Assembly (NCBI GenBank): GCA_002010075.1
Contig: MTMG01000013.1
Location: forward strand, 1 to 64,000
Length of the DNA: 64,000 bases
Direction of reading: 5' to 3'
From: Methanomicrobia archaeon JdFR-19
GTDB lineage: Archaea > Halobacteriota > Methanosarcinia > DSM-18856 > Methermicoccaceae
Shown: piece after piece, positions 1 to 64,000 of the stretch
Numbering within the stretch: position 1 is the stretch's first letter
Layout of the letters: every line of letters begins with the position of its first letter
The notes under the pieces: model-generated
Databases searched by the model: none
What the model was told of the DNA's origin: nothing
Seen by the model: the letters and a program-made list of their open reading frames with translations, nothing else
Position numbers and translations under genes: made by a program

Positions 1-2
1 TC

Positions 3-110
3 GGCCCAATCCCCATTGTCTTCGGCTCAAACTACAAATGGGCCGTTTTTGCAATGATACTTACCCTCATTCTAATGTCGGTGGCTTTCATATGGATGTA
101 CTCATACTGA
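3..110 (+). CDS. C-terminal end of a DUF131/TIGR00304-like membrane protein (5' truncated by window)
   Basis: Reading frame 3 is open from the window edge to a TGA at 108-110. It encodes about 35 residues that begin GPIPIVFGS and continue into one hydrophobic helix ending in Tyr. The GPIPIVFGS stretch followed by a terminal helix resembles small archaeal DUF131 membrane proteins; I recognise it only from this fragment. It overlaps the start of the next gene by 19 bases, which suggests cotranscription. The function of this family is unknown. Confidence 0.5.
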   Translation, partial: GPIPIVFGSNYKWAVFAMILTLILMSVAFIWMYSY

Positions 111-1150
111 ACTGGAGGGGTCCAGATGACCCACTTGCAGGTGGCTCAGAGACGTATTTGATGGAGGTTGCAAAGAGACTCTCCTCAAAATACAGAATAA
201 CGCTGGTCTGCAGAAGACCGAAAGGACTTCCAAAGGAGGAAGTTGTGGATGGTGTGCGAGTTGTGAGGGTAGGGGGGCAGTATACAGTATATTTGAGAGC
301 TGCTCTTGAGTATATGAAAAGAGGTGCGGATTTTGTGATAGACAACATAAATGGCATCCCCTTCTTCACCCCTCTCTATGTCAGGAAGCCAAAGCTCGCT
401 ATAATCCACCATCTTGCAAGAGAGATATTCTTTCTGGAGCTACCCTATCCACTTGCAGTGGTGGGGTGGCTGGCAGAGAACTCGATACCCTTCATATACA
501 GAAAAGTGAAGTTCGGAGTCGTGAGTTAGAGTACATATTCAGAAGTTGTGAAGTTCGGAATACCAAAAGAGAATGTGAGCATACTTGGTGAGGGAATAAA
601 TCCGCCGAGGTTGAGAGGCTTTCCAAAAGAGAAAGAACCCACCCTCATCTATGTCGGGAGACTCAAAAAATACAAGAGGGTGGAGATGCTTATTGAAGCA
701 TCTACCATACTGAAAAACGAGTTCCCTGGGTTGAAGGTGTGGATAGTTGGAAGCGGAGATATGGAGCCTGAACTAAAGAAAAACTCCAAAGAATGGATTC
801 ATTTTTTTGGATTCGTAGATGAAAAAAAGAAATGGGAGCTTCTTGAGAGGGCATGGATATTCGTGATGCCTTCTGTAAAGGAGGGATTCGGTTTGACAGT
901 TGCAGAGGCTGAGGCGTGTGGTCTTCCTGCGGTAGGCTTCAACGTTCCAGGAATCAGAGATTCGATTTAGGACAGATACTCGGGGTTGCTGATTGATGAG
1001 GAAACACCTCAAGCACTTGCTCGAGGGATAAAATGGCTTCTTGAGGATGATAGATGGACACACTTTGGAAAGAATGCAAAAGAATGGGCAAAAAAATTCA
1101 GTTGGGATGAGGTTGCAAACAGACTGGACAAACTAATACAGGGTGGTTGA
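92..1150 (+). CDS. GT4-family glycosyltransferase with two in-frame TAG codons
   Basis: Retaining GT-B glycosyltransferase, probably transferring a sugar from an activated donor during cell-surface glycan assembly. The N-terminal Rossmann half opens with LILNWRGPDDPLAGGSET. The C-terminal half has the donor-binding YVGRLKKYKR region and an E-x7-E motif (E264 and E272). The frame is interrupted by TAG at 527-529 (codon 146, in the V-S-x-S-T segment) and 968-970 (codon 293, in DSI-x-DRYSGLL). Family sequence continues in the same frame after both, and the gene ends at TGA. The full length of 352 residues is normal for GT4. ATG 92 is preferred over ATG 38 because it starts exactly at the conserved N-terminus. 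If TAG were a stop, three useless fragments would result. The acceptor is unknown. Confidence 0.9.
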
Positions 1151-1930
1151 ATGGATAAAAATGAAATCAGCGAAGTAAAGTTCATAGGAGTTCCCACAAG
1201 GATAATTAAACCCGGAGATGACATCTTTGAGTGTTTTATCGAGGCGATTGAGAACAATGGAATTGAGATACAAGATGGGGATATAATCGTGGTCTCGGAG
1301 TGTGCGGTTGCGAGTGCAGAAGGCAGGATAATCAGATTATGTGAAGTATCACCCAGCACCAAGGCAGTAGAACTTGGGAAGAAGTATTCGATAGAACCAG
1401 AACTCATGGAGCTAATAATCAAAAGCTCTGATGCAATAGTGGGGGGCATCCCTGGGTTCGTACTTACACTCAAAGATGGATTTCTCTGTCCAAACGCAGG
1501 AATCGACTCATCAAATGTGCCAGAGGGTTGTGTGGCTCTCATGCCAGAGAACCCAGAAAGAAGTGCGAAAGAGTTGAGGATGAAGATTGAGGAAAAGACT
1601 GGTAAGAAAGTGGGGGTTGTAATCGCAGATTCAAGAACCCACCCTCTAAGACTCGGATGTGTTGGTATCGCTCTCGCATGCTCTGGTTTTAGGGGAGTGA
1701 AGGATATGAGAGGAAAACTTGATCTGTTTGGCAAACCACTCAAAATAACGAGAAGTGCTGTTGCAGATAACATCGTTTCAGGAGCTCAGCTCGTGATGGG
1801 AGAAAGCGATGAGGGAGTACCTTTTGTGATTGTTCGCGGGGTTGATGTGGAGCTCGACAGTTCTGATGAACCAATCCCAACCATCCCTCCAGAAGAATGT
1901 CTTTATTTTGGTTTGATTAGAAGCTTATAA
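1151..1930 (+). CDS. cofE: Coenzyme F420-0:L-glutamate ligase CofE
   Basis: GTP-dependent ligase that adds L-glutamates to F420-0 to make F420-2, the hydride carrier of methanogen C1 metabolism; cytosolic. The 259 residues match the family from end to end: an N-terminal GVPTRIIKPGDDI segment, DGDIIVVSE, then PNAGIDSSN and ADSRTHPLRLG in the catalytic core, and an ALACSGFRG region. The ATG directly follows the TGA of the glycosyltransferase, so the two are probably cotranscribed. The TAA stop lies within the 3' end of the convergent PUA gene. No unusual features. Confidence 0.95.
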   Translation: MDKNEISEVKFIGVPTRIIKPGDDIFECFIEAIENNGIEIQDGDIIVVSECAVASAEGRIIRLCEVSPSTKAVELGKKYSIEPELMELIIKSSDAIVGGIPGFVLTLKDGFLCPNAGIDSSNVPEGCVALMPENPERSAKELRMKIEEKTGKKVGVVIADSRTHPLRLGCVGIALACSGFRGVKDMRGKLDLFGKPLKITRSAVADNIVSGAQLVMGESDEGVPFVIVRGVDVELDSSDEPIPTIPPEECLYFGLIRSL

Positions 1931-2425
1931 ACTTCCTATGAATCTCCACAAAGAATCCCCAACATAATGCACATTTTTAACAACTTTCCCTCTTCTTCCA
2001 GCCATCTCTCCCCCATCCACCAGAGCCTTCCCTATGCACAGATATTTTCCATGCCCCCCCTCTTTGACAAACACCGTATCACCTACACGAATTGACTCAT
2101 CTGAATAGACAACACCCGGCCCCATAACGTCAGCCCCCCTCACAATATGAGGAACAGCCCCTCTATCCACAACAATCTCTCCCTTTGAAATGCCATTTTT
2201 AAGAGCAAAGTTCAGAGTTGGAACAATCTCATCTTTCAAATAAAGAGCTATGGCATCTCTATTGACGAGAACGATACCTTGAAACTCAGCATGGTCGATA
2301 ACAACGTATTCCATCCTGTCTTCTAACGTGTAGCCCTCACACCATCTCTTGAGTGCATTCAAGACCTTCTTCACCTCACCCCCTCTCAGATGATGTCTCT
2401 TTTTTACCTTCAATTCCCTCACCAA
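1925..2425 (-). CDS. PUA-domain RNA-binding protein
   Basis: A 166-residue protein made of a small basic N-terminal domain (start VRELKVKKRHHLRGGEV) and a C-terminal PUA domain, seen in the VDRGAVPHIVRGADVMGPGV and DTVFVKEGGHGKYLCIGKA segments. Archaeal proteins of this layout are thought to bind tRNA or rRNA, often beside modification enzymes. No catalytic domain is present. It ends in TAA and overlaps cofE tail-to-tail by six bases. The exact substrate cannot be told from sequence. Confidence 0.85.
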   Translation of the reverse strand: MVRELKVKKRHHLRGGEVKKVLNALKRWCEGYTLEDRMEYVVIDHAEFQGIVLVNRDAIALYLKDEIVPTLNFALKNGISKGEIVVDRGAVPHIVRGADVMGPGVVYSDESIRVGDTVFVKEGGHGKYLCIGKALVDGGEMAGRRGKVVKNVHYVGDSLWRFIGSL

Positions 2426-2453
2426 TTGTTCTTAATTCGATAAGTTTAAGTAG

Positions 2454-2720
<267 letters not shown>

Positions 2721-2729
2721 GGTGGTGCT

Positions 2730-2888
2730 ATGTCGAAGGGAACACCCTCGATGAAAGGAGGAAAGAAGACTCACATCAGATGCAGGAGATGTGGTAGAGT
2801 TTCATATCACAAACGCAAAAAGGTTTGTGCTTCTTGTGGGTTTGGTCGTTCTGCGAGGAGGCGTTCCTACAGCTGGAGGAAGAAATAA
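2730..2888 (+). CDS. rpl37e: 50S ribosomal protein L37e
   Basis: A 52-codon gene. The product starts [13 protein letters not shown] and carries two CxxC pairs (C18/C21 and C33/C36) that bind zinc, followed by the Arg-rich tail ending SYSWRKK. This is the full-length archaeal L37e, part of the large ribosomal subunit. The start ATG follows GGTGGT nine bases after the LSm stop, and the gene ends in TAA. A longer open frame in another register runs through it from purF but is not coding here. Confidence 0.96.
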
Positions 2889-2907
2889 TGCCTCGCAGGT
2901 GATTCAA

Positions 2908-4317
2908 TTGAGGGATGCGTGTGGGGTAGTTGGAGTGTGTTTAACACAAGACTCCACAAGAGACGTATTTCCCGTTTTATATTATGCATTGTATGCTCTC
3001 CAACACCGAGGGCAAGAATCTGCTGGCATCTCCATTTTCAGAGAGAGAATGATAACAAAGAAAGGGATGGGTCTTGTGAGCGATGTATTCACCAATGCAT
3101 TCACCTCGGTTTTGGAAGGGAAGATAGGAATAGGGCATGTTAGATACTCAACAACAGGAGAGTCAGATATTATAAACTGCCAGCCATTCGTTGTTAGTTC
3201 CGAGGGAAGAGAAATCGCAATTGCACATAATGGTAATCTTGTGAATGTTATTGAGTTGAAACGTGAGCTTCAGAAGGAAGGTGCAGTTTTCATATCAACA
3301 TCAGACACCGAGGTGATTGCCCAGTTGCTTGCGAGGGAGATGAGGAGAAGAGACGAACTTGAAGCAATCTCCTTTTTGATGAGGGTTTTGAGAGGTTCTT
3401 ACTCTCTTGTCATTCTGATAAACGATACACTCTATGCAATCAGGGACCCATATGGTGTGAAACCGCTGTGCATAGGAAGATTGGAGGATGGATATGTTGT
3501 TGCCTCGGAGAGTGCGGTTATCGATACACTCGAGGGAAAACTCATGAGGGATGTGAAACCGGGCGAAGTCATCATCATCAGGGATGGAGAAATGGAGAGT
3601 CAGAGGCTGTACAAACTAAACACAAAAGCTCATTGTGTGTTTGAATACATATACTTTGCAAGACCAGACTCCATAATAGATGGGAAATTAGTGTACGATG
3701 TCAGGATGAAGATTGGAGAGACGCTATGGGATGAACATCCTATCGATGCAGACATCGTATCTCCTGTTCCAGACTCTGGAATCACCTTCGCCATCGGATT
3801 CTCTCGACGTTCAGGAATTGAGTACCTTGAAGGTCTCATAAAGAACAGATATGTTGGGAGAACGTTCATCATGCCAGCCCAGAGAGAGAGGGAGCTTGCT
3901 GTGAGACTCAAGCTCAACACCATCAGCTCAAACATAGAAGGGAAAAATGTCGTGCTTGTTGATGACAGTATCGTCAGAGGGACAACCTCGAGGAGGATAG
4001 TTGATATGGTCAGGGCATGCAATCCGAAGAGCATACATCTGAGAATAGGAAGCCCACCAATAAAATCGCCTTGTTATCTTGGCATAGACATGCCAACACG
4101 TGAGGAGTTGGTGGCATCATCCAGAACCACAGATGAGATTGCTCGTGTTGTCGGTGTGGACTCTCTTGGATATCTGAGCATTGATGGGCTTGTGGATGCG
4201 ATTGGCATGGGGGAAGATGATTTATGTCTCGGGTGTCTCACAGGAGTTTATCCAATGGAGATACCTGGAGAGAAATGTAAAGCTATTCAGGCAAGGCTAT
4301 CCAATTACATAATATGA
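2908..4317 (+). CDS. purF: Amidophosphoribosyltransferase PurF
   Basis: First committed enzyme of purine synthesis: makes phosphoribosylamine from PRPP and glutamine. The N-terminal Ntn-hydrolase glutaminase starts at the conserved DACGVVGV with the catalytic Cys, followed by ALQHRGQESAGI. The phosphoribosyltransferase domain has the PRPP loop VVLVDDSIVRGTTSRR. I place the start at TTG 2908 because AGGTGAT lies just upstream; GTG 2899 is the alternative, and either is removed by propeptide processing. ATG starts farther upstream fall inside rpl37e and are not credible. The stop is TGA. Confidence 0.93.
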   Translation: MRDACGVVGVCLTQDSTRDVFPVLYYALYALQHRGQESAGISIFRERMITKKGMGLVSDVFTNAFTSVLEGKIGIGHVRYSTTGESDIINCQPFVVSSEGREIAIAHNGNLVNVIELKRELQKEGAVFISTSDTEVIAQLLAREMRRRDELEAISFLMRVLRGSYSLVILINDTLYAIRDPYGVKPLCIGRLEDGYVVASESAVIDTLEGKLMRDVKPGEVIIIRDGEMESQRLYKLNTKAHCVFEYIYFARPDSIIDGKLVYDVRMKIGETLWDEHPIDADIVSPVPDSGITFAIGFSRRSGIEYLEGLIKNRYVGRTFIMPAQRERELAVRLKLNTISSNIEGKNVVLVDDSIVRGTTSRRIVDMVRACNPKSIHLRIGSPPIKSPCYLGIDMPTREELVASSRTTDEIARVVGVDSLGYLSIDGLVDAIGMGEDDLCLGCLTGVYPMEIPGEKCKAIQARLSNYII

Positions 4318-4330
4318 CTTATAAATATAA

Positions 4331-4345
4331 CCTAAAATTTTTAGG
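4331..4345. promoter_or_regulatory. Palindromic operator candidate for the feo operon
   Basis: The sequence CCTAAAA-T-TTTTAGG is a perfect 7+7 dyad in the AT-rich promoter region 49 to 63 bases before feoA. A further TTCCTAA half-site follows at about 4360. DtxR/IdeR/MDR1-type metal repressors recognise TTAGG-rich dyads, and a DtxR-family gene closes this same operon. Autogenous iron-dependent repression is therefore a reasonable inference, not shown by the sequence alone. Confidence 0.5.
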
Positions 4346-4393
4346 GATACCTATTTTTATTCCTAACATATATAGTGGTGTGTGGTGTCTTAG

Positions 4394-4648
4394 ATGGATG
4401 CAGGTGTAGGTCTGATGAACAAAGTACGTCTGAATGAACTCAAACCACACGAGGAGGGTGTGGTTGTGGAACTCATGGCAGGTAAAGGCTTGACCAGAAG
4501 ACTGTGTGAGATGGGGATAGTTCCCGGAGCAAGGGTTAAAGTTCTTCTAATAGGACACGGTCCAATTGTAGTTGAGACAATGGGTTCAAGAATTGCCATT
4601 GGAAAGGGAATGGCATCCAAGATTCTTGTTGAGAAGATTCGTAAATGA
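4394..4648 (+). CDS. feoA: Ferrous iron transport protein A (FeoA)
   Basis: Small SH3-like cytosolic protein that assists FeoB. After a short leader, the domain reads RLNELKPHEEG and then GLTRRLCEMGIVPGARV, ending GSRIAIGKGMASKILV, which is characteristic of FeoA. ATG 4394 gives 84 residues; ATG 4415 gives 77, closer to the usual family length, and is a credible alternative. It lies 40 bases upstream of feoB on the same strand. It ends in TGA. Confidence 0.9.
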   Translation: MDAGVGLMNKVRLNELKPHEEGVVVELMAGKGLTRRLCEMGIVPGARVKVLLIGHGPIVVETMGSRIAIGKGMASKILVEKIRK

Positions 4649-4688
4649 GCAGATACATCATGATTATTGGTTTATGGAGAGTACATAA

Positions 4689-6635
4689 ATGAGAACAGAC
4701 ACTCCACAAACTCAAATTAGGAAGTCAGGAGTGAGAATTGCTCTGATAGGCAATCCTAATGTTGGAAAGACCACTCTTTTCAATGAGTTGACAGGAGCCA
4801 ATCAGAGCATTGGAAACTGGCCCGGTGTTACAGTTGAGAAGAAGGAGGGAGTTTTTGTCCACAAAGGTGTTAGAGTGGAGGTTGTTGACCTCCCTGGGCT
4901 GTATGGTTTTGGTTCTGACTCGGTTGCAGAGAAAATAGCGAGGGATTACCTCATAAACGAGAAACCAGATGTTGTTGTGGACATTGTGGACGCCTCAAAT
5001 CTCATGAGAAATCTGTACCTTACACTCCTCTTGCTTGAAATGGATGTTAATGTGATAGTTGTCTTGAATATGTTCGATGAAGCCACAAAGAGCATGAAAA
5101 TAGATGTGGATATGCTCTCCGAACTTCTTGGTGTTCCTGTTGTACCAACAGTTGCGAAGAGGGGGGAGGGAATAGGTGAGCTGAAGGATGCAATATTGAA
5201 AGAGGCTGGAAAGTCAAGGAGGAGCTTTGTAGGTTATGGAGAAGATGTTGAAACCATTATTACAAAAATAGAGCAAGAGCTTGATAACCTGCCCAAGACA
5301 ATTCCCCCGAGGTGGGTTGCTCTCAAACTTCTCGAGGGAGATGAGGAGATAAAGGAAATCGTTGGAGAGGTGCGTTTGGAAGATATGCCCAACATCAGAG
5401 GGGACGTCATTCTTGCTCAAAGGAGGTACGAGGCAATACGCAATATATTGAGGCTGTGTGTTGAGAAAAAAGGAGAGAGGTGGAAGATAACTGACAGAAT
5501 TGACAAGCTCATCCTCCACAAATATCTTGGTTACCCAATATTTTTGATAATCTTGTGGGGGGCTTTTGTTTTCTCGTATAGAGCATCTGCCCCAATATCA
5601 GACCTGATAGATTCATTTTTCTCGATTCTCGGTGAGTACTCTTCATCTTATTTGAGTGGTACAGTTGGCTCTTTTGTGTCTGGTGCAATCATCTCAGGTC
5701 TCGGGTCTGTGCTTGTGTTTATCCCACCGATATTCTTTGTGTTCTTTGTCATTGCTGTACTCGAGGACACAGGATACATGGCAAGAGTTGCATTCCTCAT
5801 GGACAGAGCAATGGGGGTTGTTGGGTTGAGCGGGAAGTCATTCATACCACTGGTTCTCGGATTTGGATGCAATGTACCAGCGATAATGGCAACCAGAACG
5901 ATTGAGAGTCAGAGAGAAAGAATTCTTACAATACTCATCAATCCGCTGATGTCTTGTAGTGCGAGACTCCCTGTGTATGTTCTGATTGCCGGAGTATTTT
6001 TCAGAGAAAATGCAGGGACTGTGATATTTTCAATGTACTTACTCGGAATACTGCTTGCAATGGTTCTTTCTGTGGTGTTTGGTAGAAGTGTTCTGAGAGG
6101 AGCACCTTCCCCCTTCATAATCGAGCTTCCACCATATCGTATTCCATCGGTAAAGACAGTTCTCATGGCTACATGGACGAGAGGAAAACATTTCCTTGAA
6201 AAGGCGGGAACTGTGATATTTGGTGTTGTCATCCTCGCATGGTATCTCTCATCCTACCCAACTGGGACGATTGAAGGATCATATCTTGCCCAGATTGGAC
6301 AGTTTCTCTCGCCTTTGATGGAACCCCTTGGGTTTGACTGGAGAATTACATCTGCACTTCTGATGGGCTTTCTTGCAAAGGAGGCGGTGGTTGGCACACT
6401 TGGAGTTCTTTACGGAACTGAGCTTTCCACTGCCCTTTCAGCCTCGATAGACCCCGTCAGTGCATATGCATTCATGGCGTTTACATTGCTATATGTTCCG
6501 TGTGTCGCTGCAATGGCGGTAGTGAGACAGGAGACAGCTTCATGGAAATGGACTGCATTCGTTATTTTGTATGAACTTTTACTCGCATATACAGTCGCCC
6601 TATTCATAGTCTTGATAGGTAGATTGATATTTTAA
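4689..6635 (+). CDS. feoB: Ferrous iron transporter FeoB
   Basis: Fe(II) importer with an N-terminal G domain and a membrane channel. G1 is GNPNVGKTT, G3 is DLPG and G4 is NMFD, followed by a helical GDI-like region. The membrane part has the two family gate motifs: GFGCNVPAIMATRTIE and, after it, NPLMSCSARLPVY, each with its conserved Cys. At 648 residues it is normal length with many transmembrane helices. It sits between feoA and the dtxR-family gene. The TAA stop is followed at once by the GGAGGGAG ribosome site of the regulator. Confidence 0.96.
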   Translation: MRTDTPQTQIRKSGVRIALIGNPNVGKTTLFNELTGANQSIGNWPGVTVEKKEGVFVHKGVRVEVVDLPGLYGFGSDSVAEKIARDYLINEKPDVVVDIVDASNLMRNLYLTLLLLEMDVNVIVVLNMFDEATKSMKIDVDMLSELLGVPVVPTVAKRGEGIGELKDAILKEAGKSRRSFVGYGEDVETIITKIEQELDNLPKTIPPRWVALKLLEGDEEIKEIVGEVRLEDMPNIRGDVILAQRRYEAIRNILRLCVEKKGERWKITDRIDKLILHKYLGYPIFLIILWGAFVFSYRASAPISDLIDSFFSILGEYSSSYLSGTVGSFVSGAIISGLGSVLVFIPPIFFVFFVIAVLEDTGYMARVAFLMDRAMGVVGLSGKSFIPLVLGFGCNVPAIMATRTIESQRERILTILINPLMSCSARLPVYVLIAGVFFRENAGTVIFSMYLLGILLAMVLSVVFGRSVLRGAPSPFIIELPPYRIPSVKTVLMATWTRGKHFLEKAGTVIFGVVILAWYLSSYPTGTIEGSYLAQIGQFLSPLMEPLGFDWRITSALLMGFLAKEAVVGTLGVLYGTELSTALSASIDPVSAYAFMAFTLLYVPCVAAMAVVRQETASWKWTAFVILYELLLAYTVALFIVLIGRLIF

Positions 6636-6653
6636 GGAGGGAGAAATGGTAGT

Positions 6654-7094
6654 GTGATAACCAGAAGAGTGGAAGACTATCTGGAGGCAATATACACAAT
6701 CTCACTGAAAAAGGATTATGTGAGAGTGAAAGATATCGCCAGCGAACTCAACGTCAGGCCAGCTACCGTTACCGAAATGATTCAGAAACTCGGAGAGATG
6801 GGACTTGTGAGCTATGAGAAACATGGCCCGATATCACTCACATCAAAAGGACTTGAGATAGGGATGAGTGTGAGGGACAGACATGATAACTTGAAGAAGC
6901 TACTGCTCATAATTGGTGTTCCAGAGGACATTGCAGAGAGTGATGCTTGCATAATGGAGCATTATTTACATCCAAAAACAGTAGAGCATATAAAGAAGTT
7001 CGTAAAATTCGTCGAAACATCGCCAACCACACCAAAATGGATAAAGCATTTTAAGGAATATGTAGATACAGGAGTGCATTCATGCGATAGATAA
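6654..7094 (+). CDS. DtxR/MntR-family metal-dependent repressor
   Basis: 146-residue regulator. The N-terminal winged helix (RVEDYLEAIYTI, then DIASELNVRPATVTEMIQKL) is followed by a metal-sensing and dimerisation domain with the ESDACIMEHYLHP segment, which holds the typical Cys, Glu and His ligands. The gene starts at GTG 6654 after a strong GGAGGGAG site; the nearby ATG 6646 hits a stop at once. There is no SH3 third domain, so this is the short form. Its place at the end of the feo operon makes iron the likely effector. The stop is TAA. Confidence 0.9.
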   Translation: MITRRVEDYLEAIYTISLKKDYVRVKDIASELNVRPATVTEMIQKLGEMGLVSYEKHGPISLTSKGLEIGMSVRDRHDNLKKLLLIIGVPEDIAESDACIMEHYLHPKTVEHIKKFVKFVETSPTTPKWIKHFKEYVDTGVHSCDR

Positions 7095-7096
7095 AT

Positions 7097-7273
7097 TCAA
7101 TCAATTTTCTCGATTGCCCCGTATCTACATGTCCGCATACACACAGCACACCCACTGCACTTTTCGAGGTCTATGTGTGCCTTATCTTGGAGAGATATGG
7201 CTCTGTATGGGCAAACCGCAACACATTCTCCACATCCCACACACCTCTCCATAAGCACAACACACTTTGCCAT
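7097..7273 (-). CDS. Small 2x[4Fe-4S] ferredoxin
   Basis: 58-residue electron carrier with two complete cluster motifs: CVGCGECVAVCP near residue 10 and CSGCAVCMRTC near residue 39, the second continuing to YGAIEKID. The frame is open farther upstream but that part is not ferredoxin-like, so the internal ATG at 7273 is chosen. No Shine-Dalgarno precedes this ATG, so translation may be leaderless. It is divergent from the ATP-grasp gene by 26 bases. The redox partner is unknown. Confidence 0.88.
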   Translation of the reverse strand: MAKCVVLMERCVGCGECVAVCPYRAISLQDKAHIDLEKCSGCAVCMRTCRYGAIEKID

Positions 7274-7299
7274 GGAGGATGTAGTGGAGGTTGAAGCAT

Positions 7300-8238
7300 A
7301 TGAAGGTATTAGTTGCTGAATATGCTTATGCAACCGAATTCCAGCCTCTCATCAACGAGGGAATTGCCATGCTCTCCACACTCGTTCGTGATTTTGAGGA
7401 GTGTGGATGTGAAGTTGAATATCTCGCTCCACTCAGGGCGAAACATTTAAAATGGGGGAGAGGTGTTCCATGCTCTGATTTTGAGAGAGATTTTGAGCAG
7501 AGACTCAAATATGTGGATGCAGCTCTCGCAATAGCTCCAGATGATATGCTCTATCAACTCAATAGCGTAGTAGAAGAATATTGTGTAAATCTTGGATGTC
7601 CACCGAAAAGTGCGGGAGAGTGTGCTGATAAAAGAGCAACTTATCAGGTGTTGAAAGAGAATAACATTCCAACCCCAGAGCCATGGAAGGGTAAGGGAAT
7701 GTGCGTCGAGAAGCCAAGGTTTGGATGCGGTTCTGAGGATGTGTTCATAAGCGATTGTCCCTCAGGCGAGGGATGGGAATTTGTTGGAGGGATGAGTATG
7801 AGTGTGGGATGTGTGGTCTCTGACTCGTGCGCCATTCCACTCACCTTGAATCTTCAGAGGATTTTGATGAAACCAGAGGGAAAGGGAATAAGGGTGGAGT
7901 ACATAGGGAACACAGTTCCTTACCACCATCCAAAGAGAGAAGAGTCATACGAAATTGCCATAAAAGCTTGTAAAGCACTTGGGTGTAGAGGATATGTGGG
8001 GGTGGATGTTGTTGTTGGAGATGATGTGTGGGTGGTGGATGTTAATCCGAGACCTACAACCTCAATAATCGGTGTGAGTGAGGTGCTTGAGAGAAGGGTT
8101 GGTGAATTGATTCTTAGAGCAAGGGTTCCAGAGTTCATTGGTGGGCTTGAGGAGATTCCACAGAGATTGAGGACAAAGGGGGTGTTCTCGTTCACAAAGT
8201 ACGAACTTCCATCAATCCTTGCCAGCATGTTTTCCTAA
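7300..8238 (+). CDS. mfnD: ATP-grasp ligase, probably tyramine-L-glutamate ligase MfnD (methanofuran biosynthesis)
   Basis: 312-residue ATP-grasp enzyme. It begins MKVLVAEYAYATEFQPLINE, has an adenine/phosphate region at KPRFGCGSEDVFIS, and the metal-binding end VDVNPRPTTSIIG. Similar archaeal proteins form the gamma-glutamyl bond of methanofuran from tyramine and glutamate, which would fit the formylmethanofuran dehydrogenase encoded later in the window. The specific assignment rests on overall resemblance, so another amino-acid ligase is possible. ATG 7300 follows GGAGG with good spacing; the in-frame TTG 7291 is less likely. It overlaps the convergent clamp-loader gene by 27 bases. Confidence 0.72.
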   Translation: MKVLVAEYAYATEFQPLINEGIAMLSTLVRDFEECGCEVEYLAPLRAKHLKWGRGVPCSDFERDFEQRLKYVDAALAIAPDDMLYQLNSVVEEYCVNLGCPPKSAGECADKRATYQVLKENNIPTPEPWKGKGMCVEKPRFGCGSEDVFISDCPSGEGWEFVGGMSMSVGCVVSDSCAIPLTLNLQRILMKPEGKGIRVEYIGNTVPYHHPKREESYEIAIKACKALGCRGYVGVDVVVGDDVWVVDVNPRPTTSIIGVSEVLERRVGELILRARVPEFIGGLEEIPQRLRTKGVFSFTKYELPSILASMFS

Positions 8239-9186
8239 TGATACAAAGCTTGCAAGCAATGCCTCAAGCTGTATCCTCTCATTTGCTCCTTCTGTGAGTC
8301 TGAAGTCTGCCTCTCCCACTCTATCCATTAATTCAATCCTCAGCTTTTCGGGTAGCTCGATTTGGGTAAGCACTCTGTGGAGTTGAAGCAGTATATCATC
8401 CCCTGCAAGCCCATCTTCGAGCATGAACGAATCGAGGATTTTTCTTGCACTGAGAAAATCCCCTGCCAAGGCTGTTTTGACGAGCTCCTCCATCTTTTCG
8501 GGTCTTACAAAGGATGCAACATCATATATGGTTTCCACATCTATCTTTTTGGTGAGCATGGCAGCTGCTTGAAGGACATTCACAGCCCTTCTCATGTCTC
8601 CAGAAGCCACATACACGATTGCCCCCATTCCATCTGGGGTGATGGTTATCTTCTCACACTTTGCTATATACGAGAGCCTCTTCTCGATTGCATCGTCAGA
8701 TATCGGCTTGAACCGGTAAATGGCACATCTTGACTGTATGGGCTCTATTATCTTGGATGAGTAGTTGCATGAAAGAATGAATCTGCACGTTCTTGTGTAC
8801 ATCTCCATCGTTCTTCTCAGTGCTGACTGGGCATCTGGTGTGAGGGCATCGGCTTCATCGAGGAATATTATTCTGAAGCCCGCACCTATGGGGGCAGTTC
8901 TTGCAAAGTTCTTTATCTTCTCTCTCACGACGTTTATACCTCTCTCATCGCTCGCGTTCAACTCCACGAAATTTGATGACCAGCCCTCTCCAAAGGTTTC
9001 ACGAGCCAGACAGATTGCACAGGCTGTCTTACCCACACCAGGGGGGCCTGAAAACAGAAGGTGTGGCATGCTCTTCTGCTTCACATATGCTTTAAGTCTC
9101 TCAACTATGTGGTCCTGTCCCACCACCTCGTCCAGTGTTTTGGGACGGTACTTCTCAACCCAGACCTCCTCCACAATTCCATCCAT
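8212..9186 (-). CDS. rfcS: Replication factor C small subunit
   Basis: AAA+ ATPase of the sliding-clamp loader. The N-terminus VWVEKYRPKTLDEVVGQ is diagnostic. Walker A is GPPGVGKT, Walker B is FLDEADAL, and the arginine-finger SRC motif is QSRCAIYRF. The C-terminal collar domain follows. ATG 9186 is taken in preference to the GTG one codon upstream. At 324 residues it is the normal archaeal length. It stands alone here, without the large subunit. TGA stop. Confidence 0.96.
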   Translation of the reverse strand: MDGIVEEVWVEKYRPKTLDEVVGQDHIVERLKAYVKQKSMPHLLFSGPPGVGKTACAICLARETFGEGWSSNFVELNASDERGINVVREKIKNFARTAPIGAGFRIIFLDEADALTPDAQSALRRTMEMYTRTCRFILSCNYSSKIIEPIQSRCAIYRFKPISDDAIEKRLSYIAKCEKITITPDGMGAIVYVASGDMRRAVNVLQAAAMLTKKIDVETIYDVASFVRPEKMEELVKTALAGDFLSARKILDSFMLEDGLAGDDILLQLHRVLTQIELPEKLRIELMDRVGEADFRLTEGANERIQLEALLASFVSLGKHAGKD

Positions 9187-9221
9187 CACATCTCATTACA
9201 ACCCATTATTATTAAAGTTAG

Positions 9222-9434
9222 TCAGATGTTGCGGTTTAGCTTCTGCAACTTCTTCCTGTACTTCTTGTGATAATCCTCTTCCCTCGTGAAATGCACAAGC
9301 ACCTTCATCACCCACTCATCTTGATGTCGGACATAGATGTCAAGCTCATGTTCAATATTTGGCTCAAGATTGCGAATGAAATACATCATCCTGTCCAATA
9401 CTCTATCTCTGTTCTTTCCTCTGAATATGATCAT
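9222..9434 (-). CDS. Small conserved-looking protein of a terminase cassette, unknown function
   Basis: 70 residues, basic and without transmembrane segments, beginning MIIFRGKNRDRVLDRM and ending in a Lys/Arg-rich tail. I do not recognise a family. Its ATG overlaps the TGA of the upstream terminase gene (ATGA), so it is the last gene of a three-gene unit of viral character. It may be a packaging accessory or nucleic-acid-binding protein; that is inference from position and charge only. Confidence 0.6.
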   Translation of the reverse strand: MIIFRGKNRDRVLDRMMYFIRNLEPNIEHELDIYVRHQDEWVMKVLVHFTREEDYHKKYRKKLQKLNRNI

Positions 9435-10651
9435 ATTCTACCTCCAAATACGAATGCCTTGGGTTTTTTTATTTTGTGAGATGCCCACACAGCCAAAGCG
9501 AGAGCAATGACATGGTCGTCATGCTCCTCCACACCAAACATCGTCAGCTCTGTCAGAAGTCTCTGATTTCTAATCAGTTTCAGCTCCCCATTCTCAAGTG
9601 CAACCCTCAACATCTCAATAAGTTCGAGCTTTGAGCGTGTGGTGAAAACAAACGGTTCTATGGGCAGATGAGAGTCCCATTTGAGCATATCTACCACCGC
9701 CTCGCCCACGCCAGTAGCATCTATCACTATGCGCCTGAAATTGAATTTTGAATGAAGCTTTTTCAGTCTCTCTGAAATGAGAGGGTATGGTATCTTTTGA
9801 TAAGTTTCAATCTCAACAACCTCCAGAACCCCATGAATCTCTTTTACAACAACGAATACGGTATAATCAACGTGTTTTGCAAGGTCAACCCCACAGTAAA
9901 ATGACTGCTCATTTGCATAACTCCCCATTTCTCTATCATCCGCATCGACAACCGCCCCCATGACAAGCGAGTAAGGAAATACACAGTTCTCATGCTCCAC
10001 GAACTCTGCGAGATACTCCTGTCGGAATGCAAGTTCAGACATTCTATTGCGTTCTTCATCCAGAAACTCTTTCGAGATGTGTGGGCAATCGTTAACAGAG
10101 AACTCATGATGGGAGAATCCATCATCCAGCCAAGCTCTGTAGAAATAACCTTTTTTCCCGAAGGGAGTTGATACGAGTATCAGCCTTCCGTTCGTAGCGG
10201 CAAGCATAGGTGTAATTGTCTCGTACAGCGTGTCTGGCACGAATGCAGCCTCATCCACAATCACCATATGGGCAGAGTATCCACGGATAGTGTATTCAGA
10301 GGCGGGGAGAGACAGAATTCTTGACCCATTACATAACTCGAGTTCCGAGGATGTATCTTTACATACTGGTATATCCAGCCTTGATACAAATCTTCTTATT
10401 TTCCTCAACAGTTCTGAAGACTGGCGGAGCGATGGAGAGATTATGAGTATTGTTTTGTTGGGCATGATGGCAAATTGAATGGTGAGTAGAGCAACCGCTG
10501 TCGATTTTCCTGTCTGTCTTCCAGCCTTCACAACTATGCGGGACGATGTGTCTTTCAGAAAGGATAATTGGTATTTGTATGGACGCAGAGAGAGTTGTTT
10601 CATGAGGTACACAGGGTCAAGGGCGAGAAGAATCAGGCGAAGATATCTCAC
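9431..10651 (-). CDS. Phage-type terminase large subunit
   Basis: 406-residue DNA-packaging motor. Walker A is AGRQTGKST (residues 43-51), Walker B is VIVDEAAF, and the coupling motif is in LVSTPFGKKG. The C-terminal RNase H-like nuclease carries three acidic sites: GVDLAKHVDYT, VIDATGVGEAV and HDDHVIALALA. All catalytic motifs are intact. GTG 10651 has an excellent upstream AGGAGGTTGA, so the start inside the preceding gene is probably real; ATG 10603 is the alternative. No capsid, portal, integrase or tail genes lie nearby, so this is either a provirus remnant or a domesticated gene. Confidence 0.88.
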   Translation of the reverse strand: MRYLRLILLALDPVYLMKQLSLRPYKYQLSFLKDTSSRIVVKAGRQTGKSTAVALLTIQFAIMPNKTILIISPSLRQSSELLRKIRRFVSRLDIPVCKDTSSELELCNGSRILSLPASEYTIRGYSAHMVIVDEAAFVPDTLYETITPMLAATNGRLILVSTPFGKKGYFYRAWLDDGFSHHEFSVNDCPHISKEFLDEERNRMSELAFRQEYLAEFVEHENCVFPYSLVMGAVVDADDREMGSYANEQSFYCGVDLAKHVDYTVFVVVKEIHGVLEVVEIETYQKIPYPLISERLKKLHSKFNFRRIVIDATGVGEAVVDMLKWDSHLPIEPFVFTTRSKLELIEMLRVALENGELKLIRNQRLLTELTMFGVEEHDDHVIALALAVWASHKIKKPKAFVFGGRI

Positions 10652-10865
10652 TCTTCAACCTCCTAATAATCCGGTTTCTGTATCTCTTTGGAAGCTCTTC
10701 GAGTATGATCCAGAATCCATCCTCATGCACTTCATCATGGTCAAGAGCAAGCTTGTGAAGTAGGGAGTAATAGTTTGAGGCGGTTTTGAAATCTTCCTTC
10801 TCTCTCATGATTTTGAGGTCTTCGAGCATCATCTCAACCAGCATTTGTATCAACTCCCTGTCCAT
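10617..10865 (-). CDS. Small helical protein upstream of terminase, unknown (possible small-subunit analogue)
   Basis: 82 residues, strongly charged and predicted helical (MDRELIQMLVEMMLEDLKIM at the start). Its 3' end overlaps the terminase gene by 35 bases, which implies translational coupling. The position, directly before the large subunit, is where a terminase small subunit is usually found. I see no clear helix-turn-helix, so this role is only a positional guess. TGA stop. Confidence 0.6.
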   Translation of the reverse strand: MDRELIQMLVEMMLEDLKIMREKEDFKTASNYYSLLHKLALDHDEVHEDGFWIILEELPKRYRNRIIRRLKSEISSPDSSRP

Positions 10866-10933
10866 GTTTTTCTATTTGCATCATCTGTAGATATGGAATA
10901 TGAAATTCGATACATTTTTTTACAATAGACGTG

Positions 10934-11548
10934 ATGTGTGATGCTGTGAGCAACGGAAAAAATACAAAGAGTGAGAGAACATAGAAAGACTTGGAAGTTT
11001 TGGCTGAACTTGCCATAAGCTTTGGATCATCGAAGGCGATACCAATCGACGCTTCTTAGGTTGTCGTTGATGAAAGGGTGAGACTCAAATGTCTTGTTCC
11101 AAGATGTGAGAACTATGGTGTTAATTTGATGTGTCCCCCATTCACACCCCCTCCCCAGGAGTTTAGAACAATACTTTCCAGATATTCATATGCGTTGTTG
11201 GTTGCAGTTGAGCATATTGACCCACCTCACCCCTCCAAAAATTCGAAAGAGGAAGTTGTGAATGAGCTTGCAAAATCTTCGAGAGTTCTTTCAGACATCA
11301 TGCTCATGCTGGAGAGAGAGGCACTTAGAATGGGATACAGGTTTGCAGCAGGACTTACTGGGGGCGAGTGCATGTTCTGCGATAGTTGTGTTGGACTTGG
11401 TGGAAGGTGCAAACACCCATTCAAAGCCCGCCCCTCAATGGAAGCAATGGGAATAGATGTGGTTGCCACATTGAAGAATGCGGGTGTCGAACTCAATTTT
11501 CCAGTTGAGGATAGACTCACATGGTGGGGCCTTCTCCTCTTTGATTGA
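10934..11548 (+). CDS. DUF2284 metal-binding protein with in-frame TAG
   Basis: Cys-rich protein, probably binding an Fe-S cluster or metal. Conserved DUF2284 segments are RLKCLVPRCENYG, MCPPFTPPP and ECMFCDSCVG followed by RCKHP. Upstream of GTG 11078 the same frame continues through TAG at 11057-11059 into family-like N-terminal sequence (DLEVLAELAISFGSSKA, then VVVDERVRLKC). The true gene therefore starts well upstream. I place it at ATG 10934, which includes a second TAG at 10982-10984. Starts between the two TAGs, such as TTG 10991, are possible. Total length would be 204 residues. TGA stop, overlapping cbiO tail-to-tail. Function unknown. Confidence 0.8.
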
Positions 11549-12362
11549 TTCTGATTTGTTTCAACCTTCTAAGAATCTCAACACCATCATGAAATCTCAC
11601 GGGTTTCTCATCAATTCCAAGCTCTTCGAAAATTCTCACGATTGTGGGCGCTTTGAGTCCAACAGACTTTAAAAGCTCCCCATCGCTGAGAATCCTTTCT
11701 GCAACCCCCTCTTCTACTATCTCTCCTTTGTCCATCACAACAATCCTTTCACAAACCTCTGCTGCAAATTCAATATCGTGGGTTGCCACTACCACTGTGT
11801 GCGGGAAGGTTAGAAGAAGCTCCATCAGACTCTCTCTCATTTTTGGGTCCAAGTTGCTCGTTGGCTCATCCAGAATCAGTATATCCACGCCCATAGAAAG
11901 CACGGTTGCGATTGCAACTCTTTGTCTCTCTCCATAACTCAGATGATGTGGAGCTCTATCCCCCCACTTCACCCCACTGTTTTCTGACAGCCCAACTGCC
12001 TTTAATGCCTTCTCAACTCGTTTGACCACTTCCTCCTCTGGCAGTCCCATGTTCAGAGGCCCAAAAGCAACATCTTCGAAGACAGTAGGACAGAAAAGTT
12101 GGTCGTCAGGATTCTGAAACACAAGTCCAACCTTTGATCTCATCCACTTAACATCTGAGCCACCCATTATCTTTATTTCTCCTCTTTCTGGCTTCAATAT
12201 CCCATTGAAATGCAGGAGGAGGGTTGATTTTCCTGCTCCATTGGCACCTATAATCGCCACTTTCTCTCCTTCTTCGACCTCAAAGTTGATTCCTTTCAGA
12301 GCATATTCCTTCTGGTTCGGGTATCTGTACCACACATCGTTAACTTCGATTGCCCTCATCAT
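11517..12362 (-). CDS. cbiO: Energy-coupling ABC ATPase of a Ni/Co transporter (CbiO/NikO type)
   Basis: ATPase that drives the CbiMNQ membrane complex. Walker A is GANGAGKST, the Q-loop is FQNPDDQLF, the signature is LSYGERQR, Walker B is ILILDEPTSN and the switch His is in ATHD. These are the classic ECF/CbiO spacings. It is the last gene of cbiM-cbiN-cbiQ-cbiO. One base separates it from cbiQ. Nickel is the more likely substrate because of the operator upstream of cbiM. 281 residues, TGA stop. Confidence 0.95.
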   Translation of the reverse strand: MMRAIEVNDVWYRYPNQKEYALKGINFEVEEGEKVAIIGANGAGKSTLLLHFNGILKPERGEIKIMGGSDVKWMRSKVGLVFQNPDDQLFCPTVFEDVAFGPLNMGLPEEEVVKRVEKALKAVGLSENSGVKWGDRAPHHLSYGERQRVAIATVLSMGVDILILDEPTSNLDPKMRESLMELLLTFPHTVVVATHDIEFAAEVCERIVVMDKGEIVEEGVAERILSDGELLKSVGLKAPTIVRIFEELGIDEKPVRFHDGVEILRRLKQIRINQRGEGPTM

Positions 12363-12363
12363 C

Positions 12364-13155
12364 TCACACCAGGATATATGCTGAAACAGTTATAAACATA
12401 CACATGAATATCCAGTCTTTCATTCCCATCTTCATCCTTCCAAGCGATGGCATCCTCCCTTCGTATCCTCTCGAAACCATTGCAGAGTACACCCTTTCCC
12501 CTCTTTCATACGCTCTTATAAAAAGAGTACCTGCTATAAGTCCTGCAGTTTTTATGTACCACATTCTCCTTACCCTGTTTGGGTTTCTTGAATCCCTCGC
12601 CCTCTTCATATTCGTTACTTCTTCCATGAGAATAAACATGTATCTGTACAGGAATGAAAGAACTTGGAGGTAAGTTTCTGGAACACGAAGCCATCCAAGA
12701 GCCTTGATTATGGATGGGAAGGGTGTGGTCATTGTGAGAAGTATCACACACATCACACACACGTAGGATTTCACAACCACACCCACGAATGTGTTAATTC
12801 CATGAGAACTCAGGGTGAGTGAGCCAAACACCAAATCAACAACCACATCTCCATTCCCGAAGAATGGCAGGAAAAGTGCGACCACTATCGAGAAGGGAAT
12901 GACAACCATTGACCTTTTGAGCAGTGTTATGAGGGATATCTTCGAGATTGTGGCAAGGGAGAGTAGGAGGAGTATGACAAACAGATATGGAAAAAATGTG
13001 GAGGGATTGAATTGCGGGATAACTGATGGGGGGTTTGAAAGTACCACCGCCACCAGCAGACCCACGAGGGATAGGAGCTTTGCTCTGGGGTCAAGTCTGT
13101 GTATCAGATTGCCTGTCATTTCCCTCTTCTTCATATTTTCACTTTCTATGCTCAT
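12364..13155 (-). CDS. cbiQ: Energy-coupling transmembrane protein CbiQ/NikQ
   Basis: 263-residue T-component of the transporter. Several hydrophobic helices (for example LLSLVGLLVAVVLS and VILLLLSLATI) are followed by the cytoplasmic coupling helices, with YERGERVYSAMVSRGYEG, where ECF T-components contact the ATPases. Starts inside the cbiN reading frame (17-base overlap), so translation is coupled. TGA stop. Confidence 0.93.
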   Translation of the reverse strand: MSIESENMKKREMTGNLIHRLDPRAKLLSLVGLLVAVVLSNPPSVIPQFNPSTFFPYLFVILLLLSLATISKISLITLLKRSMVVIPFSIVVALFLPFFGNGDVVVDLVFGSLTLSSHGINTFVGVVVKSYVCVMCVILLTMTTPFPSIIKALGWLRVPETYLQVLSFLYRYMFILMEEVTNMKRARDSRNPNRVRRMWYIKTAGLIAGTLFIRAYERGERVYSAMVSRGYEGRMPSLGRMKMGMKDWIFMCMFITVSAYILV

Positions 13156-13423
13156 TTCTGCCTTTCAATATATTTGCAACCCCCCACGCAACTCCGAACA
13201 TCAAAAGCACCCCAACGATGCCAGCTATGGAGCCAGATATTGGGGAGTCTATTCCAGGAAGTGAGTAGTCTGGAAGAGGCGAGGTTATCACACTTTGCTC
13301 AAGTTCGATGAATCCAAAGTCTTCTGCAACCCTTTCAAGCCCGTCTGGAAGAGGCGAAGCAAACAGCGAGAGAAACCCCCCTATGAACAGAGATATCAAG
13401 AGTCCAACATGCCACCACTTCAT
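13139..13423 (-). CDS. cbiN: Transporter accessory subunit CbiN/NikN
   Basis: 94-residue protein with one N-terminal transmembrane helix, an extracytoplasmic loop containing two similar SPLPD segments (ASPLPDGLERVAEDFGF and SPLPDYSLPG), and a C-terminal helix. The DGLERVAEDFGF element is a hallmark of CbiN/NikN. It supports CbiM in substrate uptake. It sits 10 bases after cbiM and overlaps cbiQ. Confidence 0.92.
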   Translation of the reverse strand: MKWWHVGLLISLFIGGFLSLFASPLPDGLERVAEDFGFIELEQSVITSPLPDYSLPGIDSPISGSIAGIVGVLLMFGVAWGVANILKGRNEHRK

Positions 13424-13433
13424 TTAAATCACC

Positions 13434-14057
13434 TCACACCTTCTCAATCTCCATGAGATCAGGTCTCCTCTTCATGATCACACCAAGCACACCCATCGTG
13501 ATACCAAGTTCTATCAGACCAATGAGGGTGTGAATGCTCACCATTGCAACCATTGCTGTCTTCAGAGGAACTGTGCCAGAGAGTCCGAGTTCAAGAGCGC
13601 AGAAGGCAGATGCAAGCACCACAGCTATCCATGCAGCAATTCCAGCTGAAATTATTTTCGGGATGAATTTCGAGAGAGACACATATAGATAGTAGCCGAA
13701 TACCGTACCTATTAGACCCATGTTGAAGATGTTTGCTCCGAGTGCCGTGATACCTCCGTCCTGAAACAGAAGTGCCTGAACAACGAACACAGAGCTCATC
13801 ACGATCGTTGCACTCCATGGCCCGAGGAGTGACGCTGTGAGAACTCCACCGAGCATGTGTCCAGACGTTCCACCAGCCACTGGCACATTTAGCATCTGTG
13901 CTGCGAAAACAAAAGCTGCCAAGACCCCCATTAGAGGGATGTGTTTTTCACTGAGTCTGCCTCTGGTTTTTCTGAGTGCGTAGCCAACTATTACGAGCGT
14001 TATGAGCCACATCCCAACCCATACCGGTGTTGATAAAAATCCATCTGGTATATGCAT
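13434..14057 (-). CDS. cbiM: Substrate-specific component CbiM/NikM of a Ni/Co transporter
   Basis: 207-residue S-component. The N-terminus MHIPDGFLS contains the His residues that ligate the metal in this family. The helices include GGTSGHMLGG and GGITALGANIFNMG, both conserved in CbiM/NikM. First gene of the four-gene operon; a good GGAGGT site precedes the ATG. Substrate choice between Ni and Co is not fixed by the protein alone. Nickel is favoured by the GTATTA-N16-TAATAC dyad upstream. No cobalamin genes adjoin. Confidence 0.94.
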   Translation of the reverse strand: MHIPDGFLSTPVWVGMWLITLVIVGYALRKTRGRLSEKHIPLMGVLAAFVFAAQMLNVPVAGGTSGHMLGGVLTASLLGPWSATIVMSSVFVVQALLFQDGGITALGANIFNMGLIGTVFGYYLYVSLSKFIPKIISAGIAAWIAVVLASAFCALELGLSGTVPLKTAMVAMVSIHTLIGLIELGITMGVLGVIMKRRPDLMEIEKV

Positions 14058-14082
14058 ATTTTACCTCCATTTTCTTACATAG

Positions 14083-14110
14083 GTATTAACTTTTTTAAAG
14101 TTGTTAATAC
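14083..14110. promoter_or_regulatory. NikR-like operator dyad before cbiM
   Basis: Perfect inverted repeat GTATTAAC-N12-GTTAATAC, which can also be read as GTATTA-N16-TAATAC. Bacterial NikR binds GTATGA-N16-TCATAC, so both arm type and spacing match a NikR site. The spacer holds the TTTAAAAA-like candidate TATA element of the cbiM promoter on the minus strand, so a bound repressor would block transcription initiation. No nikR gene is in this window. Confidence 0.6.
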
Positions 14111-14120
14111 TAACACAATA

Positions 14121-14153
14121 ACAAATATAAAAATGTTGCGAGAACCTCACAAC
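14121..14153 (-). terminator. Hairpin plus T-run after the 14176-14832 gene
   Basis: On the minus strand, 23 bases after the TAA of the upstream gene, the RNA can fold GUUGUGAG-GUU-CUCGCAAC (8 pairs, one G-U) and then runs into AUUUUUAUAUUU. This looks like a Rho-independent-style or archaeal T-rich terminator that insulates this gene from the cbiM promoter beyond it. Confidence 0.5.
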
Positions 14154-14175
14154 AATTTAATGTATGAGGATAACT

Positions 14176-14832
14176 TTACTCTGGATAGCTGATTTTGATT
14201 GACTCGGAAAGTGCATTTTTATCCAACTTTCCACTTTCAATCAGGCACGCAATCGCCATGGCAACGGGAACAAAGCAAGTGGGCGTGAAGCTATGCTCAT
14301 TTGCGAACTCGTACATCTTCATGGTATGTTCAGACAATTCCCTAGGGTCAATTTCAGGAAGCTCATCTCTTGCTTTCTTGATTATAGGACAGTCCGTCGC
14401 AAAGCTCATCTTTATCTTACCTTCTGGTGTCTTTCTTGCTCTAACAAGTGTTATATGGTCACACAGGGGGGTATTCGCCCTGACTTTAGTCATGTCTCCC
14501 CCTGTTTTAGGTATCTCAATCGTGATGACCGAGTGATGTGCAAGCTGTTTTGAAATCATCCCTATCTCGAGCCACCAAGCATTTGTAATAGCGGTTGGAA
14601 CAGGACACGTGGCAGGCACTTTGTTCTCATTTGCACATCTGTACACGTCATTCATAAAACGATACAATTCATCCATCCTCACTCCAACACTCTTCAGCTC
14701 ATTCACAAAACCCTGAAGATGAGGGCATTCAGTTTTTACATCCGCTCTGAAAATGCCCTCTTCGTCCTGCCATCCATCCACGAGTGCAGTGTATCCACAG
14801 ATTGTATCCTCTACCCTGACTTTGGAGACCAT
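14176..14832 (-). CDS. Duplicated Cys-containing domain protein, DUF6951-like, unknown function
   Basis: 218 residues made of two tandem copies of one domain. Copy 1 runs from GYTALVDGW through ECPHLQGF to ATCPVPTAITNA. Copy 2 runs from CDHITLVRA through DCPIIKKARDELP to PTCFVPVAMAIA. Each copy keeps a CP pair and a later Cys-x-VP motif, which suggests metal or cluster ligation. It resembles small methanogen proteins of the DUF6951 type; I am moderately sure. ATG 14832 follows GGTGG, so it is chosen over ATG 14853. It stands alone with its own terminator-like hairpin. TAA stop. Confidence 0.7.
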   Translation of the reverse strand: MVSKVRVEDTICGYTALVDGWQDEEGIFRADVKTECPHLQGFVNELKSVGVRMDELYRFMNDVYRCANENKVPATCPVPTAITNAWWLEIGMISKQLAHHSVITIEIPKTGGDMTKVRANTPLCDHITLVRARKTPEGKIKMSFATDCPIIKKARDELPEIDPRELSEHTMKMYEFANEHSFTPTCFVPVAMAIACLIESGKLDKNALSESIKISYPE

Positions 14833-14898
14833 CTTTCCACCAAAAAAGTCCAAATCTTTATGTTATAATAATATTTTGATAATCATACCTATCTTTCA

Positions 14899-16818
14899 TC
14901 ATCTACCTTTCCTGAGTTCTTTCGCCCTTTCTGTTCTGTACTCACTTATTATCGAACTGATTCTTTCTTCGTCCCTCTTTCTCTTCCATTCCTCTCTTTC
15001 TCTCATCCATGTTTCTATTGCTTTGTTCAGTGAGGACGGTGATGTGCAAAGTGCATCATCAAAGCTCAATACAACCCCCTCAGCTTTTATTACAGGAAGA
15101 CCAAGCTCCAAAAACCTCTCATATGCTGAATGAGCCATCTCACCTTCGTACAGAACCGCCCTCGGTGAGAGAGAGTGCAGGATTTCGGCCGTTCCTGCAC
15201 CCCCACCACTGGCATCTTTGAGATACACAACATCTCCCTTTCTCACGTTCGACCTTATGCATTCTCTTGTGAATCTATCCACGACCTTCAAAGGAATCAG
15301 TGAGCCATCCATCTCTTTCTTTCTTATAGCCTTGAGCATCTCCACCCTCTCCCTCAACCTCTCTATCTCCTCATCCCTCTTTCTGATTTCATTCCTTAGC
15401 AGTTCAACATCTTTTCTGAGTTTGCTAACAAGCTCATCTCTTCTCGTCTCTCGGTATACTTCAGACCTGAGCATCTCCACCCTCTCCCTCAACCTCTCTA
15501 TCTCCTCATCCCTCTCCTCAATCTCCCTCTTGAGTTCTTGATTGTACTCTATAAGGCGTTTGATTGTCTTCTTCTGCTTTGAGATTTTATTTCTCAGCCT
15601 CTCCTTCTCTTCGTCTGTTGGTGTTTCCTCTTCTCTCTCCTCTATCTCGGGTTTGCATGTGGCATAGCTCTCCTTAACTTTTTTCTGTCTTATCACGTCT
15701 GCTTTTATCTGTTCGATATCTGAGAATGGGGGAGCTCTCATTTCTGCTTTCAGAAGTTTGTTCTTGTACATCCTAAATGCGTGATATGCTGCAGCGATTG
15801 CATCTCTTTCATGGTCATTTTTCGGATTGAATTGGGATGAAAGCTTTCTCTTCTCCTCTACTGAAAGTTTTGAAACAACACACTCCACTCCAAACATCCT
15901 GCTAAGCCTCTCAACAGTTTTTGGAGCTGGCGCAACGTCTGATGCAAATACGACAGGGATGCCAAAGGACAGTATTTTCTCAATTGCATCAGATATCGAT
16001 AATCCTCTTTCAGAGGTGATACCAAGCAGGTTTCCGTGGAGGTCGAAGGCTGCAATACCCATCGTCGTCCCAGGGTCTATGCCAACAATGATGTATTTCT
16101 TCTTTGCAAGTGGCACAAACTCAATACCACTTCTCTCAACTCCACTCACCACCACCCTCACATCTGCATGTCTAGATGAGCTGATTGGTACTTTGTCCCG
16201 TGCCTCCTCAACCACGAATTCCACTCTTGAGTACCCTCCAAACCCCTTCTTTGTGTTCATCTCAAACTCAAAACCACCATCTTTTAGAGTCTTCTCTATG
16301 TTTCTTGCCATCTCTCTGACAGCACCATGCACCTTTCTGCGATATCTGTTCTGACTCCATCCCCCTCTTCCGAGAGACCTACCTCTCGATACGACTATCT
16401 TTGTTTTATTTTCAAATACCTCGACAGCGTGCCCAATTCCCAGAAGAGCCAACTTTGCACAAGCTCTTGCTTCATCCAGAGGGTCAGTCTTCGAGATTCG
16501 AATTCCATGTGCCTTTGCAAGTGCTGAAAGTGAATGCTCTCTGTCGGTGACCTGTACAAGTTTTGTATTTGGTGGAAGCAGTGATAACAGATTTACGAGC
16601 TCTCTCTTATCACGTGAAAGTTCGAAGATGTTATCACACGCAATCATTTCAGGTTTGTATTTATTTGCGAGTCTCAGAATTCTGTGTTTGCTCACACCCC
16701 GGATTTCCTCTACCGTATCCTCACCCACTACAGCAACCGAGTACCTTGGGATGGAGTGTGATGAACCCTTTTCTATATCCACTCCGAAAACGACTTTTAT
16801 GGGTCTCTCGATGAACAA
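14899..16818 (-). CDS. DUF460 archaeal RNase H/RuvC-like protein
   Basis: 639 residues. The N-terminal part has the DUF460 features VFGVDIEKG, MIACDNIFEL and KTDPLDEARACAKLAL. A second RNase H-like segment reads VGIDPGTTMGIAAFD and NDHERDAIAAAYHAF. Residues of roughly 400-500 form a highly charged coiled coil with two copies of DEEIERLRERVEML. A C-terminal domain follows (GDVVYLKDASGGGAG). The family is predicted to act on nucleic acids, but its role is unproven. The start is a TTG (no in-frame ATG nearby), so the exact N-terminus is uncertain. TGA stop. Confidence 0.88.
   Translation of the reverse strand: MFIERPIKVVFGVDIEKGSSHSIPRYSVAVVGEDTVEEIRGVSKHRILRLANKYKPEMIACDNIFELSRDKRELVNLLSLLPPNTKLVQVTDREHSLSALAKAHGIRISKTDPLDEARACAKLALLGIGHAVEVFENKTKIVVSRGRSLGRGGWSQNRYRRKVHGAVREMARNIEKTLKDGGFEFEMNTKKGFGGYSRVEFVVEEARDKVPISSSRHADVRVVVSGVERSGIEFVPLAKKKYIIVGIDPGTTMGIAAFDLHGNLLGITSERGLSISDAIEKILSFGIPVVFASDVAPAPKTVERLSRMFGVECVVSKLSVEEKRKLSSQFNPKNDHERDAIAAAYHAFRMYKNKLLKAEMRAPPFSDIEQIKADVIRQKKVKESYATCKPEIEEREEETPTDEEKERLRNKISKQKKTIKRLIEYNQELKREIEERDEEIERLRERVEMLRSEVYRETRRDELVSKLRKDVELLRNEIRKRDEEIERLRERVEMLKAIRKKEMDGSLIPLKVVDRFTRECIRSNVRKGDVVYLKDASGGGAGTAEILHSLSPRAVLYEGEMAHSAYERFLELGLPVIKAEGVVLSFDDALCTSPSSLNKAIETWMREREEWKRKRDEERISSIISEYRTERAKELRKGR
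15333..15515 (-). repeat. 48-bp exact direct repeat inside the DUF460 coiled coil
   Basis: Bases 15333-15380 and 15468-15515 are identical, 135 bases (45 codons) apart in the same frame. Both encode the charged helix segment RDEEIERLRERVEML. Identity at the DNA level, including third positions, indicates a recent internal duplication or gene conversion rather than old convergent coiled-coil sequence. Confidence 0.9.
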
Positions 16819-16824
16819 CCCCCC

Positions 16825-16835
16825 TTTATATATTT
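16825..16835 (+). promoter_or_regulatory. TATA box of pyruvate kinase
   Basis: TTTATATATTT lies about 25 to 30 bases before the GTG start of pyk. In Archaea transcription starts about 25 bases downstream of the TATA box, which would put it at or next to the GTG. That predicts a leaderless mRNA, in agreement with the lack of a Shine-Dalgarno site. Confidence 0.6.
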
Positions 16836-16855
16836 GATTTTAACAATATAAAAAT

Positions 16856-18265
16856 GTGAACTCAGAAACAAGAACAAAAATCATGGCAACTCTTGGACCC
16901 TCTTCAGATGTGCTTGAGCTGGCGAGAGAGGGGGCAAGAGCATTCAGACTGAATCTCTCATACAACGATATCGAATGGCACACTTCGATGATAGAGCGGG
17001 TGAGAGAGTCAGAAGATAAACTCGGCTTGCCATTGGGAGTTGTGGCAGATCTCAGGGGCAGAAAGCTCAGAATCTCCTCTACAGAGTATGATGTGGTTGA
17101 AGGTCAGACTGTTGTGTTGGAAAGTGACACTCACTCCCCTTCATATGGCATCCACACATCTCAAAGGCTCACCATCGATGCAGATATTTTTGAGCAACTG
17201 GAAGAAGGCGCCCAACTGATACTTGGTGATGGGGATGTTGTGTTGAAGGTTGAGAAGTTGTCAGACACCCAAGCCTCTGCTCGAGTCGTGAGTGGTGGCA
17301 GAATAAAGGACAATATGGGACTTAGGGTGGTTGGTGTATCCTTGGAACTTCCACCCATCACAAAACTCGATAGGGAATATGTGAGGAAATTGTCCAAACT
17401 CGTCGATTATTTTGGCCTTTCGTTTGTCTCTTCTTCCCGAGATATGGAGGAACTAAGAAAACTCTCACACGTGCCAATAATAGCGAAGATAGAGAGAAGA
17501 GAGGCTGTTGAGAATTTGAGAGAGATTGTAGAGTGTTGTGATGGTGTGATGGTTGCCCGCGGAGACCTTGGGGTGGAACTCTCGCTTGAAAAGGTTCCTT
17601 TAATCCAGAAAGAAGTTCTAAGACTCTCGAGGGCACTTGGAAAGCCGGGAATTGTTGCAACACAGATGCTTGAGTCGATGCTTCACTCTCCATCTCCCAC
17701 CAGAGCCGAAGTGGCAGATGTTGCAAATGCCATACTTGATGGAGCAGACACTTTAATGCTTTCCGGAGAAACAGCGGTTGGAAAGTATCCTAGGGAAGCG
17801 GTTAGATGGATGAAGAAGATAATAAGCGAGACAGAGAGATTTGGTAAGTTCGAGCCAATTCAGGAGATTGAAAAATCAACAGTTTCCTCAGCCATCAGCA
17901 AGGCTGTTTATGTTCTTGCATCTGAACTAAATGCAGGTGCAATATTCACTCCGACAGCAACAGGCACAACTCCAAGACTGGTTGCAAGATTCAGACCATC
18001 CCAGTGGATTTATGCTCTCTCTTATTCTCAGAGAACTGCAAGAAGACTCTCGATTGTCTGGGGTGTTATTCCATTGAGAGAGGAATTCAGAGAGGATTTG
18101 GATGCGTTAACAAACAAAGTGATTGAGCTTGCCGGGGAAAGAAAAGGGGTGGTTGTGCTGACCGCAGGTCTGGGAGCCCCTGGAACAACCAATCTTATAA
18201 AGGTTGTTTCTTTGGACTCCCCCACAACTCAACCTACCGATTTCCCTGATTTTATTCGTGAATAA
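16856..18265 (+). CDS. pyk: Pyruvate kinase
   Basis: Converts phosphoenolpyruvate and ADP to pyruvate and ATP. 469 residues. The N-terminus RTKIMATLGPSS, the ADLRGRKLRIS region, catalytic VARGDLGVEL, IVATQMLESM and SGETAVGKYP are all present. The C-terminal regulatory domain begins near GAIFTPTATGTTPRL. The start is GTG 16856; ATG 16854 in the other frame hits a stop at once. Divergent from the DUF460 gene and convergent with the HTH gene, which it overlaps by 37 bases. TAA stop. Confidence 0.95.
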   Translation: MNSETRTKIMATLGPSSDVLELAREGARAFRLNLSYNDIEWHTSMIERVRESEDKLGLPLGVVADLRGRKLRISSTEYDVVEGQTVVLESDTHSPSYGIHTSQRLTIDADIFEQLEEGAQLILGDGDVVLKVEKLSDTQASARVVSGGRIKDNMGLRVVGVSLELPPITKLDREYVRKLSKLVDYFGLSFVSSSRDMEELRKLSHVPIIAKIERREAVENLREIVECCDGVMVARGDLGVELSLEKVPLIQKEVLRLSRALGKPGIVATQMLESMLHSPSPTRAEVADVANAILDGADTLMLSGETAVGKYPREAVRWMKKIISETERFGKFEPIQEIEKSTVSSAISKAVYVLASELNAGAIFTPTATGTTPRLVARFRPSQWIYALSYSQRTARRLSIVWGVIPLREEFREDLDALTNKVIELAGERKGVVVLTAGLGAPGTTNLIKVVSLDSPTTQPTDFPDFIRE

Positions 18266-18591
18266 GCAAGCTTTGCCAATCCTCCAGCTATATGTTCCAC
18301 CTCCCCCTTCTCACCACTTTCGAGATACTCCAGCACCTTGTCAGGGTCTGCCCTTAGTATATTCCTCACGGTCTGTCTTGTGATTCCCAGCTCCTCAGCT
18401 ATTTCAGACTCACTCTTGAGTCCAACTTCCCTCAGCACCACCACATAGGAAGCTTCTGCAAGGCTTGGAACCCATGTCAGATTCCTGTATTCTATGAGCT
18501 TTTTCAAACCGCCCAGTATTTTGATTGCCTCAAGAAATACTTCAGTCGCCATCCCATCATAGTCTATTCCAACACCTTTTATCACTTCCAC
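18229..18591 (-). CDS. Helix-turn-helix transcriptional regulator (COG1356-like)
   Basis: 120 residues. The N-terminal part (MEVIKGVGIDYDGMATEVF) is typical of a small archaeal regulator family. The HTH lies at SESEIAEELGITRQTVRNIL, followed by a helical tail. It is five bases from the KaiC-like gene and probably cotranscribed with it. The target genes are unknown. TGA stop within the end of pyk. Confidence 0.75.
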   Translation of the reverse strand: MEVIKGVGIDYDGMATEVFLEAIKILGGLKKLIEYRNLTWVPSLAEASYVVVLREVGLKSESEIAEELGITRQTVRNILRADPDKVLEYLESGEKGEVEHIAGGLAKLAYSRIKSGKSVG

Positions 18592-18595
18592 ACCA

Positions 18596-19456
18596 TCACC
18601 CCCCTTTGTTTTTCCTTATGAACTCAACGAGTGGCTCTATCATTTCAATCAATCCCTCGTCTGTAATTTTCACCACCCATGGTCTTGGGTCGTGTCCACA
18701 CAGTCTGCATCCATCTATCCTTAGTAGCCTCAGAACCTCTCCCACCGACATTCTGTAAATGTTCTCTTCAAATTTGTTTGTAATAACTCTCTTCTCAAGC
18801 ACAATCGTTCCATCTACGATGTGTGCAACAGCTAGCCCCCCAGCAGCCTCAGAAGTTTCCATTCCTTGGGATGACCTCTTCTGAGAGACCAGAAAGGTTG
18901 TCTGCATCTCTCTTTTAAGCAGATTATAAACCCTCCTAACGATTGACCTTGCCATGATTTCTTTGTGTTCATACAATCCTGTTATCGAATCCACCACACA
19001 AACATTTGTCCCTCTCGATTTTATTGCATAGTTCAGTGTTGCAAGCAAAGATGGAAGGTCTTCTCTGAGCAGTTCATCAATCGAAGCATCCACCACCACT
19101 ATCTTCCCTTCGATTTCCGAGAAATCGATACCCATAGCCTCAGCCTTCCCTTTGAGTGCGGTGTAGAGGAAGTTTGCAGGAGACTCAGTAGTAAGGAAAA
19201 GAACTTTTGAGCCAAGAGATGCCTGATGTATTGCAACCTGCTCGACAAGAACACTCTTTCCACTCTCTGGAACCCCCACAATGTTCAGAACCCCTCCCTT
19301 TGGTACACCACCCAACGGTTTTTTCTTTCCTTTTTCAACTTTGAAAAAGAGTTCGTCAAGCTTTGTGCCAGTGCTCACACCCTCGATGGCAGGCGCAACC
19401 TCTGAAAGTTCTGCAAGTTCTTTGACAGCCTCTTTATGAATTTTTGACTCTTCCAT
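18596..19456 (-). CDS. KaiC-like RecA-fold ATPase
   Basis: 286 residues. Walker A is GVPESGKSV, Walker B is in TNVCVVDSITGLYE, and a RecA-like core runs through LVSQKRSSQGMETSEAAGG. A C-terminal CRLCGHD pair could bind zinc. This is the single-domain archaeal KaiC/RadA-paralogue group, with roles proposed in signalling or motility but unproven here. ATG 19456 (MEESKIHKEAV) is chosen; an upstream in-frame ATG lies in low-quality sequence. Paired with the HTH gene downstream. Confidence 0.85.
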   Translation of the reverse strand: MEESKIHKEAVKELAELSEVAPAIEGVSTGTKLDELFFKVEKGKKKPLGGVPKGGVLNIVGVPESGKSVLVEQVAIHQASLGSKVLFLTTESPANFLYTALKGKAEAMGIDFSEIEGKIVVVDASIDELLREDLPSLLATLNYAIKSRGTNVCVVDSITGLYEHKEIMARSIVRRVYNLLKREMQTTFLVSQKRSSQGMETSEAAGGLAVAHIVDGTIVLEKRVITNKFEENIYRMSVGEVLRLLRIDGCRLCGHDPRPWVVKITDEGLIEMIEPLVEFIRKNKGG

Positions 19457-19517
19457 TATATTGAAATTTCCATCTTCGATAAAAAAACATTTTTGGAGAC
19501 ATAACAACATCTCATAT

Positions 19518-19832
19518 ATGAATCAGAATAAGAAAGAGTGGTTCAATAAACTGAGGAGAGATGGAAAAATAAGAGACCCAACAGAAGACCACAGACTCGG
19601 ATTAATGACTCTCCAAAACAAAAAGAGAAGAGAGATATTGAACATGCTTGTGGAAGGAGAACTCTCTCTCAGCGAGATAACACAGAGACTTGGCGTTAGT
19701 GAGGGGGAGGCAAAGTTTCACATCTCGATGCTGGAGCAAGCACTATTCGTGGAAGAAAAGGAAGGTAAAATATATTCTCTGACTGTGAGGGGAGAAGAAT
19801 ACCTCAAAAACGTCAAAAATGTCAAGAAATGA
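19518..19832 (+). CDS. Small winged-helix (ArsR-like) DNA-binding protein
   Basis: 104 residues from ATG 19518 (MNQNKKEWFNKLRRDG). The wing-helix region reads NKKRREILNMLVEGELSLSE and SEITQRLGVSEGEAKFHISM, then a beta wing ending LTVRGEEYL. The upstream 19 codons of the open frame look non-coding and overlap the divergent KaiC promoter. No metal-binding cysteines are present. It may regulate the divergent KaiC-like gene; this is positional inference. Confidence 0.8.
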   Translation: MNQNKKEWFNKLRRDGKIRDPTEDHRLGLMTLQNKKRREILNMLVEGELSLSEITQRLGVSEGEAKFHISMLEQALFVEEKEGKIYSLTVRGEEYLKNVKNVKK

Positions 19833-19852
19833 ATGTTGAGAAATACCTTCGA

Positions 19853-20980
19853 TTAGTATCTCTCTGAAAGCGGTTTGTATTCCTTATTTTTTTCTCCAGT
19901 GTATTTTGCTCTCGGTCTTATGAGTTTGTTATTCTCGTACTGTTCTATTATGTGGGCTGACCAGCCAGCAACCCTCCCCATTGCAAATATGTTTATGAAC
20001 AAGTCGTCTGGTATTCGAAGATTCTCATACACACTGGCAGAGTAGAAATCCACATTTGGCAGAAGTTTTTTGTGTTTATAGGCTGCCTCTGCAATCGCCT
20101 CACTTATTTCAAACCAATTCGGATCTCCTTCCGATGCAAGCCTCTTTGCCAGTTCTCTCAGAAGTTCTGTTCGAGGGTCGATGATATTTTTGTATACCCT
20201 ATGCCCGAAGCCCATTATTTTTTCTCCTCTCTCAAGTTTTTTTCTAACATACTCATCTGCCCTTCTTGGCGTTGCGACTTCCCTCAGCATATTCATGACT
20301 TCTTGCGATGCCCCACCATGAAGTGGACCCATGAGTGTTCCAGTTGCTGCAACAATACATGCATACATGTCTGCCATTGTCGAGGCTGCAATACGTGCTG
20401 CAAACGTAGATGCATTTAGCTCATGTTCAGCATGAAGTATCAAGTCCATATCGAGTGCCTGCTCAGCGGTTTTACTCGGCTCCTCGCCATGTAGCATGTA
20501 CAGGAAGTTGGCTGCATGGTTTAACTCAAAACTCGGTGGCACTAAGTTCTGTCCTGTTCTTATTCTGTGGTAATAGGCGATGATTGTTGGGAACTTGGCA
20601 ATAAAATTCTTTGCCTTCTCTAAGTTCTCTTCTCTTGTTTTGATTGATATTTTTTTATCAAGCGACCCAAGATAGCTGGTTGATGTTCTCAAAACGACCA
20701 TGGGGTGGGTATATGGGGGTAATTGAGTTAATAGTCCTATAATCTGGGGAGGCAATTCTCGCCGTTCTGTCAATTCCATTTTGAAATCCTCTAACTCGTA
20801 TTTCTTTGGCAACTCCCCATAAAGCAGTAGATAAGCCACTTCCTCATAACTCGATTTTTTTGCAAGGTCTCGTATATCGTATCCACGGTACTCCAACACC
20901 GCCTTATCATCACAAAGTTCTATTCTTGAAATACTTGTCTCACAAGCCATGATGTCGTCAAGACCCAGCTTCATACCCAT
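19853..20980 (-). CDS. gltA: Citrate synthase
   Basis: Condenses oxaloacetate and acetyl-CoA. The core has LEYRGYDIRDLAKKSSYEEV, the substrate His in HAEHELNASTF, the catalytic His in MGFGHRVY, and the Asp in VDFYSASVYE. From ATG 20980 (MGMKLGLDDIM) it has 375 residues, the size of small archaeal-type enzymes. The open frame continues 18 codons upstream, but that part is not family-like. Acts on the oxidative branch toward 2-oxoglutarate. Convergent with the winged-helix gene. TAA stop. Confidence 0.93.
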   Translation of the reverse strand: MGMKLGLDDIMACETSISRIELCDDKAVLEYRGYDIRDLAKKSSYEEVAYLLLYGELPKKYELEDFKMELTERRELPPQIIGLLTQLPPYTHPMVVLRTSTSYLGSLDKKISIKTREENLEKAKNFIAKFPTIIAYYHRIRTGQNLVPPSFELNHAANFLYMLHGEEPSKTAEQALDMDLILHAEHELNASTFAARIAASTMADMYACIVAATGTLMGPLHGGASQEVMNMLREVATPRRADEYVRKKLERGEKIMGFGHRVYKNIIDPRTELLRELAKRLASEGDPNWFEISEAIAEAAYKHKKLLPNVDFYSASVYENLRIPDDLFINIFAMGRVAGWSAHIIEQYENNKLIRPRAKYTGEKNKEYKPLSERY

Positions 20981-21038
20981 CCCTATCTTCCCAATGAGTA
21001 GATAAGTGTATTGATTTTGTGAGGATAGAGACACATCC

Positions 21039-21914
21039 TCAATGTTCCAATTTACTAATTTTATCGTTTTTCATACATTTTTCGCACTCAAATTCAAGAG
21101 TTGCATGTTTTATATTGTATTTTTTCAGTCTCTCTTTTATTTCTTTTTTTATTCTTTCCAGTTTGACCATATCGGTTTCCTGTGTGAATACGTGGGCATC
21201 TACGATATTTATGTTTGAGCACAGACTCCATAGATGGACATTATGTGTCTCCAACACACCATTAACACTCTCTATCTCTCTGATGACATCATCGATGTCG
21301 ATATCTTTTGGTGTAAATTCCATGAGTATTCTGAGGGAGTCTTTTATTATCGTGGTTGCAGAAAACAGTATGAATACTGCTATTGCCACGCCCAGGATTG
21401 GGTCAACAATAGTCTGGTTTGTGAATAGTATCCAGATTGATGCAAATATAACCGCCACTGAGGACAGAGTGTCTGTCAGCACATGCAAAAATGCACTTTT
21501 AACGTTTATGTCATGGCTTCCGTGCAACTTAAAGGCGACATACAGATTTACCACCAAGCCAATGAACGCAACAACAAACATAACCGTACTTTCGATTGGG
21601 TTTGGTGTGAAAAATCTTTGATATGCCTCTAACAGAATCCACACGCTTATAATTATGAGAAAAATACCATTCAAAAATGCAGCCAAAATCTCGATTCTGT
21701 GGTATCCAAACGTTTTTGTTTTTGTTGGCAACTTTTTTGCGATTTTGATTGCACTCAATGATATAAACAGTGCGAAAACATCTCTGAACATGTGTCCAGC
21801 GTCACCCATCAAAGACAATGAGCCAGAGACCAATGCACCCACAACTTCCACGATAAAGAATGCAAAGGTCAGTATGATAGCAATCTTCAATGACTTCTCG
21901 ATGTGATTCTCCAT
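21039..21914 (-). CDS. Cation diffusion facilitator (metal efflux)
   Basis: 291 residues, six predicted transmembrane helices followed by a cytoplasmic CDF domain. The zinc-type HxxxD pairs are present: GHMFRDVFAL in helix 2 and HVLTDTLSS in helix 5. The C-terminal domain ends with CEKC, which may add a binding site. Exports Zn(II) or similar divalent ions by proton antiport; the exact ion cannot be assigned. TGA stop. Confidence 0.93.
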   Translation of the reverse strand: MENHIEKSLKIAIILTFAFFIVEVVGALVSGSLSLMGDAGHMFRDVFALFISLSAIKIAKKLPTKTKTFGYHRIEILAAFLNGIFLIIISVWILLEAYQRFFTPNPIESTVMFVVAFIGLVVNLYVAFKLHGSHDINVKSAFLHVLTDTLSSVAVIFASIWILFTNQTIVDPILGVAIAVFILFSATTIIKDSLRILMEFTPKDIDIDDVIREIESVNGVLETHNVHLWSLCSNINIVDAHVFTQETDMVKLERIKKEIKERLKKYNIKHATLEFECEKCMKNDKISKLEH

Positions 21915-21976
21915 ATTTCAGCCTAAACACTCATGATTTAAGTATTTTTATTGGCTCGATTTATCGGTTCGAACAA

Positions 21977-22078
21977 CGCCGGGGTTGGGATTCGAACCCA
22001 AGCGCTCTCGAAGAGAGCAACGGGTCTCACGCTTGGATGTCTCGAGCCCGCCGCATTAGTCCGCTCTGCCACCCCGGC
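21977..22078 (-). tRNA. tRNA-Ser(CGA) with a 15-nt intron
   Basis: Acceptor arms GCCGGGG and CCCCGGC pair fully, followed by discriminator G73. A TTGGG-TTCGAAT-CCCAA T-arm and a long GCTCTC-TTC-GAGAGC variable arm identify a type II serine tRNA. The anticodon loop is CTCGAG-A, giving CGA, but 15 extra bases (22026-22040) lie between positions 37 and 38, the usual site of archaeal introns. Removing them restores the GCGGG/CCCGT anticodon stem. CCA is not encoded. Confidence 0.92.
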
Positions 22079-22130
22079 ATATAGGATAGTGGGAAGATAT
22101 TATATAGATTTGTCGAGCTTATTTTTAAAG

Positions 22131-23306
22131 ATGCTCAAAGTTGCAATTGCTGGGAAACCCAACTGCGGAAAGTCCACGTTTTTTAAAGCTGCAACACTTG
22201 CTGATGCCGAGATAGCTCCATATCCATTTACAACGATAAAACCGAATGTTGGAATAGCTCATGTGCGTGTGAAATGTCCTTGTGCAGAGATGGGAACAGA
22301 GTGTAGAAAATGTGTTGATGGGTATCGGTTCATACCGTTTGAGCTGATAGATGTCGCTGGGTTGGTTCCAGATGCACATAAGGGGAAGGGATTAGGGAAT
22401 GAATTTCTGGATGACCTCAGACAGGCTGAGGCGTTTATACATGTAGTGGATGCAAGTGGCTCAACCGATGCAGAAGGCAACCCAGTTCCACACGGTTCTC
22501 ACGACCCATTAGGGGATGTGAAGTTTCTCGAGAGGGAAATCAACTACTGGCTTTTTGGCATCATAAAAAGGGGATGGGAAAAAATAGTTAGAAGGGCAAG
22601 GGCTGAGCACATCCCCATCACCCGCCTACTTGCAGAACAGTTGAGCGGTGCAGGGGTGGATGAGAAAGATGTGAAGGCAGCCTTGTCAGAGCTGGATTTG
22701 TCTTATGAATCCGGGACAGAGGAACACACAGAGGAGCTTTTGAGGCTGTGTGATGTGCTGAGGAAGTTGTCAAAGCCGATGCTGATAGCTGCGAATAAGA
22801 TGGACATTGCACCTTAGCAGAATATACAGAGGTTGCTGGATTTACCATATATCACGGTGCCAACAAGCTCAGAAGCTGAACTCGTTTTGAGGATGGCAAA
22901 CAAGGCAGGAATAATACGCTACATTCCCGGAGACCATGACTTTGAGATTGTGGGGGAGCCAACAGATCCACAAAAAAAAGCTCTTGAAAAGATTAGAGCC
23001 ATACTGGAACATTACGGTTCAACTGGTGTTCAGGAGTGTTTAAACAAAGTGGTTTTTGATTTGTTGGAGTACGTGGTTGTCTATCCTGTTGAGGATGAAA
23101 ACAAATTGACGAATGTAGACGGCGAGGTACTGCCAGATGCTTTCCTCATGCCCAATGGCTCGACCGCTCATGATTTGGCGTACATGGTTCACACCGAACT
23201 TGGGGAAGGTTTCCTCTATGCAGTAGATGCAAGAACGAAGAGAAGGGTGGGAGAGGATTACGAACTCAAGAATGGAGACATCATAAAGGTAGTAAGTACC
23301 CGTTAA
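22131..23306 (+). CDS. OBG/DRG-family GTPase with TGS domain, in-frame TAG
   Basis: 391-residue YchF/DRG-related archaeal GTPase, probably ribosome-associated. G1 is GKPNCGKST, G3 is DVAGLV and G4 is ANKMD. The C-terminal TGS domain has MPNGSTAHDLAYMVHTELG. TAG at 22815-22817 (codon 229) directly follows NKMDIAP, and sequence continues in frame with QNIQRLL and the rest of the G domain. If TAG stopped translation, G5 and TGS would be lost. ATG 22131 is chosen; the open frame upstream runs through the tRNA gene. TAA stop. Confidence 0.9.
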
Positions 23307-24721
23307 TGAGCATGCTCCATCCGATGGATGAAGTAGTTTTTCAATGATTTCACATAGTATTTGATGGCGAGTGGCAACTCTTCAGGTTCTCTCATCACCC
23401 ATAATGCATTCGAAAGAATCCATCTCGGATTGAAATACATCGAGCGATATGCCATCAGTCTTGCCTTTTCAAGTTCCTCTTTACTCATCTGTTCGGTTCT
23501 CAATATCGCTTTGTGCTGGTATAGTTCCCTCCAGTTCATTATTTTTCCAACATATCCTCTTTTAACACATTCTTCATACAGCTCAGTGCCAGGGTAAGGG
23601 ACCGCAATGTTGAACTGTGCACCATTTGGTTTAACCCTCTTCACAAACTCAATTGTTTCATTCACACTCTCCCAACTTTCCCCCGGCAATCCAAACATGA
23701 AACTTAAATAAGTCTTTATTCCAGCTTTTTTGGCATTTTTTACAGCCTCCTCAGCCTCCTCAACCGTTGCTCCTTTTTTAGCTCTCTTCAGAATCTCGTT
23801 AGAACCTGACTCAACTCCGAATGAGATTCCTCTGCATCCCGCCCTCCTCATTAGCCTCAGCAACTCAAAATCAACTTTATCCACCCTTGTGTTGCAGTAC
23901 CATCTAAGTTTTATATCCTCTTTCAGGATTCTCTCACACAATTCCACCACTCGATTCCTGTCAAATGTGAATATTTCATCGAAGAACGAAACTGTTCGAA
24001 CGTTGTATATCTTTTTTAGGATTCTCAACTCGCTTAGAATACTTTCAGCACTCCTCCCCTTCCATTTCGTTCTCCTGACCGTGCAGTATATGCACGAATA
24101 AGGACATCCTTTGCTTGTGTACATTATCGTGAATGGGGAACCGTGTGGAGTGTTGATGTAGTAGTTTGAAAGGGGCGCTATCATATCGTATGCAGGGAGT
24201 GGAAGCGAATCGTAATCGAATGCGGGAGAGCTCCAGTCCACAATAAATTCCCCATCACCAAGATATGCGACCCCTTGCATTTTGTTTTCACCTACTTCAA
24301 TCGCATCTATCAGATTGCTGACACACACCTCATAATCTCCCACAACATAGTAATCGAGTGGACTGGTCTTCAAAATTTCATGGGCAAATGGTATGAGAGT
24401 CCAGCACATACCGACCGTTGTGGAGGATAATTTCTTTGCAACTTCAGCAACCTTCATATCGTTGTCGAAAGTGGTGGGGGTGAAACGTATGACCACAACA
24501 TCTGGCTCGATTTTTCTGAGAGCATCAGCAACCTCATTCATCCCCATGTTTTTACCATTGGCGTCTATCACCCACACATCATGATTCAGCTGCGATGCTA
24601 TCTGAATCAGGCTGTAAGGGGGAACAACAGAACCTCTGTCTGTTATCTCACACCTGTCCTCTCTAATGACAGGAACTCCTCTGAACCTTGGAGGATTTAC
24701 AAGAGCAACCTTCACACCCAA
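23303..24721 (-). CDS. B12-binding-domain radical SAM protein
   Basis: 472 residues. The N-terminal 150 residues form a cobalamin-binding-like Rossmann domain (start VALVNPPRF). The radical SAM core has the cluster motif CPYSCIYC, then FFDEIF and GISFGVESGSN, and ends with an HTH-free helical domain. Such enzymes often methylate or ring-contract lipids or cofactors, for example in hopanoid or bacteriochlorophyll paths, but the substrate here is not evident. The start is TTG 24721 or GTG 24715. Overlaps the GTPase end by 4 bases. TAA stop. Confidence 0.88.
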   Translation of the reverse strand: MGVKVALVNPPRFRGVPVIREDRCEITDRGSVVPPYSLIQIASQLNHDVWVIDANGKNMGMNEVADALRKIEPDVVVIRFTPTTFDNDMKVAEVAKKLSSTTVGMCWTLIPFAHEILKTSPLDYYVVGDYEVCVSNLIDAIEVGENKMQGVAYLGDGEFIVDWSSPAFDYDSLPLPAYDMIAPLSNYYINTPHGSPFTIMYTSKGCPYSCIYCTVRRTKWKGRSAESILSELRILKKIYNVRTVSFFDEIFTFDRNRVVELCERILKEDIKLRWYCNTRVDKVDFELLRLMRRAGCRGISFGVESGSNEILKRAKKGATVEEAEEAVKNAKKAGIKTYLSFMFGLPGESWESVNETIEFVKRVKPNGAQFNIAVPYPGTELYEECVKRGYVGKIMNWRELYQHKAILRTEQMSKEELEKARLMAYRSMYFNPRWILSNALWVMREPEELPLAIKYYVKSLKNYFIHRMEHAH

Positions 24722-24739
24722 ATATCTGATTAAAAAGTA

Positions 24740-26083
24740 TTAAAGTACTGCGATGACGAATCCGAGTACGGTGGAGAGTGTGGTTGCAAGAAGATTCACA
24801 CCACTGTTTCCAATCTTTCTTCTTCTCTGCATGGTTGCGCCCAATAAACTATCGATATTTGAGCCGAACATCCCACACATCACACTCACCACTATCACTT
24901 CCACCCACTCCACCTCAACCCCCACATAACCAGCTACCAGAAATAGTGATGCCACCGCCCCGATGAGCAATGAGCCAAACAGCGATGCAACCTCTCCGAG
25001 GAAAGTTATCCCTCCATCTGTTCCCACTTTCACAGTTTTCAAATTTGTTATCAGCCTCGGTGGTGAGGAAGATGTCTCTCCAATCTCACTTGCAAGGGTG
25101 TCTGCTATTGCACATGACAACCCCCCCACAAAAGCACAAAAAAGTGCGTAGTCCATGTCTGAAAATATTCTATACATCACTGCGACAGCCAGCACAGGAA
25201 GTGTGTTTGAGAAGACGTTGCTGTAGCCCCTCACCCCACCACTCGCTTCAGCTACACCCAGCTCCTCTTTTACAGAATACTTGTATTTTGTGAATCCACC
25301 ACCCACCACAAAAAAGAGGAGTATGAGAAGGAACCACCATATATTGCCAAACGAAATCACAAGAACTCCGATAAGCGTTGCAGAAAACAATGCGGTGAGG
25401 TCTGCGATTCTCATTCTGTGGGCAAGATACCCAAGTCCGAGGGCAAGTAAAAACACCATGGCAAGATGCTGCGAGGGTACAGAGTACCCCACATCAAAGA
25501 ACAGCCACATCACCATTGCAGAGCCAATGGGTACTGTCAGGTTGTACATGTATCGGGGCGTAATCGAGCCAAGTAACGATGCCGAGATACCTCCCAGCGT
25601 TGATAGAAATATCATCATATCTATGCTAATGTGTGTATTCGTGAATTTGATAATCCACTCACCTATGACCAGTATTATTGAGATACTCACCCCCAGAAAA
25701 ATCATGGATGTTGAAACCTTCCCAAGTTTTGGCTTTTTTGCATAACTTTCTTTTATGAGGGTGTTGAGAATGAAATCCCCGAACGTTACAACACCAAGCG
25801 AAGCTCCAGCCACAAACAGAGGGAGAGGTCTGGTTGCAATACCCATGCTGTAAATAGCGTTTGAGAGGAGTACAGTACCAAATAAAATAGACGCACTTAC
25901 AAGTAGATACACCGCCCCCCTCTTTTTTTCGTCAGGTATGAGCCAATTCCCAGCAATTATAGAGCCAAATATTCCTAAAAAGCACACAATAAAAAGTACA
26001 TGAACTCCGATAAAGGGTATGGTAAGCAGAGATACGCCAGCAATTATATGCAGAGTCTGTGATTTCTCTCTCCACATCTTCAA
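24740..26083 (-). CDS. DUF92/TIGR00297-family membrane protein
   Basis: 447 residues with about a dozen hydrophobic helices. The C-terminal half carries the DUF92 signatures GGGFTKYKY, ASGGVRGYSNVFSN, GGLSCAIADTLASEIG and VGTDGGITFLGEVAS. Plant members phosphorylate phytyl phosphate; in Archaea the role is unproven, though an isoprenoid-phosphate kinase is conceivable. The divergent neighbour is a cis-prenyltransferase homologue, which supports a lipid-carrier theme. TAA stop. Confidence 0.82.
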   Translation of the reverse strand: MKMWREKSQTLHIIAGVSLLTIPFIGVHVLFIVCFLGIFGSIIAGNWLIPDEKKRGAVYLLVSASILFGTVLLSNAIYSMGIATRPLPLFVAGASLGVVTFGDFILNTLIKESYAKKPKLGKVSTSMIFLGVSISIILVIGEWIIKFTNTHISIDMMIFLSTLGGISASLLGSITPRYMYNLTVPIGSAMVMWLFFDVGYSVPSQHLAMVFLLALGLGYLAHRMRIADLTALFSATLIGVLVISFGNIWWFLLILLFFVVGGGFTKYKYSVKEELGVAEASGGVRGYSNVFSNTLPVLAVAVMYRIFSDMDYALFCAFVGGLSCAIADTLASEIGETSSSPPRLITNLKTVKVGTDGGITFLGEVASLFGSLLIGAVASLFLVAGYVGVEVEWVEVIVVSVMCGMFGSNIDSLLGATMQRRRKIGNSGVNLLATTLSTVLGFVIAVL

Positions 26084-26130
26084 AGCCTCACATCATAAAG
26101 CATTTATCAATTTCCATATTAACTTAGTCC

Positions 26131-26790
26131 ATGAACATTCTCTTTCCCTATGAGTTTAAGCTGAAAAGAGACATCCTCTCACGTAAATTACCTGAGTACA
26201 TCACAATCATCCTCACCGAACAGGATGTGTGGGGGGAGGGGATAAAAAAGTTGTCAGAGACAGTAAAATGGTGTTCTGAGCTGGGAGTGAGATTGCTCTC
26301 TGTTTATATTGACATTCTGCCAATTGGGGAGGTCAGAGAAGAGCTCTCAAAGAACATAGCCGATAGCATATACACACTGTTCAAGGATTCTGGATACAAG
26401 GTGAAACTCTTCAAATTGTGTGATCAGGAGATTGTTGAGGAGGAGATCCTCCCCTTCCGAAATAAGTATCCTGAGGTGATGGTGTCCATCGGTATTGGGG
26501 GCAGAAAAGAACTGACGTACGTGATAAGAAAAATTCTTACAAGGGTGAAGAGGGGAGAGCTGAGGGCAGATGATATCGATGAGAGGGATGTGGAGAAGCA
26601 TCTTCTCTTTCCCCACGACCCAGAGTTGGTAATAAGGGCAGGTGGGAAGAGACTTGCGGATTTTCTTGTATGGCAGAGTGTGTATTCAGAGCTGTACTTC
26701 ACAGATGTTAACTGGAAATCATTCAGAAAGATTGACTTCCTCAGGGCGGTTAGAGACTACCAGAAAAGGCAGAGAAGGTTTGGTAGGTAA
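26131..26790 (+). CDS. cis-Prenyltransferase (UppS) homologue lacking the catalytic DGN motif
   Basis: 219 residues. The C-terminal half is clearly UppS-like: DPELVIRAGGKRLADFLVWQ and SELYFTDVNWKSF. The N-terminus, however, replaces the usual MDGNRRWA loop with IILTEQDVWGEG, so the catalytic Asp and the phosphate-binding Asn-Arg are missing. The length is close to normal, so it is not a truncation. Non-catalytic partners of heteromeric cis-prenyltransferases (NgBR in eukaryotes, and a two-subunit enzyme reported in Methanosarcina) look like this. TAA stop. Confidence 0.82.
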   Translation: MNILFPYEFKLKRDILSRKLPEYITIILTEQDVWGEGIKKLSETVKWCSELGVRLLSVYIDILPIGEVREELSKNIADSIYTLFKDSGYKVKLFKLCDQEIVEEEILPFRNKYPEVMVSIGIGGRKELTYVIRKILTRVKRGELRADDIDERDVEKHLLFPHDPELVIRAGGKRLADFLVWQSVYSELYFTDVNWKSFRKIDFLRAVRDYQKRQRRFGR

Positions 26791-26821
26791 ATTTTTATTC
26801 TCATATATGCGTTTCTTTAAC

Positions 26822-28138
26822 ATGATTTTTGTAAAGAGATTCGAGAGCCTCAGCGATGAGGAGAAAGAGAGGCTTTTTAAAAGGAGTATCTCTCTTGACT
26901 CGGCAATACCAAAAGCGAGAGAAATAATTCAAAAAGTCAGAGAAAATGGAGATTCTGCCCTCTATGAACTGACAAAGGAATTCGATGGTGTGAGCATCGA
27001 GAGCATTAGGGTTGAGGATGATGAGTTTGAAGAGGCTCATAAGAAGGTGGATGATAAGAATTTGAAAGCTCTCGAAGGTGCAATTGAGAGGATAGAGAGA
27101 TTTCATGCCATGCAATTGCCAAGCTCTTGGATGAAGGAGGTTGAGCAGGGGATAGAGCTTGGTCTTCTATTTACACCCATCGAGAGTGTGGGTGTGTATG
27201 TTCCCGGAGGGAGGGCTTGTTATCCTTCCACGTTGTTGATGTGTTGCATACCAGCGAAGATTGCAGGTGTTGAAAGGATATGTGTGTGCTCTCCACCCCA
27301 GAGTGATGGAAGTGTGAATCCGTATATATTGGTTGCATCTGAGCTTGTCGGTGTGGGAGAGGTTTATCGAGTGGGAGGCGCTCAGGCTATATCTGCGATG
27401 GCATATGGTACCGAGAGCATACCAAGTGTGAAAAAGATCGTTGGGCCAGGCAACATATGGGTTACTGCTGCCAAGATGCTTGTGAAGGGGGTTGTCGATA
27501 TAGACTCCCCAGCTGGACCATCTGAGGTGCTGATAATTGCGGATGAGAATGCAAATGTTGATTATGTTGCGTGGGACATGCTTGCACAGGCAGAACATGA
27601 CCCACATGCAATCTCAATACTCCTTACCGACTCTGTCTCGCTTGCAGAGGCGGTACGAAAACGAATCGTTGAACTTTTACAAGGACAGCCGAGGAAGAGT
27701 ATTATGATGGAGTCTCTTGCGAATTCCATGATACTTGTGGTACAGTCCATTGAAAAGTGTATTGAGGTTGCAAATGAGTTTGCACCAGAGCATCTTGAAA
27801 TAATGACAGAGAATCCAGAGGACATTCTCAACAGGGTGAAGAACGCTGGCTCTGTGTTTCTTGGAGAATATACGCCAGTTGCAGTAGGTGATTATGCAAG
27901 CGGTACGAACCACGTCCTCCCTACGGGCGGATGGGCAAAGGTTTACTCAGCTCTCTCAACAATGGATTTCTTGAAGATTTCATGTGTTCAACACCTCAAT
28001 GAAGAAGGGCTTTTGAGGATACATGAAATCGTATGCACACTCGCAGAGCTTGAGGGACTGTATGCACATGCAGAGTCCGTACGTGCCCGCATGAATAGAA
28101 CGGACAATCAGATGGGCAAATCAAATCAGGAAAAATGA
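26822..28138 (+). CDS. hisD: Histidinol dehydrogenase
   Basis: Oxidises histidinol to histidine in two NAD-dependent steps with a Zn ion. Motifs: [48 protein letters not shown] and EFAPEHLE, followed by the C-terminal [10 protein letters not shown]. The ATG at 26822 gives 438 residues, the usual size. The open frame reaches upstream into the preceding gene and is not used. TGA stop, four bases from the convergent RaSEA gene. Confidence 0.96.
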
Positions 28139-28141
28139 TAT

Positions 28142-29113
28142 TCAGGTAAAGAGACTCGTACCGTATCCTTTATGGTCGAGTCTGAGTACCCATTTCCACT
28201 TTTCTAAACACTCACACCCAGATCGGAATGTGTCGGTGAGATGTCGGATATCCTGAGTTTCAGAGAAGCTCTTGATGGCAGACGCCACCATCTTATCACA
28301 CTCCCCACAGTTGTGAGGTCCCCTCTTCCTCCCATATCCGACAGGGTCAGACATCAGAACAAGCTCTGGATACTTTCCTTTGCAGTATTTCAATATGTAT
28401 AAAGCACTCCACAGCCATGGAGGTCTGTATTCTCTTTTTCTCCACAGTGCCTCCACAAGAGTGCCCCGCTGAACATTACACAGGTTTATCGATATTCTTG
28501 TCTGGATATCCAGCCCCATAATATCATCTATCGATTTTATGACGTCTCTGATTGCCTCACTCTCCGAGAGAAAAGGTGGCTTCAGTAGGAGATATGTCTT
28601 TATACCTACCCCGAGTTTGTGTGCGATATCCACCACTCTCAAATAATCCTCGAATTTCATACCCTTCCCTATACACTCTTCTCTGAGTTTGTCATTTGTT
28701 GTCTCTAATCCAACAGCCACATCCAGAGGAACCAAATCCCTTGCACACATCAAAATACGCTCGTTTATGAATTCACATCTGCTCTCCACTATTACTCTCC
28801 TGACCCCTTTTTCACCTAACCTCCTCAGAATCTCCTCCCCTGCCTCTTTTGGGATCTCGGACTAATCAAAAAAACTGCCTGATGTGAAAATCTTTACAAT
28901 CATCCCCTCTTCAATCCTATCAAAATCAATTTGAGAAACAATCTCATCAGGTTCAAGCGGCCTCCTCACACAGTCCCTTATGAAGCCGCACATGAGACAG
29001 CCCTTGCCCTCTCTGGCTCGATAACATCCGATCGTTTTAAGTATTATTGTGATTGCATCTCTTGGTCTGCCATCGATGAACTCCTTCTCCTCGAAAATCG
29101 ATATTGGCTTCAT
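28142..29113 (-). CDS. Archaeosine synthase radical SAM subunit (RaSEA) with in-frame TAG
   Basis: 323-residue radical SAM enzyme of the TIGR01210 type, which works with ArcS to make archaeosine (G+15) in tRNA. The N-terminus RPRDAITIILKTIGC and the cluster motif C-x8-C-x2-C (GCYRAREGKGCLMCGF) are typical. TAG at 28862-28864 (codon 84) follows TSGSFFD. The frame continues SEIPKEAGEEILRRL and VIVESRCEFI, the expected radical SAM core. Ends TGA. ATG 29113 is preferred over the upstream TTG. Without read-through there would be two fragments, each lacking half the barrel. Confidence 0.88.
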
Positions 29114-29138
29114 GTTTCTCAATTCTCATTCAGATTTT

Positions 29139-29798
29139 TCATTCAGATTTCAATCCTAATATTTTCAATCCTTCCCGTAAAGTTCTCACAGGATACTGTC
29201 CCGGTGCTGTACCCTTCCCGAGGGAACCGTACGTAAGGACAGACCCATAAAGGGGTGCGATTATCCGGGTGGGTGCTCCAATCTCTCCCATTGACATAGC
29301 ACAAACACTTCCCATGTGGGAGGCTCTGCAAACCGCGTGAATGGTTATGAGTGTATCTTCTTTGTTATGTGGCATCACTGCTATCTTACCGACATCCCCC
29401 TTCTCAAGCTCTTTTTTGAATATGTTCATCATTTCATCCAAGGTTGGCGTCTCAACGAAATTGTGATAGGATACTATCGTACGGGTACCGATTTCACGAG
29501 CCTTCTCAACAACCTCGTCAATCCAAGTGGATGATAGCTCAACATCAATCATGTCCACCTTGTCAAGTATGTCCATCATAATCTTCTTTCTGTCTACCTC
29601 TCCTCCCTTAAATTCCCCACCCTCCTCTTTCTTTCTGCACGTAATTATGATGGGGAGACCCACCTCTTCAGCCTAAGCTACTGCATCTCCCCATCTCTCG
29701 CCCAGCAGGTCTATTCTCAATTCGATGAGGTCTGCGTATTCCAGCTCCTCAGAACAGAGTTCAGAGATATCTGCAACAGATCCCACAATCTGAACCAT
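29139..29798 (-). CDS. aroD: 3-Dehydroquinate dehydratase type I with in-frame TAG
   Basis: Shikimate-pathway enzyme forming 3-dehydroshikimate through a Schiff base. The barrel starts MVQIVGSVADI and has the catalytic ELRIDLL Glu, ITCRKKEEGG, the general-base His in SYHNF, and the Schiff-base Lys in KIAVMP. The C-terminus has GAPTRIIAPLYGS. TAG at 29673-29675 (codon 42) lies between GDAVA and AEEVGLPIIITCR, a variable loop. Start ATG 29798 follows GAGGAGGT. 219 residues, TGA stop. Confidence 0.92.
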
Positions 29799-29808
29799 TT
29801 TTACCTCC

Positions 29809-30195
29809 TCATTCAAGGACGTTGAGTGCATCAACAGGGCACATATACACACACAGCTCACACATTATACACTTTTCCTCCTCCACTCTAATATTTCCAT
29901 CGTCATCGAAACTGAAAACATCGGTTGGACACACCGATATGCATGCACCACATGATATACAAGCGTTATCATCCATCACGACTGGATGCTTTATCTTTTT
30001 TACTCTCGCTCCCCATTTTTTGAATGCAGACACAACTCTCTCAACATCTTCGTCCTCCACGGAGACTATCACTTGTCCTCCATCATGGTCTATCTTGGCT
30101 TTCTCTATGTTCAGTTTGGCTTTTGTGTTCAGCACAACCTCTGATATTATTGGATTTCTGATAACACTCTTTGGTACCTCAATCATCAATTTCAT
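29809..30195 (-). CDS. NIL-domain 2x[4Fe-4S] ferredoxin (homocysteine-synthesis partner)
   Basis: 128 residues. Residues 1-70 form a NIL-like ACT fold. The C-terminal half has two cluster motifs, CISCGACISVCP and CIMCELCVYMCP. In methanogens the orthologue (MA1822 type) supplies electrons for the sulfur-incorporation enzyme encoded just upstream. Six bases separate it from that gene, consistent with a two-gene operon. TGA stop. Confidence 0.9.
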   Translation of the reverse strand: MKLMIEVPKSVIRNPIISEVVLNTKAKLNIEKAKIDHDGGQVIVSVEDEDVERVVSAFKKWGARVKKIKHPVVMDDNACISCGACISVCPTDVFSFDDDGNIRVEEEKCIMCELCVYMCPVDALNVLE

Positions 30196-30201
30196 TTCAT
30201 A

Positions 30202-31701
30202 TCACTCTCCTTTTGCAAGCAATTTGCTCATGTCCTCACTCGTTATCATGCCAATGACATGGCGCTCTGAATCCACGACAGGGACAGCAGATATTTTGTA
30301 TTTCTTTAGTTTGTGTGCAACTGTCTCAATTGGATCATCTTCAAACGCGCACACAACCTTTGTCGTCATTATGTCCTCTACTTTTCCATCCACAAGACCA
30401 TTCGCAACCGCCTTGGATATGTCCCATGAAGTGATGATGCCAACCAGTTTATCATCCTCGGATACGACTGGGAGATGGTTGAAACCACCCTTTATGAGGT
30501 TCTTTGCAACATCCCGTATGCTCTCATATGGGCGCACAACAACAACCTGTCTACTCATTATCTGGCTTGCTCTCTTCTTTCTCCTTGCGAGTTTCATTGG
30601 CTTTGCAGACCCTTTTCTTGGAAGAGGCTCAACTGCAGGTGTTAGAAGGAACTCTCCCTTCTTTATCCACTTTGCAAGCAATTTTGCAATTTCCTCTGCT
30701 TTTTTAATGCTTGAAAGAGACGAACACTTCACCTCTCTTCCAAAAAGCTCGATAGAGCCTGACTTCAGTTCTTCATATGTCACCTTCCTCAGTATCGGTC
30801 TCTTTCTTCTACCGATTCCATAATCCAACACATTAGTCTCAATATCACAATCCCTCACACCACAGTTTGCCGCTATCTTCTCATTGAGTACAGGAATCGG
30901 AACACCTATTCCCACGTACAGACTAATTCCGTACCTTGTGAATACCGCAGCCCGCAAAAACTCGGTACTCATTTCTTTGAGGTCTCCCTTAACCATGAGC
31001 GTTGCGAAGTTGTTCTCTGGGTCATGTTGCGTTCCCTCCCCTATTATGTAGCCTTTCGCTCCACACAGGAATATCCTTGTACCGATTCCGATTGCATCAA
31101 AGTTTGGGTCGTTGTACAGAGGAGACAAAGCACCAGCACCGGAGTATGTGATATTCCCATAGTCTGGTAGCAGTGTACCCATGTATGTGTATAGTATCCT
31201 CTCGGTTGAATTCGTTGCAGCGTTGTATCTCTGATAGCTGTTTCTTGGGTTGAGCATGACTGTCTGGTTCATATCTGCCAGCGTGATTTCAGTGGTCACC
31301 TTTCTTGAAGGATAACAGTCAGTACCGAACCCTTCTGCCCTCAGCTCAACACTCTTTCCCTCGACAAGCTCTTCTATTACATGCCCTCCTCCGTATTCAA
31401 GCCCCTTTGTTTCTGACAGCTGTGTCACTCCAAGATAGCCGTCGACCGCAGCAAGACCAGCATACGCCTCGACGTCGTTAAGCCACATTCTCGATATCTT
31501 TATGGGGGGGTCTGCATGTCCAAGGTTGAAGAACATCCCAGAGGAACACATCGCTCCGAATGTACCTGTTGTCACAACATCCACTTCTTTCGCAGCCTCC
31601 TCAGCTCCAAGCTCCTCAACTATGTCGCACATTTCAAGTGCATCTACAACGTTCACATTCCCGTCCCTTATCTTTTCATTTATCTCTTCAATCGTCTTCA
31701 T
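30202..31701 (-). CDS. DUF39-CBS protein: aspartate-semialdehyde sulfur-incorporating enzyme (homocysteine biosynthesis)
   Basis: 499 residues. The N-terminal DUF39 domain has two Cys at the positions known to be essential in MA1821: C52 in TFGAMCSSG and C129 in GTDCYPSRK. The C-terminal third is a pair of CBS domains (residues about 385-499: ASQIMSRQVVVVRPYESIRD and KVEDIMTTKVVCAF). With the NIL ferredoxin it is expected to turn aspartate semialdehyde and sulfide to homocysteine in organisms without the usual transsulfuration enzymes. ATG 31701 follows GGGGGAA. TGA stop. Confidence 0.9.
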   Translation of the reverse strand: MKTIEEINEKIRDGNVNVVDALEMCDIVEELGAEEAAKEVDVVTTGTFGAMCSSGMFFNLGHADPPIKISRMWLNDVEAYAGLAAVDGYLGVTQLSETKGLEYGGGHVIEELVEGKSVELRAEGFGTDCYPSRKVTTEITLADMNQTVMLNPRNSYQRYNAATNSTERILYTYMGTLLPDYGNITYSGAGALSPLYNDPNFDAIGIGTRIFLCGAKGYIIGEGTQHDPENNFATLMVKGDLKEMSTEFLRAAVFTRYGISLYVGIGVPIPVLNEKIAANCGVRDCDIETNVLDYGIGRRKRPILRKVTYEELKSGSIELFGREVKCSSLSSIKKAEEIAKLLAKWIKKGEFLLTPAVEPLPRKGSAKPMKLARRKKRASQIMSRQVVVVRPYESIRDVAKNLIKGGFNHLPVVSEDDKLVGIITSWDISKAVANGLVDGKVEDIMTTKVVCAFEDDPIETVAHKLKKYKISAVPVVDSERHVIGMITSEDMSKLLAKGE

Positions 31702-31765
31702 GGTATTCCCCCAACCCACAATATCACATGTATTATTAATAATTTTCTATTCTTTTGATACCATT

Positions 31766-31785
31766 TTATAACTTTTTAGTTATAA
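31766..31785. promoter_or_regulatory. Perfect AT-rich palindrome upstream of the DUF39 gene
   Basis: TTATAACT-TTTT-AGTTATAA is an 8+8 perfect dyad, 65 to 84 bases before the start of the DUF39 gene, in the 172-base gap to the divergent lipoprotein gene. It contains a TATA-like element on both strands. It could be a repressor site or simply two overlapping promoters. No regulator is suggested by the neighbours. Confidence 0.35.
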
Positions 31786-31873
31786 ACAACTCCATCCTAA
31801 TGTGTATTACATGAGTTAGTTGATTCACACACTTACCGCAACATTTATGTGAGCGTTTAAACGATAGTAGTGC

Positions 31874-32512
31874 ATGAGATTTGTAGCTTTGGTACTACTC
31901 ATGCTGTCATTAACCCTTGTGCTTGGCTGTCTCGAAGCAAAGGAAGCATGGCCAGCTGTGATACCTGACGATGTGCTTGAAAGTGCGGGATGGACAGAAG
32001 TTGGTAATGTGAGTTATGAGACATTTGAGGAGGAGATTGCGGGGTTGAAGGTGAGTGTGAACGTTGCTGTTCAGCAATATTCATCCACGAAATCCATCTC
32101 AGAGAGCATCCCTTCCATGCCAGTTGAATCATCTGCTGCGGGTCTCGTAACCGCAAGAGTACTTGTGCCGGGCGGAGTATCTCTTCCAGAGCCAGTCATG
32201 GAAAAGATTATAGACAAAATGATTCAGGCTTACGTAGAGCAACTCGACATAACTGGGTTGAGGCATGTTGAGGACGGCGACTTCAAGACAGATAGCGGTT
32301 TTGATGCGAAGTATTCTGTGTACAGGGGCGTGTTGGACAAAGAAGTTCGCTTGAATGTCGAGATTCTCGCAGCCCACTGGAACGATGATGAATCCACCAT
32401 AATAGTGGTTGCTTTGTATCCATACGGGGATGTGGTTTACTCAGGGCGCACGATAGGGAGCATTCAGAGTTTAAGGGGCGAGGTTTTAGAACTCATAAAG
32501 AAGGTTGAATGA
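31874..32512 (+). CDS. Secreted lipoprotein, DUF6517-like
   Basis: 212 residues. A signal peptide with basic start MRFVALVLLMLSLTLVLGC ends at a lipobox-like LVLGC, so the mature protein probably has a lipid-modified Cys19. The remainder is a soluble beta-rich domain (for example GLVTARVLVPGGVS) that recalls small archaeal lipoproteins of the DUF6517 type. Its TGA overlaps the ATG of Mre11, an odd operon partner. Function unknown. Confidence 0.75.
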   Translation: MRFVALVLLMLSLTLVLGCLEAKEAWPAVIPDDVLESAGWTEVGNVSYETFEEEIAGLKVSVNVAVQQYSSTKSISESIPSMPVESSAAGLVTARVLVPGGVSLPEPVMEKIIDKMIQAYVEQLDITGLRHVEDGDFKTDSGFDAKYSVYRGVLDKEVRLNVEILAAHWNDDESTIIVVALYPYGDVVYSGRTIGSIQSLRGEVLELIKKVE

Positions 32513-33702
32513 GCGGTATGACACAGTTCATACATACAGCAGATGTGCATCTCGGATATGTACAGTATGGACTCCATCAGCGATTCATCGATTTTGGTAG
32601 GGCATTTTCTCAAGTGGTATCCTATGCCATCGAGAACGATGTGGATTTTGTTCTGATATCTGGGGATCTGTTCCATAAGCGAAACATCAATGCTCTCACA
32701 TATCTTCAGGCATATGAGCTTCTTTCAAGATTGAAGGGCATTCCTGTGTTCGTCATAGAGGGCAATCATGACCTTGCATACTTCAAGGACAGACACAGTT
32801 GGCTCGAAGCTCTTGACCGGCAGGGGTTGATTACTTTACTGAAAACCCATGAGGGGACCCTCTCAAAGAAAGTTATTGATGTTGGTTAGAAAGTAGCTGT
32901 GTGTGGTGTTGGGTATGCTGGCTCTCAGACCCCACTGTACATACCAGAAATAAAGAAAGAGCTGGAAGAGGAGGATGCAGACTGCACAATCCTCATGATG
33001 CACTGTGGAGTAGGACCTTATTCGTATGGGGTAGGGGATGGTATCTCTCTCGACGAGATAATGGAGTTGAAAGGGGTAGTTGATTATCTTGCACTCGGAC
33101 ACTATCACACGAAGTTTGAGTTGGATGGATGGATATACAACCCCGGCAGTCTTGAAACAGTATCGTTATCTGAAAAGGGACCAAAAGGATTCTACCATTT
33201 CTGTGATGGGGAGGCGAAGTTTGTCGAGATTTCCGTCAGAAAGATTGAGAGGATTGTGGTCGATGTTGGTGATGCGAATTCTCCAGATGAATTGTATCAG
33301 ATAGTAGGCAAGGTCTGTGATGGCGTTGATGGGAATGATGCAATAGTATCTCTCACCCTCACTGGAGACCTGAGGTTCTCCATAAACTCCCTATCGCTCA
33401 AGAGGGTGAAGGAGATTGTGAAGGAGAGACTGAGTCCGATTTATGTGGATGTCTCCCTTAAAAGACATCTTGCCCCCACCCCTGTTTACAGAGCAAAAAG
33501 CGGAATAAAGAATGTTGAAAGGGATGTAATTGAAGCGATTGTAAGGTCTGATGCCCGATATTCAGTATGGTCAAAATTACTCAGTGAGTTGCTGATCGAT
33601 GTGAAGGGAACAGCAGCAAAAGGAGACACCGATAGAGCATATGAAATGCTTGAAAAGACTTTTCGGATGATGGAGGAGCAGCATGCTGATTCGAGAGATT
33701 GA
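32509..33702 (+). CDS. mre11: Mre11 nuclease with in-frame TAG
   Basis: DNA double-strand-break repair nuclease, partner of Rad50. The phosphoesterase motifs are all present: HTADVHLG, SGDLFHKRN, EGNHDL, MMHCGVG and LALGHYHTKF. TAG at 32887-32889 (codon 127) falls between KVIDVG and KVAVCGVGYAG. Without reading it, the two C-terminal metal-binding motifs would be lost. Full length is 397 residues. ATG 32509 overlaps the lipoprotein stop; ATG 32518 is the alternative. Overlaps rad50 by 20 bases. TGA stop. Confidence 0.93.
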
Positions 33703-36394
33703 GCTCAAGAATGTGAAATCATACAAGAGAGAGAAGATAGAGTTCCTTGAGGGTGTCAATGGAATAATTGGTGAGAACGGAGCTGGAAAGAGCACAATAC
33801 TCGAAGCGATAGGATATGTTCTGTTTGACCACATCCCTTACAAAAAGGATGAATTCTTGAGGAAGGGAGAGAAGACGGGGGAGGTTGTAGTCTGGGTTGA
33901 GAGTGACGATGGAATATATGAAATAAGGAGGGGACTCGGGAAAAATACAAAATACTCTGCTAGGTCAAGAAACTTCAAGATTGAGGGGAAGAAGGATGTA
34001 CTTGACCTGATAAAGGATAGGATTTTCAAAGGTGTGTTGGAGAGCGAGAGACTTTCACCATTTTTTGAACAGCTTGTTGGTGTCCCTCAAGGCACATTCA
34101 ACTCTCTGTTCATGATGGGGAGTGAAAAGAGGAAGATATTCAATGAGATTCTAAGGATAGATGAGTACGACAAGGCTTTTGATAATCTGAGGGATGTCAG
34201 GAGAAGAATCGAGGTTGAGATTGGTGAGCTGGAAGGTAAGATGAAAGAACTGAAGATAAGGCTTGAAAAGTATCCCGAGATTCTGGACAGAATTGAGAGA
34301 TTGAAGTACGAGCTTGCAGAATACTCAAGTGCAAGGGACGAAGTCAGAAAGATGCTGGGTGATGTGGAGACCGAACTTGAGAGTATGGAAGAGTACGCAG
34401 ACGAGCTTGCAGAACTCAGAGATACTGTAAAGTCGCTGGAGGGACAGAGGGATGCAATAAACGCAAGACTTGAAGAGGTGGAAAAAAGACTTCACGAGAG
34501 CAAAAATGCGTATGATGAGGTTATCAAAATTCAGAATGAGTATGAGGAATATCTCAGATTGAAAGATGAACTTGAGAAACTTGAGGCTGAGGAGGAAAAA
34601 AGAAGAAAGGCTGAAATGGAGTATGTAGAGTGTCTGAACAGAATAAAACACCTCACCTCAAAGATTGACATGCGGGATTCTCTCAGAGAAGAGTGTCTGA
34701 ATCTTGAAAAGGACATAGAGGGGATTAAAGAGGACGTTGAAAGAGAAAAACAACTTCTTGAGTTGCTGTCTGCTGTTGAGGATAGGCTGAAGAGGGTTGA
34801 AGATGCTGGGAGAAGATTGGAGGAGGCACGGAGGAAGCTGGAAGAGAGGGAGAGGATATAGGAAAGGATGGCAGACATCACAAAGAAAATCGAAGAGCTG
34901 AAGCCTCTTGCTGAAAAGGAGACGCAACTGAAAGAGAAAATGGCATATCTCGAAGGGTTGCTAAACGACCTTCGCAAGAGCGTCGATGAGTTGAGGAAGA
35001 AATAGAAGGAGGAAAGGGGAAATAAGTGTCCGATACTTGAAAGGAACTGCCCACTCGTGAATGATTTTAGAGAGTACTTTTGCAGTGAGATTGACAGGAA
35101 GCTGGAAGATATGAGAAAAACTCAACACGAAATTGAACTCATCAGCGATGCGTTATCCGAACTCAACTCTCCAAGTGCAGAACTTGAAAGACTCAGAGGT
35201 GCGTATGATGAAGCTCTTTCACAGCTCGGGGATGGGGCGGACATCGAAGCATCGATAAATGAAAGTGAGAACATCATCAGGGAAGAGGGTGAAAGTATAA
35301 GAGGAGTTCTTTCAGAGTTCGGTCTTGAAACAGACGTGCATAGTGCTGTGAAGACAATCAAACAGGAGATTGAGAGACTTGGAAATCCCGGAAAAAGAGA
35401 GAGTGAGCTTAAAGGTCAGCTCACGGCAAAGAGAAATATACTCTCAGAGCTTGAAGGTTTGGAGAATGAGTTGGAAGCAGAGTAGGAGAAATGTGAGGAT
35501 ATCATCGCATTTTTGGAATCTCTTTCTGAAGTGCCAGCAAGAATAAACACACTCAAAGATTTGATGAACGAATTGGATGAGAGTTATAGGCGGTATCTGA
35601 GCCTACTGCCAACTGCAAAGAGATATGAGCAAGACCTTGACGAACATCTAAAACTATCACTTGAGATATCAGAGATTGAAGGCATGATAGATGCTGAATG
35701 GCAGAAATACGAGGAAATATTAAGTCGTTATCAGGATGAGGAGCATTATGAACTCATAAAGACAAAGAAAGAACTCGATGAGATTCTAAGAACTCTCGAT
35801 GAGCACATCAGGGCAATAGAACGTGGGATGGAGAAAGTGATGTCTGAGAAAGAAGAGCTTGAAGATGTGATTGATAGGGCTTCTGAGGTAGAGCGGAGTT
35901 TAAACTCGAGGAAAAGGTTTCTTGAGTTTGTCTCTTTTGTGAGAGAGACATTGAAGAGGGCTTCATCGATGGTGGTCGAGAGAGTTGTGAGAGAGGTTAG
36001 TCAGGAGGCAAACGAGATATTCTGTGAAACGCTTGGCACATACTCACAGAGACTCATATGGTCATCAGAGCCAGAGAGCATATACGATGTGTTTGTGGAG
36101 GAGGGCGGAGAACTCAGGAGTTTCAAACAGCTAAGCGGGGGAGAACAGATAACAGCATCTATTTCACTCAGACTTGCATTACTGAAATTGCTTGCAGATA
36201 CAGATTTCGTCTTTCTTGATGAGCCAACTGTCAATCTGGACAGTATGAGGAGAGAGAACCTTTCCACTCAGATCATGAACGTCAAAGGATTCAGACAGAT
36301 ATTTGTGATCACCCATGACGATTCGTTCAGCGATAAGTATGATAACGTGATATACATAGAGAAGTCAGACGGTGTAAGCAGAGTCGTCAGATGA
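33683..36394 (+). CDS. rad50: Rad50 ATPase with three in-frame TAG codons
   Basis: SMC-like ATPase of 903 residues. Walker A is GENGAGKST (residues about 32-40). The C-terminal lobe has signature LSGGEQITAS, Walker B FVFLDEPT and switch ITHDD. Between them lies a long charged coiled coil. TAGs at 34859-34861, 35003-35005 and 35483-35485 are codons 393, 441 and 601. The zinc-hook region sits at the exact centre but is CPILERNC (C449 and C456) instead of the usual CPxC. Reading TAG as sense restores both ATPase halves in one chain. TGA stop. Confidence 0.94.
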
Positions 36395-36886
36395 GCCCAA
36401 CAGTTTCAAGATTTCTATATCCTCTTCAAGCTCGCATATCATTCTCTATTTGAGAAGCTTCGTCAGGTAATGCAGGGATGTGGGGTTTCTGTTCCCCAGT
36501 CCTTTGCACTCAAAGACCCTTAGTGTGATTCTGTCCCCTTCAAAATCGAGCATGAACGGATATGTTCTGCACACGATTGGTCTGTTTTGATATATTTTAC
36601 ATCTCCCTCCATCAAAGAATATGCATTTGCTGTCTTTTCTTCTCAAAATCCAGCCAAGATTAACACCAGAAATAGTTTGAGGATTTGGCTCTATGATGTC
36701 ATGCACATCCACATCCATAACCTCTGAGAGTCTCTTCGCTTCTGGGTAAAATATCCTTACAAAATTCTCCTCCCCTACACAACACTCCCCACATCCCACA
36801 CACTTCCAGTCGGGAATGTCTATTGAGGCAACATCAATCTGCTTCACAGTTTGAAGCATTCTCTCAAGCAGTTTCAAATTCTCCAT
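36365..36886 (-). CDS. YkgJ-like Fe-S/zinc-cluster protein extended through TAG
   Basis: 173 residues. The cysteine-rich YkgJ (UPF0153) core reads CVGCGECC, then CIFFDGGRCKIYQNRPIVCR and a late Cys. Homologues bind a metal or cluster, and the role is unknown. The first stop in frame is TAG at 36446-36448 (codon 147). Reading through it gives RMICELEEDIEILKLLGS and a TGA at 36365-36367, inside the rad50 3' end. This charged helical tail looks like genuine protein. ATG 36886 is chosen, inside the end of the ZPR1 gene. Confidence 0.75.
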
Positions 36887-37457
36887 TATTGAATAATGCT
36901 TTCGGTCCTTTTGAGAGTGCTTCCATCTCTTCATCTGTGAGTGGTTCATAAATCGCTCTCTCGGAAATAATGGCACTGTTTCCATAGGGGTCTTCTATTA
37001 TCAGCCTCACACTCTTTTTCCCTGCCTCGATTTCGTCAATCATTTTTATCAGTTCTCTACACCTCCCCACCCTCTTCAGATCACCCTCCTCCTCACACCA
37101 TCGCTCCATCATCTCAACAACAGACCTGACCCTCTCAAGAACCCCTTCAACATTCGATACAAAACTCTCAGCATCTGGACCTGGCTCTATGCTCACACCA
37201 AGCTCCGGAATCCGCACAGTCCCAGATGCAGACCTAACAACTCTGACATTCAGGTCATCTTCTCCCAACACATCGAATGTGTATCGAGAAGCTCCTTTTG
37301 ACTCAAGAAACATCACATCAGCGTATCGGAATCCACACTCACAGCTACCGCTTATGTACATTATGTCTCCAAAGAACGGTATGTTTTCCTCTTCCCACCT
37401 GAGTTTTAAGACTTTTTCACAGATTGGACACTGTATCTCTGTTGTGAACGCTGTCAT
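36864..37457 (-). CDS. ZPR1-type zinc-finger protein
   Basis: 197 residues, single archaeal ZPR1 unit. The CxxC-x(n)-CxC finger is CPICEKVLKLRWEEE followed by GSCECGFRYADV, then the ZPR1 beta-domain with TVRIPELGVSIEPG. Eukaryotic ZPR1 binds eEF1A; the archaeal role is less clear. Starts with an ATGA overlap with sepF, so the two are translationally coupled. TGA stop. Confidence 0.9.
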   Translation of the reverse strand: MTAFTTEIQCPICEKVLKLRWEEENIPFFGDIMYISGSCECGFRYADVMFLESKGASRYTFDVLGEDDLNVRVVRSASGTVRIPELGVSIEPGPDAESFVSNVEGVLERVRSVVEMMERWCEEEGDLKRVGRCRELIKMIDEIEAGKKSVRLIIEDPYGNSAIISERAIYEPLTDEEMEALSKGPKALFNNGEFETA

Positions 37458-37831
37458 GCCCTTACGCTTGTTATTTTATTTCTGTCGACCTTCACCCCTG
37501 AGGGTGTCAGTATGAGCTGTGTCTCTCCCAGACCAACGATATCTCCTTCTATGTCATCCACCACTTTCTTCAGTTCCTTGATAACTCTCTCTCTAACAAG
37601 CCTGTCTGTTCCCATTGGACCTATGTTGACAATCACGATGTTTCCTTCATACACATGTTTCTTTACTTCGTTGATATCGTTGAGACTTACGAGCTCAGCC
37701 ACCTTTACATACATAGACGCCGGCTTTTCCTCACTCACCTCTTTGTATTCATATGTCTCTATCTCCACAAAGTCCTCATCAGATGTCTCCCTTTTCTCTG
37801 GCTTGAATAGCTTCTCTATGAAGTTAGGCAT
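37454..37831 (-). CDS. sepF: Archaeal cell-division protein SepF
   Basis: 125 residues. The N-terminus MPNFIEKLFK is an amphipathic membrane-targeting helix. A disordered acidic linker follows, then the SepF core VKVAELVSLNDINEVKKHV and GNIVIVNIGPM. It anchors the FtsZ ring to the membrane in Archaea that lack FtsA. Paired with zpr1. Own promoter in the 85-base gap shared with the divergent cupredoxin-like gene. TGA stop. Confidence 0.92.
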   Translation of the reverse strand: MPNFIEKLFKPEKRETSDEDFVEIETYEYKEVSEEKPASMYVKVAELVSLNDINEVKKHVYEGNIVIVNIGPMGTDRLVRERVIKELKKVVDDIEGDIVGLGETQLILTPSGVKVDRNKITSVRA

Positions 37832-37916
37832 ATTTCCTCACCCTTCAAAACTTTGATTTATTTATATTTAGTCTTTGTCTGTAAGCTTTAATACTTATTA
37901 GAATAAATCAACAAAT

Positions 37917-38393
37917 ATGCTGAATATGAAGTTTGTGATACTCATCGTAGTGGTGGGGCTATTGTCTCTTGGGTGTGTATCTCCTCAGCAAACCTCCGAA
38001 CAGCCGAATATGACAGAACAACTCCAGAACATGACACCCGAGAGTGAGGAACAGATTGTCTCCCCATCCCAACCTCAAGAAACTCAACCTCAAGAAACTC
38101 TTCAGCCAGAACAACCCCCAATCCAACAGCCTAAAAACATTACTGTGTGGCTCGTTGATTACAGCATCACACCAAAGAATGTTAGCATAGGTGTCGGTGG
38201 AACAGTGAGTTTTGTGCATTACCAGTCATCTGGCAATCCTGTATTTGTTTTGGTGAGCGATGAGGGGCTGTGGCAACCACAGAGAATGGACTACGGTGAT
38301 ATTTTCTCATACACCTTCACGCAAAAGGGTGTTTATCATTTCCATGTGGAAGGATTCGAAAAAATCATGAGCGGGACGATTGTAGTCACATGA
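37917..38393 (+). CDS. Secreted cupredoxin-like lipoprotein
   Basis: 158 residues. Signal peptide with lipobox LLSLGC, then a Gln/Pro-rich linker with a tandem PQETQPQET, then a plastocyanin-like fold (SITPKNVSIGVGGTVSF to YHFHVEGFEKIMSGTIVV). The copper Cys expected in Y-x-C-x2-H is replaced by His (YHFHVEG), while the later Met is kept, so a standard blue-copper site is unlikely. The TGA overlaps the trm1 ATG. ATG 37926 is an alternative start. Confidence 0.8.
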   Translation: MLNMKFVILIVVVGLLSLGCVSPQQTSEQPNMTEQLQNMTPESEEQIVSPSQPQETQPQETLQPEQPPIQQPKNITVWLVDYSITPKNVSIGVGGTVSFVHYQSSGNPVFVLVSDEGLWQPQRMDYGDIFSYTFTQKGVYHFHVEGFEKIMSGTIVVT

Positions 38394-39526
38394 GGACAAT
38401 CAGAATAACAGAGGGCAGTACAACTGTTGAAGTGCCTGTGCAGGATTAGACATCTTCATATCCTCCTTCCTCAGCTCCTGTTTTCTACAACCCTTTTCAG
38501 GAGATGAGCAGGGATTTGACAGTTTGCGTGGTCTCCCTACTTCAAGAGGCCAAGAACGTCAGTTATCTTGATACACTTGCAGCAACCGGCATAAGAGGAC
38601 TCAGAGTTGCAAACGAGAGCGGGGCAGAGGTTGTACTGAATGACTGGGACAAAGAAGCATATGGGCTGTGTGTGAGAAATGCTCAGTTGTGTGGCAAGAG
38701 AGTGGAAGTTCTGAATTAGGATGCAAATCTTTTGATGAGGGCAAGAAAGTTTGACATCGTCGATATAGACCCGTTTGGCTCACCAGCACCGTTTCTTGAC
38801 TCGGGTGCCTTTTGTGCGAGAAAGGGACTGTTCCTGACAGCAACGGACAGAGCTACGTTATCGGGTGTGCATAGGAAAACCGCCTTCAGAAAATATCATG
38901 CACTTCCTCTAAAAACCGAGTATCATGCAGAAGTTGGACTTAGGATACTGTTGTATGCGGTTGCATGCTCTCTTGCCAGATATGGGAAGGCTATGATACC
39001 TTTGCTGTCTTACTCCAGTATCCATTATTATCGCATATTTGTGTTGGTCAGGAAGGGGGTGGAGAATGCGGACAAGATGTTGGAAGATGTGGGACACATT
39101 TTACACTGTCTCAAGTGTGGGTACAGGGAGGTGAAGAAGGGCGTGTGTTCGCAAAAGAGGGAGTGTGAGAAGTGTGGTGAAAAACTTGTGTATTGTGGAC
39201 CTATTTGGATTGGTAACTACAAAGATTCTGAATTTTGTGGTAGGGTTGCCGAAAAACTCAGAGGAGGGAAGTTCAATTCCACCCCCACAGCTTTGAAACT
39301 TTTGAGCAGACTATCTTCTGAACTTGACATTCCAACATGTTATGACTGCCATCTAATCGCCCGAAGACTCTCGTTATCCCCTCCAACCATGGAAAAACTT
39401 CTTGATGCTCTCACAAAAGAAGGATATAAAGCATCGAAGACACATTATGGTGGAACGCTCTTCAAGACAGATGCCCCCCTTGATGTGATTGAGGATGTTC
39501 TGATAAAATTACAAAATAAAAAATAA
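38390..39526 (+). CDS. trm1: tRNA (guanine26-N2)-dimethyltransferase Trm1 with two in-frame TAGs
   Basis: Methylates G26 of tRNA with SAM. Motifs: PVFYNPFQEMSRDL near residue 30, the SAM-binding YLDTLAATGIRGLRVANE, and the catalytic DIDPFGSPAPFLDSG. The C-terminal Zn ribbon has CLKCGYREVKKGVC and CEKCGEKL. TAG at 38447-38449 (codon 20) and 38717-38719 (codon 110, just before DANLLM) are read as sense. Full length is 378 residues, typical for archaeal Trm1. Without the first TAG the conserved N-terminus would be untranslated. TAA stop. Confidence 0.92.
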
Positions 39527-39548
39527 ATAAAAAATCAACAAAAAAGAA
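39504..39548 (-). terminator. T-rich archaeal terminator of mch
   Basis: On the minus strand, sequence right after the mch TGA runs TTGATTCTTTTTTG and then continues with several more T-runs (TTTTTTATTT). Oligo-T tracts of this kind end archaeal transcripts. It also lies across the 3' end of trm1 in the other direction. Confidence 0.5.
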
Positions 39549-40499
39549 TCAAATCGTCTTTATTTCATAGGACTGCAAAATAACCTCTTCGTTGAGTTTT
39601 CCAACCTGATAGGTCTTTCCGCTTGACAAGTCATTCACGGTTATGTTTGCTGGCGCAAATATGTTCGGGTCAATCTTGTAGAAGTCGAAGTTAGCGTTCT
39701 TGAATACTGTGTAGAATGGTTCGCCGTAATCGGACGAGGCAATCGATGGCACCTTTTTAAACAGTTCCTCATCAAACTCCTTCACAGTCATGACAACAGA
39801 CCCGTAGTAGATTATGCTGTCGTTCGTAATGCCCATGGCAACAACATCGTCCTTCACAACTGGGGCAATTGGAGCACATCCACTTGCACATACAACTTTG
39901 CGTGTGTCGTATCCAAGTTCGTTGAGCTTGAACACACCTGTCTCTACAACTCTTCCCGAGACCTGAACACTTCCCACTATGGATGCTGTTGGTGCAACAA
40001 GAGCTATCGTGTTGGAGACCTCAACTCCACAACTCTCTGCTATGAACTCCATCACCTTTTCGTCAGGTAGCTTGTTTGACTCCAGAGCTATTACCGCATG
40101 GTCAAAGTCGTCTTCGTACTCTATTCTCTTGTACGTCTTCTTTGGTTTGAGAGCAAGGGCACGTGCTGGTCCAGACCCCATCGCAAAAAAATCGCCCACA
40201 CTTATCTGCCATCCCGCCTTCTGCGCTCCAAGGCAGGCAATAGCAACATGGTCACACACAACATCGATGAACGTCAGTGGAATTCCTTTGATTGTTTCCA
40301 CTCTCAACGAGGTGGTTCCAAGTCCACCCATACACACCTCAGTAAACATCAGACCCGCAGTATAACATCCCTCCACGTTCACACCACAGTCCACGACCAA
40401 GGCACCGTTTGAAAGTTCATGAGCCTCTATCTTCAACTCCTCAGAGTAGTCAAGCATCTCCTCAACAATTCCATAAGCACCTTCATTTACGCTTAACAT
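39549..40499 (-). CDS. mch: Methenyl-tetrahydromethanopterin cyclohydrolase
   Basis: Interconverts 5-formyl-H4MPT and methenyl-H4MPT, the third step of CO2 reduction or the reverse oxidation. 316 residues, the standard size. Segments typical of the family: [47 protein letters not shown] and [18 protein letters not shown] 40499 is preceded by GTGATT. A monocistronic gene with T-rich terminator. Works with the fwd operon at 54-60 kb. TGA stop. Confidence 0.97.
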
Positions 40500-40522
40500 A
40501 GAAATCACACATGAGAAAGAAG

Positions 40523-40530
40523 CTTAAATA
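40523..40530 (+). promoter_or_regulatory. TATA box of bud32
   Basis: CTTAAATA lies about 25 bases before ATG 40549, the distance expected when transcription begins at the start codon. No Shine-Dalgarno is present, so the message is probably leaderless. Confidence 0.5.
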
Positions 40531-40548
40531 AGTATCGACATAGTTTTG

Positions 40549-41121
40549 ATGATGTTAATAGGCATGGGTGCTGAGGCAAAGGTGGTTCTTGAGGGAGAGA
40601 GAGTCATTAAGAAACGCATTTCGAAACGATATCGAATCCCTCAGCTCGATTCAAGTCTTAGAAAGGAGAGAACGAGAGCCGAAGCAAAACTCACAAGTGC
40701 TGCAAGAAAGCTTGGCATTCCTACCCCCATCATCTATGGGATCGGTGATTATCATATCGAGTTTGAGTATCTCGATGGACCTCTTCTGAGAGACTGCATA
40801 GATGAGGAGTTATCGAGGGAGGCGGGAAGGTTGACAGCAAAACTCCACATGGGCGGAATTGTGCATGGAGATTTAACCACCTCAAACTTCATACTGAGCA
40901 GGGGAAGGCTTTTCTTGATAGATTTTGGTCTCTCCTCTTTTGACTCCACACTTGAGGGGTTTGGAATGGATGTACATCTTTACATACAGAGTGTTAGAGC
41001 GACCCATGTCAGGGAGGAGTTGGTTGATGCTTTCAAGGATGGTTATTCCTCAGAGTTTTCAAAGGCGGAGCAGGTCTTTGAGAGAGTGAGGGAGATAGAA
41101 AGGCGGAGGAGGTATCTTTGA
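40549..41121 (+). CDS. bud32: Bud32 (PRPK) kinase of the KEOPS complex
   Basis: 190-residue minimal kinase/ATPase supporting t6A37 tRNA modification. Motifs: GAEAKVV glycine loop, KKRISKRYRIPQLD with the Bud32-specific KRYR, catalytic HGDLTTSNFIL, and DFGL. Unlike in some Archaea it is not fused to Kae1. Two adjacent ATGs exist (40549 and 40552). It overlaps the following small gene by one base. sua5, the partner making threonylcarbamoyl-AMP, is at 60.4 kb. Confidence 0.95.
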   Translation: MMLIGMGAEAKVVLEGERVIKKRISKRYRIPQLDSSLRKERTRAEAKLTSAARKLGIPTPIIYGIGDYHIEFEYLDGPLLRDCIDEELSREAGRLTAKLHMGGIVHGDLTTSNFILSRGRLFLIDFGLSSFDSTLEGFGMDVHLYIQSVRATHVREELVDAFKDGYSSEFSKAEQVFERVREIERRRRYL

Positions 41122-41288
41122 TGAAGGAACATCTCAGGAGACCAAGACTTGTGAATGCAGAGATATACGATAGTTTCAAGCAATGGTGTAAAATAAATCA
41201 CATACCTCTGAAAGAGGGACTTGAAAGGGCAATGGTTGAATTTCAGAGAACATCGAAAATACAGAGAAAGATAAATGAGTACAGGTGA
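41121..41288 (+). CDS. 55-residue ribbon-helix-helix-like protein
   Basis: Short basic protein (starts MKEHLRRPRLVNAEIYDSF) whose ATG overlaps the bud32 TGA, so it is in the operon. The region RPRLVNAEIYDSFKQWC followed by HIPLKEGLERAMVEF fits a beta strand and two helices of an RHH DNA-binding or antitoxin-like fold. No toxin gene adjoins. Similarity is by eye only. TGA stop, 12 bases before the deaminase. Confidence 0.6.
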   Translation: MKEHLRRPRLVNAEIYDSFKQWCKINHIPLKEGLERAMVEFQRTSKIQRKINEYR

Positions 41289-41300
41289 GGGAGTAAAGTC

Positions 41301-42563
41301 ATGATAGCAGAGCTAATAGTTGAGAACGGAGTGGTTCTGAAGGGAGATGGCACACCACCCTTCAAAGCTTCAATAGTCGTGGATGAGGGTAAAATCGTGG
41401 AGGTTGGCGATGCAAAAGGTTTCACTGCTGATGAGAAGCTGGACGCCACTCGATGCCTCGCAGTTCCCGGGTTTGTGAATACCCACACACACCTTTCAAT
41501 GACACTTTTCAGGGGATATGCAGATGACCTTGAACTTGGTACATGGTTGAGAGACCACATATGGCCAGTGGAAGCAAAGCTCACATCCCAATCGGTTAGG
41601 GCTGGTGCTTTGCTCGGAGTTTTTGAGATGATACGCTCGGGAACGTGTGCATTTGCTGACATGTACTTCTTCATGGATGAAGTTGCAGAAGTTGTAAAAA
41701 AGGCTGGGTTGAGAGCTTCATTATCCTATGGTATGATAGAGTTGGGAGATGAGGAGAGGGGAAAAAGCGAGTTAAAAAAAGGAAAAGACTTCGTGAGGAA
41801 CTACAACGGCTATGCAGATGGAAGGATAAAAGCTATGTACGGTCCCCACGCTCCCAACACATGCTCTATCGATTTTCTCATGAAGGTGAGGGAGCTTGCT
41901 GACAAAGATGGGGTTGGAATCCATATACATCTGTTGGAGACAGAGGAGGAGAGGAAACAGCTTGGCGAGAACGGTCTGAAAAAACTGGAGGGTTTTCTGA
42001 AAGACGATGTGCTTGCAGCACACTGTGTCTGGCTATCTGACAGTGATATAGAATTGCTTGTCCAGAAAGGTGTTAAGGTATCACACAACCCTGTTAGCAA
42101 TATGAAGCTTGCATCTGGAATTGCAAAGGTTCATGAGATGCTCGAGAAGGGGGTGTGTGTATCAATCGGAACAGATGGATGTGCATCAAACAACAACCTC
42201 GACATGTTTGGCACCATGAAATGTACAGCTCTTCTCCAAAAGATACGGCTCATGAGTCCCACATCGACAACAGCAAAGGAGGTTTTCAGCATGGCAACTC
42301 TCAATGGAGCAAAGTCCCTTGGAATACATTCAGGAATTATCGAGAAGGGATGGAATGCAGACTTCATATGTCTTGATCTGACATCAGAACGCATGCTTCC
42401 CCTTCATAATGCAGTCTCAAACATCGTTTACTCTGCAACCCCATACGATGTTGTGAGTTGTGTTGTGGATGGCAAGGTACTCATGAGAGATAGAAAGGTT
42501 CTTACACTTGACAAATCAGAGGTTATAGATGAAGTGGAGAAAGCAGTGGAAAAGTTATTTTAA
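41301..42563 (+). CDS. dadD: Amidohydrolase, probable 5'-deoxyadenosine deaminase (DadD/MtaD type)
   Basis: 420-residue TIM-barrel deaminase of the SAH/MTA/5'-deoxyadenosine group. The metal site is in NTHTHLSMTLFRG, with HIHLLET, AHCVWLS and the catalytic GTDGCASNNNLDM. In methanogens the enzyme deaminates 5'-deoxyadenosine, the by-product of radical SAM enzymes, and several radical SAM genes lie in this window. The exact purine-nucleoside preference is not fixed by sequence. TAA stop. Confidence 0.88.
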   Translation: MIAELIVENGVVLKGDGTPPFKASIVVDEGKIVEVGDAKGFTADEKLDATRCLAVPGFVNTHTHLSMTLFRGYADDLELGTWLRDHIWPVEAKLTSQSVRAGALLGVFEMIRSGTCAFADMYFFMDEVAEVVKKAGLRASLSYGMIELGDEERGKSELKKGKDFVRNYNGYADGRIKAMYGPHAPNTCSIDFLMKVRELADKDGVGIHIHLLETEEERKQLGENGLKKLEGFLKDDVLAAHCVWLSDSDIELLVQKGVKVSHNPVSNMKLASGIAKVHEMLEKGVCVSIGTDGCASNNNLDMFGTMKCTALLQKIRLMSPTSTTAKEVFSMATLNGAKSLGIHSGIIEKGWNADFICLDLTSERMLPLHNAVSNIVYSATPYDVVSCVVDGKVLMRDRKVLTLDKSEVIDEVEKAVEKLF

Positions 42564-42587
42564 CAATGATGTATGTGGAGGAAGAGG

Positions 42588-43484
42588 ATGAAACTCGAGG
42601 AGCTGAGGTATGGGACAGAACTCATAAAACGGGGATTTGCTAAGATGCAGAAGGGCGGAGTCATCATGGATGTGACAAATCCTGAGCAAGCAGAGATAGC
42701 TGAAAGTGCGGGTGCTGTTGCCGTGATGGCACTGCAGGCTGTTCCAGCAGACATAAGAGCTGCTGGTGGAGTTGCGAGAATGGCTGACCCCCAGACAATT
42801 CTTGAGATAATGGATGCTGTGACCATTCCCGTGATGGCGAAGGTGAGAATTGGACACTTTGTCGAGGCAGAAATCCTTGAAGCCCTCGGTGTGGATATGA
42901 TAGATGAGTCTGAGGTTCTGACACCCGCTGACGAGCAGTTCCACATAGACAAAAAGAGGTTTAAGGTCCCGTTCGTGTGTGGTGCAAGAGACCTTGGAGA
43001 AGCACTGAGGAGAATCGATGAAGGGGCTGCCATGATCAGGACAAAAGGTGAGGCTGGAACGGGAGATGTGAAGGAAGCAGTCCGTCATATGAGACTCATA
43101 CAAAGTGCAATCAGAGAACTCAAAGGGAAGACAGAAGAGGAGTTGAAGTTGGTTGCGAGGAAAATCGAAGCTCCGTTTGAACTCGTGAAAGAGACAGCAG
43201 AGCTTGGAAGACTGCCTGTGGTCAATTTTGCAGCAGGCGGAATCGCCACACCCGCAGATGCAGCCCTCATGATGAAGCTTGGTGCAGATGGCGTATTCGT
43301 TGGTTCAGGCATATTCAAGTCAGAGCAACCAGAGAAAATGGCAAGTGCGATTGTGGAGGCTGTGAACAACTATGAGAATCCAGAGGTCCTCGCAGAAGTA
43401 TCGAAAGGTCTGGGCAGTCCAATGAAAGGAATTGATGCAAGAACTCTAAGTGAAGAGGAGGCACTACAGACAAGGGGCTGGTAA
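42588..43484 (+). CDS. pdxS: Pyridoxal 5'-phosphate synthase subunit PdxS
   Basis: TIM-barrel subunit that makes PLP from ribose 5-phosphate, glyceraldehyde 3-phosphate and ammonia. Characteristic segments: [41 protein letters not shown] and [17 protein letters not shown]. 298 residues. ATG 42588 follows GGAGG; an upstream ATG at 42573 overlaps that site. Immediately followed by pdxT with no gap. TAA stop. Confidence 0.97.
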
Positions 43485-44117
43485 ATGCTCATAGGTGTTT
43501 TGGCTGTTCAGGGAGATGTTTCCGAGCATGTTGATGCGTTGAAGAGAGCGTGTGATAGAGTTGAGGTTGTGTTGGTTAGAAAAAGAGGAATAATCCCAGA
43601 ATGTGATGGAATAGTCATACCCGGTGGGGAAAGTACCACATTCTGCAGACTTCTTGAAAAAGAGGGTATATGGGATGAGATTGTGGAGGCTGTGAAGAGG
43701 GGCGTGCCAGTACTTGCAACATGTGCTGGTTTGATTTTGCTCTCAAAGGAAGTCATAGATTCAGCCCAAGGTCAGAGAACTCTTGGTGTGCTGAATGTGA
43801 AGGTGAGAAGGAACGCATTTGGAAGACAGAGAGAATCCTTTGAAGCGATGGTGGATGTGAAGGACATAGGAGAATACAGGGGTGTGTTTATCAGGGCACC
43901 AGTCGTGGAAGAAGTTGAGAACGGGGTTGATGTGATAAGTAAGTTGGGTGATAAAATCGTGGGAGTGAGACAGAACAACATCATTGGATTCGCATTTCAT
44001 CCTGAACTGACAGACGATATAAGAATTCACCGCCTTTTCCTCGATTTGGTCAAGGCGGTTGAGGGGAGAATGATGGGGTCGTTCTCTCCACAAACTTCAA
44101 ACTCACCCAGCTCATAA
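43485..44117 (+). CDS. pdxT: Pyridoxal 5'-phosphate synthase glutaminase PdxT
   Basis: Class I glutaminase delivering ammonia to PdxS. Triad: Cys in ATCAGLILL, His and Glu in FAFHPELT; the oxyanion region is PGGESTTF. 210 residues with a slightly long Ser-rich tail. The tail region overlaps, on the opposite strand, the TAG-extended 3' end of the DUF429 gene by 91 bases. TAA stop. Confidence 0.95.
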   Translation: MLIGVLAVQGDVSEHVDALKRACDRVEVVLVRKRGIIPECDGIVIPGGESTTFCRLLEKEGIWDEIVEAVKRGVPVLATCAGLILLSKEVIDSAQGQRTLGVLNVKVRRNAFGRQRESFEAMVDVKDIGEYRGVFIRAPVVEEVENGVDVISKLGDKIVGVRQNNIIGFAFHPELTDDIRIHRLFLDLVKAVEGRMMGSFSPQTSNSPSS

Positions 44118-44548
44118 CACTAAGCGGTTAATGCACAAATCAGAGCATCGAACTCGTCTTTGTTTTTGGGGGTACTTGATATTTTAATGTCCTGGATATC
44201 CAGAACTCTGGAGGATGCATGTGGATACACCTCGATGACCTCTGAGAAATATGTGATGCGTTTTGCAAGTCTCATCCCCCTTTCAGCAAGCTCCTTCATA
44301 CCCTTGAATGTGAGAGGGAGAATCCTGTATCCTCTCTTTCTGATCTCGATATCGCCGTCTCTGAACGTCTCACCATGGTAGGAGAGGGGGGCATCGATAC
44401 CAACACATTTTGGCATAACATCCTAAATAATATCGAGTATCTCATTATCAGTATGCACGCTTCTGAATTCAGGTTTCCCATTCCGAAGTATGCACACACC
44501 ACTTCTCTTCTTCTCACTTCCAGCAAGGTCTATCCCGACCAGAATCAC
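44027..44548 (-). CDS. DUF429 RNase H-like protein with two in-frame TAGs
   Basis: 173 residues. The segment starting ATG 44416 has the core KCVGIDAPLSYHGE and CGLT-like FDALICALTA. Upstream the same frame runs through TAG 44423-44425 (codon 42) to the N-terminal strand ILVGIDLAGSEKKRSG, the first RNase H-like motif. Downstream TAG 44120-44122 (codon 143) is followed by ELGEFEVCGENDPIILP, the usual DUF429 C-terminal hairpin, then TGA. I take GTG 44548 as start, with GTGATT upstream. Probable nuclease fold; function unknown. Confidence 0.85.
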
Positions 44549-44616
44549 ATGAATCACATAGCAAAATCACACAATTTTAGAATAAGTTTTTAATTGTCTC
44601 ATGCGAATTCGATATC

Positions 44617-45144
44617 ATGCGTTTCATGGTGGTGCTGTTCCTTCTGGTGGTAGCCACACAAGAACCAATTTTCGATGAAGGCATAGCACTTTTAAGTGGA
44701 GAAAAATGGGCTCTCTCTCAGGGTTATTCCATCGAGGTGAAGGGGGTTGATTTTGAGGGTGAGAACATATGGCTCTCAGTATCTCAGGATAATACGACGT
44801 TGTATGATGGAGTGGTACCAAAAGGGACAGTACTCTGCGTGTATCATACAAAAGAAAAGTTCAGTGTGGTTGAAAATGGGAACGAAGAGGGTGCGGTGCT
44901 TGTGATCACAGTGTATGAAATATATGAGGGAGCCACCCAAGACCTTGTTCTGTTTTTTGTGAAGCAGTACAAGGATACTCTACTACCTATGAGTCCTGCT
45001 GAGCAGAAGCAGTCTCAACCACCCCAAGAGAGCGAGGAGATGGTACCATCACCGAGTTATGGTTTGACAGAGGTACTGTTTGTTTTGTTCATGTTGGTGT
45101 TGCTCCCCTTGGTTACAATGTTCTTCAAGAGAAGATTTAAGTAA
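44617..45144 (+). CDS. Membrane-anchored exported protein with S-layer-duplication-like domain
   Basis: 175 residues. N-terminal signal peptide (MRFMVVLFLLVVAT), an extracellular domain WALSQGYSIEVKGVDFEG to YEIYEGATQDLVLFFVKQY, a Pro/Gln/Ser-rich spacer, and a C-terminal helix VLFVLFMLVLLPLVTMFF ending KRRFK. The W-x-L-x-x-GY-x-I-x-V-x-x-VD-x-x-G pattern recalls methanogen S-layer-duplication domains, here as a single copy. Probably a surface protein. TAA stop. Confidence 0.75.
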   Translation: MRFMVVLFLLVVATQEPIFDEGIALLSGEKWALSQGYSIEVKGVDFEGENIWLSVSQDNTTLYDGVVPKGTVLCVYHTKEKFSVVENGNEEGAVLVITVYEIYEGATQDLVLFFVKQYKDTLLPMSPAEQKQSQPPQESEEMVPSPSYGLTEVLFVLFMLVLLPLVTMFFKRRFK

Positions 45145-45160
45145 AAAAGATTTAAGTAAA
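45132..45160 (+). repeat. Tandem 14-bp repeat before argB
   Basis: AAGATTTAAGTAAA occurs twice, at 45132-45145 and 45147-45160, with one base between. The first copy includes the stop of the preceding gene. It could be a duplicated regulatory element or a small slippage duplication. Confidence 0.6.
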
Positions 45161-45186
45161 TGCAACGAGTTGGATACGGCGGTAGA

Positions 45187-45990
45187 ATGATTGAGAAAAT
45201 AAACGGGTTGAAAGGGTGCAATGTTGTTATAAAATTAGGCGGAAACATACTGAACGACAACATCATCGAGGACATAGCAGACGATGTTGTCAAACTCAGT
45301 CGTGCTGGTGTTAGACCAGTGGTTGTCCATGGTGGGGGGCATGAGATAAGTAAGATGATGGAAATGCTGGGGAAAGAACCGGTGTTCGTGGATGGGCTGA
45401 GGGTTACAGATAAGGAGACACTTGACATCGTTGCAATGGTTCTGTGTGGAAAGGAGAACCTAAAACTGACTTCGTTGATAATAAAGAAAGGTGGAAAAGC
45501 GGTTGGGCTGTCTGGAAAGGATGGTAAAACCATTGTTGGTAAAAGAATCGAAAAACTTGGTTGGGTTGGGGATGTAAAAGAAGTAAGAACAGAGCTTCTG
45601 GATGTTTTGCTGGAAAGAGGCTACATCCCGGTCATATCTCCAATTGCCATAGATGATGAAGGGAATCTATTGAATGTTAATGCGGACATTGCTGCCGGGA
45701 TGATTGCGAAAGCCCTGAAAGCAGATAAACTGCTCATACTGACAGATGTTCCCGGAATTCTCAGAGTTAGAAACAATCTGGATTCGAGAATACACAAGCT
45801 CAGACTGGAAGAACTCTCTCAATTGATACAAGATGGGACGGTTTCTGAGGGGATGATACCGAAACTCAGAGCGGTAATGCAAGCTCTTGAGGGAGGCGTA
45901 AAATCAGCTCACATAGTGAATGGAATGGAAAAACATTCCATACTTCTCGAGCTTGTTGGCGAGTATACCGGGACTGTTATTACGGTTTGA
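45187..45990 (+). CDS. argB: Acetylglutamate kinase
   Basis: Phosphorylates N-acetylglutamate in arginine synthesis. Motifs: VVIKLGGNIL, VVVHGGGHEISKMM, FVDGLRVTD, SGKDGKTI, NVNADIAAGMIAKALKADKL and LTDVPGIL; the MIPKLRAVMQALEGG segment binds ATP. ATG 45187 gives 267 residues starting MIEKINGLKG; ATG 45160 would add nine. Expected to be inhibited by arginine if the N-terminal helix is complete, which is not clear. TGA stop. Confidence 0.94.
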   Translation: MIEKINGLKGCNVVIKLGGNILNDNIIEDIADDVVKLSRAGVRPVVVHGGGHEISKMMEMLGKEPVFVDGLRVTDKETLDIVAMVLCGKENLKLTSLIIKKGGKAVGLSGKDGKTIVGKRIEKLGWVGDVKEVRTELLDVLLERGYIPVISPIAIDDEGNLLNVNADIAAGMIAKALKADKLLILTDVPGILRVRNNLDSRIHKLRLEELSQLIQDGTVSEGMIPKLRAVMQALEGGVKSAHIVNGMEKHSILLELVGEYTGTVITV

Positions 45991-46017
45991 CTTGGTATCT
46001 GATACTTGATATCTGAC

Positions 46018-47448
46018 TTATCCTTTGACCACGCCCATGGGCTTGAGCATCACAACCTTTGTTGCTATTCCGAGATTGTGAACAACATCAACAACCTCAC
46101 TCGAGTCTTTGTATGCGTCAGGTGCCTCCTCAGCGACCACCGCCTTCGATGCCGCCCTTACTATCACTCCCTGACCCTCAAGCTCTTTTATGAGTCTCGC
46201 ACCCGAGAACTTCGACTTTGCTTCATGTCTGCTCATAACTCTTCCAGAGCCATGACAGGCAGAGCCAAAACTCAGTTCGAGAGCCTTCTCACCTCCTCTC
46301 AGTATGAATGAGGGAGTTCCCATGCTTCCAGGTATCAGAACTGGCTGACCAACTTTCCGATATGCAGGCGGAACATCTGGATGCCCCTTCGGTAGTGCTC
46401 TGGTTGCCCCTTTGCGATGAACATACACTCCCCTTTTCTTTCCTTGATAGGTGTGGTACTCGTGCTTTGCTATGTTGTGTGCAACATCATACACAAGCTC
46501 TATGTCATCCTCTGCTACGCCAAGACACCGAGAAAACGATTCTCTGACCCAGTGTGTGATGATTTGTCTGTTTGCCCATGCGTAGTTGGCTGCAGCAGCC
46601 ATTGCACTGAAGTAGTTCATGCCCTCAGGTGAGTTCACAGGGGCACATGCAAGCTGTCTGTCTTTTAGCTCGATTCCATACTTTCTGTACGCATTTGTCA
46701 GTACTTTCAGATGGTCTGTGCATATCTGGTGTCCACACCCACGTGAGCCACAGTGAATCATCACAGTAACGTCTCCCTTCTCGAATCCATAAACATCATC
46801 GTATACCTCTGCAACATACTGGATTTCCAAGAAATGATTACCACTTCCCAGCGTTCCAAGTTGAGGTTTCCCTCTTTTGAATGCCTCCCTGCTCACGTGT
46901 TCGTATGATGCCTCTTTCATTCTCCCTCCATTCTCACAATGTACCAGGTCATCCTTCACACCATATCCGTTCTCAACCGCCCATTCAGAACCCTTGACGA
47001 GAACCTCTCTGAGTTCTCTCTCCCCAACCCTCAGTTTCCCCTCAGAACCAACCCCAGATGGGACATTCCTGAACAGCACCTCTGTTAGCTCTTTCATCTT
47101 CGGAATCACTTCTTCTTTTTTGAGGGGGGTTCTTAGGATACGAACACCACAGTTTATGTCAAACCCCACGCCCCCTGGACTTATCACTCCCTCCTCATCA
47201 TCGAATGCTGCAACCCCACCAATTGGAAAGCCATAACCCATATGAACGTCAGGCATCGCCATTGCTGGACCAACTATGCCGGGCAAGGTTGCAACGTTCT
47301 TCAACTGGGTAATCGCATCATTCTCAAGTCCTCTTAACAATAATTCAGATACGAACAAAACAGCATCAGACCTCATCCCATATTTCTCATCCTTGGGAAT
47401 CCTCCACATGTACTCATTAATTCTTTCAAAGTTGTGAACATCAACCAT
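46018..47448 (-). CDS. rtcB: RNA-splicing ligase RtcB
   Basis: Joins tRNA exon halves with 2',3'-cyclic phosphate ends after intron excision, using GTP and Mn. 476 residues. Segments: AMAMPDVHMGYGFPIGGVAA, VGFDINCGVR, GTLGSGNHFLEIQ, IHCGSRGCGHQ, VYDVAHNIAKHE and the guanylylated His region FGSACHGSGRVMSR. Needed for the intron of tRNA-Ser(CGA) in this window. Overlaps the DHH gene by 8 bases. TAA stop. Confidence 0.97.
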   Translation of the reverse strand: MVDVHNFERINEYMWRIPKDEKYGMRSDAVLFVSELLLRGLENDAITQLKNVATLPGIVGPAMAMPDVHMGYGFPIGGVAAFDDEEGVISPGGVGFDINCGVRILRTPLKKEEVIPKMKELTEVLFRNVPSGVGSEGKLRVGERELREVLVKGSEWAVENGYGVKDDLVHCENGGRMKEASYEHVSREAFKRGKPQLGTLGSGNHFLEIQYVAEVYDDVYGFEKGDVTVMIHCGSRGCGHQICTDHLKVLTNAYRKYGIELKDRQLACAPVNSPEGMNYFSAMAAAANYAWANRQIITHWVRESFSRCLGVAEDDIELVYDVAHNIAKHEYHTYQGKKRGVYVHRKGATRALPKGHPDVPPAYRKVGQPVLIPGSMGTPSFILRGGEKALELSFGSACHGSGRVMSRHEAKSKFSGARLIKELEGQGVIVRAASKAVVAEEAPDAYKDSSEVVDVVHNLGIATKVVMLKPMGVVKG

Positions 47449-49552
47449 TCTCTCCTCCCTCCATCCTTCCTATTTTCTCAGCCAAAGCTTTTAACACTTC
47501 CTTTCTCATACCTTCAAAGAACTTTATGCTTCCAACAACAAGATGCCCACCACCACTTATACCCCCCTCTTTGAGTTCTTGTTGAAGCTCTCGGACAAGC
47601 AACGGGAAGTTCATTTCAACACCTCTCGAACGCATAACTGCAAAATCTGGGCCATAGCCTATTGTAATGGTTGGTTCTCCCTCTTTACACAGTCTATCAT
47701 GAATCTCACCAACCATCTTTCCCGGTGGAGGGAATGTGAATTTATGGGAGAAGATTCCAACATCGATAACATTCAGCACAATTCCATTCGGCAACTTCGT
47801 CGTCTTCACATGATGCATACACGCCTCAACACTCTCTTCGATTGCAACCTTCGCATCACTTGCAAGTGCCTCAAGAACCTTTCTGTGCCTCTCGGGTCTT
47901 CCCGATAGATTGAGCACATCATTGACAATATGCCTCCCCTCAGAAAATCTGAGCCAGTATGACAGATAATCAACAGCAAGAGCCATATTTTTGAGTTCGT
48001 CGTGTGAATATTTTTCAAGAGCCAGTTCAAGATATTTTCTCGCCTCCTCTCCTTCCGCCCTGTCCCCCAAAACAGAGACTGATGCAAGATGCATTATGGT
48101 GTCTGTGATGGATGGATTTATCATTCTCGCAATTTCGAGGCACAGAATTCCAGTTGTGATGTTGTAGTCTGCCTCCACATGAGCAGGATTCACATGCTCC
48201 AAAAGATACTCATCAACCTCTGGGTCTGGATGGTGATGGTCAACCACAATCACATCAACCCCGTACATGCGGGTGTATCTGAGTGCCGGAACATCCTCAA
48301 GAGTTGAGCCATTATCCACCAGCAGTATTAACGGTAGCTTTTGCTCGTATCTCTCTTGGTCTTCGAGTGCAAAACTCAAGTCCTTTATGATGTCTGTCAT
48401 CTCATAAAAGGGAGCTCTTGATGGGGACCTTTTCAGGAGATAGTACGAATTCTCTTTTCCGTTTATCTCTCTGACAATTGGCAGGAGGGCTTGCTCTATG
48501 CATACAGCGGCTGTTATACCATCAGCATCTGCGTGATGTCTTATTATTACTGGGCGGGAGGTGTATGCACACATCAAAAGCTCTTTTGCCACCTTTTCCA
48601 TTCTACTCCTTAATTTCTCAAGATACTCACTCTTCACGAGAAATTCGATCTTTGGAGGAGTGCATCTCTTCTCTAAAGCCTCTCTCAATTTCTCCTTTAC
48701 AATGAGAGCTTCTTCCCCCCACAGTCGTTTGATGGAGCGAATCTCGAGCTGGAGAGTTCCGTTTCTGAGAAGCACATCACCCACAATCCTCACAACTGAG
48801 CCAACATCTATGTGTGGGTACGCCCGCACACCCGCCCCCTCAAAACCAGCACACTGCACACTGCCTGTTTCGTCTGCAACCGTGAATATTGTTGGACCTT
48901 GCGTCTGTCTGACTCCCATCACTTCTCCTTCTATTCCAACAAGAGTGCCAACCTTTGAAGAGAGTGAATCGATTGAGACCCTCTCAACCGGTTTCTCAAG
49001 CTCAACGACCCGATAGTCGTTTATGTTGACAGGTTCGAGGTCAATGTTTCCGTTTGGATGGATGTTCTTCACCCTCACAACGACTCTGTCTCCTATCTCG
49101 TAGTTTGTTTTTCTCATCAATCCTCTCACTGAGGGATTGAGCATGACAAACATGCCAAAATCTGTTTTCGAACTCACAATCCCGCTCAAAAGCATCCCAA
49201 TTCTTATATCACCCACATCACACACAGAGTCAAGTACATACACCACCTTCTTCTTAGAGCATTCCGAACATACATCCTGACCCAGCGGTGCCTCCCCACC
49301 ACACACTTTGCACACACCAACTTCTCCCTTTCCTCCACACACGGGACATGGTATTTTTCTCTCAACCTTACCAGTCCCTCCACAGTCAGGACAAACTCCT
49401 CCGCCGTTCATGATATCCATAAGACTCTTTTCAGATACCTCCCCAACTGTAAAAGAGTGTATTTTACCAGCACCCTTACATCTCTTGCATGCAACCTCCT
49501 CAACACTCACGTATCCCTTACCATCGCACTCTCTACACATCATCTCTCGCAT
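47441..49552 (-). CDS. DHH-family (RecJ-like) phosphoesterase with DnaJ-type zinc fingers
   Basis: 703 residues in this order: a DnaJ-like zinc region (CRECDGKG, CKRCKGAG, CPDCGGTG, CPVCGGKG), an S1-like RNA-binding domain (LLSGIVSSKTDFGMFVML), an OB fold (GIEGEVMGVRQTQGPTIFTV), the DHH domain (HHADADGITAA, VDHHHPD) and DHHA1 ending GGGHLVVGS. It probably degrades or edits single-stranded DNA or RNA. It is followed by rtcB in the same operon, suggesting RNA metabolism. TGA stop. Confidence 0.93.
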   Translation of the reverse strand: MREMMCRECDGKGYVSVEEVACKRCKGAGKIHSFTVGEVSEKSLMDIMNGGGVCPDCGGTGKVERKIPCPVCGGKGEVGVCKVCGGEAPLGQDVCSECSKKKVVYVLDSVCDVGDIRIGMLLSGIVSSKTDFGMFVMLNPSVRGLMRKTNYEIGDRVVVRVKNIHPNGNIDLEPVNINDYRVVELEKPVERVSIDSLSSKVGTLVGIEGEVMGVRQTQGPTIFTVADETGSVQCAGFEGAGVRAYPHIDVGSVVRIVGDVLLRNGTLQLEIRSIKRLWGEEALIVKEKLREALEKRCTPPKIEFLVKSEYLEKLRSRMEKVAKELLMCAYTSRPVIIRHHADADGITAAVCIEQALLPIVREINGKENSYYLLKRSPSRAPFYEMTDIIKDLSFALEDQERYEQKLPLILLVDNGSTLEDVPALRYTRMYGVDVIVVDHHHPDPEVDEYLLEHVNPAHVEADYNITTGILCLEIARMINPSITDTIMHLASVSVLGDRAEGEEARKYLELALEKYSHDELKNMALAVDYLSYWLRFSEGRHIVNDVLNLSGRPERHRKVLEALASDAKVAIEESVEACMHHVKTTKLPNGIVLNVIDVGIFSHKFTFPPPGKMVGEIHDRLCKEGEPTITIGYGPDFAVMRSRGVEMNFPLLVRELQQELKEGGISGGGHLVVGSIKFFEGMRKEVLKALAEKIGRMEGGENG

Positions 49553-49621
49553 TATTGCACTTTATAGTATAGAAAGTTTTATTTATCACACAAAATAATA
49601 ACATAGCTCGCAAAAAAGAGA

Positions 49622-49695
49622 GGGCTGGTAGCTCAGCCAGGCAGAGCGATTGGCTCTTAACCAATTGGTCGGGGGTTCAAATCCCTCCCAGCCCG
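49622..49695 (+). tRNA. tRNA-Lys(CUU)
   Basis: GGGCTGG and CCAGCCC pair as the acceptor stem, with discriminator G. The anticodon stem ATTGG/CCAAT encloses CTCTTAA, giving CUU. T-arm CGGGG-GTTCAAA-TCCCT is normal and no intron is seen. Ends five bases before the phosphatase ATG. CCA not encoded. Confidence 0.95.
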
Positions 49696-49700
49696 CTTGG

Positions 49701-50492
49701 ATGAACAGAAACGAACAATTTCTTCTGCTCAAAGAATGTTCAGACATCCTCCAAACCGAGCCAAACCTTTTGAAACTCAGAAAGAAGAGTGCCGTGGTAG
49801 TGGGGGATGTGCATGGTAGTAAGAACGCAGTGTTAAAGGCATTTGAAATTTCTGAGAGCTTTGAGAGTGTAATATTCTTGGGGGATTATGTCGATAGAGG
49901 ACCACATCAGATTGAGACAATCAACTTGGTATTGTCTGCAAAGCTCGATAGACCCAAAAACATAATCCTCCTGAGGGGAAATCATGAACTGCCTTACATG
50001 AATTAGATGTATGGGTTCAGATACGTTGTGGAAGCGACCTATGACCATGAGATGTGGATACACTTCAACGAATGCTTTTCATATATGCCATACGCCTGTA
50101 TTTTGTGCAATGTCATGTTTGTGCATGGTGGCATATCCGAGGGGATAAAGCGAATTGAAGACATAAACAAACATCCAAAAGGGATGGTACCATCTCCAGA
50201 AATGGAGGAACTTCTCTGGAACGATCCAGCGGATGGAATAAGTGGTTTTGTCTTCAACGAAGAGAGAATGGGCTTCAAGAAGTTTGGTAGGGATGTGCTG
50301 ATGGATTTCTTGGAGGGGAACTCACTTATGAGGGTGGTGAGAGCACATCAACCAGTGAGAAATGGATTTTGTGAAATGTGGGATGGCAAACTCATCACTG
50401 TATTTTCAAGTCCAGAGACCCATCCGGAAGGAAAGGGAACATTGCTCTTGTTCGAGAATGGCGAGATAGAACCCACGAATCTGTCAGTCTAA
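49701..50492 (+). CDS. PPP-family Ser/Thr phosphatase with in-frame TAG
   Basis: 263 residues. The metal and catalytic motifs are GDVHGSKN, LGDYVDRGPH, LRGNHE, then later FVHGGIS and RAHQPVRNGF. TAG at 50004-50006 (codon 102) falls in RGNHELPYMN-x-MYGF, the point where related phosphatases continue with YGF. The two halves in separate frames would lack one metal-ligand group each. ATG 49701 is chosen, just after tRNA-Lys; the longer frame would run into the tRNA. TAA stop. Confidence 0.93.
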
Positions 50493-51491
50493 CACCCTCA
50501 TAACGATGGCGCCGTCTCCTTTTATGAAAACATGAAAAGTCTCTCCATTTTTTAGCCCGTGTTCGATTCTGTTTCTGATGCTCCAGTAATCCTTTGGATT
50601 CACATTTCCTCTGAGAACCGCCTTTCCAGCTCCTTCTTTTATGAGAATTTCATTCACCTTTCTTATCAGTTCGTCCATTTCATTCTCCCTGATGAAATCC
50701 ACAACTTCGTAGGAGTTTTTGAAGTACGGTGATTCAATGGAGTGAGGAGAGGTAATGAGTATTCTTTTTCTGTCGATTCGGTATATGCTGAAGGCTGGGG
50801 GTAGCAGTCTTGATTGAACAAGTACCGGGTCTGGCTCATAAGCAAATTTCTCAAGAGTATCAACATAATTCCAGCTGTCTGGGTCTGTCGGTGAACCTTC
50901 CACCCTTTTAACCTCATCGTTAATCATCACCCCCGAGCTTTCACACCTCACAAGCTCGCCAAAATAGAGAGTTAGCCTGTTCAACTGCCCCTCGAGACTG
51001 ATATATTCTTTTTCACAGTCGAAAGGAATTCTTTCTGGTGTGAGTTGTGGGGGCGCTTCTATCGCAATTCCTTTAACCCAGTGGTATGCACTCAGAATCT
51101 CTTGGGGGGAAGGACTCATCGATGATATAGACCTCTCGTCTTCACTGGGTGGTCTGGATGGGTCACAGAACACATACTCGATTTTGTGCATAACACGATT
51201 CACAAACTCCTCATTTGTTCCATCCGCAACAAAGAATTTCACATTCTTTATTCCCCTTCTCTTGCAATTCAGTTTTGCAAACCTTACCATTTTCGGGTCG
51301 ATATCAACCGCAACCACTTTTTTACAGTGTCTTGCAAATGCTATCGTTTGCCCTCCGATTCCACATCCTATTTCAAGAAGCACCTTACACGACAGTCTGC
51401 TGGCTCTGTATTCTGCAACCTTTTCTGGAGTGGCAAATCTTCCACCCACCTCTTCGCCCACCATCCTTCTCGAGAACTTCTTCATTGGCAC
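50484..51491 (-). CDS. SAM-dependent methyltransferase with THUMP-like C-terminus
   Basis: 335 residues. The Rossmann SAM site is LLEIGCGIGGQTIAFA, with VVAVDIDP, and the catalytic loop YVFCDPSRPPSEDE. The C-terminal 100 residues look like the THUMP-like domain that follows some archaeal RNA methyltransferases (GNVNPKDYWSIRNRIEH). Probably modifies RNA. It is the last gene of the long minus-strand run. TGA stop, overlapping the phosphatase end by 9 bases. Confidence 0.82.
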   Translation of the reverse strand: MPMKKFSRRMVGEEVGGRFATPEKVAEYRASRLSCKVLLEIGCGIGGQTIAFARHCKKVVAVDIDPKMVRFAKLNCKRRGIKNVKFFVADGTNEEFVNRVMHKIEYVFCDPSRPPSEDERSISSMSPSPQEILSAYHWVKGIAIEAPPQLTPERIPFDCEKEYISLEGQLNRLTLYFGELVRCESSGVMINDEVKRVEGSPTDPDSWNYVDTLEKFAYEPDPVLVQSRLLPPAFSIYRIDRKRILITSPHSIESPYFKNSYEVVDFIRENEMDELIRKVNEILIKEGAGKAVLRGNVNPKDYWSIRNRIEHGLKNGETFHVFIKGDGAIVMRVLD

Positions 51492-51494
51492 ACC

Positions 51495-52241
51495 TCAGAG
51501 TTCCCAGAGTTTCATGAGCATGAGAGATGCAGACAGAGTGAGAACCACGAACAGCAGAATCCTCATACTGTTTTCGTGAATTCTCTTCTTTAGCCACATC
51601 CCAACCCATACCCCTGGAACTGATGATGCCATGAGTGTGAGGGTGAGGACAACATCGATGTCCGCAAGCGTGATATATCCTATGCCCGCAATCAATGTTA
51701 TGATGATTGAGAATATCATGTTCGTTCCAACCAGCGTTCTTACTTCTGGAAAACTCCTGCTCAAGAGCATGAGTCCAAACACACCACTTCCGATTGAGGA
51801 CATCTGGGTCACCAATCCTGCGATGAATCCAGCGAGTGCGAATCTTGGGAAGTATACTGAAAATCCGAGCTCTGAAATGATGTAGAACATCAATGCACCC
51901 ATTACAACAACACTCACAACATAAACGAGTATCAAATCCAAATCGTAAAAATTTTTAAGGATTTTTAGTATCAAGAATCCGACCAGAATTCCGAGAATTC
52001 CCCATTTGAGCATGGTTTTCAGATATTGCGTGTTCACGTCCCCAGAGAGGTAGCACCTCAGAGAGGTGTAGGTCTTCACAAACACGACATAGAAGAAGTT
52101 TGCACCTATTGCATGAACTGGACTCACCCCTCCGTAGATGAGCAAAGGTGTCATCATAACACCCCCACCTATCGATGTCAGGGTTATCAGTATCCCAGTT
52201 ATAGCTCCAATCAGAATAAAAAGAGGTTCCAAATTCACCAC
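51495..52241 (-). CDS. TauE/SafE-family anion permease
   Basis: 248 residues with about eight hydrophobic helices arranged in two halves. The N-terminal GAITGILITLTSIGGGVMMTPL and the second-half QMSSIGSGVFGLMLL are the internal-repeat signatures. The family exports sulfite, sulfoacetate or related anions. Its location behind pheA and the fwd operon gives no clear substrate; export of sulfur compounds is a guess. TGA stop overlaps the pheA start region. Confidence 0.88.
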   Translation of the reverse strand: MVNLEPLFILIGAITGILITLTSIGGGVMMTPLLIYGGVSPVHAIGANFFYVVFVKTYTSLRCYLSGDVNTQYLKTMLKWGILGILVGFLILKILKNFYDLDLILVYVVSVVVMGALMFYIISELGFSVYFPRFALAGFIAGLVTQMSSIGSGVFGLMLLSRSFPEVRTLVGTNMIFSIIITLIAGIGYITLADIDVVLTLTLMASSVPGVWVGMWLKKRIHENSMRILLFVVLTLSASLMLMKLWEL

Positions 52242-53047
52242 CCATAGGAACCTAGCACCTTCACTTCATCTGCCTTCTCTCTCAAAGCTTTCAGGGCATC
52301 AGCCACCACCTCGTCTTTCACATGCCCTTCGAGGTCTATGAAGAAGAAGTACTCCCCCATTTCTCTCTTCTTTGATCTGGACTCGATTCTTGTCAGATTG
52401 ATTCCTCTCCTTGCAAACTCCCCCAGTATCTCATAGAGTGCTCCAGGTCTATCCTTTTTCAGATAAACAGCCAACAGAGTTTTATCCCTTCCTGTTTTCT
52501 CTCCTACCTCTCTCGACAGGAGAACGAATCTCGTATAGTTCTCTTTCCTGTCCTGCACATCGGCTTTGAGAATGTGAAGGGAGTATTCTCGTGCCGCCTC
52601 CTCAGAGGCGATTGCAGCATACGTTGGATTCTTCGAAGCAAGTTCTGCGGCGTTGGAGGTGGATGTGGTGTTCAGCACCTTTATACCATACTCTTTTGTG
52701 AGTGACATTACGAACGAGCGACACTGGGCGAGTGCCTGTGGATGGGAAACCACTACCTCAATCTCCTCGATTTTTGAAGCTCTTGAAAGAAGATGATGCC
52801 TTATCTCAAGCACAACCTCCCCACATATCATGACATCGTGTGATAGTATGGCGTCCAACACCTCTCCAACCGAGCCTTGAAGCGAGTTCTCAATCGGCAC
52901 AACTCCCAGACTCCCCCCCTCTTCGACCTCTCTGACAACATCCTCTACACAATCAAAGAACATGATTTCTGCGCCCTCTACGAGCTTTCTTGCTGCGATA
53001 TGTGAAAACGAACCTTTTGGCCCAAGTGTTGCAACTTTGTGTTTCAT
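52235..53047 (-). CDS. pheA: Prephenate dehydratase
   Basis: Converts prephenate to phenylpyruvate for phenylalanine. 270 residues. The dehydratase domain has VATLGPKGSFSHIAA, GVVPIENSLQGSV and NYTRFVLLSR. The ACT domain has RPGALYEILGEFARRGINLT and the ESR segment, which binds Phe for feedback control. Its ATG overlaps the true TGA of the upstream diphthine-ammonia ligase (ATGA), which only exists if TAG is read through. TGA stop. Confidence 0.95.
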   Translation of the reverse strand: MKHKVATLGPKGSFSHIAARKLVEGAEIMFFDCVEDVVREVEEGGSLGVVPIENSLQGSVGEVLDAILSHDVMICGEVVLEIRHHLLSRASKIEEIEVVVSHPQALAQCRSFVMSLTKEYGIKVLNTTSTSNAAELASKNPTYAAIASEEAAREYSLHILKADVQDRKENYTRFVLLSREVGEKTGRDKTLLAVYLKKDRPGALYEILGEFARRGINLTRIESRSKKREMGEYFFFIDLEGHVKDEVVADALKALREKADEVKVLGSYGW

Positions 53048-53694
53048 ACAGTTTCACCATCTATCACATAATCACCAGAGTCTCCGTACCATCTAACATT
53101 TCCCTACACCACTCTTATTCTCTTCTTGAAATGTGGAGCATTCAACACAAATGTTTCGTACTCACCGCCCTCACCAAGCGGATGTATCCCATACTTCCTA
53201 CATACTTCAATGAGTTGGTATGCAGTTCTTTTATCAAGAACTTTTCCAAGCCACTCCTTTCCGAGTCCATCTGCTGCCACCCTGACCACCATCACATCCA
53301 TTTCATCAACCATTTCCAATAACGTCTTCTCAGGCTCACATCCCCACAGTGGAGAAATTGTCTCAAGCCCCACCTTTTCTGCAATACTTTCAATTCTTGA
53401 CTTCTGGTACACAGATGCGACAGCCCCCGTACACACACCATCAACTTTGAGGAGCGAAAGACTCTCTTCAAGTTCCATCAGTTCATCTTCTCCCGAATGG
53501 TGTAATATTATTGGGAGACCCCATGCACTACTTACGGTGGGCATCATATGAATGTTTGTGTAGTGGTACATATGGGATTCTTCAGAGGGAGGTATGATTG
53601 AGAGCAGGCAGACGATTTTATGTCCAGCTTTACTTGCGAGGTATGCTGCGTATGTGGAATCCTTCCCGCCAGATACGAGGGCTACGAGTCTCAA
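53044..53694 (-). CDS. dph6: Diphthine-ammonia ligase extended through a 3' TAG
   Basis: 216 residues, final step of diphthamide formation on aEF2. The ATP-pyrophosphatase start is LVSGGKDSTYAAYLA, with GEGGEYETFVLNAPHF near the end. The first in-frame stop is TAG 53104-53106 (codon 197), right after KKRIRVV. Continuing gives GNVRWYGDSGDYVID, the usual C-terminal strand of this family, then TGA 53044-53046, which overlaps the pheA ATG. The start is TTG 53694, overlapping the fdhD stop (TTGA). Confidence 0.88.
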
Positions 53695-54467
53695 ATCGAT
53701 ACCCTCTCAGGGTATGTGTAGATATACAGATTGGGTCTCCTAACAAAAGCAACAATCGTAATCCCAGCCTTCACACTAGCCTCGATTCCACTGGACAACG
53801 GTGCAGCCTTGGACACTATGATGGGTATGCCAACCCTCGCAACCTTCCTGACAATCCCCTCGGAGAGTCTGCACGTGGTTGCAACCACACATTCTGAGAG
53901 TTCGATTCCTTTCATGACACAGTACCCAACAGCCTTGTCCATTGCAGTGTGCCTCGACACATCCTCGCACATGAAAAGCACCTTTCCATCTGAATCAGCT
54001 ATAAGGGTTGAGTGTGTTCCTCCGGTCCTCCTCCATAGCCTTGCATTCTCTGTTATGTGTTCGATTAAAGAGAATATGACATCACTGGTGATTTTCACAT
54101 CTCCTCTGGTTTTATTATTTTCAGCTTGGGTCTCTGTCGTTCTTTCTGTGGTGATGACCCTTATTTTGTTGTTCTGTATTTCGAGGTTTAAAGAGGGGGG
54201 AGGGTTTGGAAGCAAACCCTCGCATACGAGATGTCCCACAGCCATCTCCTCGAGTTGTGTGGGCAGTGCTGTGAGCGAGGCAATCCTTTCCGAGTTCAAA
54301 AAGATGTGGTAGAGCTCATCAACGCATACATCCACCTCTTCTGTTGAGGTCTTCCCCCCCTCCTTAACCACACACATCTGTTGTTTGACCATTTCTTTTA
54401 GTCCTTCATCTAACTTTTCGTCTCTCCAGTAGGATTTCCACTTGCCCCTATACTCCCAGTGTTTCAT
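53691..54467 (-). CDS. fdhD: FdhD-like sulfurtransferase lacking the CxxC motif
   Basis: 258 residues. FdhD carries sulfur from a cysteine desulfurase to the Mo/W-bis-MGD cofactor. The conserved RTGGTHSTLIAD, EDVSRHTAMDKAVG and SKAAPLSSGIEASVKAGIT are clear. The CxxC loop of E. coli FdhD is not seen; single Cys residues occur in SECVVATTC. The ATG overlaps the fwdB TGA, so it is translated with the Mo/W subunit of formylmethanofuran dehydrogenase. No formate dehydrogenase is nearby. TGA stop. Confidence 0.85.
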   Translation of the reverse strand: MKHWEYRGKWKSYWRDEKLDEGLKEMVKQQMCVVKEGGKTSTEEVDVCVDELYHIFLNSERIASLTALPTQLEEMAVGHLVCEGLLPNPPPSLNLEIQNNKIRVITTERTTETQAENNKTRGDVKITSDVIFSLIEHITENARLWRRTGGTHSTLIADSDGKVLFMCEDVSRHTAMDKAVGYCVMKGIELSECVVATTCRLSEGIVRKVARVGIPIIVSKAAPLSSGIEASVKAGITIVAFVRRPNLYIYTYPERVSI

Positions 54468-55765
54468 TTCTTCTCCTTTATCCTCTCAAACAACTGTTTG
54501 AGTGTGTCCTCGTTGCTTGTTGTAAAGTCAAAGGGTGGCTTTGTGAATGCTCTGAAATGAACAGGCACATCGTCCAATCTATAGAAAGTTCCTTCACTCT
54601 CCATCGCATCTATCACACCCGGTAAAACAATATCAGATGCCATTGTGGTTGGGCATGGTGCAATGTCTATGCACACCATCGGAATCTCTGCCAAGTACCT
54701 CCCACAGTCTGCGGGCAGATGAGCGACAAGGTCAGCGGACAGAACAAGTGCCGCATCCACCTCTTTTTCCTTCAAAACATCGACTGTTGTAAACTCTCCC
54801 GGATTGTATCTCGGGTATCCTCTTGCGAAGTCAAGTCCAAACGGATACCCATAGAGATACGTGGCAATCTGATTAAAGCCAGCCACGTTGCAGTGCCCTC
54901 TCAGTGCGCCGATGGTGAATTTAGCATAGCGATTGAGTTCTTTTGTGAGTGCCATTGCCATCTCTGCATTTCTGTGCTTTCCGAACGATGAGGCAATTCC
55001 AAGACCCACATATATTGACCCGAAATTACAGTTCTTCATTATCTCTACGACTTCCTTCATCATTTCTATTGGTATGCCCGTGATATCCTCGACGGATCTG
55101 TGAGGTTCCTTACCCCTCAATATTGTCATAAGGGCACAGAACAGCTCATAATCTGTGTTTGGTTTTATCTGCAAATGGATATCTGAGGCGATTGCGGTCG
55201 GAGTTCTCCTCGGATCAACTGTTATTATTGTCCGGTCAAATCTTCCTCTTCTTGTCCAGTATCCCCTTGGGAACACAGCATACCTTGCCATGTGTTTTGG
55301 CATCGATTCCATTGGATTTGAGCCCCAGTATATCGTAACATCGGAACGTATCTTCTTCTGACCAGAGGTTGCACCAACAAGCCCAGCTTCCTGAATCCCC
55401 ATACATGTGGGTCCATGGCATATGGTGGCATTTGAATCCACCACTCCCCCAAGGTACTCGCCAATGTGGAGGCCAACCTCCATTGCCTCACAGGAGGTTT
55501 CACTTCCCATGAAAATAAACGGTCTTTTGGCATTTGCAAGTATTTCCGCAGCCTTGTCCAGAGCCTCGTCCCATTCCGCATCTCTGAACTTACCGTTCTC
55601 CTTTATCATTGGATTTTTTATTCTGTGAGTGCTGACAAGTTCGTGGAACTTGGCATTACCCATCTTGCAAGCGTTCTTCACTTCGATCTTCCCATCATCG
55701 TACTCTACAATGATATCATCACATGCAGCACCACAAACAGGACAGACGATGTTTTTGTAAAGCAT
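54464..55765 (-). CDS. fwdB: Formylmethanofuran dehydrogenase subunit B (Mo/W pterin subunit)
   Basis: Catalytic subunit reducing CO2 to formate with a bis-MGD metal centre. 433 residues. An N-terminal 4Fe-4S site is CPVCGAACDD to C33. The metal ligand is Cys121 in ATICHGPTC, so this is the Cys, not the Sec, form. Further segments: YWGSNPMESMPKHM, TVDPRRTPTA and DIVLPGVIDAMESEGT. Mo or W cannot be chosen from sequence. Order in operon: fmdE, F, A, C, D, B, then fdhD. TGA stop. Confidence 0.97.
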   Translation of the reverse strand: MLYKNIVCPVCGAACDDIIVEYDDGKIEVKNACKMGNAKFHELVSTHRIKNPMIKENGKFRDAEWDEALDKAAEILANAKRPFIFMGSETSCEAMEVGLHIGEYLGGVVDSNATICHGPTCMGIQEAGLVGATSGQKKIRSDVTIYWGSNPMESMPKHMARYAVFPRGYWTRRGRFDRTIITVDPRRTPTAIASDIHLQIKPNTDYELFCALMTILRGKEPHRSVEDITGIPIEMMKEVVEIMKNCNFGSIYVGLGIASSFGKHRNAEMAMALTKELNRYAKFTIGALRGHCNVAGFNQIATYLYGYPFGLDFARGYPRYNPGEFTTVDVLKEKEVDAALVLSADLVAHLPADCGRYLAEIPMVCIDIAPCPTTMASDIVLPGVIDAMESEGTFYRLDDVPVHFRAFTKPPFDFTTSNEDTLKQLFERIKEKK

Positions 55766-56161
55766 TTATCTCCCTCCACTCATTATCATCTTCTCTATTA
55801 ACTCCTCTGTACTCAGCACCTCCTCATCGGTTGGCTCAACCTCGACCACATCCCCCTTATAGAGTGGTGAGCCAGTACAGAATGTGTATGGATTGACAAC
55901 CATGTTAGCCCATGGACCCCTTGGGATGAATATCATTCCTTCGGGCATTCCTATATCACACACAGCATAAACAACAACACTGTATTTTCCATCACTGCTT
56001 GTAACTTTCACCCTCTCAGGACACCCAAGTCTATCATAATCGCGCGGGTTCATGAAACCAACACCACATGCCCTCTTATATTCCTCACTCAGCTTCTCTC
56101 CACCTTTTGCAAGTCTCCCCTCTTCAATCGTGCTACCTGTGTTCAGAACCATCTTCATCAT
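55766..56161 (-). CDS. fwdD: Formylmethanofuran dehydrogenase subunit D
   Basis: 131-residue molybdopterin-dinucleotide-binding fold that completes the active-site subunit B. Segments: LNTGSTIEEGRLAKGGEKLS, NPRDYDRLGCPERV and GPWANMVVNPYTFCTGSPLYKG. ATG 56161 follows GAGGTGG; the open frame begins two codons earlier with GTG. TAA stop abuts the fwdB ATG. Confidence 0.95.
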   Translation of the reverse strand: MMKMVLNTGSTIEEGRLAKGGEKLSEEYKRACGVGFMNPRDYDRLGCPERVKVTSSDGKYSVVVYAVCDIGMPEGMIFIPRGPWANMVVNPYTFCTGSPLYKGDVVEVEPTDEEVLSTEELIEKMIMSGGR

Positions 56162-56170
56162 GACCACCTC

Positions 56171-56995
56171 TCACAACTCCGGATTCTTTTCTTTGGATAC
56201 GTAAAGCTCTCCCTTTGGATTACTCTTCTCTGCATAGTCACCTCTGAATTTCAGGAACGTCCCTTCAAAACTCATTCCGTTGATTTCAAGCCCATCAACC
56301 TCATCCACAAGTTCAAAGCCCGGAGTGAACCACTCGATATGTCCCTCCACAACAATCGTCCCCGCACTCATCTCAGCACCCACAGCCCTCTTTGCATCTC
56401 CTCTCACCACTGTCAACCCTCCGTTCTGTTTTATTCCACAGAACGCTCCAACGTTTCCATCTATCACAATCGAACCGCCCGTTATTCCACCGCCAACGTT
56501 GTTTCCTGCATCCCCTTTTATGTGAATCATTCCACCGCTCATACCTCTCCATTTTCCTCTGTATGTGCATCCAATGTGGTCTTTTGCATTGCCTTCGATT
56601 ACGATGGTACCACCTTTCATATCCATACCAGTCCATGAGCCTGCGTCTCCACTCACCAGAATCTCTCCCCCACTCATCTCATCACCAACGTGCATACCTG
56701 CATTTCCGTTTATCACAATCTTTCCACCACTCATTTTGTATCCAATGAGCTTCACCCTATCAACGTCTCCCTCTATTACGATGGTTGTCTCGGTAGGAGT
56801 CTTACCCGCCTCCCCAGATACCTCGAAGAACTCAGAAAGTTTGTGCTTTTGCGGTCCTTGTAGTACTTTGAGTTCTCGTATCTCGTTCAAACTCTTTCCT
56901 GCAAACACATCAGGACTTATAACCTCAGCCTCGACAGGAATATCGAAATTTCCGATTGGCGTTAGCACAACCTTGTTTTGCCCAACTTCACACAT
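56171..56995 (-). CDS. fwdC: Formylmethanofuran dehydrogenase subunit C
   Basis: 274 residues. The main part is a beta-helix of GxxGxxMxGG-type repeats (for example GNAGMHVGDEMSGG, GDAGSWTGMDMKGG and GDAGNNVGGGITGG), as in glutamate synthase alpha-subunit C-terminal domains. It holds the complex together. TGA stop; three bases after fwdA. Confidence 0.96.
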   Translation of the reverse strand: MCEVGQNKVVLTPIGNFDIPVEAEVISPDVFAGKSLNEIRELKVLQGPQKHKLSEFFEVSGEAGKTPTETTIVIEGDVDRVKLIGYKMSGGKIVINGNAGMHVGDEMSGGEILVSGDAGSWTGMDMKGGTIVIEGNAKDHIGCTYRGKWRGMSGGMIHIKGDAGNNVGGGITGGSIVIDGNVGAFCGIKQNGGLTVVRGDAKRAVGAEMSAGTIVVEGHIEWFTPGFELVDEVDGLEINGMSFEGTFLKFRGDYAEKSNPKGELYVSKEKNPEL

Positions 56996-56998
56996 CTC

Positions 56999-58729
56999 TC
57001 ATCCCTCCATATTCACCTTGATAGGTGTCGGCCTTCTCAGGTATCTCTCATCAACAGGGTAGTTCTCAAAGCCAAGTGTGTAGTACTTGAACCACTCCCT
57101 CACATCTGCGAGCACATCCCTTTCAATCTCTTCATTGACCTTGGATTCTGTGTAGAATATTCTGCCAGTTGGTGCTGATGTAATCTCTCCCTTGTGTGCG
57201 ACTATCTCTCCTTCCTTGATGGTGTATTCTGCAATTCTGAACTTCTTCTCTATCTCTGTGTAGTTGCTCGAGTCGAGCGTTGTCGGGTCGATGTCGTATA
57301 TGGTGACATCTCCATCTGCTCCAACACCCAAGTGTCCTTTTCTGTATGCTATTCCAATTGTCTTGGCTGGATTTGCCCTTGTTATTATGGCAACATCGTA
57401 CAAATCGAGCTCCCTGTCTATTGTTGCAATCTCGCTCTTCTCAGAAGCCCATTTGTGGCATGTTTCGAGTGTGTCATTCCTTGCCTTCTCAGACATCAGC
57501 CAAGCTATCAGCGAGGGATATTTGACAAATGGACCACCGTTCGGATGGTCTGTTGTCAGTATGCACTTCCACATGTCCTTTATCATGAGTATCAGCTCGA
57601 GACCGATAGCCCACTGGACACTATGCACTGGATTACTCTTCAGGTACGTAAAGGTGAGAACACCTGCACCACACTCCAGTTCTATATCCGAGTTTGACCA
57701 CTTCCCTCCAACCAGTTTGTATAAGTCGAATATGGCTGGGCCATCTCCTGTCATCACAGTTGCTGGGCCAAAGGGAACCGCGCCGTTGTCAATTACCACA
57801 TGGTCTGCTGAATTCACATAATCAACAATGCCTTTTGCACCAGATTCGAAGTCTCTCCATGATGTACCACCAAATGCATTGAACTGAGCATGGGCAAGAT
57901 AGACTGTTTGAGTCCTTTTCTCAAAATCTTGCTCCCCTTCAATCTTCATCTGTGGCTCAAGATCACTCGGAATCTTCAAAGACTCTCTTGTGATCTCCCA
58001 ACAGCCCGGATGCCCAAGGTTGTTTGCATGTAAGTGCAGAGAGATTGGCAGTCCAAGTAGTTCATTCACCTCAGCCAACCCTCTTATTATCTCGCAGGGT
58101 GTTATCTCGAAGTGAATGTTTGGTTCATCGAGAGAATGGACATTCTTTGCCCATCCCCAACTCTCTACGCCAGCAGGATTCACACACTTTATTCCATACG
58201 CTTTGTGAGCCCTAAGCATCCATGAAACATATGCAGCAGCCTTCTCAATATCCCCTTCTCGAAGGTATCTCATAATGAACCAGTTGTTTCCAAACACAAG
58301 ATAAGCACCCATATCGACTATGGGTGTTGCCTTCATCTCCTCGTGTGTGTGTCTCGCCTCAAGTGGGGGCATCGCAGCCTCGAATACTGTGGTGTATCCC
58401 ATGGTTGCATATTCGTATCCTTGGAGATACACGGACGGGACCGTGTATCCTGTCCCACTGTGTGCAATATCTGTCTTGGATCTGACCCACTGGTAGTGGT
58501 CTTCTGGTCTCATAATCCTTCCTCTATTCACTTTCGCTCCTGCAACATGAGAATGCGAATCAACACCGCCCGGCATCACAGTTTTACCTCTTGCATCGAT
58601 CACCTTCGCATCTTTCCCGTCGTACTCTTCAACAACCTTCCCATCCTTTATGAAAATGTCCATTACTTCTCCGTTGATGTTGTTAATCGGATCAAAGACA
58701 TATCCGTTCTTTATTATTATGTCTCCCAT
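56999..58729 (-). CDS. fwdA: Formylmethanofuran dehydrogenase subunit A (metallohydrolase)
   Basis: 576-residue amidohydrolase-fold subunit with a binuclear metal site that condenses formate with methanofuran. The metal site opens with MPGGVDSHSHVAG. Further conserved parts: VFEAAMPPLEARHTHEE, HLHANNLGHPG, YLAHAQFNAFGG and LTTDHPNGGPFVKYP. The N-terminal strand is DIIIKNGYVFDPINNI. Normal length. TGA stop; 16 bases after fwdF. Confidence 0.97.
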   Translation of the reverse strand: MGDIIIKNGYVFDPINNINGEVMDIFIKDGKVVEEYDGKDAKVIDARGKTVMPGGVDSHSHVAGAKVNRGRIMRPEDHYQWVRSKTDIAHSGTGYTVPSVYLQGYEYATMGYTTVFEAAMPPLEARHTHEEMKATPIVDMGAYLVFGNNWFIMRYLREGDIEKAAAYVSWMLRAHKAYGIKCVNPAGVESWGWAKNVHSLDEPNIHFEITPCEIIRGLAEVNELLGLPISLHLHANNLGHPGCWEITRESLKIPSDLEPQMKIEGEQDFEKRTQTVYLAHAQFNAFGGTSWRDFESGAKGIVDYVNSADHVVIDNGAVPFGPATVMTGDGPAIFDLYKLVGGKWSNSDIELECGAGVLTFTYLKSNPVHSVQWAIGLELILMIKDMWKCILTTDHPNGGPFVKYPSLIAWLMSEKARNDTLETCHKWASEKSEIATIDRELDLYDVAIITRANPAKTIGIAYRKGHLGVGADGDVTIYDIDPTTLDSSNYTEIEKKFRIAEYTIKEGEIVAHKGEITSAPTGRIFYTESKVNEEIERDVLADVREWFKYYTLGFENYPVDERYLRRPTPIKVNMEG

Positions 58730-58745
58730 CTTTAGCCCTCCTGAA

Positions 58746-59804
58746 TCAAACTCTAACTTTTATTTCTGGTTTTTCCTTCTCCTCGTGCATTACTTCCTCT
58801 CTCCTCTCAAGCCATATTGCATTGACAGGGCATATCATAGAACAAGTACCGCAAGAACCACACAGTTCCTGGTCCACAACCGCAATCACACCATTCTGTA
58901 CATCGAGAAGTGGTTTTCTTTCTGTATCGTTGAGGTGCCCTGCTGCCAAGAATGGGTCAGACGATGCATTCACAGGACAGACAACAACACAGCTGTTGCA
59001 CCCAAGACACACATCTTCGTTGGTCTTCAAAATAGATGTTCTGGATGGTTCAGGCGCCGGAACATCAAGAATCCTCTTCTCCAGAGGTGCTTTCTTATCC
59101 ATATCAACCAGTATTTTTGTCTTCTTGACTTCAATAGCCTTTACAGGGCATGCAACCGCACAAGCACCGCAGTATATACAAACCTCTACCCTATGTCTGA
59201 TTTTCTCAACGACCTCTCCCGGACCCCAGTCTGGGTTAAAGAGTGCATTGCAAGGACACACATCCACACAAGTTCTGCAAGCCTGACAGAGGCTCTCGTT
59301 CCAGCTCCACTCCCCCTCAAACGGCTTGTCCACCTCGATTGCATCCACAGGACAGACTGATGCACACCATCCACAGTGTATGCAGAATTCCTGCTCTATC
59401 TTCACATTCCCATCAACACTTGCACTCCCATCGTTTGCAAACCATCTCTCAACCTCGATGCATCCCTGTGGACACACAGCCTCGCACAATCCACACAGCA
59501 CACACTTATCACTCACACTCGTGGTTTTCAGAGAACCACTTACAGTGTCAACCTTCTTCTCATCTTCTGTTTTCCAGACTAATGCCCCTGTTGGACATAC
59601 TCTTGCACACATACCACACGTTATACACTCTTCTGTGAATTCAACGAAATCTTTGTCGATTTCGCCCCTTGCAACCGCACCAACCGAGCCAATCACTATT
59701 GCATCCTTTGGACATGCCAAGACGCAAGTCCCACAGCCTATACATTTCTCAGGGACATAGAAAAGAGCTCTTTCATCCTTTTGACTAACTTTGACCTCCA
59801 TCAT
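58746..59804 (-). CDS. fwdF: Polyferredoxin subunit of formylmethanofuran dehydrogenase
   Basis: 352 residues with eight 4Fe-4S motifs: CIGCGTCVLACP, CITCGMCARVCP, CVLCGLCEAVCP, CIHCGWCASVCP, CQACRTCVDVCP, CIYCGACAVACP, CLGCNSCVVVCP and CGSCGTCSMICP. It forms the electron wire to subunit B. The start shares one base with the TGA of the fmdE-like gene. ATG 59801 is an equally good start. TGA stop. Confidence 0.95.
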   Translation of the reverse strand: MMEVKVSQKDERALFYVPEKCIGCGTCVLACPKDAIVIGSVGAVARGEIDKDFVEFTEECITCGMCARVCPTGALVWKTEDEKKVDTVSGSLKTTSVSDKCVLCGLCEAVCPQGCIEVERWFANDGSASVDGNVKIEQEFCIHCGWCASVCPVDAIEVDKPFEGEWSWNESLCQACRTCVDVCPCNALFNPDWGPGEVVEKIRHRVEVCIYCGACAVACPVKAIEVKKTKILVDMDKKAPLEKRILDVPAPEPSRTSILKTNEDVCLGCNSCVVVCPVNASSDPFLAAGHLNDTERKPLLDVQNGVIAVVDQELCGSCGTCSMICPVNAIWLERREEVMHEEKEKPEIKVRV

Positions 59805-60367
59805 CAGACATCACTCCTATTAACACAATCGATACAGAGATTTTCTTCACCTCTTTTTATGAAAGCCTCCCCACACCCTTCGCAAATCATCACAAACTTC
59901 TTCTCTTTGTGTGGTACTTGGACTCTGACAAGTTGGTAGGAGAGGACATCCTCTCCAGCAATCTTCAACTCCTCTATCACTTCTTCATGCGAAGGCTTGG
60001 CAGTGTTCATGTACCATGCGTGTAGTTTCGGGTATTTCCTCGTCTTTTCCGGGTCGAGTACTATCCTCACACCTTCCGCGTAAGTCCCGGGCGGGGAGTG
60101 TTTTGTAATAGTCACAGCCATCTTACCCGTGTCCCTTATTCTCAGTCCCTTATTGCCTATGGTGCATTTTGCAAAAATCTGAAAAGGGTCTGGCAAGCAG
60201 TTCGATGTCTCGCACAACACATGAATTCTCTCCTCTTCCCCCACGTTGAGGAGTCTTCTTCCAAGTTTCAGCATCATGAGTCCTATGAAGGCACCCGTGC
60301 TCAGATATCCATGAAAATCAACGATCTACCTGATTTCTTCTTGGGTTGGCTGTGATATTATTGTCAT
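59804..60367 (-). CDS. fmdE: FmdE-like zinc-ribbon protein with in-frame TAG, first gene of the fwd operon
   Basis: 187 residues. From ATG 60367 (MTIISQPTQEEIR) the frame meets TAG at 60326-60328 (codon 14), then continues IVDFHGYLSTGAFIGLMMLK, the expected FmdE N-terminal helix with its His. Conserved parts downstream: CETSNCLPDPFQIFAKCTIG, then the zinc ribbon CEGCGEAF and CIDC. If TAG were a stop the gene would start at the internal ATG 60277 and lose the conserved FHG motif. Role in the complex unproven. TGA overlaps fwdF. Confidence 0.88.
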
Positions 60368-60392
60368 CAACAACACACCCTGTTGGGTTGAT
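60366..60392. promoter_or_regulatory. Dyad between the fwd operon and sua5
   Basis: ATCAAC-N15-GTTGAT is an inverted repeat that covers the fmdE start codon and adjoins AT-rich promoter elements (TATA-like 60394-60403, and TTTATAAC on the minus strand at 60411-60418). It could bind a regulator of the fwd operon. Six-base arms can occur by chance, so confidence is low. Confidence 0.3.
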
Positions 60393-60427
60393 ACATTATT
60401 ATAGAGCTTTGTTATAAAGATATCGAA

Positions 60428-61006
60428 ATGATGATTTGTGTGGGAGTAAAACACGCAATAAATGTTCTTAAAAAGGGAGGGATTGTCGCATATCCCACTG
60501 AAACGGTTTATGGTGTTGGCGCTTTATTGAGAAAGGATAGTGTGGAAAGGGTTTATGCTGTAAAGCGAAGGGAGAGAAACAAACCACTTTCAATAGCTGT
60601 TTCATCGGTGGATATGGCAGAGAGGTATGCTGTTGTTGGAGATGAAGCTCGTGAGTTTATCGAGCATCTTTCCCCCGGTCCCTATACTTTTGTTCTGCCG
60701 AGCAGGATGACATATGAGGTGAGACTTGTAGCTGGGGAGAAGGTGGGGATAAGAATCCCATCTCACTCATTGACCCTTAGTATGATTGAAGAGCTTGGAG
60801 AGGCAATAACATCAACGAGTGCGAACATATCTGGTACCCCCCCACCAACGAGTTGGATGGAAGTAGATATAGAGGTGGATTACATACTGAAGGGGGAGTG
60901 TGAGCTTGGAATACCTTCCACTGTTGTGGATGTTGAGAGAGGAGTCATATTGAGGAGAGGAGCTATGGTTGAGAAGGTTGAGAAAGCGCTGTCTGACTTT
61001 TTCTGA
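60428..61006 (+). CDS. tsaC: Threonylcarbamoyl-AMP synthase (Sua5/YrdC/TsaC)
   Basis: Makes threonylcarbamoyl-AMP from threonine, bicarbonate and ATP for the t6A37 modification finished by KEOPS (bud32 is at 40.5 kb). 192 residues: the short TsaC form without the extra Sua5 domain. Motifs: GGIVAYPTETVYGVGAL, KRRERNKPLSIAV and ITSTSANISG. A TATA-like element about 30 bases before the ATG suggests a nearly leaderless mRNA. TGA stop. Confidence 0.95.
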   Translation: MMICVGVKHAINVLKKGGIVAYPTETVYGVGALLRKDSVERVYAVKRRERNKPLSIAVSSVDMAERYAVVGDEAREFIEHLSPGPYTFVLPSRMTYEVRLVAGEKVGIRIPSHSLTLSMIEELGEAITSTSANISGTPPPTSWMEVDIEVDYILKGECELGIPSTVVDVERGVILRRGAMVEKVEKALSDFF

Positions 61007-61021
61007 TGGTCATTATAGAAA

Positions 61022-62116
61022 TCACCGGAATAGTTCGTTGAAAATATCGAGAGCCCTTCTTGTCTCTTCTTCTCTGCCCACGCTAACCCTAATATAGTGG
61101 TCACCCATCCCATAAAAGGATGAGCAATCCCTTACTATTACCCCCCTCTCCAGAAGTTTGTTGAATACTTCTTCGGATGTAAGGGGAGAAACATCCATGA
61201 GAACAAAGTTCGCCTCCGAGCGATATGTCTTGAAAGGTGCCTCGTACAGTAGCTCTCTCGTATTCTTCATCCTCGCGACAATCCTTGAAAAGTACTCGAT
61301 ATTTTCAAGTGCGGTTTTTGCAGCGACTTGGGCAATCGATGAGACTGAGAAGGGAGTTGCAACCCTCTTCACATCCTCCATAATCATGGGGTGAAGAATA
61401 CCGTATCCTATCCTCAGACCAGCGAGTCCAAACGCCTTGGACATTGTCCTTCCAACAATCACGTTCTCGAGAGAGAGTGCTTTTTTAGGTAAAGCTCTTG
61501 CAGAACTTATCATGTCTCTGCCTGAAAACTCGACATATGCCTCATCAACGAAAACAATTCCATCGAAAGACTCGGCAATTTCACGAATTACTTCGAAAGG
61601 TGTTGTATTTCCGGTTGGATTGTTCGGAGAGCATATGAATATGAGCTTACACCTGTCCAGATTGTCCATAATATCACTGGCATCCACCTCGAACTCCCTT
61701 CTGAAAACATGCACAGCATCCCCACCAGATGCAAGCGAGGCAATCTCGTAGTAGGAGAATGTTGGAGATGTTATCAAAACAGTGTCTCCCTCTGAAACGT
61801 ATGCTCTCAAGGTGTAGTCTATCAGACCATCCATCCCTGGCGTTGTGATTATACACTCCTCCTCAACCCCCACATATTCTGATAAGAGGGTGCTGACATC
61901 AGATGGTTCTGGATACAGATGGACATTTTGGGCATTTTCTCTGATTCTCTGTATTACCTCTGGCGAGGTTCCATATGGATTCTCGTTAGATGCCAGCTTT
62001 ATGACCTCATCCTCTTTAAAGCCAAATCTCTTCGCAATCTCCGAGATACCCTTCCCCGGGACGTATGGTCGTATTCTTTCAATCGATTTCTTTGGTCGTA
62101 TTTTCTTCATTACCAT
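61022..62116 (-). CDS. hisC: Histidinol-phosphate aminotransferase
   Basis: PLP enzyme of histidine synthesis, fold type I. 364 residues. Motifs: IKLASNENPYG, TTPGMDGLIDYTLRAY, FICSPNNPTGN, VFVDEAYVEFS and the PLP Lys in GRTMSKAFGLAGLRIGY. ATG 62116 follows GAGGG; ATG 62110 and TTG 62119 are alternatives. hisD lies apart at 26.8 kb, so his genes are scattered. TGA stop. Confidence 0.95.
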   Translation of the reverse strand: MVMKKIRPKKSIERIRPYVPGKGISEIAKRFGFKEDEVIKLASNENPYGTSPEVIQRIRENAQNVHLYPEPSDVSTLLSEYVGVEEECIITTPGMDGLIDYTLRAYVSEGDTVLITSPTFSYYEIASLASGGDAVHVFRREFEVDASDIMDNLDRCKLIFICSPNNPTGNTTPFEVIREIAESFDGIVFVDEAYVEFSGRDMISSARALPKKALSLENVIVGRTMSKAFGLAGLRIGYGILHPMIMEDVKRVATPFSVSSIAQVAAKTALENIEYFSRIVARMKNTRELLYEAPFKTYRSEANFVLMDVSPLTSEEVFNKLLERGVIVRDCSSFYGMGDHYIRVSVGREEETRRALDIFNELFR

Positions 62117-62169
62117 CAATAGCCCTCTATGACATAAAATACAAATACATATAAAAATAAGTAAGGGTT

Positions 62170-62254
62170 GACGAGATAGCCTAGCCCGGTAAGGCGCAGG
62201 ATTGCTAATCCTGTGGGCGTTTCGCCCTCGGGGGTTCGAATCCCCCTCTCGTCG
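62170..62254 (+). tRNA. tRNA-Ser(GCU)
   Basis: GACGAGA and TCTCGTC form the acceptor stem, with discriminator G. Anticodon stem CAGGA/TCCTG holds TTGCTAA, giving GCU. A long variable arm (GGGCG-TTT-CGCCC) marks a serine tRNA, and GGGGG-TTCGAAT-CCCCC is the T-arm. No intron. The 180 bases after it, up to the next promoter, hold no gene I can support; this 3' end is a plausible integration site. Confidence 0.94.
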
Positions 62255-62434
62255 TTGGCTGATAGTGATTTTAAGAAACCTCTTGTGAGTGAAAAAATAC
62301 TAGGTTGATCATTTAGAATCTATATAGGGGAACTCGACCATTCTGATGAGAAGGTTAAAAGATTTTTAGTTTTTAATGTTCTCAAGATCTTTCAGGATTA
62401 ACCTCATTTGCATACATGTTCTTGTGCATCCATA

Positions 62435-62446
62435 TTTTTATAAAAT
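62435..62446 (+). promoter_or_regulatory. TATA box of the 62483 radical SAM gene
   Basis: TTTTTATAAAAT about 37-48 bases before the ATG, followed by a GGGGAG ribosome site at 62469-62474. Unlike most neighbours, this gene thus has both a short leader and a clear Shine-Dalgarno site. Confidence 0.55.
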
Positions 62447-62482
62447 AAATATTAAGCGTTGTTTGTATGGGGAGATTAAAAG

Positions 62483-63637
62483 ATGATAACTACAGGAATG
62501 AATGATTGGTTTGCCCGTCAACCACAAACAATTATCAGTCCTTTTGAATTAAATAATGAAGGAAATGGTCAGGCAGTTGTCTTGAGATATGCTGGTTGCA
62601 ATCTTAGATGCCCCCTTTGTTATGCTTGGAGATATGCATGGTTCACACAGAATGGATTTAGATATAGCATACAAAACAGTGTTCAAGCGTTAAAAAATAT
62701 TCCCAAAATAGTGAAAAAGAAGATTGTCTGGGTAAGAATTCAGGGAGGAGAGCCTTGTTTAACATTTAATAGAATCTTGAATACTATTACATTTGCTGTA
62801 GAATCTCTAAATGTAATTCATAAAAATAATTTAAACTATTTCGGAACTACACGTGCAATCATTCAAACCAATGCCATTACATTTTCAAAACTTAAAGATG
62901 AAGAAGTTAATTTAATTCTTTCTCATCTACAAATATTAAACGATCTCAAGGATGGAAAACTAGTTTTTGAGATTTCTTTAAAATCACCGAGCAATTCAAG
63001 TTATTTGACACCCCAGATTAAGGGGTATAATGTTTTACTTAATCAGATTATTGTCCCATTATGGAGCCAAGGTTTCAATAATATTGCGGTTTATCCTATA
63101 GCTGGTCTTGGTCCTTCGATAGATGGAAATAACTTGTTTATTATTCCGATAGATCCATCTAAACTACCAGATGAGATCCCACTTTTTCATCCCTCTACAT
63201 GGACTCATGAACTCCAACAATTAATTAGTGATTTTGTTAGCAACATCGTGCCTAATTATAATACATTCAGAGATTTCATAGAAAATCCAAGAACTAATGG
63301 AGGCAGAAAACTGGCAATTGAAGAGTTAGAGCCGACATCATTTCAAGCCTCGTGGATAAGTGGATATGCAAGCAGATATAAAGAATTCAACATAGACATC
63401 GTATTCGTGAACAAAATACTGAGGAAATTAACAACTGACATTCCATCAACCCCACAATGGAGAAGCTGGTATAATTCTTGGACTTCAAGAGTGTTATTCG
63501 GGAAGAATGCTAAATGGAGTAGCGTGTTAAATAAAATTCCTCCGTTTAAGAATCCCGGTAAGATTTTGTCAATGGTTCGACAAATGAACGACTACTTTTA
63601 CCCTTCACATCCAAAAGAACATTACCCATATCTTTAA
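62483..63637 (+). CDS. Radical SAM protein of unknown substrate, AT-rich
   Basis: 384 residues. The cluster motif is CNLRCPLC (C-x3-C-x2-C) in VLRYAGCNLRCPLCYAW, and the SAM-binding GGE motif is IQGGEPC. No SPASM or twitch cysteines appear in the C-terminal half. The N-terminus (DWFARQPQTIISPFELNN) is unusual. Base composition and codon choice are visibly richer in A and T than in the neighbours (AAT, ATT and AAA dominate), and no TAG occurs. Position just after tRNA-Ser(GCU) suggests acquisition. A 20-codon ORF follows. TAA stop. Confidence 0.8.
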   Translation: MITTGMNDWFARQPQTIISPFELNNEGNGQAVVLRYAGCNLRCPLCYAWRYAWFTQNGFRYSIQNSVQALKNIPKIVKKKIVWVRIQGGEPCLTFNRILNTITFAVESLNVIHKNNLNYFGTTRAIIQTNAITFSKLKDEEVNLILSHLQILNDLKDGKLVFEISLKSPSNSSYLTPQIKGYNVLLNQIIVPLWSQGFNNIAVYPIAGLGPSIDGNNLFIIPIDPSKLPDEIPLFHPSTWTHELQQLISDFVSNIVPNYNTFRDFIENPRTNGGRKLAIEELEPTSFQASWISGYASRYKEFNIDIVFVNKILRKLTTDIPSTPQWRSWYNSWTSRVLFGKNAKWSSVLNKIPPFKNPGKILSMVRQMNDYFYPSHPKEHYPYL

Positions 63638-63653
63638 GGAGAGAAAATCCAGT

Positions 63654-63716
63654 ATGTTTATTAAAAGGCTTGAACAACTCTTCGATAGATTAACTAGGGT
63701 TCAGGTAAAAGTCTAA
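63654..63716 (+). CDS. Possible 20-residue peptide after the radical SAM gene
   Basis: ATG 63654 to TAA 63716 encodes MFIKRLEQLFDRLTRVQVKV, a basic amphipathic helix. AAGGAGAG lies ten bases upstream, right at the stop of the radical SAM gene. It could be a small substrate peptide, a leader peptide, or chance; a 20-codon ORF is weak evidence by itself. The remaining bases to 63790 show nothing else. Confidence 0.3.
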   Translation: MFIKRLEQLFDRLTRVQVKV

Positions 63717-63790
63717 AAAAATCTCACTTAGCGAACTTTCCTCTTTTGCATACAGAACCATAATAGGTTGTATCCACTCCCCCGTTTTTC

Positions 63791-64000
63791 TCATTCCTCT
63801 ATAATCCCATCAGCCAGTCTCACTATTCTGTCTGCTCTGCTTGCGATTTTCTCGTTGTGCGTCACGATTATGAATGTAATTCCTTTTTCACGATTGAGCT
63901 CACGCATGAGGTCATAAACTTCTTTGGATGTTTTTGAGTCCAAGTTGCCGGTTGGCTCGTCTCCCAAAACGAGAAGTGGGTTGTTTATGAGGGCGCGCGC
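63791..64000 (-). CDS. C-terminal end of an ABC transporter ATPase (LolD/MacB type; 5' end outside window)
   Basis: 69 codons from the window edge to TGA 63791-63793. Walker B and D-loop read [16 protein letters not shown], with the switch His in [10 protein letters not shown] and a terminal [12 protein letters not shown]. These are characteristic of the LolCDE/MacB export ATPases. In this type the partner permease is usually adjacent. Starts beyond 64000. Confidence 0.88.

Follow-up and report, generated by a model that had tools for sequence, protein, structure and literature searches.

In-frame TAG codons across the genome of the archaeon JdFR-19 point to a genome-wide pyrrolysine code

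The stretch of DNA analysed here, hereafter the window, comprises 64,000 nucleotides (C2:1-64000) of the genome of Methanomicrobia archaeon JdFR-19, which holds 1,288,683 bases in 27 contigs; it is a metagenome-assembled genome (MAG) described as 1,289 kb in 27 contigs, with an N50 of 78,121 and a GC content of 43.2, from Juan de Fuca Ridge flank fluids (PMC5369317). Thirteen genes of the window, from a glycosyltransferase to mre11 and rad50, are interrupted by TAG codons in their own reading frame. An earlier note, made by reading the window alone, had counted 18 such codons, or 19 with an upstream start of the DUF2284 gene, and a script run over the window located all of them in frame. They are given below with the corresponding codon of a congener, where it was compared, and the residues of solved homologues.

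527..529, plus strand: GT4 glycosyltransferase (38-1150), residue 164, within PF13439
968..970, plus strand: the same glycosyltransferase (38-1150), residue 311, within PF00534
10982, plus strand: DUF2284 protein, extra TAG counted only with the upstream start
11057..11059, plus strand: DUF2284 protein (10931-11548), residue 43, within PF10050
22815..22817, plus strand: YGR210-like Obg (DRG-like) GTPase (21951-23306), residue 289, within PF08438; Asp in 1wxq
28862..28864, minus strand: radical SAM RaSEA-like protein (28142-29122), residue 87, within PF04055; congener TAG
29673..29675, minus strand: aroD (29139-29861), residue 63, within PF01487; congener TAG; solved homologues Leu/Lys
32887..32889, plus strand: mre11 (32509-33702), residue 127, within PF00149; congener TAG
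34859..34861, plus strand: rad50 (33683-36394), residue 393; congener TAG
35003..35005, plus strand: rad50 (33683-36394), residue 441; congener TAG
35483..35485, plus strand: rad50 (33683-36394), residue 601; congener TAT (Tyr)
36446..36448, minus strand: YkgJ-like CxxCxxCC protein (36365-36985), residue 180, not in a domain; congener TAG; dN/dS of the next 26 codons 0.08
38447..38449, plus strand: trm1 (38390-39526), residue 20, within PF02005; congener TAG
38717..38719, plus strand: trm1 (38390-39526), residue 110, within PF02005; congener TAG; solved homologues His/Met
44423..44425, minus strand: DUF429 protein (44027-44557), residue 45, within PF04250; congener AAG (Lys)
44120..44122, minus strand: DUF429 protein (44027-44557), residue 146, beyond the matched part; congener TAG
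50004..50006, plus strand: PPP-like phosphatase (49650-50492), residue 119, directly 3' of the GNHE motif and within PF00149; congener TAG
53104..53106, minus strand: dph6 (53044-53694), residue 197, within PF01902; congener TAG; solved homologues Asp/Lys
60326..60328, minus strand: FmdE-like protein (59804-60454), residue 43, a weak case, N-terminal to PF02663 (residues 47-174)

Translation of TAG as an amino acid gives 13 proteins that each match a Pfam family, in keeping with the earlier note's view that the same frame carries on with protein that fits the family, and its observation that TAA and TGA never occur inside these genes also holds, with 0 in frame across the 13 and no frameshift alongside the TAGs. 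Fifteen of the 18 codons lie inside a Pfam domain match, among them the three of Rad50, in its coiled coil; those outside a match are at 36448 (YkgJ), 44122 (DUF429) and 60328 (FmdE). The FmdE-like gene is the weakest case because its TAG precedes the domain and could lie 5' of a downstream start. The coding frames of the TAG genes contain 19 TAG and 0 TAA or TGA against 96 TAG and 506 TAA or TGA in the two other frames, a count in which only the continuing homology is independent, since the frames had been preselected for lacking TAA and TGA. A purine follows TAG in 16 of the 19 cases, which does not reach significance (p = 0.14). Certain other TAGs close to the start of an ORF, at 4391, 7282, 26125, 31749 and 37899, were set aside as start-site or antisense artefacts and not counted; likewise the ORF at 53620-54501, with three TAGs, is an antisense artefact, as the congener has stops there and dN/dS is high.

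The congener (G295, apparently the Guaymas MAG B74_G9) is the sole relative of the same family among the genomes drawn, and its alignment to the window, about 93% identical in DNA sequence, spans 34.5 kb and covers 14 of the window TAGs and 35 genes. It was searched for true stops at the TAG sites, the observation that the earlier note had named as counting against its reading, and has none: 12 of the 14 sites keep TAG, and the other two read TAT and AAG. The 35 genes compared all end in TGA or TAA, one of them gapped, and TAG is never terminal. Purifying selection, moreover, is as strong beyond the interruptions as before them, with a dN/dS of 0.17 before the first TAG and 0.15 after it (1,883 downstream codons). 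This conservation in the congener, together with the equal dN/dS, rules out pseudogenes and leaves read-through as the simplest explanation. That the genome is a MAG might suggest sequencing or assembly errors in place of decayed genes, but 12 of the 14 TAGs are common to two independent MAGs from different sites, and neither TAA, TGA nor frameshifts accompany them, so that decay and error are both extremely improbable. Selection on both halves would be expected equally if each were a gene of its own, the second restarting past the TAG; this, too, is scarcely credible, as TAG splits single folded domains (Trm1, PurA, AroD, Mre11, Dph6 and others) and two of the sites are sense codons in the congener.

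The pattern extends beyond the window. A sample of 557 kb, equal to 43% of the genome (a MAG that is 90% complete by a tool's estimate), was read base by base, and of its 378 ORFs that reach 200 aa under the standard code, 31 have an apparent TAG end. Beyond the apparent end, a median of 64 codons stay open for TAG and 11-12 for TGA or TAA (p = 1e-7), while the PylS-negative genome G079 shows no such lengthening of the read-through distance after TAG (6 ORFs only; p = 0.46). Once TAG is opened, 80 of 391 ORFs (20%), some of them spurious, hold 105 TAGs past codon 30, which suggests roughly 200-350 internal TAGs in the whole genome. Internal TAG amounts to 0.72 per 1000 codons here and to 0.07-0.11 in sampled stretches of the PylS-positive relatives G139 and G012. 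Among 20 TAG genes tested beyond the window, 18 match Pfam and 13 carry the TAG inside the domain; leucyl-tRNA synthetase (LeuRS) and adenylosuccinate synthetase (PurA) are among the genes with TAG inside. In seven of the 378 ORFs fewer than 20 codons separate the TAG end from the next stop; these seven at most may be genuine TAG terminations, the next stop serving as back-up.

A genome-wide search for pyl genes and a CUA-anticodon tRNA, as the earlier note had proposed, returned the complete set: tRNA-Pyl, PylSn, PylSc, PylB, PylC and PylD, each of the five proteins scoring above its curated NCBIfam cut-off. PylSc has 281 aa (C6:53500; L001:1381-2223; TIGR02367, 298 bits against a cut-off of 178), and PylSn is encoded by a separate gene (L001:1089-1364; TIGR03912, 94 bits against a cut-off of 51). 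The order is tRNA-Pyl, pylSn, pylSc, with the tRNA gene shortly upstream of PylSc and adjoining pylSn; PylB and PylC overlap at 6.2-8.4 kb of the same contig, and PylD lies on another (C18). PylSc retains the pocket motifs LRPMLAPNLY, TMLN, VYGE and PW as well as the Asn, Tyr and Trp that line the site for pyrrolysine. The tRNA is 71 nt long, with a CUA anticodon, a 6-bp anticodon stem, a 5-nt D-loop, a 3-nt variable loop, G73 and a single base between the acceptor and D stems, and its predicted fold has the Pyl-type shape. It is the sole CUA tRNA found: a pattern search, which misses tRNA-Pyl itself and which a second suppressor with an unusual T-loop could escape, gave no second one in this incomplete MAG, 43% of which was read base by base, its hits being ordinary tRNA genes at four places and, at a fifth, no tRNA. 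No tRNA-Pyl was found in viral contigs.

What the codon encodes is indicated by the methylamine methyltransferases MtmB, MtbB and MttB, families that use pyrrolysine catalytically. All three are present with one in-frame TAG apiece, in the contexts YMAIOAPET in MtmB and VAGTOTDS in MttB (O being the TAG residue), which are the known pyrrolysine motifs, and at residue 355 of MtbB, in keeping with the known site there. TAG in these three proteins, at the known motif in MtmB and MttB, means very probably that TAG is pyrrolysine in this cell; given also that no other CUA tRNA was found, it makes pyrrolysine the most likely residue at the remaining sites as well. Alignments with solved homologues, read by eye, place TAG in PurA opposite Asp/Gly/Gly, in Trm1 opposite Lys or a gap and opposite His/Met, in AroD opposite Leu/Lys/Lys, in Dph6 opposite Asp/Lys, in the GTPase opposite Asp and in LeuRS opposite a gap. 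Judged by these columns, TAG in the six proteins is at tolerant sites and shows no lean to one standard amino acid. Decoding by a second suppressor, or by a mischarged tRNA-Pyl, as a standard amino acid such as Lys, Gln or Tyr would draw on the Lys and Tyr of the congener at two sites and on the recurrence of Lys in the TAG columns, yet it is very unlikely, given that the residues opposite TAG are of several kinds (Asp, Gly, Lys, Leu, His, Met), that the only CUA tRNA found is tRNA-Pyl alongside a complete PylBCD, and that catalysis by MtmB, MtbB and MttB needs pyrrolysine.

The genome has one full copy of the release factor aRF1 that keeps the GTx and NIKS motifs, so residual UAG termination by it is possible; its sequence YHCASEF corresponds to YHCDSAF in Halobacterium and to YLCDNKF in human eRF1. 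TAG could be pyrrolysine in the methyltransferases and elsewhere be partly read through and partly a stop. Competition between Pyl-tRNA and aRF1 is the accepted model for pyrrolysine archaea (PMC9723677, PMC9499178), and Sifarchaeia decode pyrrolysine yet end 21% of their genes in UAG (PMC9723677). For JdFR-19 we nevertheless consider such dual use improbable: TAG terminates none of the genes in the 34.5 kb aligned to the congener, purifying selection is equally strong on either side of the TAGs, and frequent termination would be costly across so many genes, the essential LeuRS and PurA among them.

Overall, the complete pyl set, the congener without stops and the methyltransferase TAGs support the earlier note's proposal of a pyrrolysine code with TAA and TGA as the sole stops, and it is highly likely that in JdFR-19 TAG serves genome-wide as a pyrrolysine sense codon and that genes end only in TAA or TGA. 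Going by family membership, PylB, PylC and PylD would convert lysine to pyrrolysine, which a two-subunit synthetase of PylSn and PylSc would, to judge by sequence and fold, charge onto tRNA-Pyl, whose CUA anticodon would read UAG. Pyrrolysine would be catalytic in the methylamine methyltransferases and, as the six proteins compared suggest, mostly a tolerated substitution at variable positions in ordinary proteins, while aRF1 would either have lost UAG recognition or be outcompeted at UAG. With TAG inside LeuRS, PurA, Trm1, Dph6 and further proteins, pyrrolysine is probably indispensable to the cell.

McrA had no match in the genome (90% complete), and the same search was positive in both methanogen controls; HemBCD is reported missing in JdFR-19 (PMC8351635). 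Together these may point, in a MAG that is incomplete, to a methylotroph that has given up methane production. A bolder and distinctly tentative reading would place JdFR-19 and the Guaymas relative together in a deep lineage whose code, of 62 sense codons and 21 amino acids, is obligate; methanogenesis would have been lost there, and aRF1, through an Asp to Ala change in its YxCxxxF motif, would have ceased to recognise UAG.

These findings place a genome-wide pyrrolysine code, by strong comparative evidence, in a lineage with a known pyrrolysine cassette. They suggest that reassignment of a stop codon can turn irreversible, since essential enzymes come to depend on it, and they bring to light a natural pair of split synthetase and tRNA that may read UAG at a high level. 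Further, public gene calls made for JdFR-19 with the standard code truncate dozens to hundreds of proteins, which affects metabolic reconstructions. The cassette itself was already known (2022), and what is added is the genome-wide evidence for the lineage; a limited literature search found no earlier report of the code-wide consequence there.

This kind of code has already been published, and JdFR-19 is another strong case of it. Kivenson and colleagues reportedly defined the archaeal pyrrolysine code in Science in 2025, with proteomic proof for some lineages. JdFR-19 is like that code in its genome-wide use of TAG for pyrrolysine and of TAA and TGA as stops, and differs in that it is known from genomic evidence where those lineages are in part known from proteomics. 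With Methanosarcinaceae, of the same class, it shares tRNA-Pyl, PylRS and TAG in MtmB, MtbB and MttB. There, however, PylSn and PylSc are fused, and its own PylSc, at 48% identity, is closer to that of Desulfitobacterium than to those of Methanosarcinaceae, at 36-42%, a comparison of identities only, as the small tree, from which the PylS of genome G020 was left out, has a long branch. The split cassette is that of the PylSn+PylSc class of archaeal PylRS, in which JdFR-19 is named (Guo et al. 2022, as relayed in PMC9499178); the tRNAs of this class are described as yet to be explored (PMC9499178), and one of them is described here. Finally, Sifarchaeia likewise possess a complete pyrrolysine system, in Ca. 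Borrarchaeum, inferred to be a non-methanogen, with an in-frame UAG in MtbB only (PMC9723677), whereas in JdFR-19 TAG is almost never terminal and is present in dozens of genes.

The methylamine methyltransferase genes mtmB and mtbB, both with a TAG, are accompanied by corrinoid proteins on contig C9; transporters resembling amino-acid permeases and a RACo-type activator border the cluster. Two MtmB-family paralogues free of TAG carry a Ser/Thr-rich GPST or GPSS at the position of the pyrrolysine motif. A second Rad50/SMC-like protein, which shares 26% identity with the window Rad50, also contains one TAG, and in the release factor aRF1 the Asp of the YxCxxxF motif is replaced by Ala (YHCASEF). 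The relevant features of the JdFR-19 genome (G000; L numbers denote stretches of it) are as follows:

L085:9132-12807 (G000:C9), mtmB and mtbB cluster
L057:1495-2853 and L058:1498-2826, TAG-free MtmB-family paralogues
G000:C13:524-3193, second Rad50/SMC-like protein
L095:1495-2736 (G000:C4), aRF1
L001:1000-2226 (G000:C6:52999-54225), pylT-pylSn-pylSc, in that order

Within the window, a purine follows TAG at 16 of the 19 sites, but once codon context is taken into account this excess does not reach significance (p = 0.14).

This Methanosarcinia genome bears methylamine methyltransferases, yet a whole-genome search of the 90% complete MAG returned no match to McrA. HemBCD are reported to be missing as well (PMC8351635), and it is possible that methanogenesis has been lost in JdFR-19, with the caveat of the incomplete MAG.

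Finally, about 46 kb of contig C6 separate pylBC from pylT-pylSn-pylSc, and pylD sits on a different contig; the pyl genes are thus scattered and do not form a single pylTSBCD operon.

Follow-up and report, generated by a model that had tools for sequence, protein, structure and literature searches.

TAG as a very probable pyrrolysine sense codon in a second, divergent Rad50-type gene and other genes of Methanomicrobia archaeon JdFR-19

Known pyrrolysine systems and the machinery of this genome

Pyrrolysine decoding, low usage of TAG as a stop and predicted extra pyrrolysine proteins are already known (PMC4153887), also from a non-methanogenic lineage (PMC9723677). In the accepted model for archaea, UAG is decoded through competition between Pyl-tRNA and aRF1, without obligatory mRNA elements (PMC9499178). 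In 'Ca. M. alvus', 16 further Pyl proteins have been predicted and TAG accounts for 1.6% of the stops (PMC4153887, PMC9499178), and it has been argued for this organism that new in-frame TAGs can persist once decoding is efficient (PMC4153887). Separate pylSn and pylSc genes occur in few archaea (seven genomes), for which PMC9499178, citing Guo et al. 2022, gives Methanomicrobia archaeon JdFR-19, a relative of the Methanosarcinaceae, as an example. Our analysis started from a window of the genome of this uncultured archaeon (the whole stretch of DNA that was analysed, 64,000 nucleotides) and was extended to other contigs. Certain archaea reportedly use a 'Pyl code', in which all TAG codons are read as pyrrolysine (Kivenson et al., Science 2025), and the present genome would resemble them in having TAG as a genome-wide pyrrolysine sense codon.

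The pyrrolysine system in this genome is complete. A tRNA-Pyl(CTA) was detected by ARAGORN, whose fold has a six-pair anticodon stem and a five-base D loop, and a tRNA-Pyl with the CTA anticodon is also present in the sister, an independently assembled MAG of the same genus ('Methanosarcinales archaeon isolate B74_G9', QMVI01000003.1). The main loci are as follows:

1000-2226 of a contig 6 stretch: pylT and, after it, PylSn and PylSc as separate genes
823-2988 of a stretch (contig 2, about 124.8-126.2 kb), reverse strand: Pyl-type trimethylamine methyltransferase MttB and the adjacent corrinoid protein (MttC)

PylSn and PylSc matched TIGR03912 with 94.4 bits (cut-off 51.15) and TIGR02367 with 297.9 bits (cut-off 178.15), respectively. 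PylB and PylC, which adjoin each other in tandem, and PylD, located on contig 18, scored 417.9, 335.0 and 222.2 bits, each above its NCBIfam cut-off. MttB (TIGR02369, 699.9 bits) carries a TAG at the expected pyrrolysine site (VAGTOTDSKLP). A single aRF1, full-length and with a high-scoring family match, is encoded in the genome. The genome is like those of Methanosarcinaceae and Methanomassiliicoccales in pylT, pylS, pylB, pylC, pylD, the Pyl-containing MttB and low TAG stop usage (PMC4153887, PMC9499178). With the archaeal PylSn+PylSc class (PMC9499178) it shares the division of the synthetase between two genes, pylSn and pylSc, in a Methanosarcinaceae relative. The synthetase is split in bacterial style, although the class of this archaeon also includes the Methanosarcinaceae. 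Neither this genome nor the sister yielded McrA (MAGs ~90% and 59% complete), and the lineage may be non-methanogenic, possibly a methylamine user.

A second Mre11-Rad50 pair with in-frame TAG codons

The features of the window locus and of the related operon elsewhere in the genome are listed below:

32509..33702, forward strand: Mre11-type nuclease, 397 aa, with TAG at codon 127; it overlaps the start of the Rad50-type gene by 20 nt, and both the gene order and the TAG are shared by the sister
32887..32889, forward strand: in-frame TAG (codon 127) of the Mre11-type gene; the sister also has TAG here, beside a two-codon insertion
33683..36394, forward strand: second, divergent Rad50-type ATPase, 903 aa, with three in-frame TAG codons and a TGA stop, matched over its full length by Rad50/SMC profiles
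33770..33793, forward strand: Walker A GENGAGKS, codons 30-37
34859..34861, forward strand: TAG codon 393, in the ascending coiled-coil helix (AF2 model, residues 385-520); TAG in the sister
35003..35005, forward strand: TAG codon 441, 8 residues N-terminal to the first hook cysteine; TAG in the sister
35027..35050, forward strand: hook C449-P-I-L-E-R-N-C456 (C-x6-C), a loop between two helices
35483..35485, forward strand: TAG codon 601, in the descending coil arm; TAT (Tyr) in the sister
36131..36145, forward strand: ABC signature LSGGE, codons 817-821
36206..36226, forward strand: Walker B FVFLDEP, codons 842-848
500-7765 of a contig 13 stretch, reverse strand: canonical HerA-Mre11-Rad50-NurA-like operon

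Translation of the Rad50-type frame runs without TAA or TGA up to the TGA at codon 904 and places TAG at codons 393, 441 and 601 of 903, as originally predicted. Each of the five other frames of the gene contains 12-84 TAA and TGA codons. When the 510 codons 3' of the first TAG were shuffled, none of 2000 shuffles was fully open, and the longest open run was 156 codons. Walker A, LSGGE and FVFLDEP lie in one frame, so that joining the two ATPase half-sites requires the reading of every one of the three TAGs, and the predicted positions of the hook cysteines in the middle of the chain (C449/C456 at 0.50 of its length) and of codon 441 eight residues ahead of the hook (first cysteine C449) were likewise borne out. 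Searches against Pfam, NCBIfam and PDB gave Rad50/SMC matches on both lobes. The protein resembles the archaeal Rad50 of NF003034 (PRK03918) and the solved heads 3qku and 3aux in its lobes, long coil, mid-chain cysteine hook and adjacent Mre11 gene. However, it scores only 273.5 bits over residues 1-901 against the NF003034 cut-off of 700, its hook is C-x6-C rather than CxxC, and its coil contains three TAGs. Because of the score below the cut-off, it is called here Rad50-like, a divergent paralogue outside the NF003034 equivalog, in which the Rad50 hallmarks (Walker A, ABC signature, Walker B, a long coil between them and an Mre11 partner gene) are present.

Three stops in one frame are typical of decay under the standard code, and the loss of this gene would be tolerable in a genome that has a canonical Rad50 too; a decaying pseudogene or sequencing errors, with the TAGs as nonsense mutations, nevertheless seems extremely improbable. 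The sister Rad50-type protein is 92% identical and keeps TAG at 393 and 441, with TAT at the third site, which excludes a sequencing error or a private pseudogene. The dN/dS ratio against the sister is 0.16 in the segment upstream of the first TAG; the three segments that follow have 0.09, 0.25 and 0.12, respectively; purifying selection on the chain persists past all three TAGs. Also against decay, the gene has no frameshifts, its in-frame stops are all TAG and never TAA or TGA, though no stop triplet is more frequent here than TGA, and the genome has a complete pyrrolysine system.

The classical CxxC zinc hook is absent from the Rad50-type protein. An AlphaFold2 model of residues 385-520, built from two sequences (mean pLDDT 89), predicts two long helices with a connecting loop, in which C449 would lie within the loop and C456 at its end, and it places residues 393 and 441 within the ascending helix. 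Other archaea encode full-length relatives that can be aligned along residues 2-901 and have no stops (29-34% identity for the best matches). In this alignment, position 441, anchored by the hook, is mostly occupied by the hydrophobic or aromatic residues F, I, L or Y, and position 601 is mostly polar; for distant relatives, the coil is aligned with less certainty at 393 and 601. The C-x6-C hook, as CPxL-x3-C, is common to most of the best-matching relatives. A Rad50 subgroup with the CPxL-x3-C hook instead of CxxC occurs in many genomes of the phylum, and no report of metal binding by this hook was found in the literature.

In the canonical HerA-Mre11-Rad50-NurA operon on contig 13, Rad50 has a CPVC hook, and the Rad50 and NurA-like genes carry one TAG each. 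An extra, unassigned 206-aa ORF with two TAGs lies between HerA and Mre11. The Rad50-type protein of the window has only 26% identity to this canonical Rad50, and, to judge from their sequences, the Rad50-type and Mre11-type genes are a second, divergent Mre11-Rad50 pair. With this canonical Rad50 encoded as well, the view of the window gene as an essential repair ATPase, on which the original prediction relied, lacks support; an essential single Rad50 was rejected for the same reason. Assignment to a defence system was rejected too, as the PADLOC matches look like generic ATPase similarity. In the Mre11-type gene, an apparent TAG/GTT pair with the sister was set aside as an alignment artefact of the two-codon insertion, the TAG itself being conserved.

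TAG codons in other genes

A total of 257 coding frames, with 72,138 codons, were conserved between the compared parts of the two genomes (848 kb here, 302 kb in the sister). In these frames, an internal TAG was counted as well-flanked if it had at least 30 aligned conserved codons on each side. There were 47 such TAGs in 37 of the 257 frames (~1 gene in 7), and 40 of the 47 are also TAG in the sister. Around them, the excess of differences at third positions is about equal on both sides (493/774 upstream versus 507/763 downstream). They occur, among others, in the genes for glycogen debranching enzyme, ThiDN, an XPD-type helicase and Trm1, and in alanyl-tRNA synthetase:

38390..39526, forward strand (window): Trm1 tRNA dimethyltransferase, with two in-frame TAGs (38447, 38717), both TAG in the sister
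14434-17148 of a contig 4 stretch, reverse strand: alanyl-tRNA synthetase, with an in-frame TAG at residue 187; GAG in the sister

With 47 TAGs in 37 of 257 frames, three TAGs in the Rad50-type gene are not unusual here, and the idea of an exceptional TAG load was dropped, since three against ~0.7 expected by length is a mild excess (Poisson estimate, P about 0.03). An Asn-synthase-type frame (14822-15625 of its stretch, reverse strand, 268 codons) has TAGs at residues 203, 210 and 218, all of them TAG in the sister; these three TAGs lie within 16 codons, and the third-position bias 3' of them is weaker. The TAGs of TyrRS and deoxyhypusine synthase were set aside as evidence, being upstream of the recognised domain and perhaps in leaders.

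The sister codons that face a TAG are mostly one-step sense neighbours (CAG, GAG, AAG, TAT, TAC, TGG and TCG, that is, Q, E, K, Y, W and S). TAG has no single preferred partner residue, which would suit a suppressor tRNA, mutated or undetected, that inserts a standard amino acid at TAG, and the tRNA scan covered about two thirds of the genome. Such a tRNA is nonetheless highly unlikely: in the 848 kb scanned, the sole tRNA detected with a CTA anticodon is tRNA-Pyl, adjoining PylSn and PylSc, and MttB retains TAG at its expected pyrrolysine site.

Alternatively, TAG could be ambiguous, read partly or under methylamine growth, such that truncated and full-length Rad50-like proteins coexist and the TAGs switch the second Mre11-Rad50 complex conditionally. 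In the accepted model, Pyl-tRNA and release factor compete for UAG (PMC9499178), the Pyl cassette of Acetohalobium arabaticum is under trimethylamine control (PMC4153887, PMC9723677), and MttB, MttC and one aRF1 are all present in this genome. We regard this possibility as unlikely, though less so than either decay or a suppressor tRNA, because housekeeping genes hold internal TAGs, above all the alanyl-tRNA synthetase gene, where a conditional switch would be lethal. Its TAG 187 lies inside the catalytic domain (PF01411), and this is the only AlaRS copy found in the genome; TAG decoding must therefore be efficient, an argument stronger than that from the Rad50-type gene. Moreover, TAG is seldom opposite TAA or TGA in the sister (one case, in a 67-codon frame). 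Stop usage was examined at gene ends as well: paired with the sister, these are TGA/TGA in 137 cases, TAA/TAA in 70 and mixed in 10, and the long standard ORFs of this genome end in TGA (112), TAA (66) or TAG (7).

Probable decoding of TAG and its consequences

Taken together, TAG very probably serves this lineage, which is close to the Methanosarcinaceae, as a constitutive sense codon for pyrrolysine, and the TAGs of the Rad50-like gene are most likely near-neutral products of this code rather than regulatory. The original prediction did not name the amino acid; the machinery points to pyrrolysine. Its claim that the TAGs are translated with efficient decoding gains support from purifying selection, the Pyl machinery and the genome-wide TAGs, and only its premise of an essential Rad50 falls away. 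The sequences show the open frame, purifying selection beyond each TAG, two conserved TAGs, the full Pyl machinery, internal TAGs across the genome and the canonical Rad50 as a second copy, while we infer the nature of the residue, the near completeness of its decoding and the neutrality of the sites. On this basis, tRNA-Pyl(CTA), charged by the separate PylSn and PylSc, would outcompete the single aRF1 at UAG. Translation of the Rad50-like mRNA, probably co-transcribed with the Mre11-type nuclease gene, would then continue past each of the three TAGs and give a single chain of 903 aa with pyrrolysine in the coiled-coil arms, and the product would serve as the ATPase of the second Mre11-Rad50 complex. 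The pyrrolysines are most likely near-neutral replacements at tolerant coil positions, with no regulatory switch. Once efficient decoding had been established, new in-frame TAGs could persist, a scenario that the tyrosine of the sister at the third site and the varied partner residues both fit. Partial termination at each TAG by aRF1, lowering the yield of the full-length protein, is possible.

Pyrrolysine decoding and the PylSn/PylSc split are already known, and the sharpest point here is the TAG in AlaRS. Compared with M. alvus, for which 16 further Pyl proteins are predicted in the whole genome, internal TAGs are far more widespread here, in 37 of only 257 compared genes, including the single-copy AlaRS. 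If TAG is a constitutive sense codon, standard gene callers would split or truncate about one in seven of the compared genes, core enzymes included, and pyrrolysine would be an ordinary building block, no longer a specialist active-site residue. We consider it about as likely as not that the reassignment of TAG to pyrrolysine is complete (62 sense codons), with pyrrolysine indispensable for growth on any carbon source; such indispensability would follow from the presence of pyrrolysine in the only AlaRS and many other core enzymes. Pyrrolysine in the only AlaRS would tie general protein synthesis to the pyrrolysine pathway, and an obligate dependence on the 22nd amino acid is directly testable. 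The Rad50-like gene would be a handy reporter, because three successive decodings are needed for its full-length product.

Finally, 17 TAGs lie near gene ends, each 1-24 codons ahead of the next TAA or TGA. The tails that follow them (14 comparable, a small sample) change much as coding sequence does: 15 of 25 differences from the sister are at third positions (p=0.006) and no indels occur in 468 nt; in the sequence after TAA or TGA, about one third of the differences are at third positions, with 38 indels in 9.8 kb. These near-end TAGs could once have been stops and now lead into short C-terminal extensions, or they could be stops that have a backup. An example in the window is the frame at 53044-53694 on the reverse strand, with TAG at 53104.
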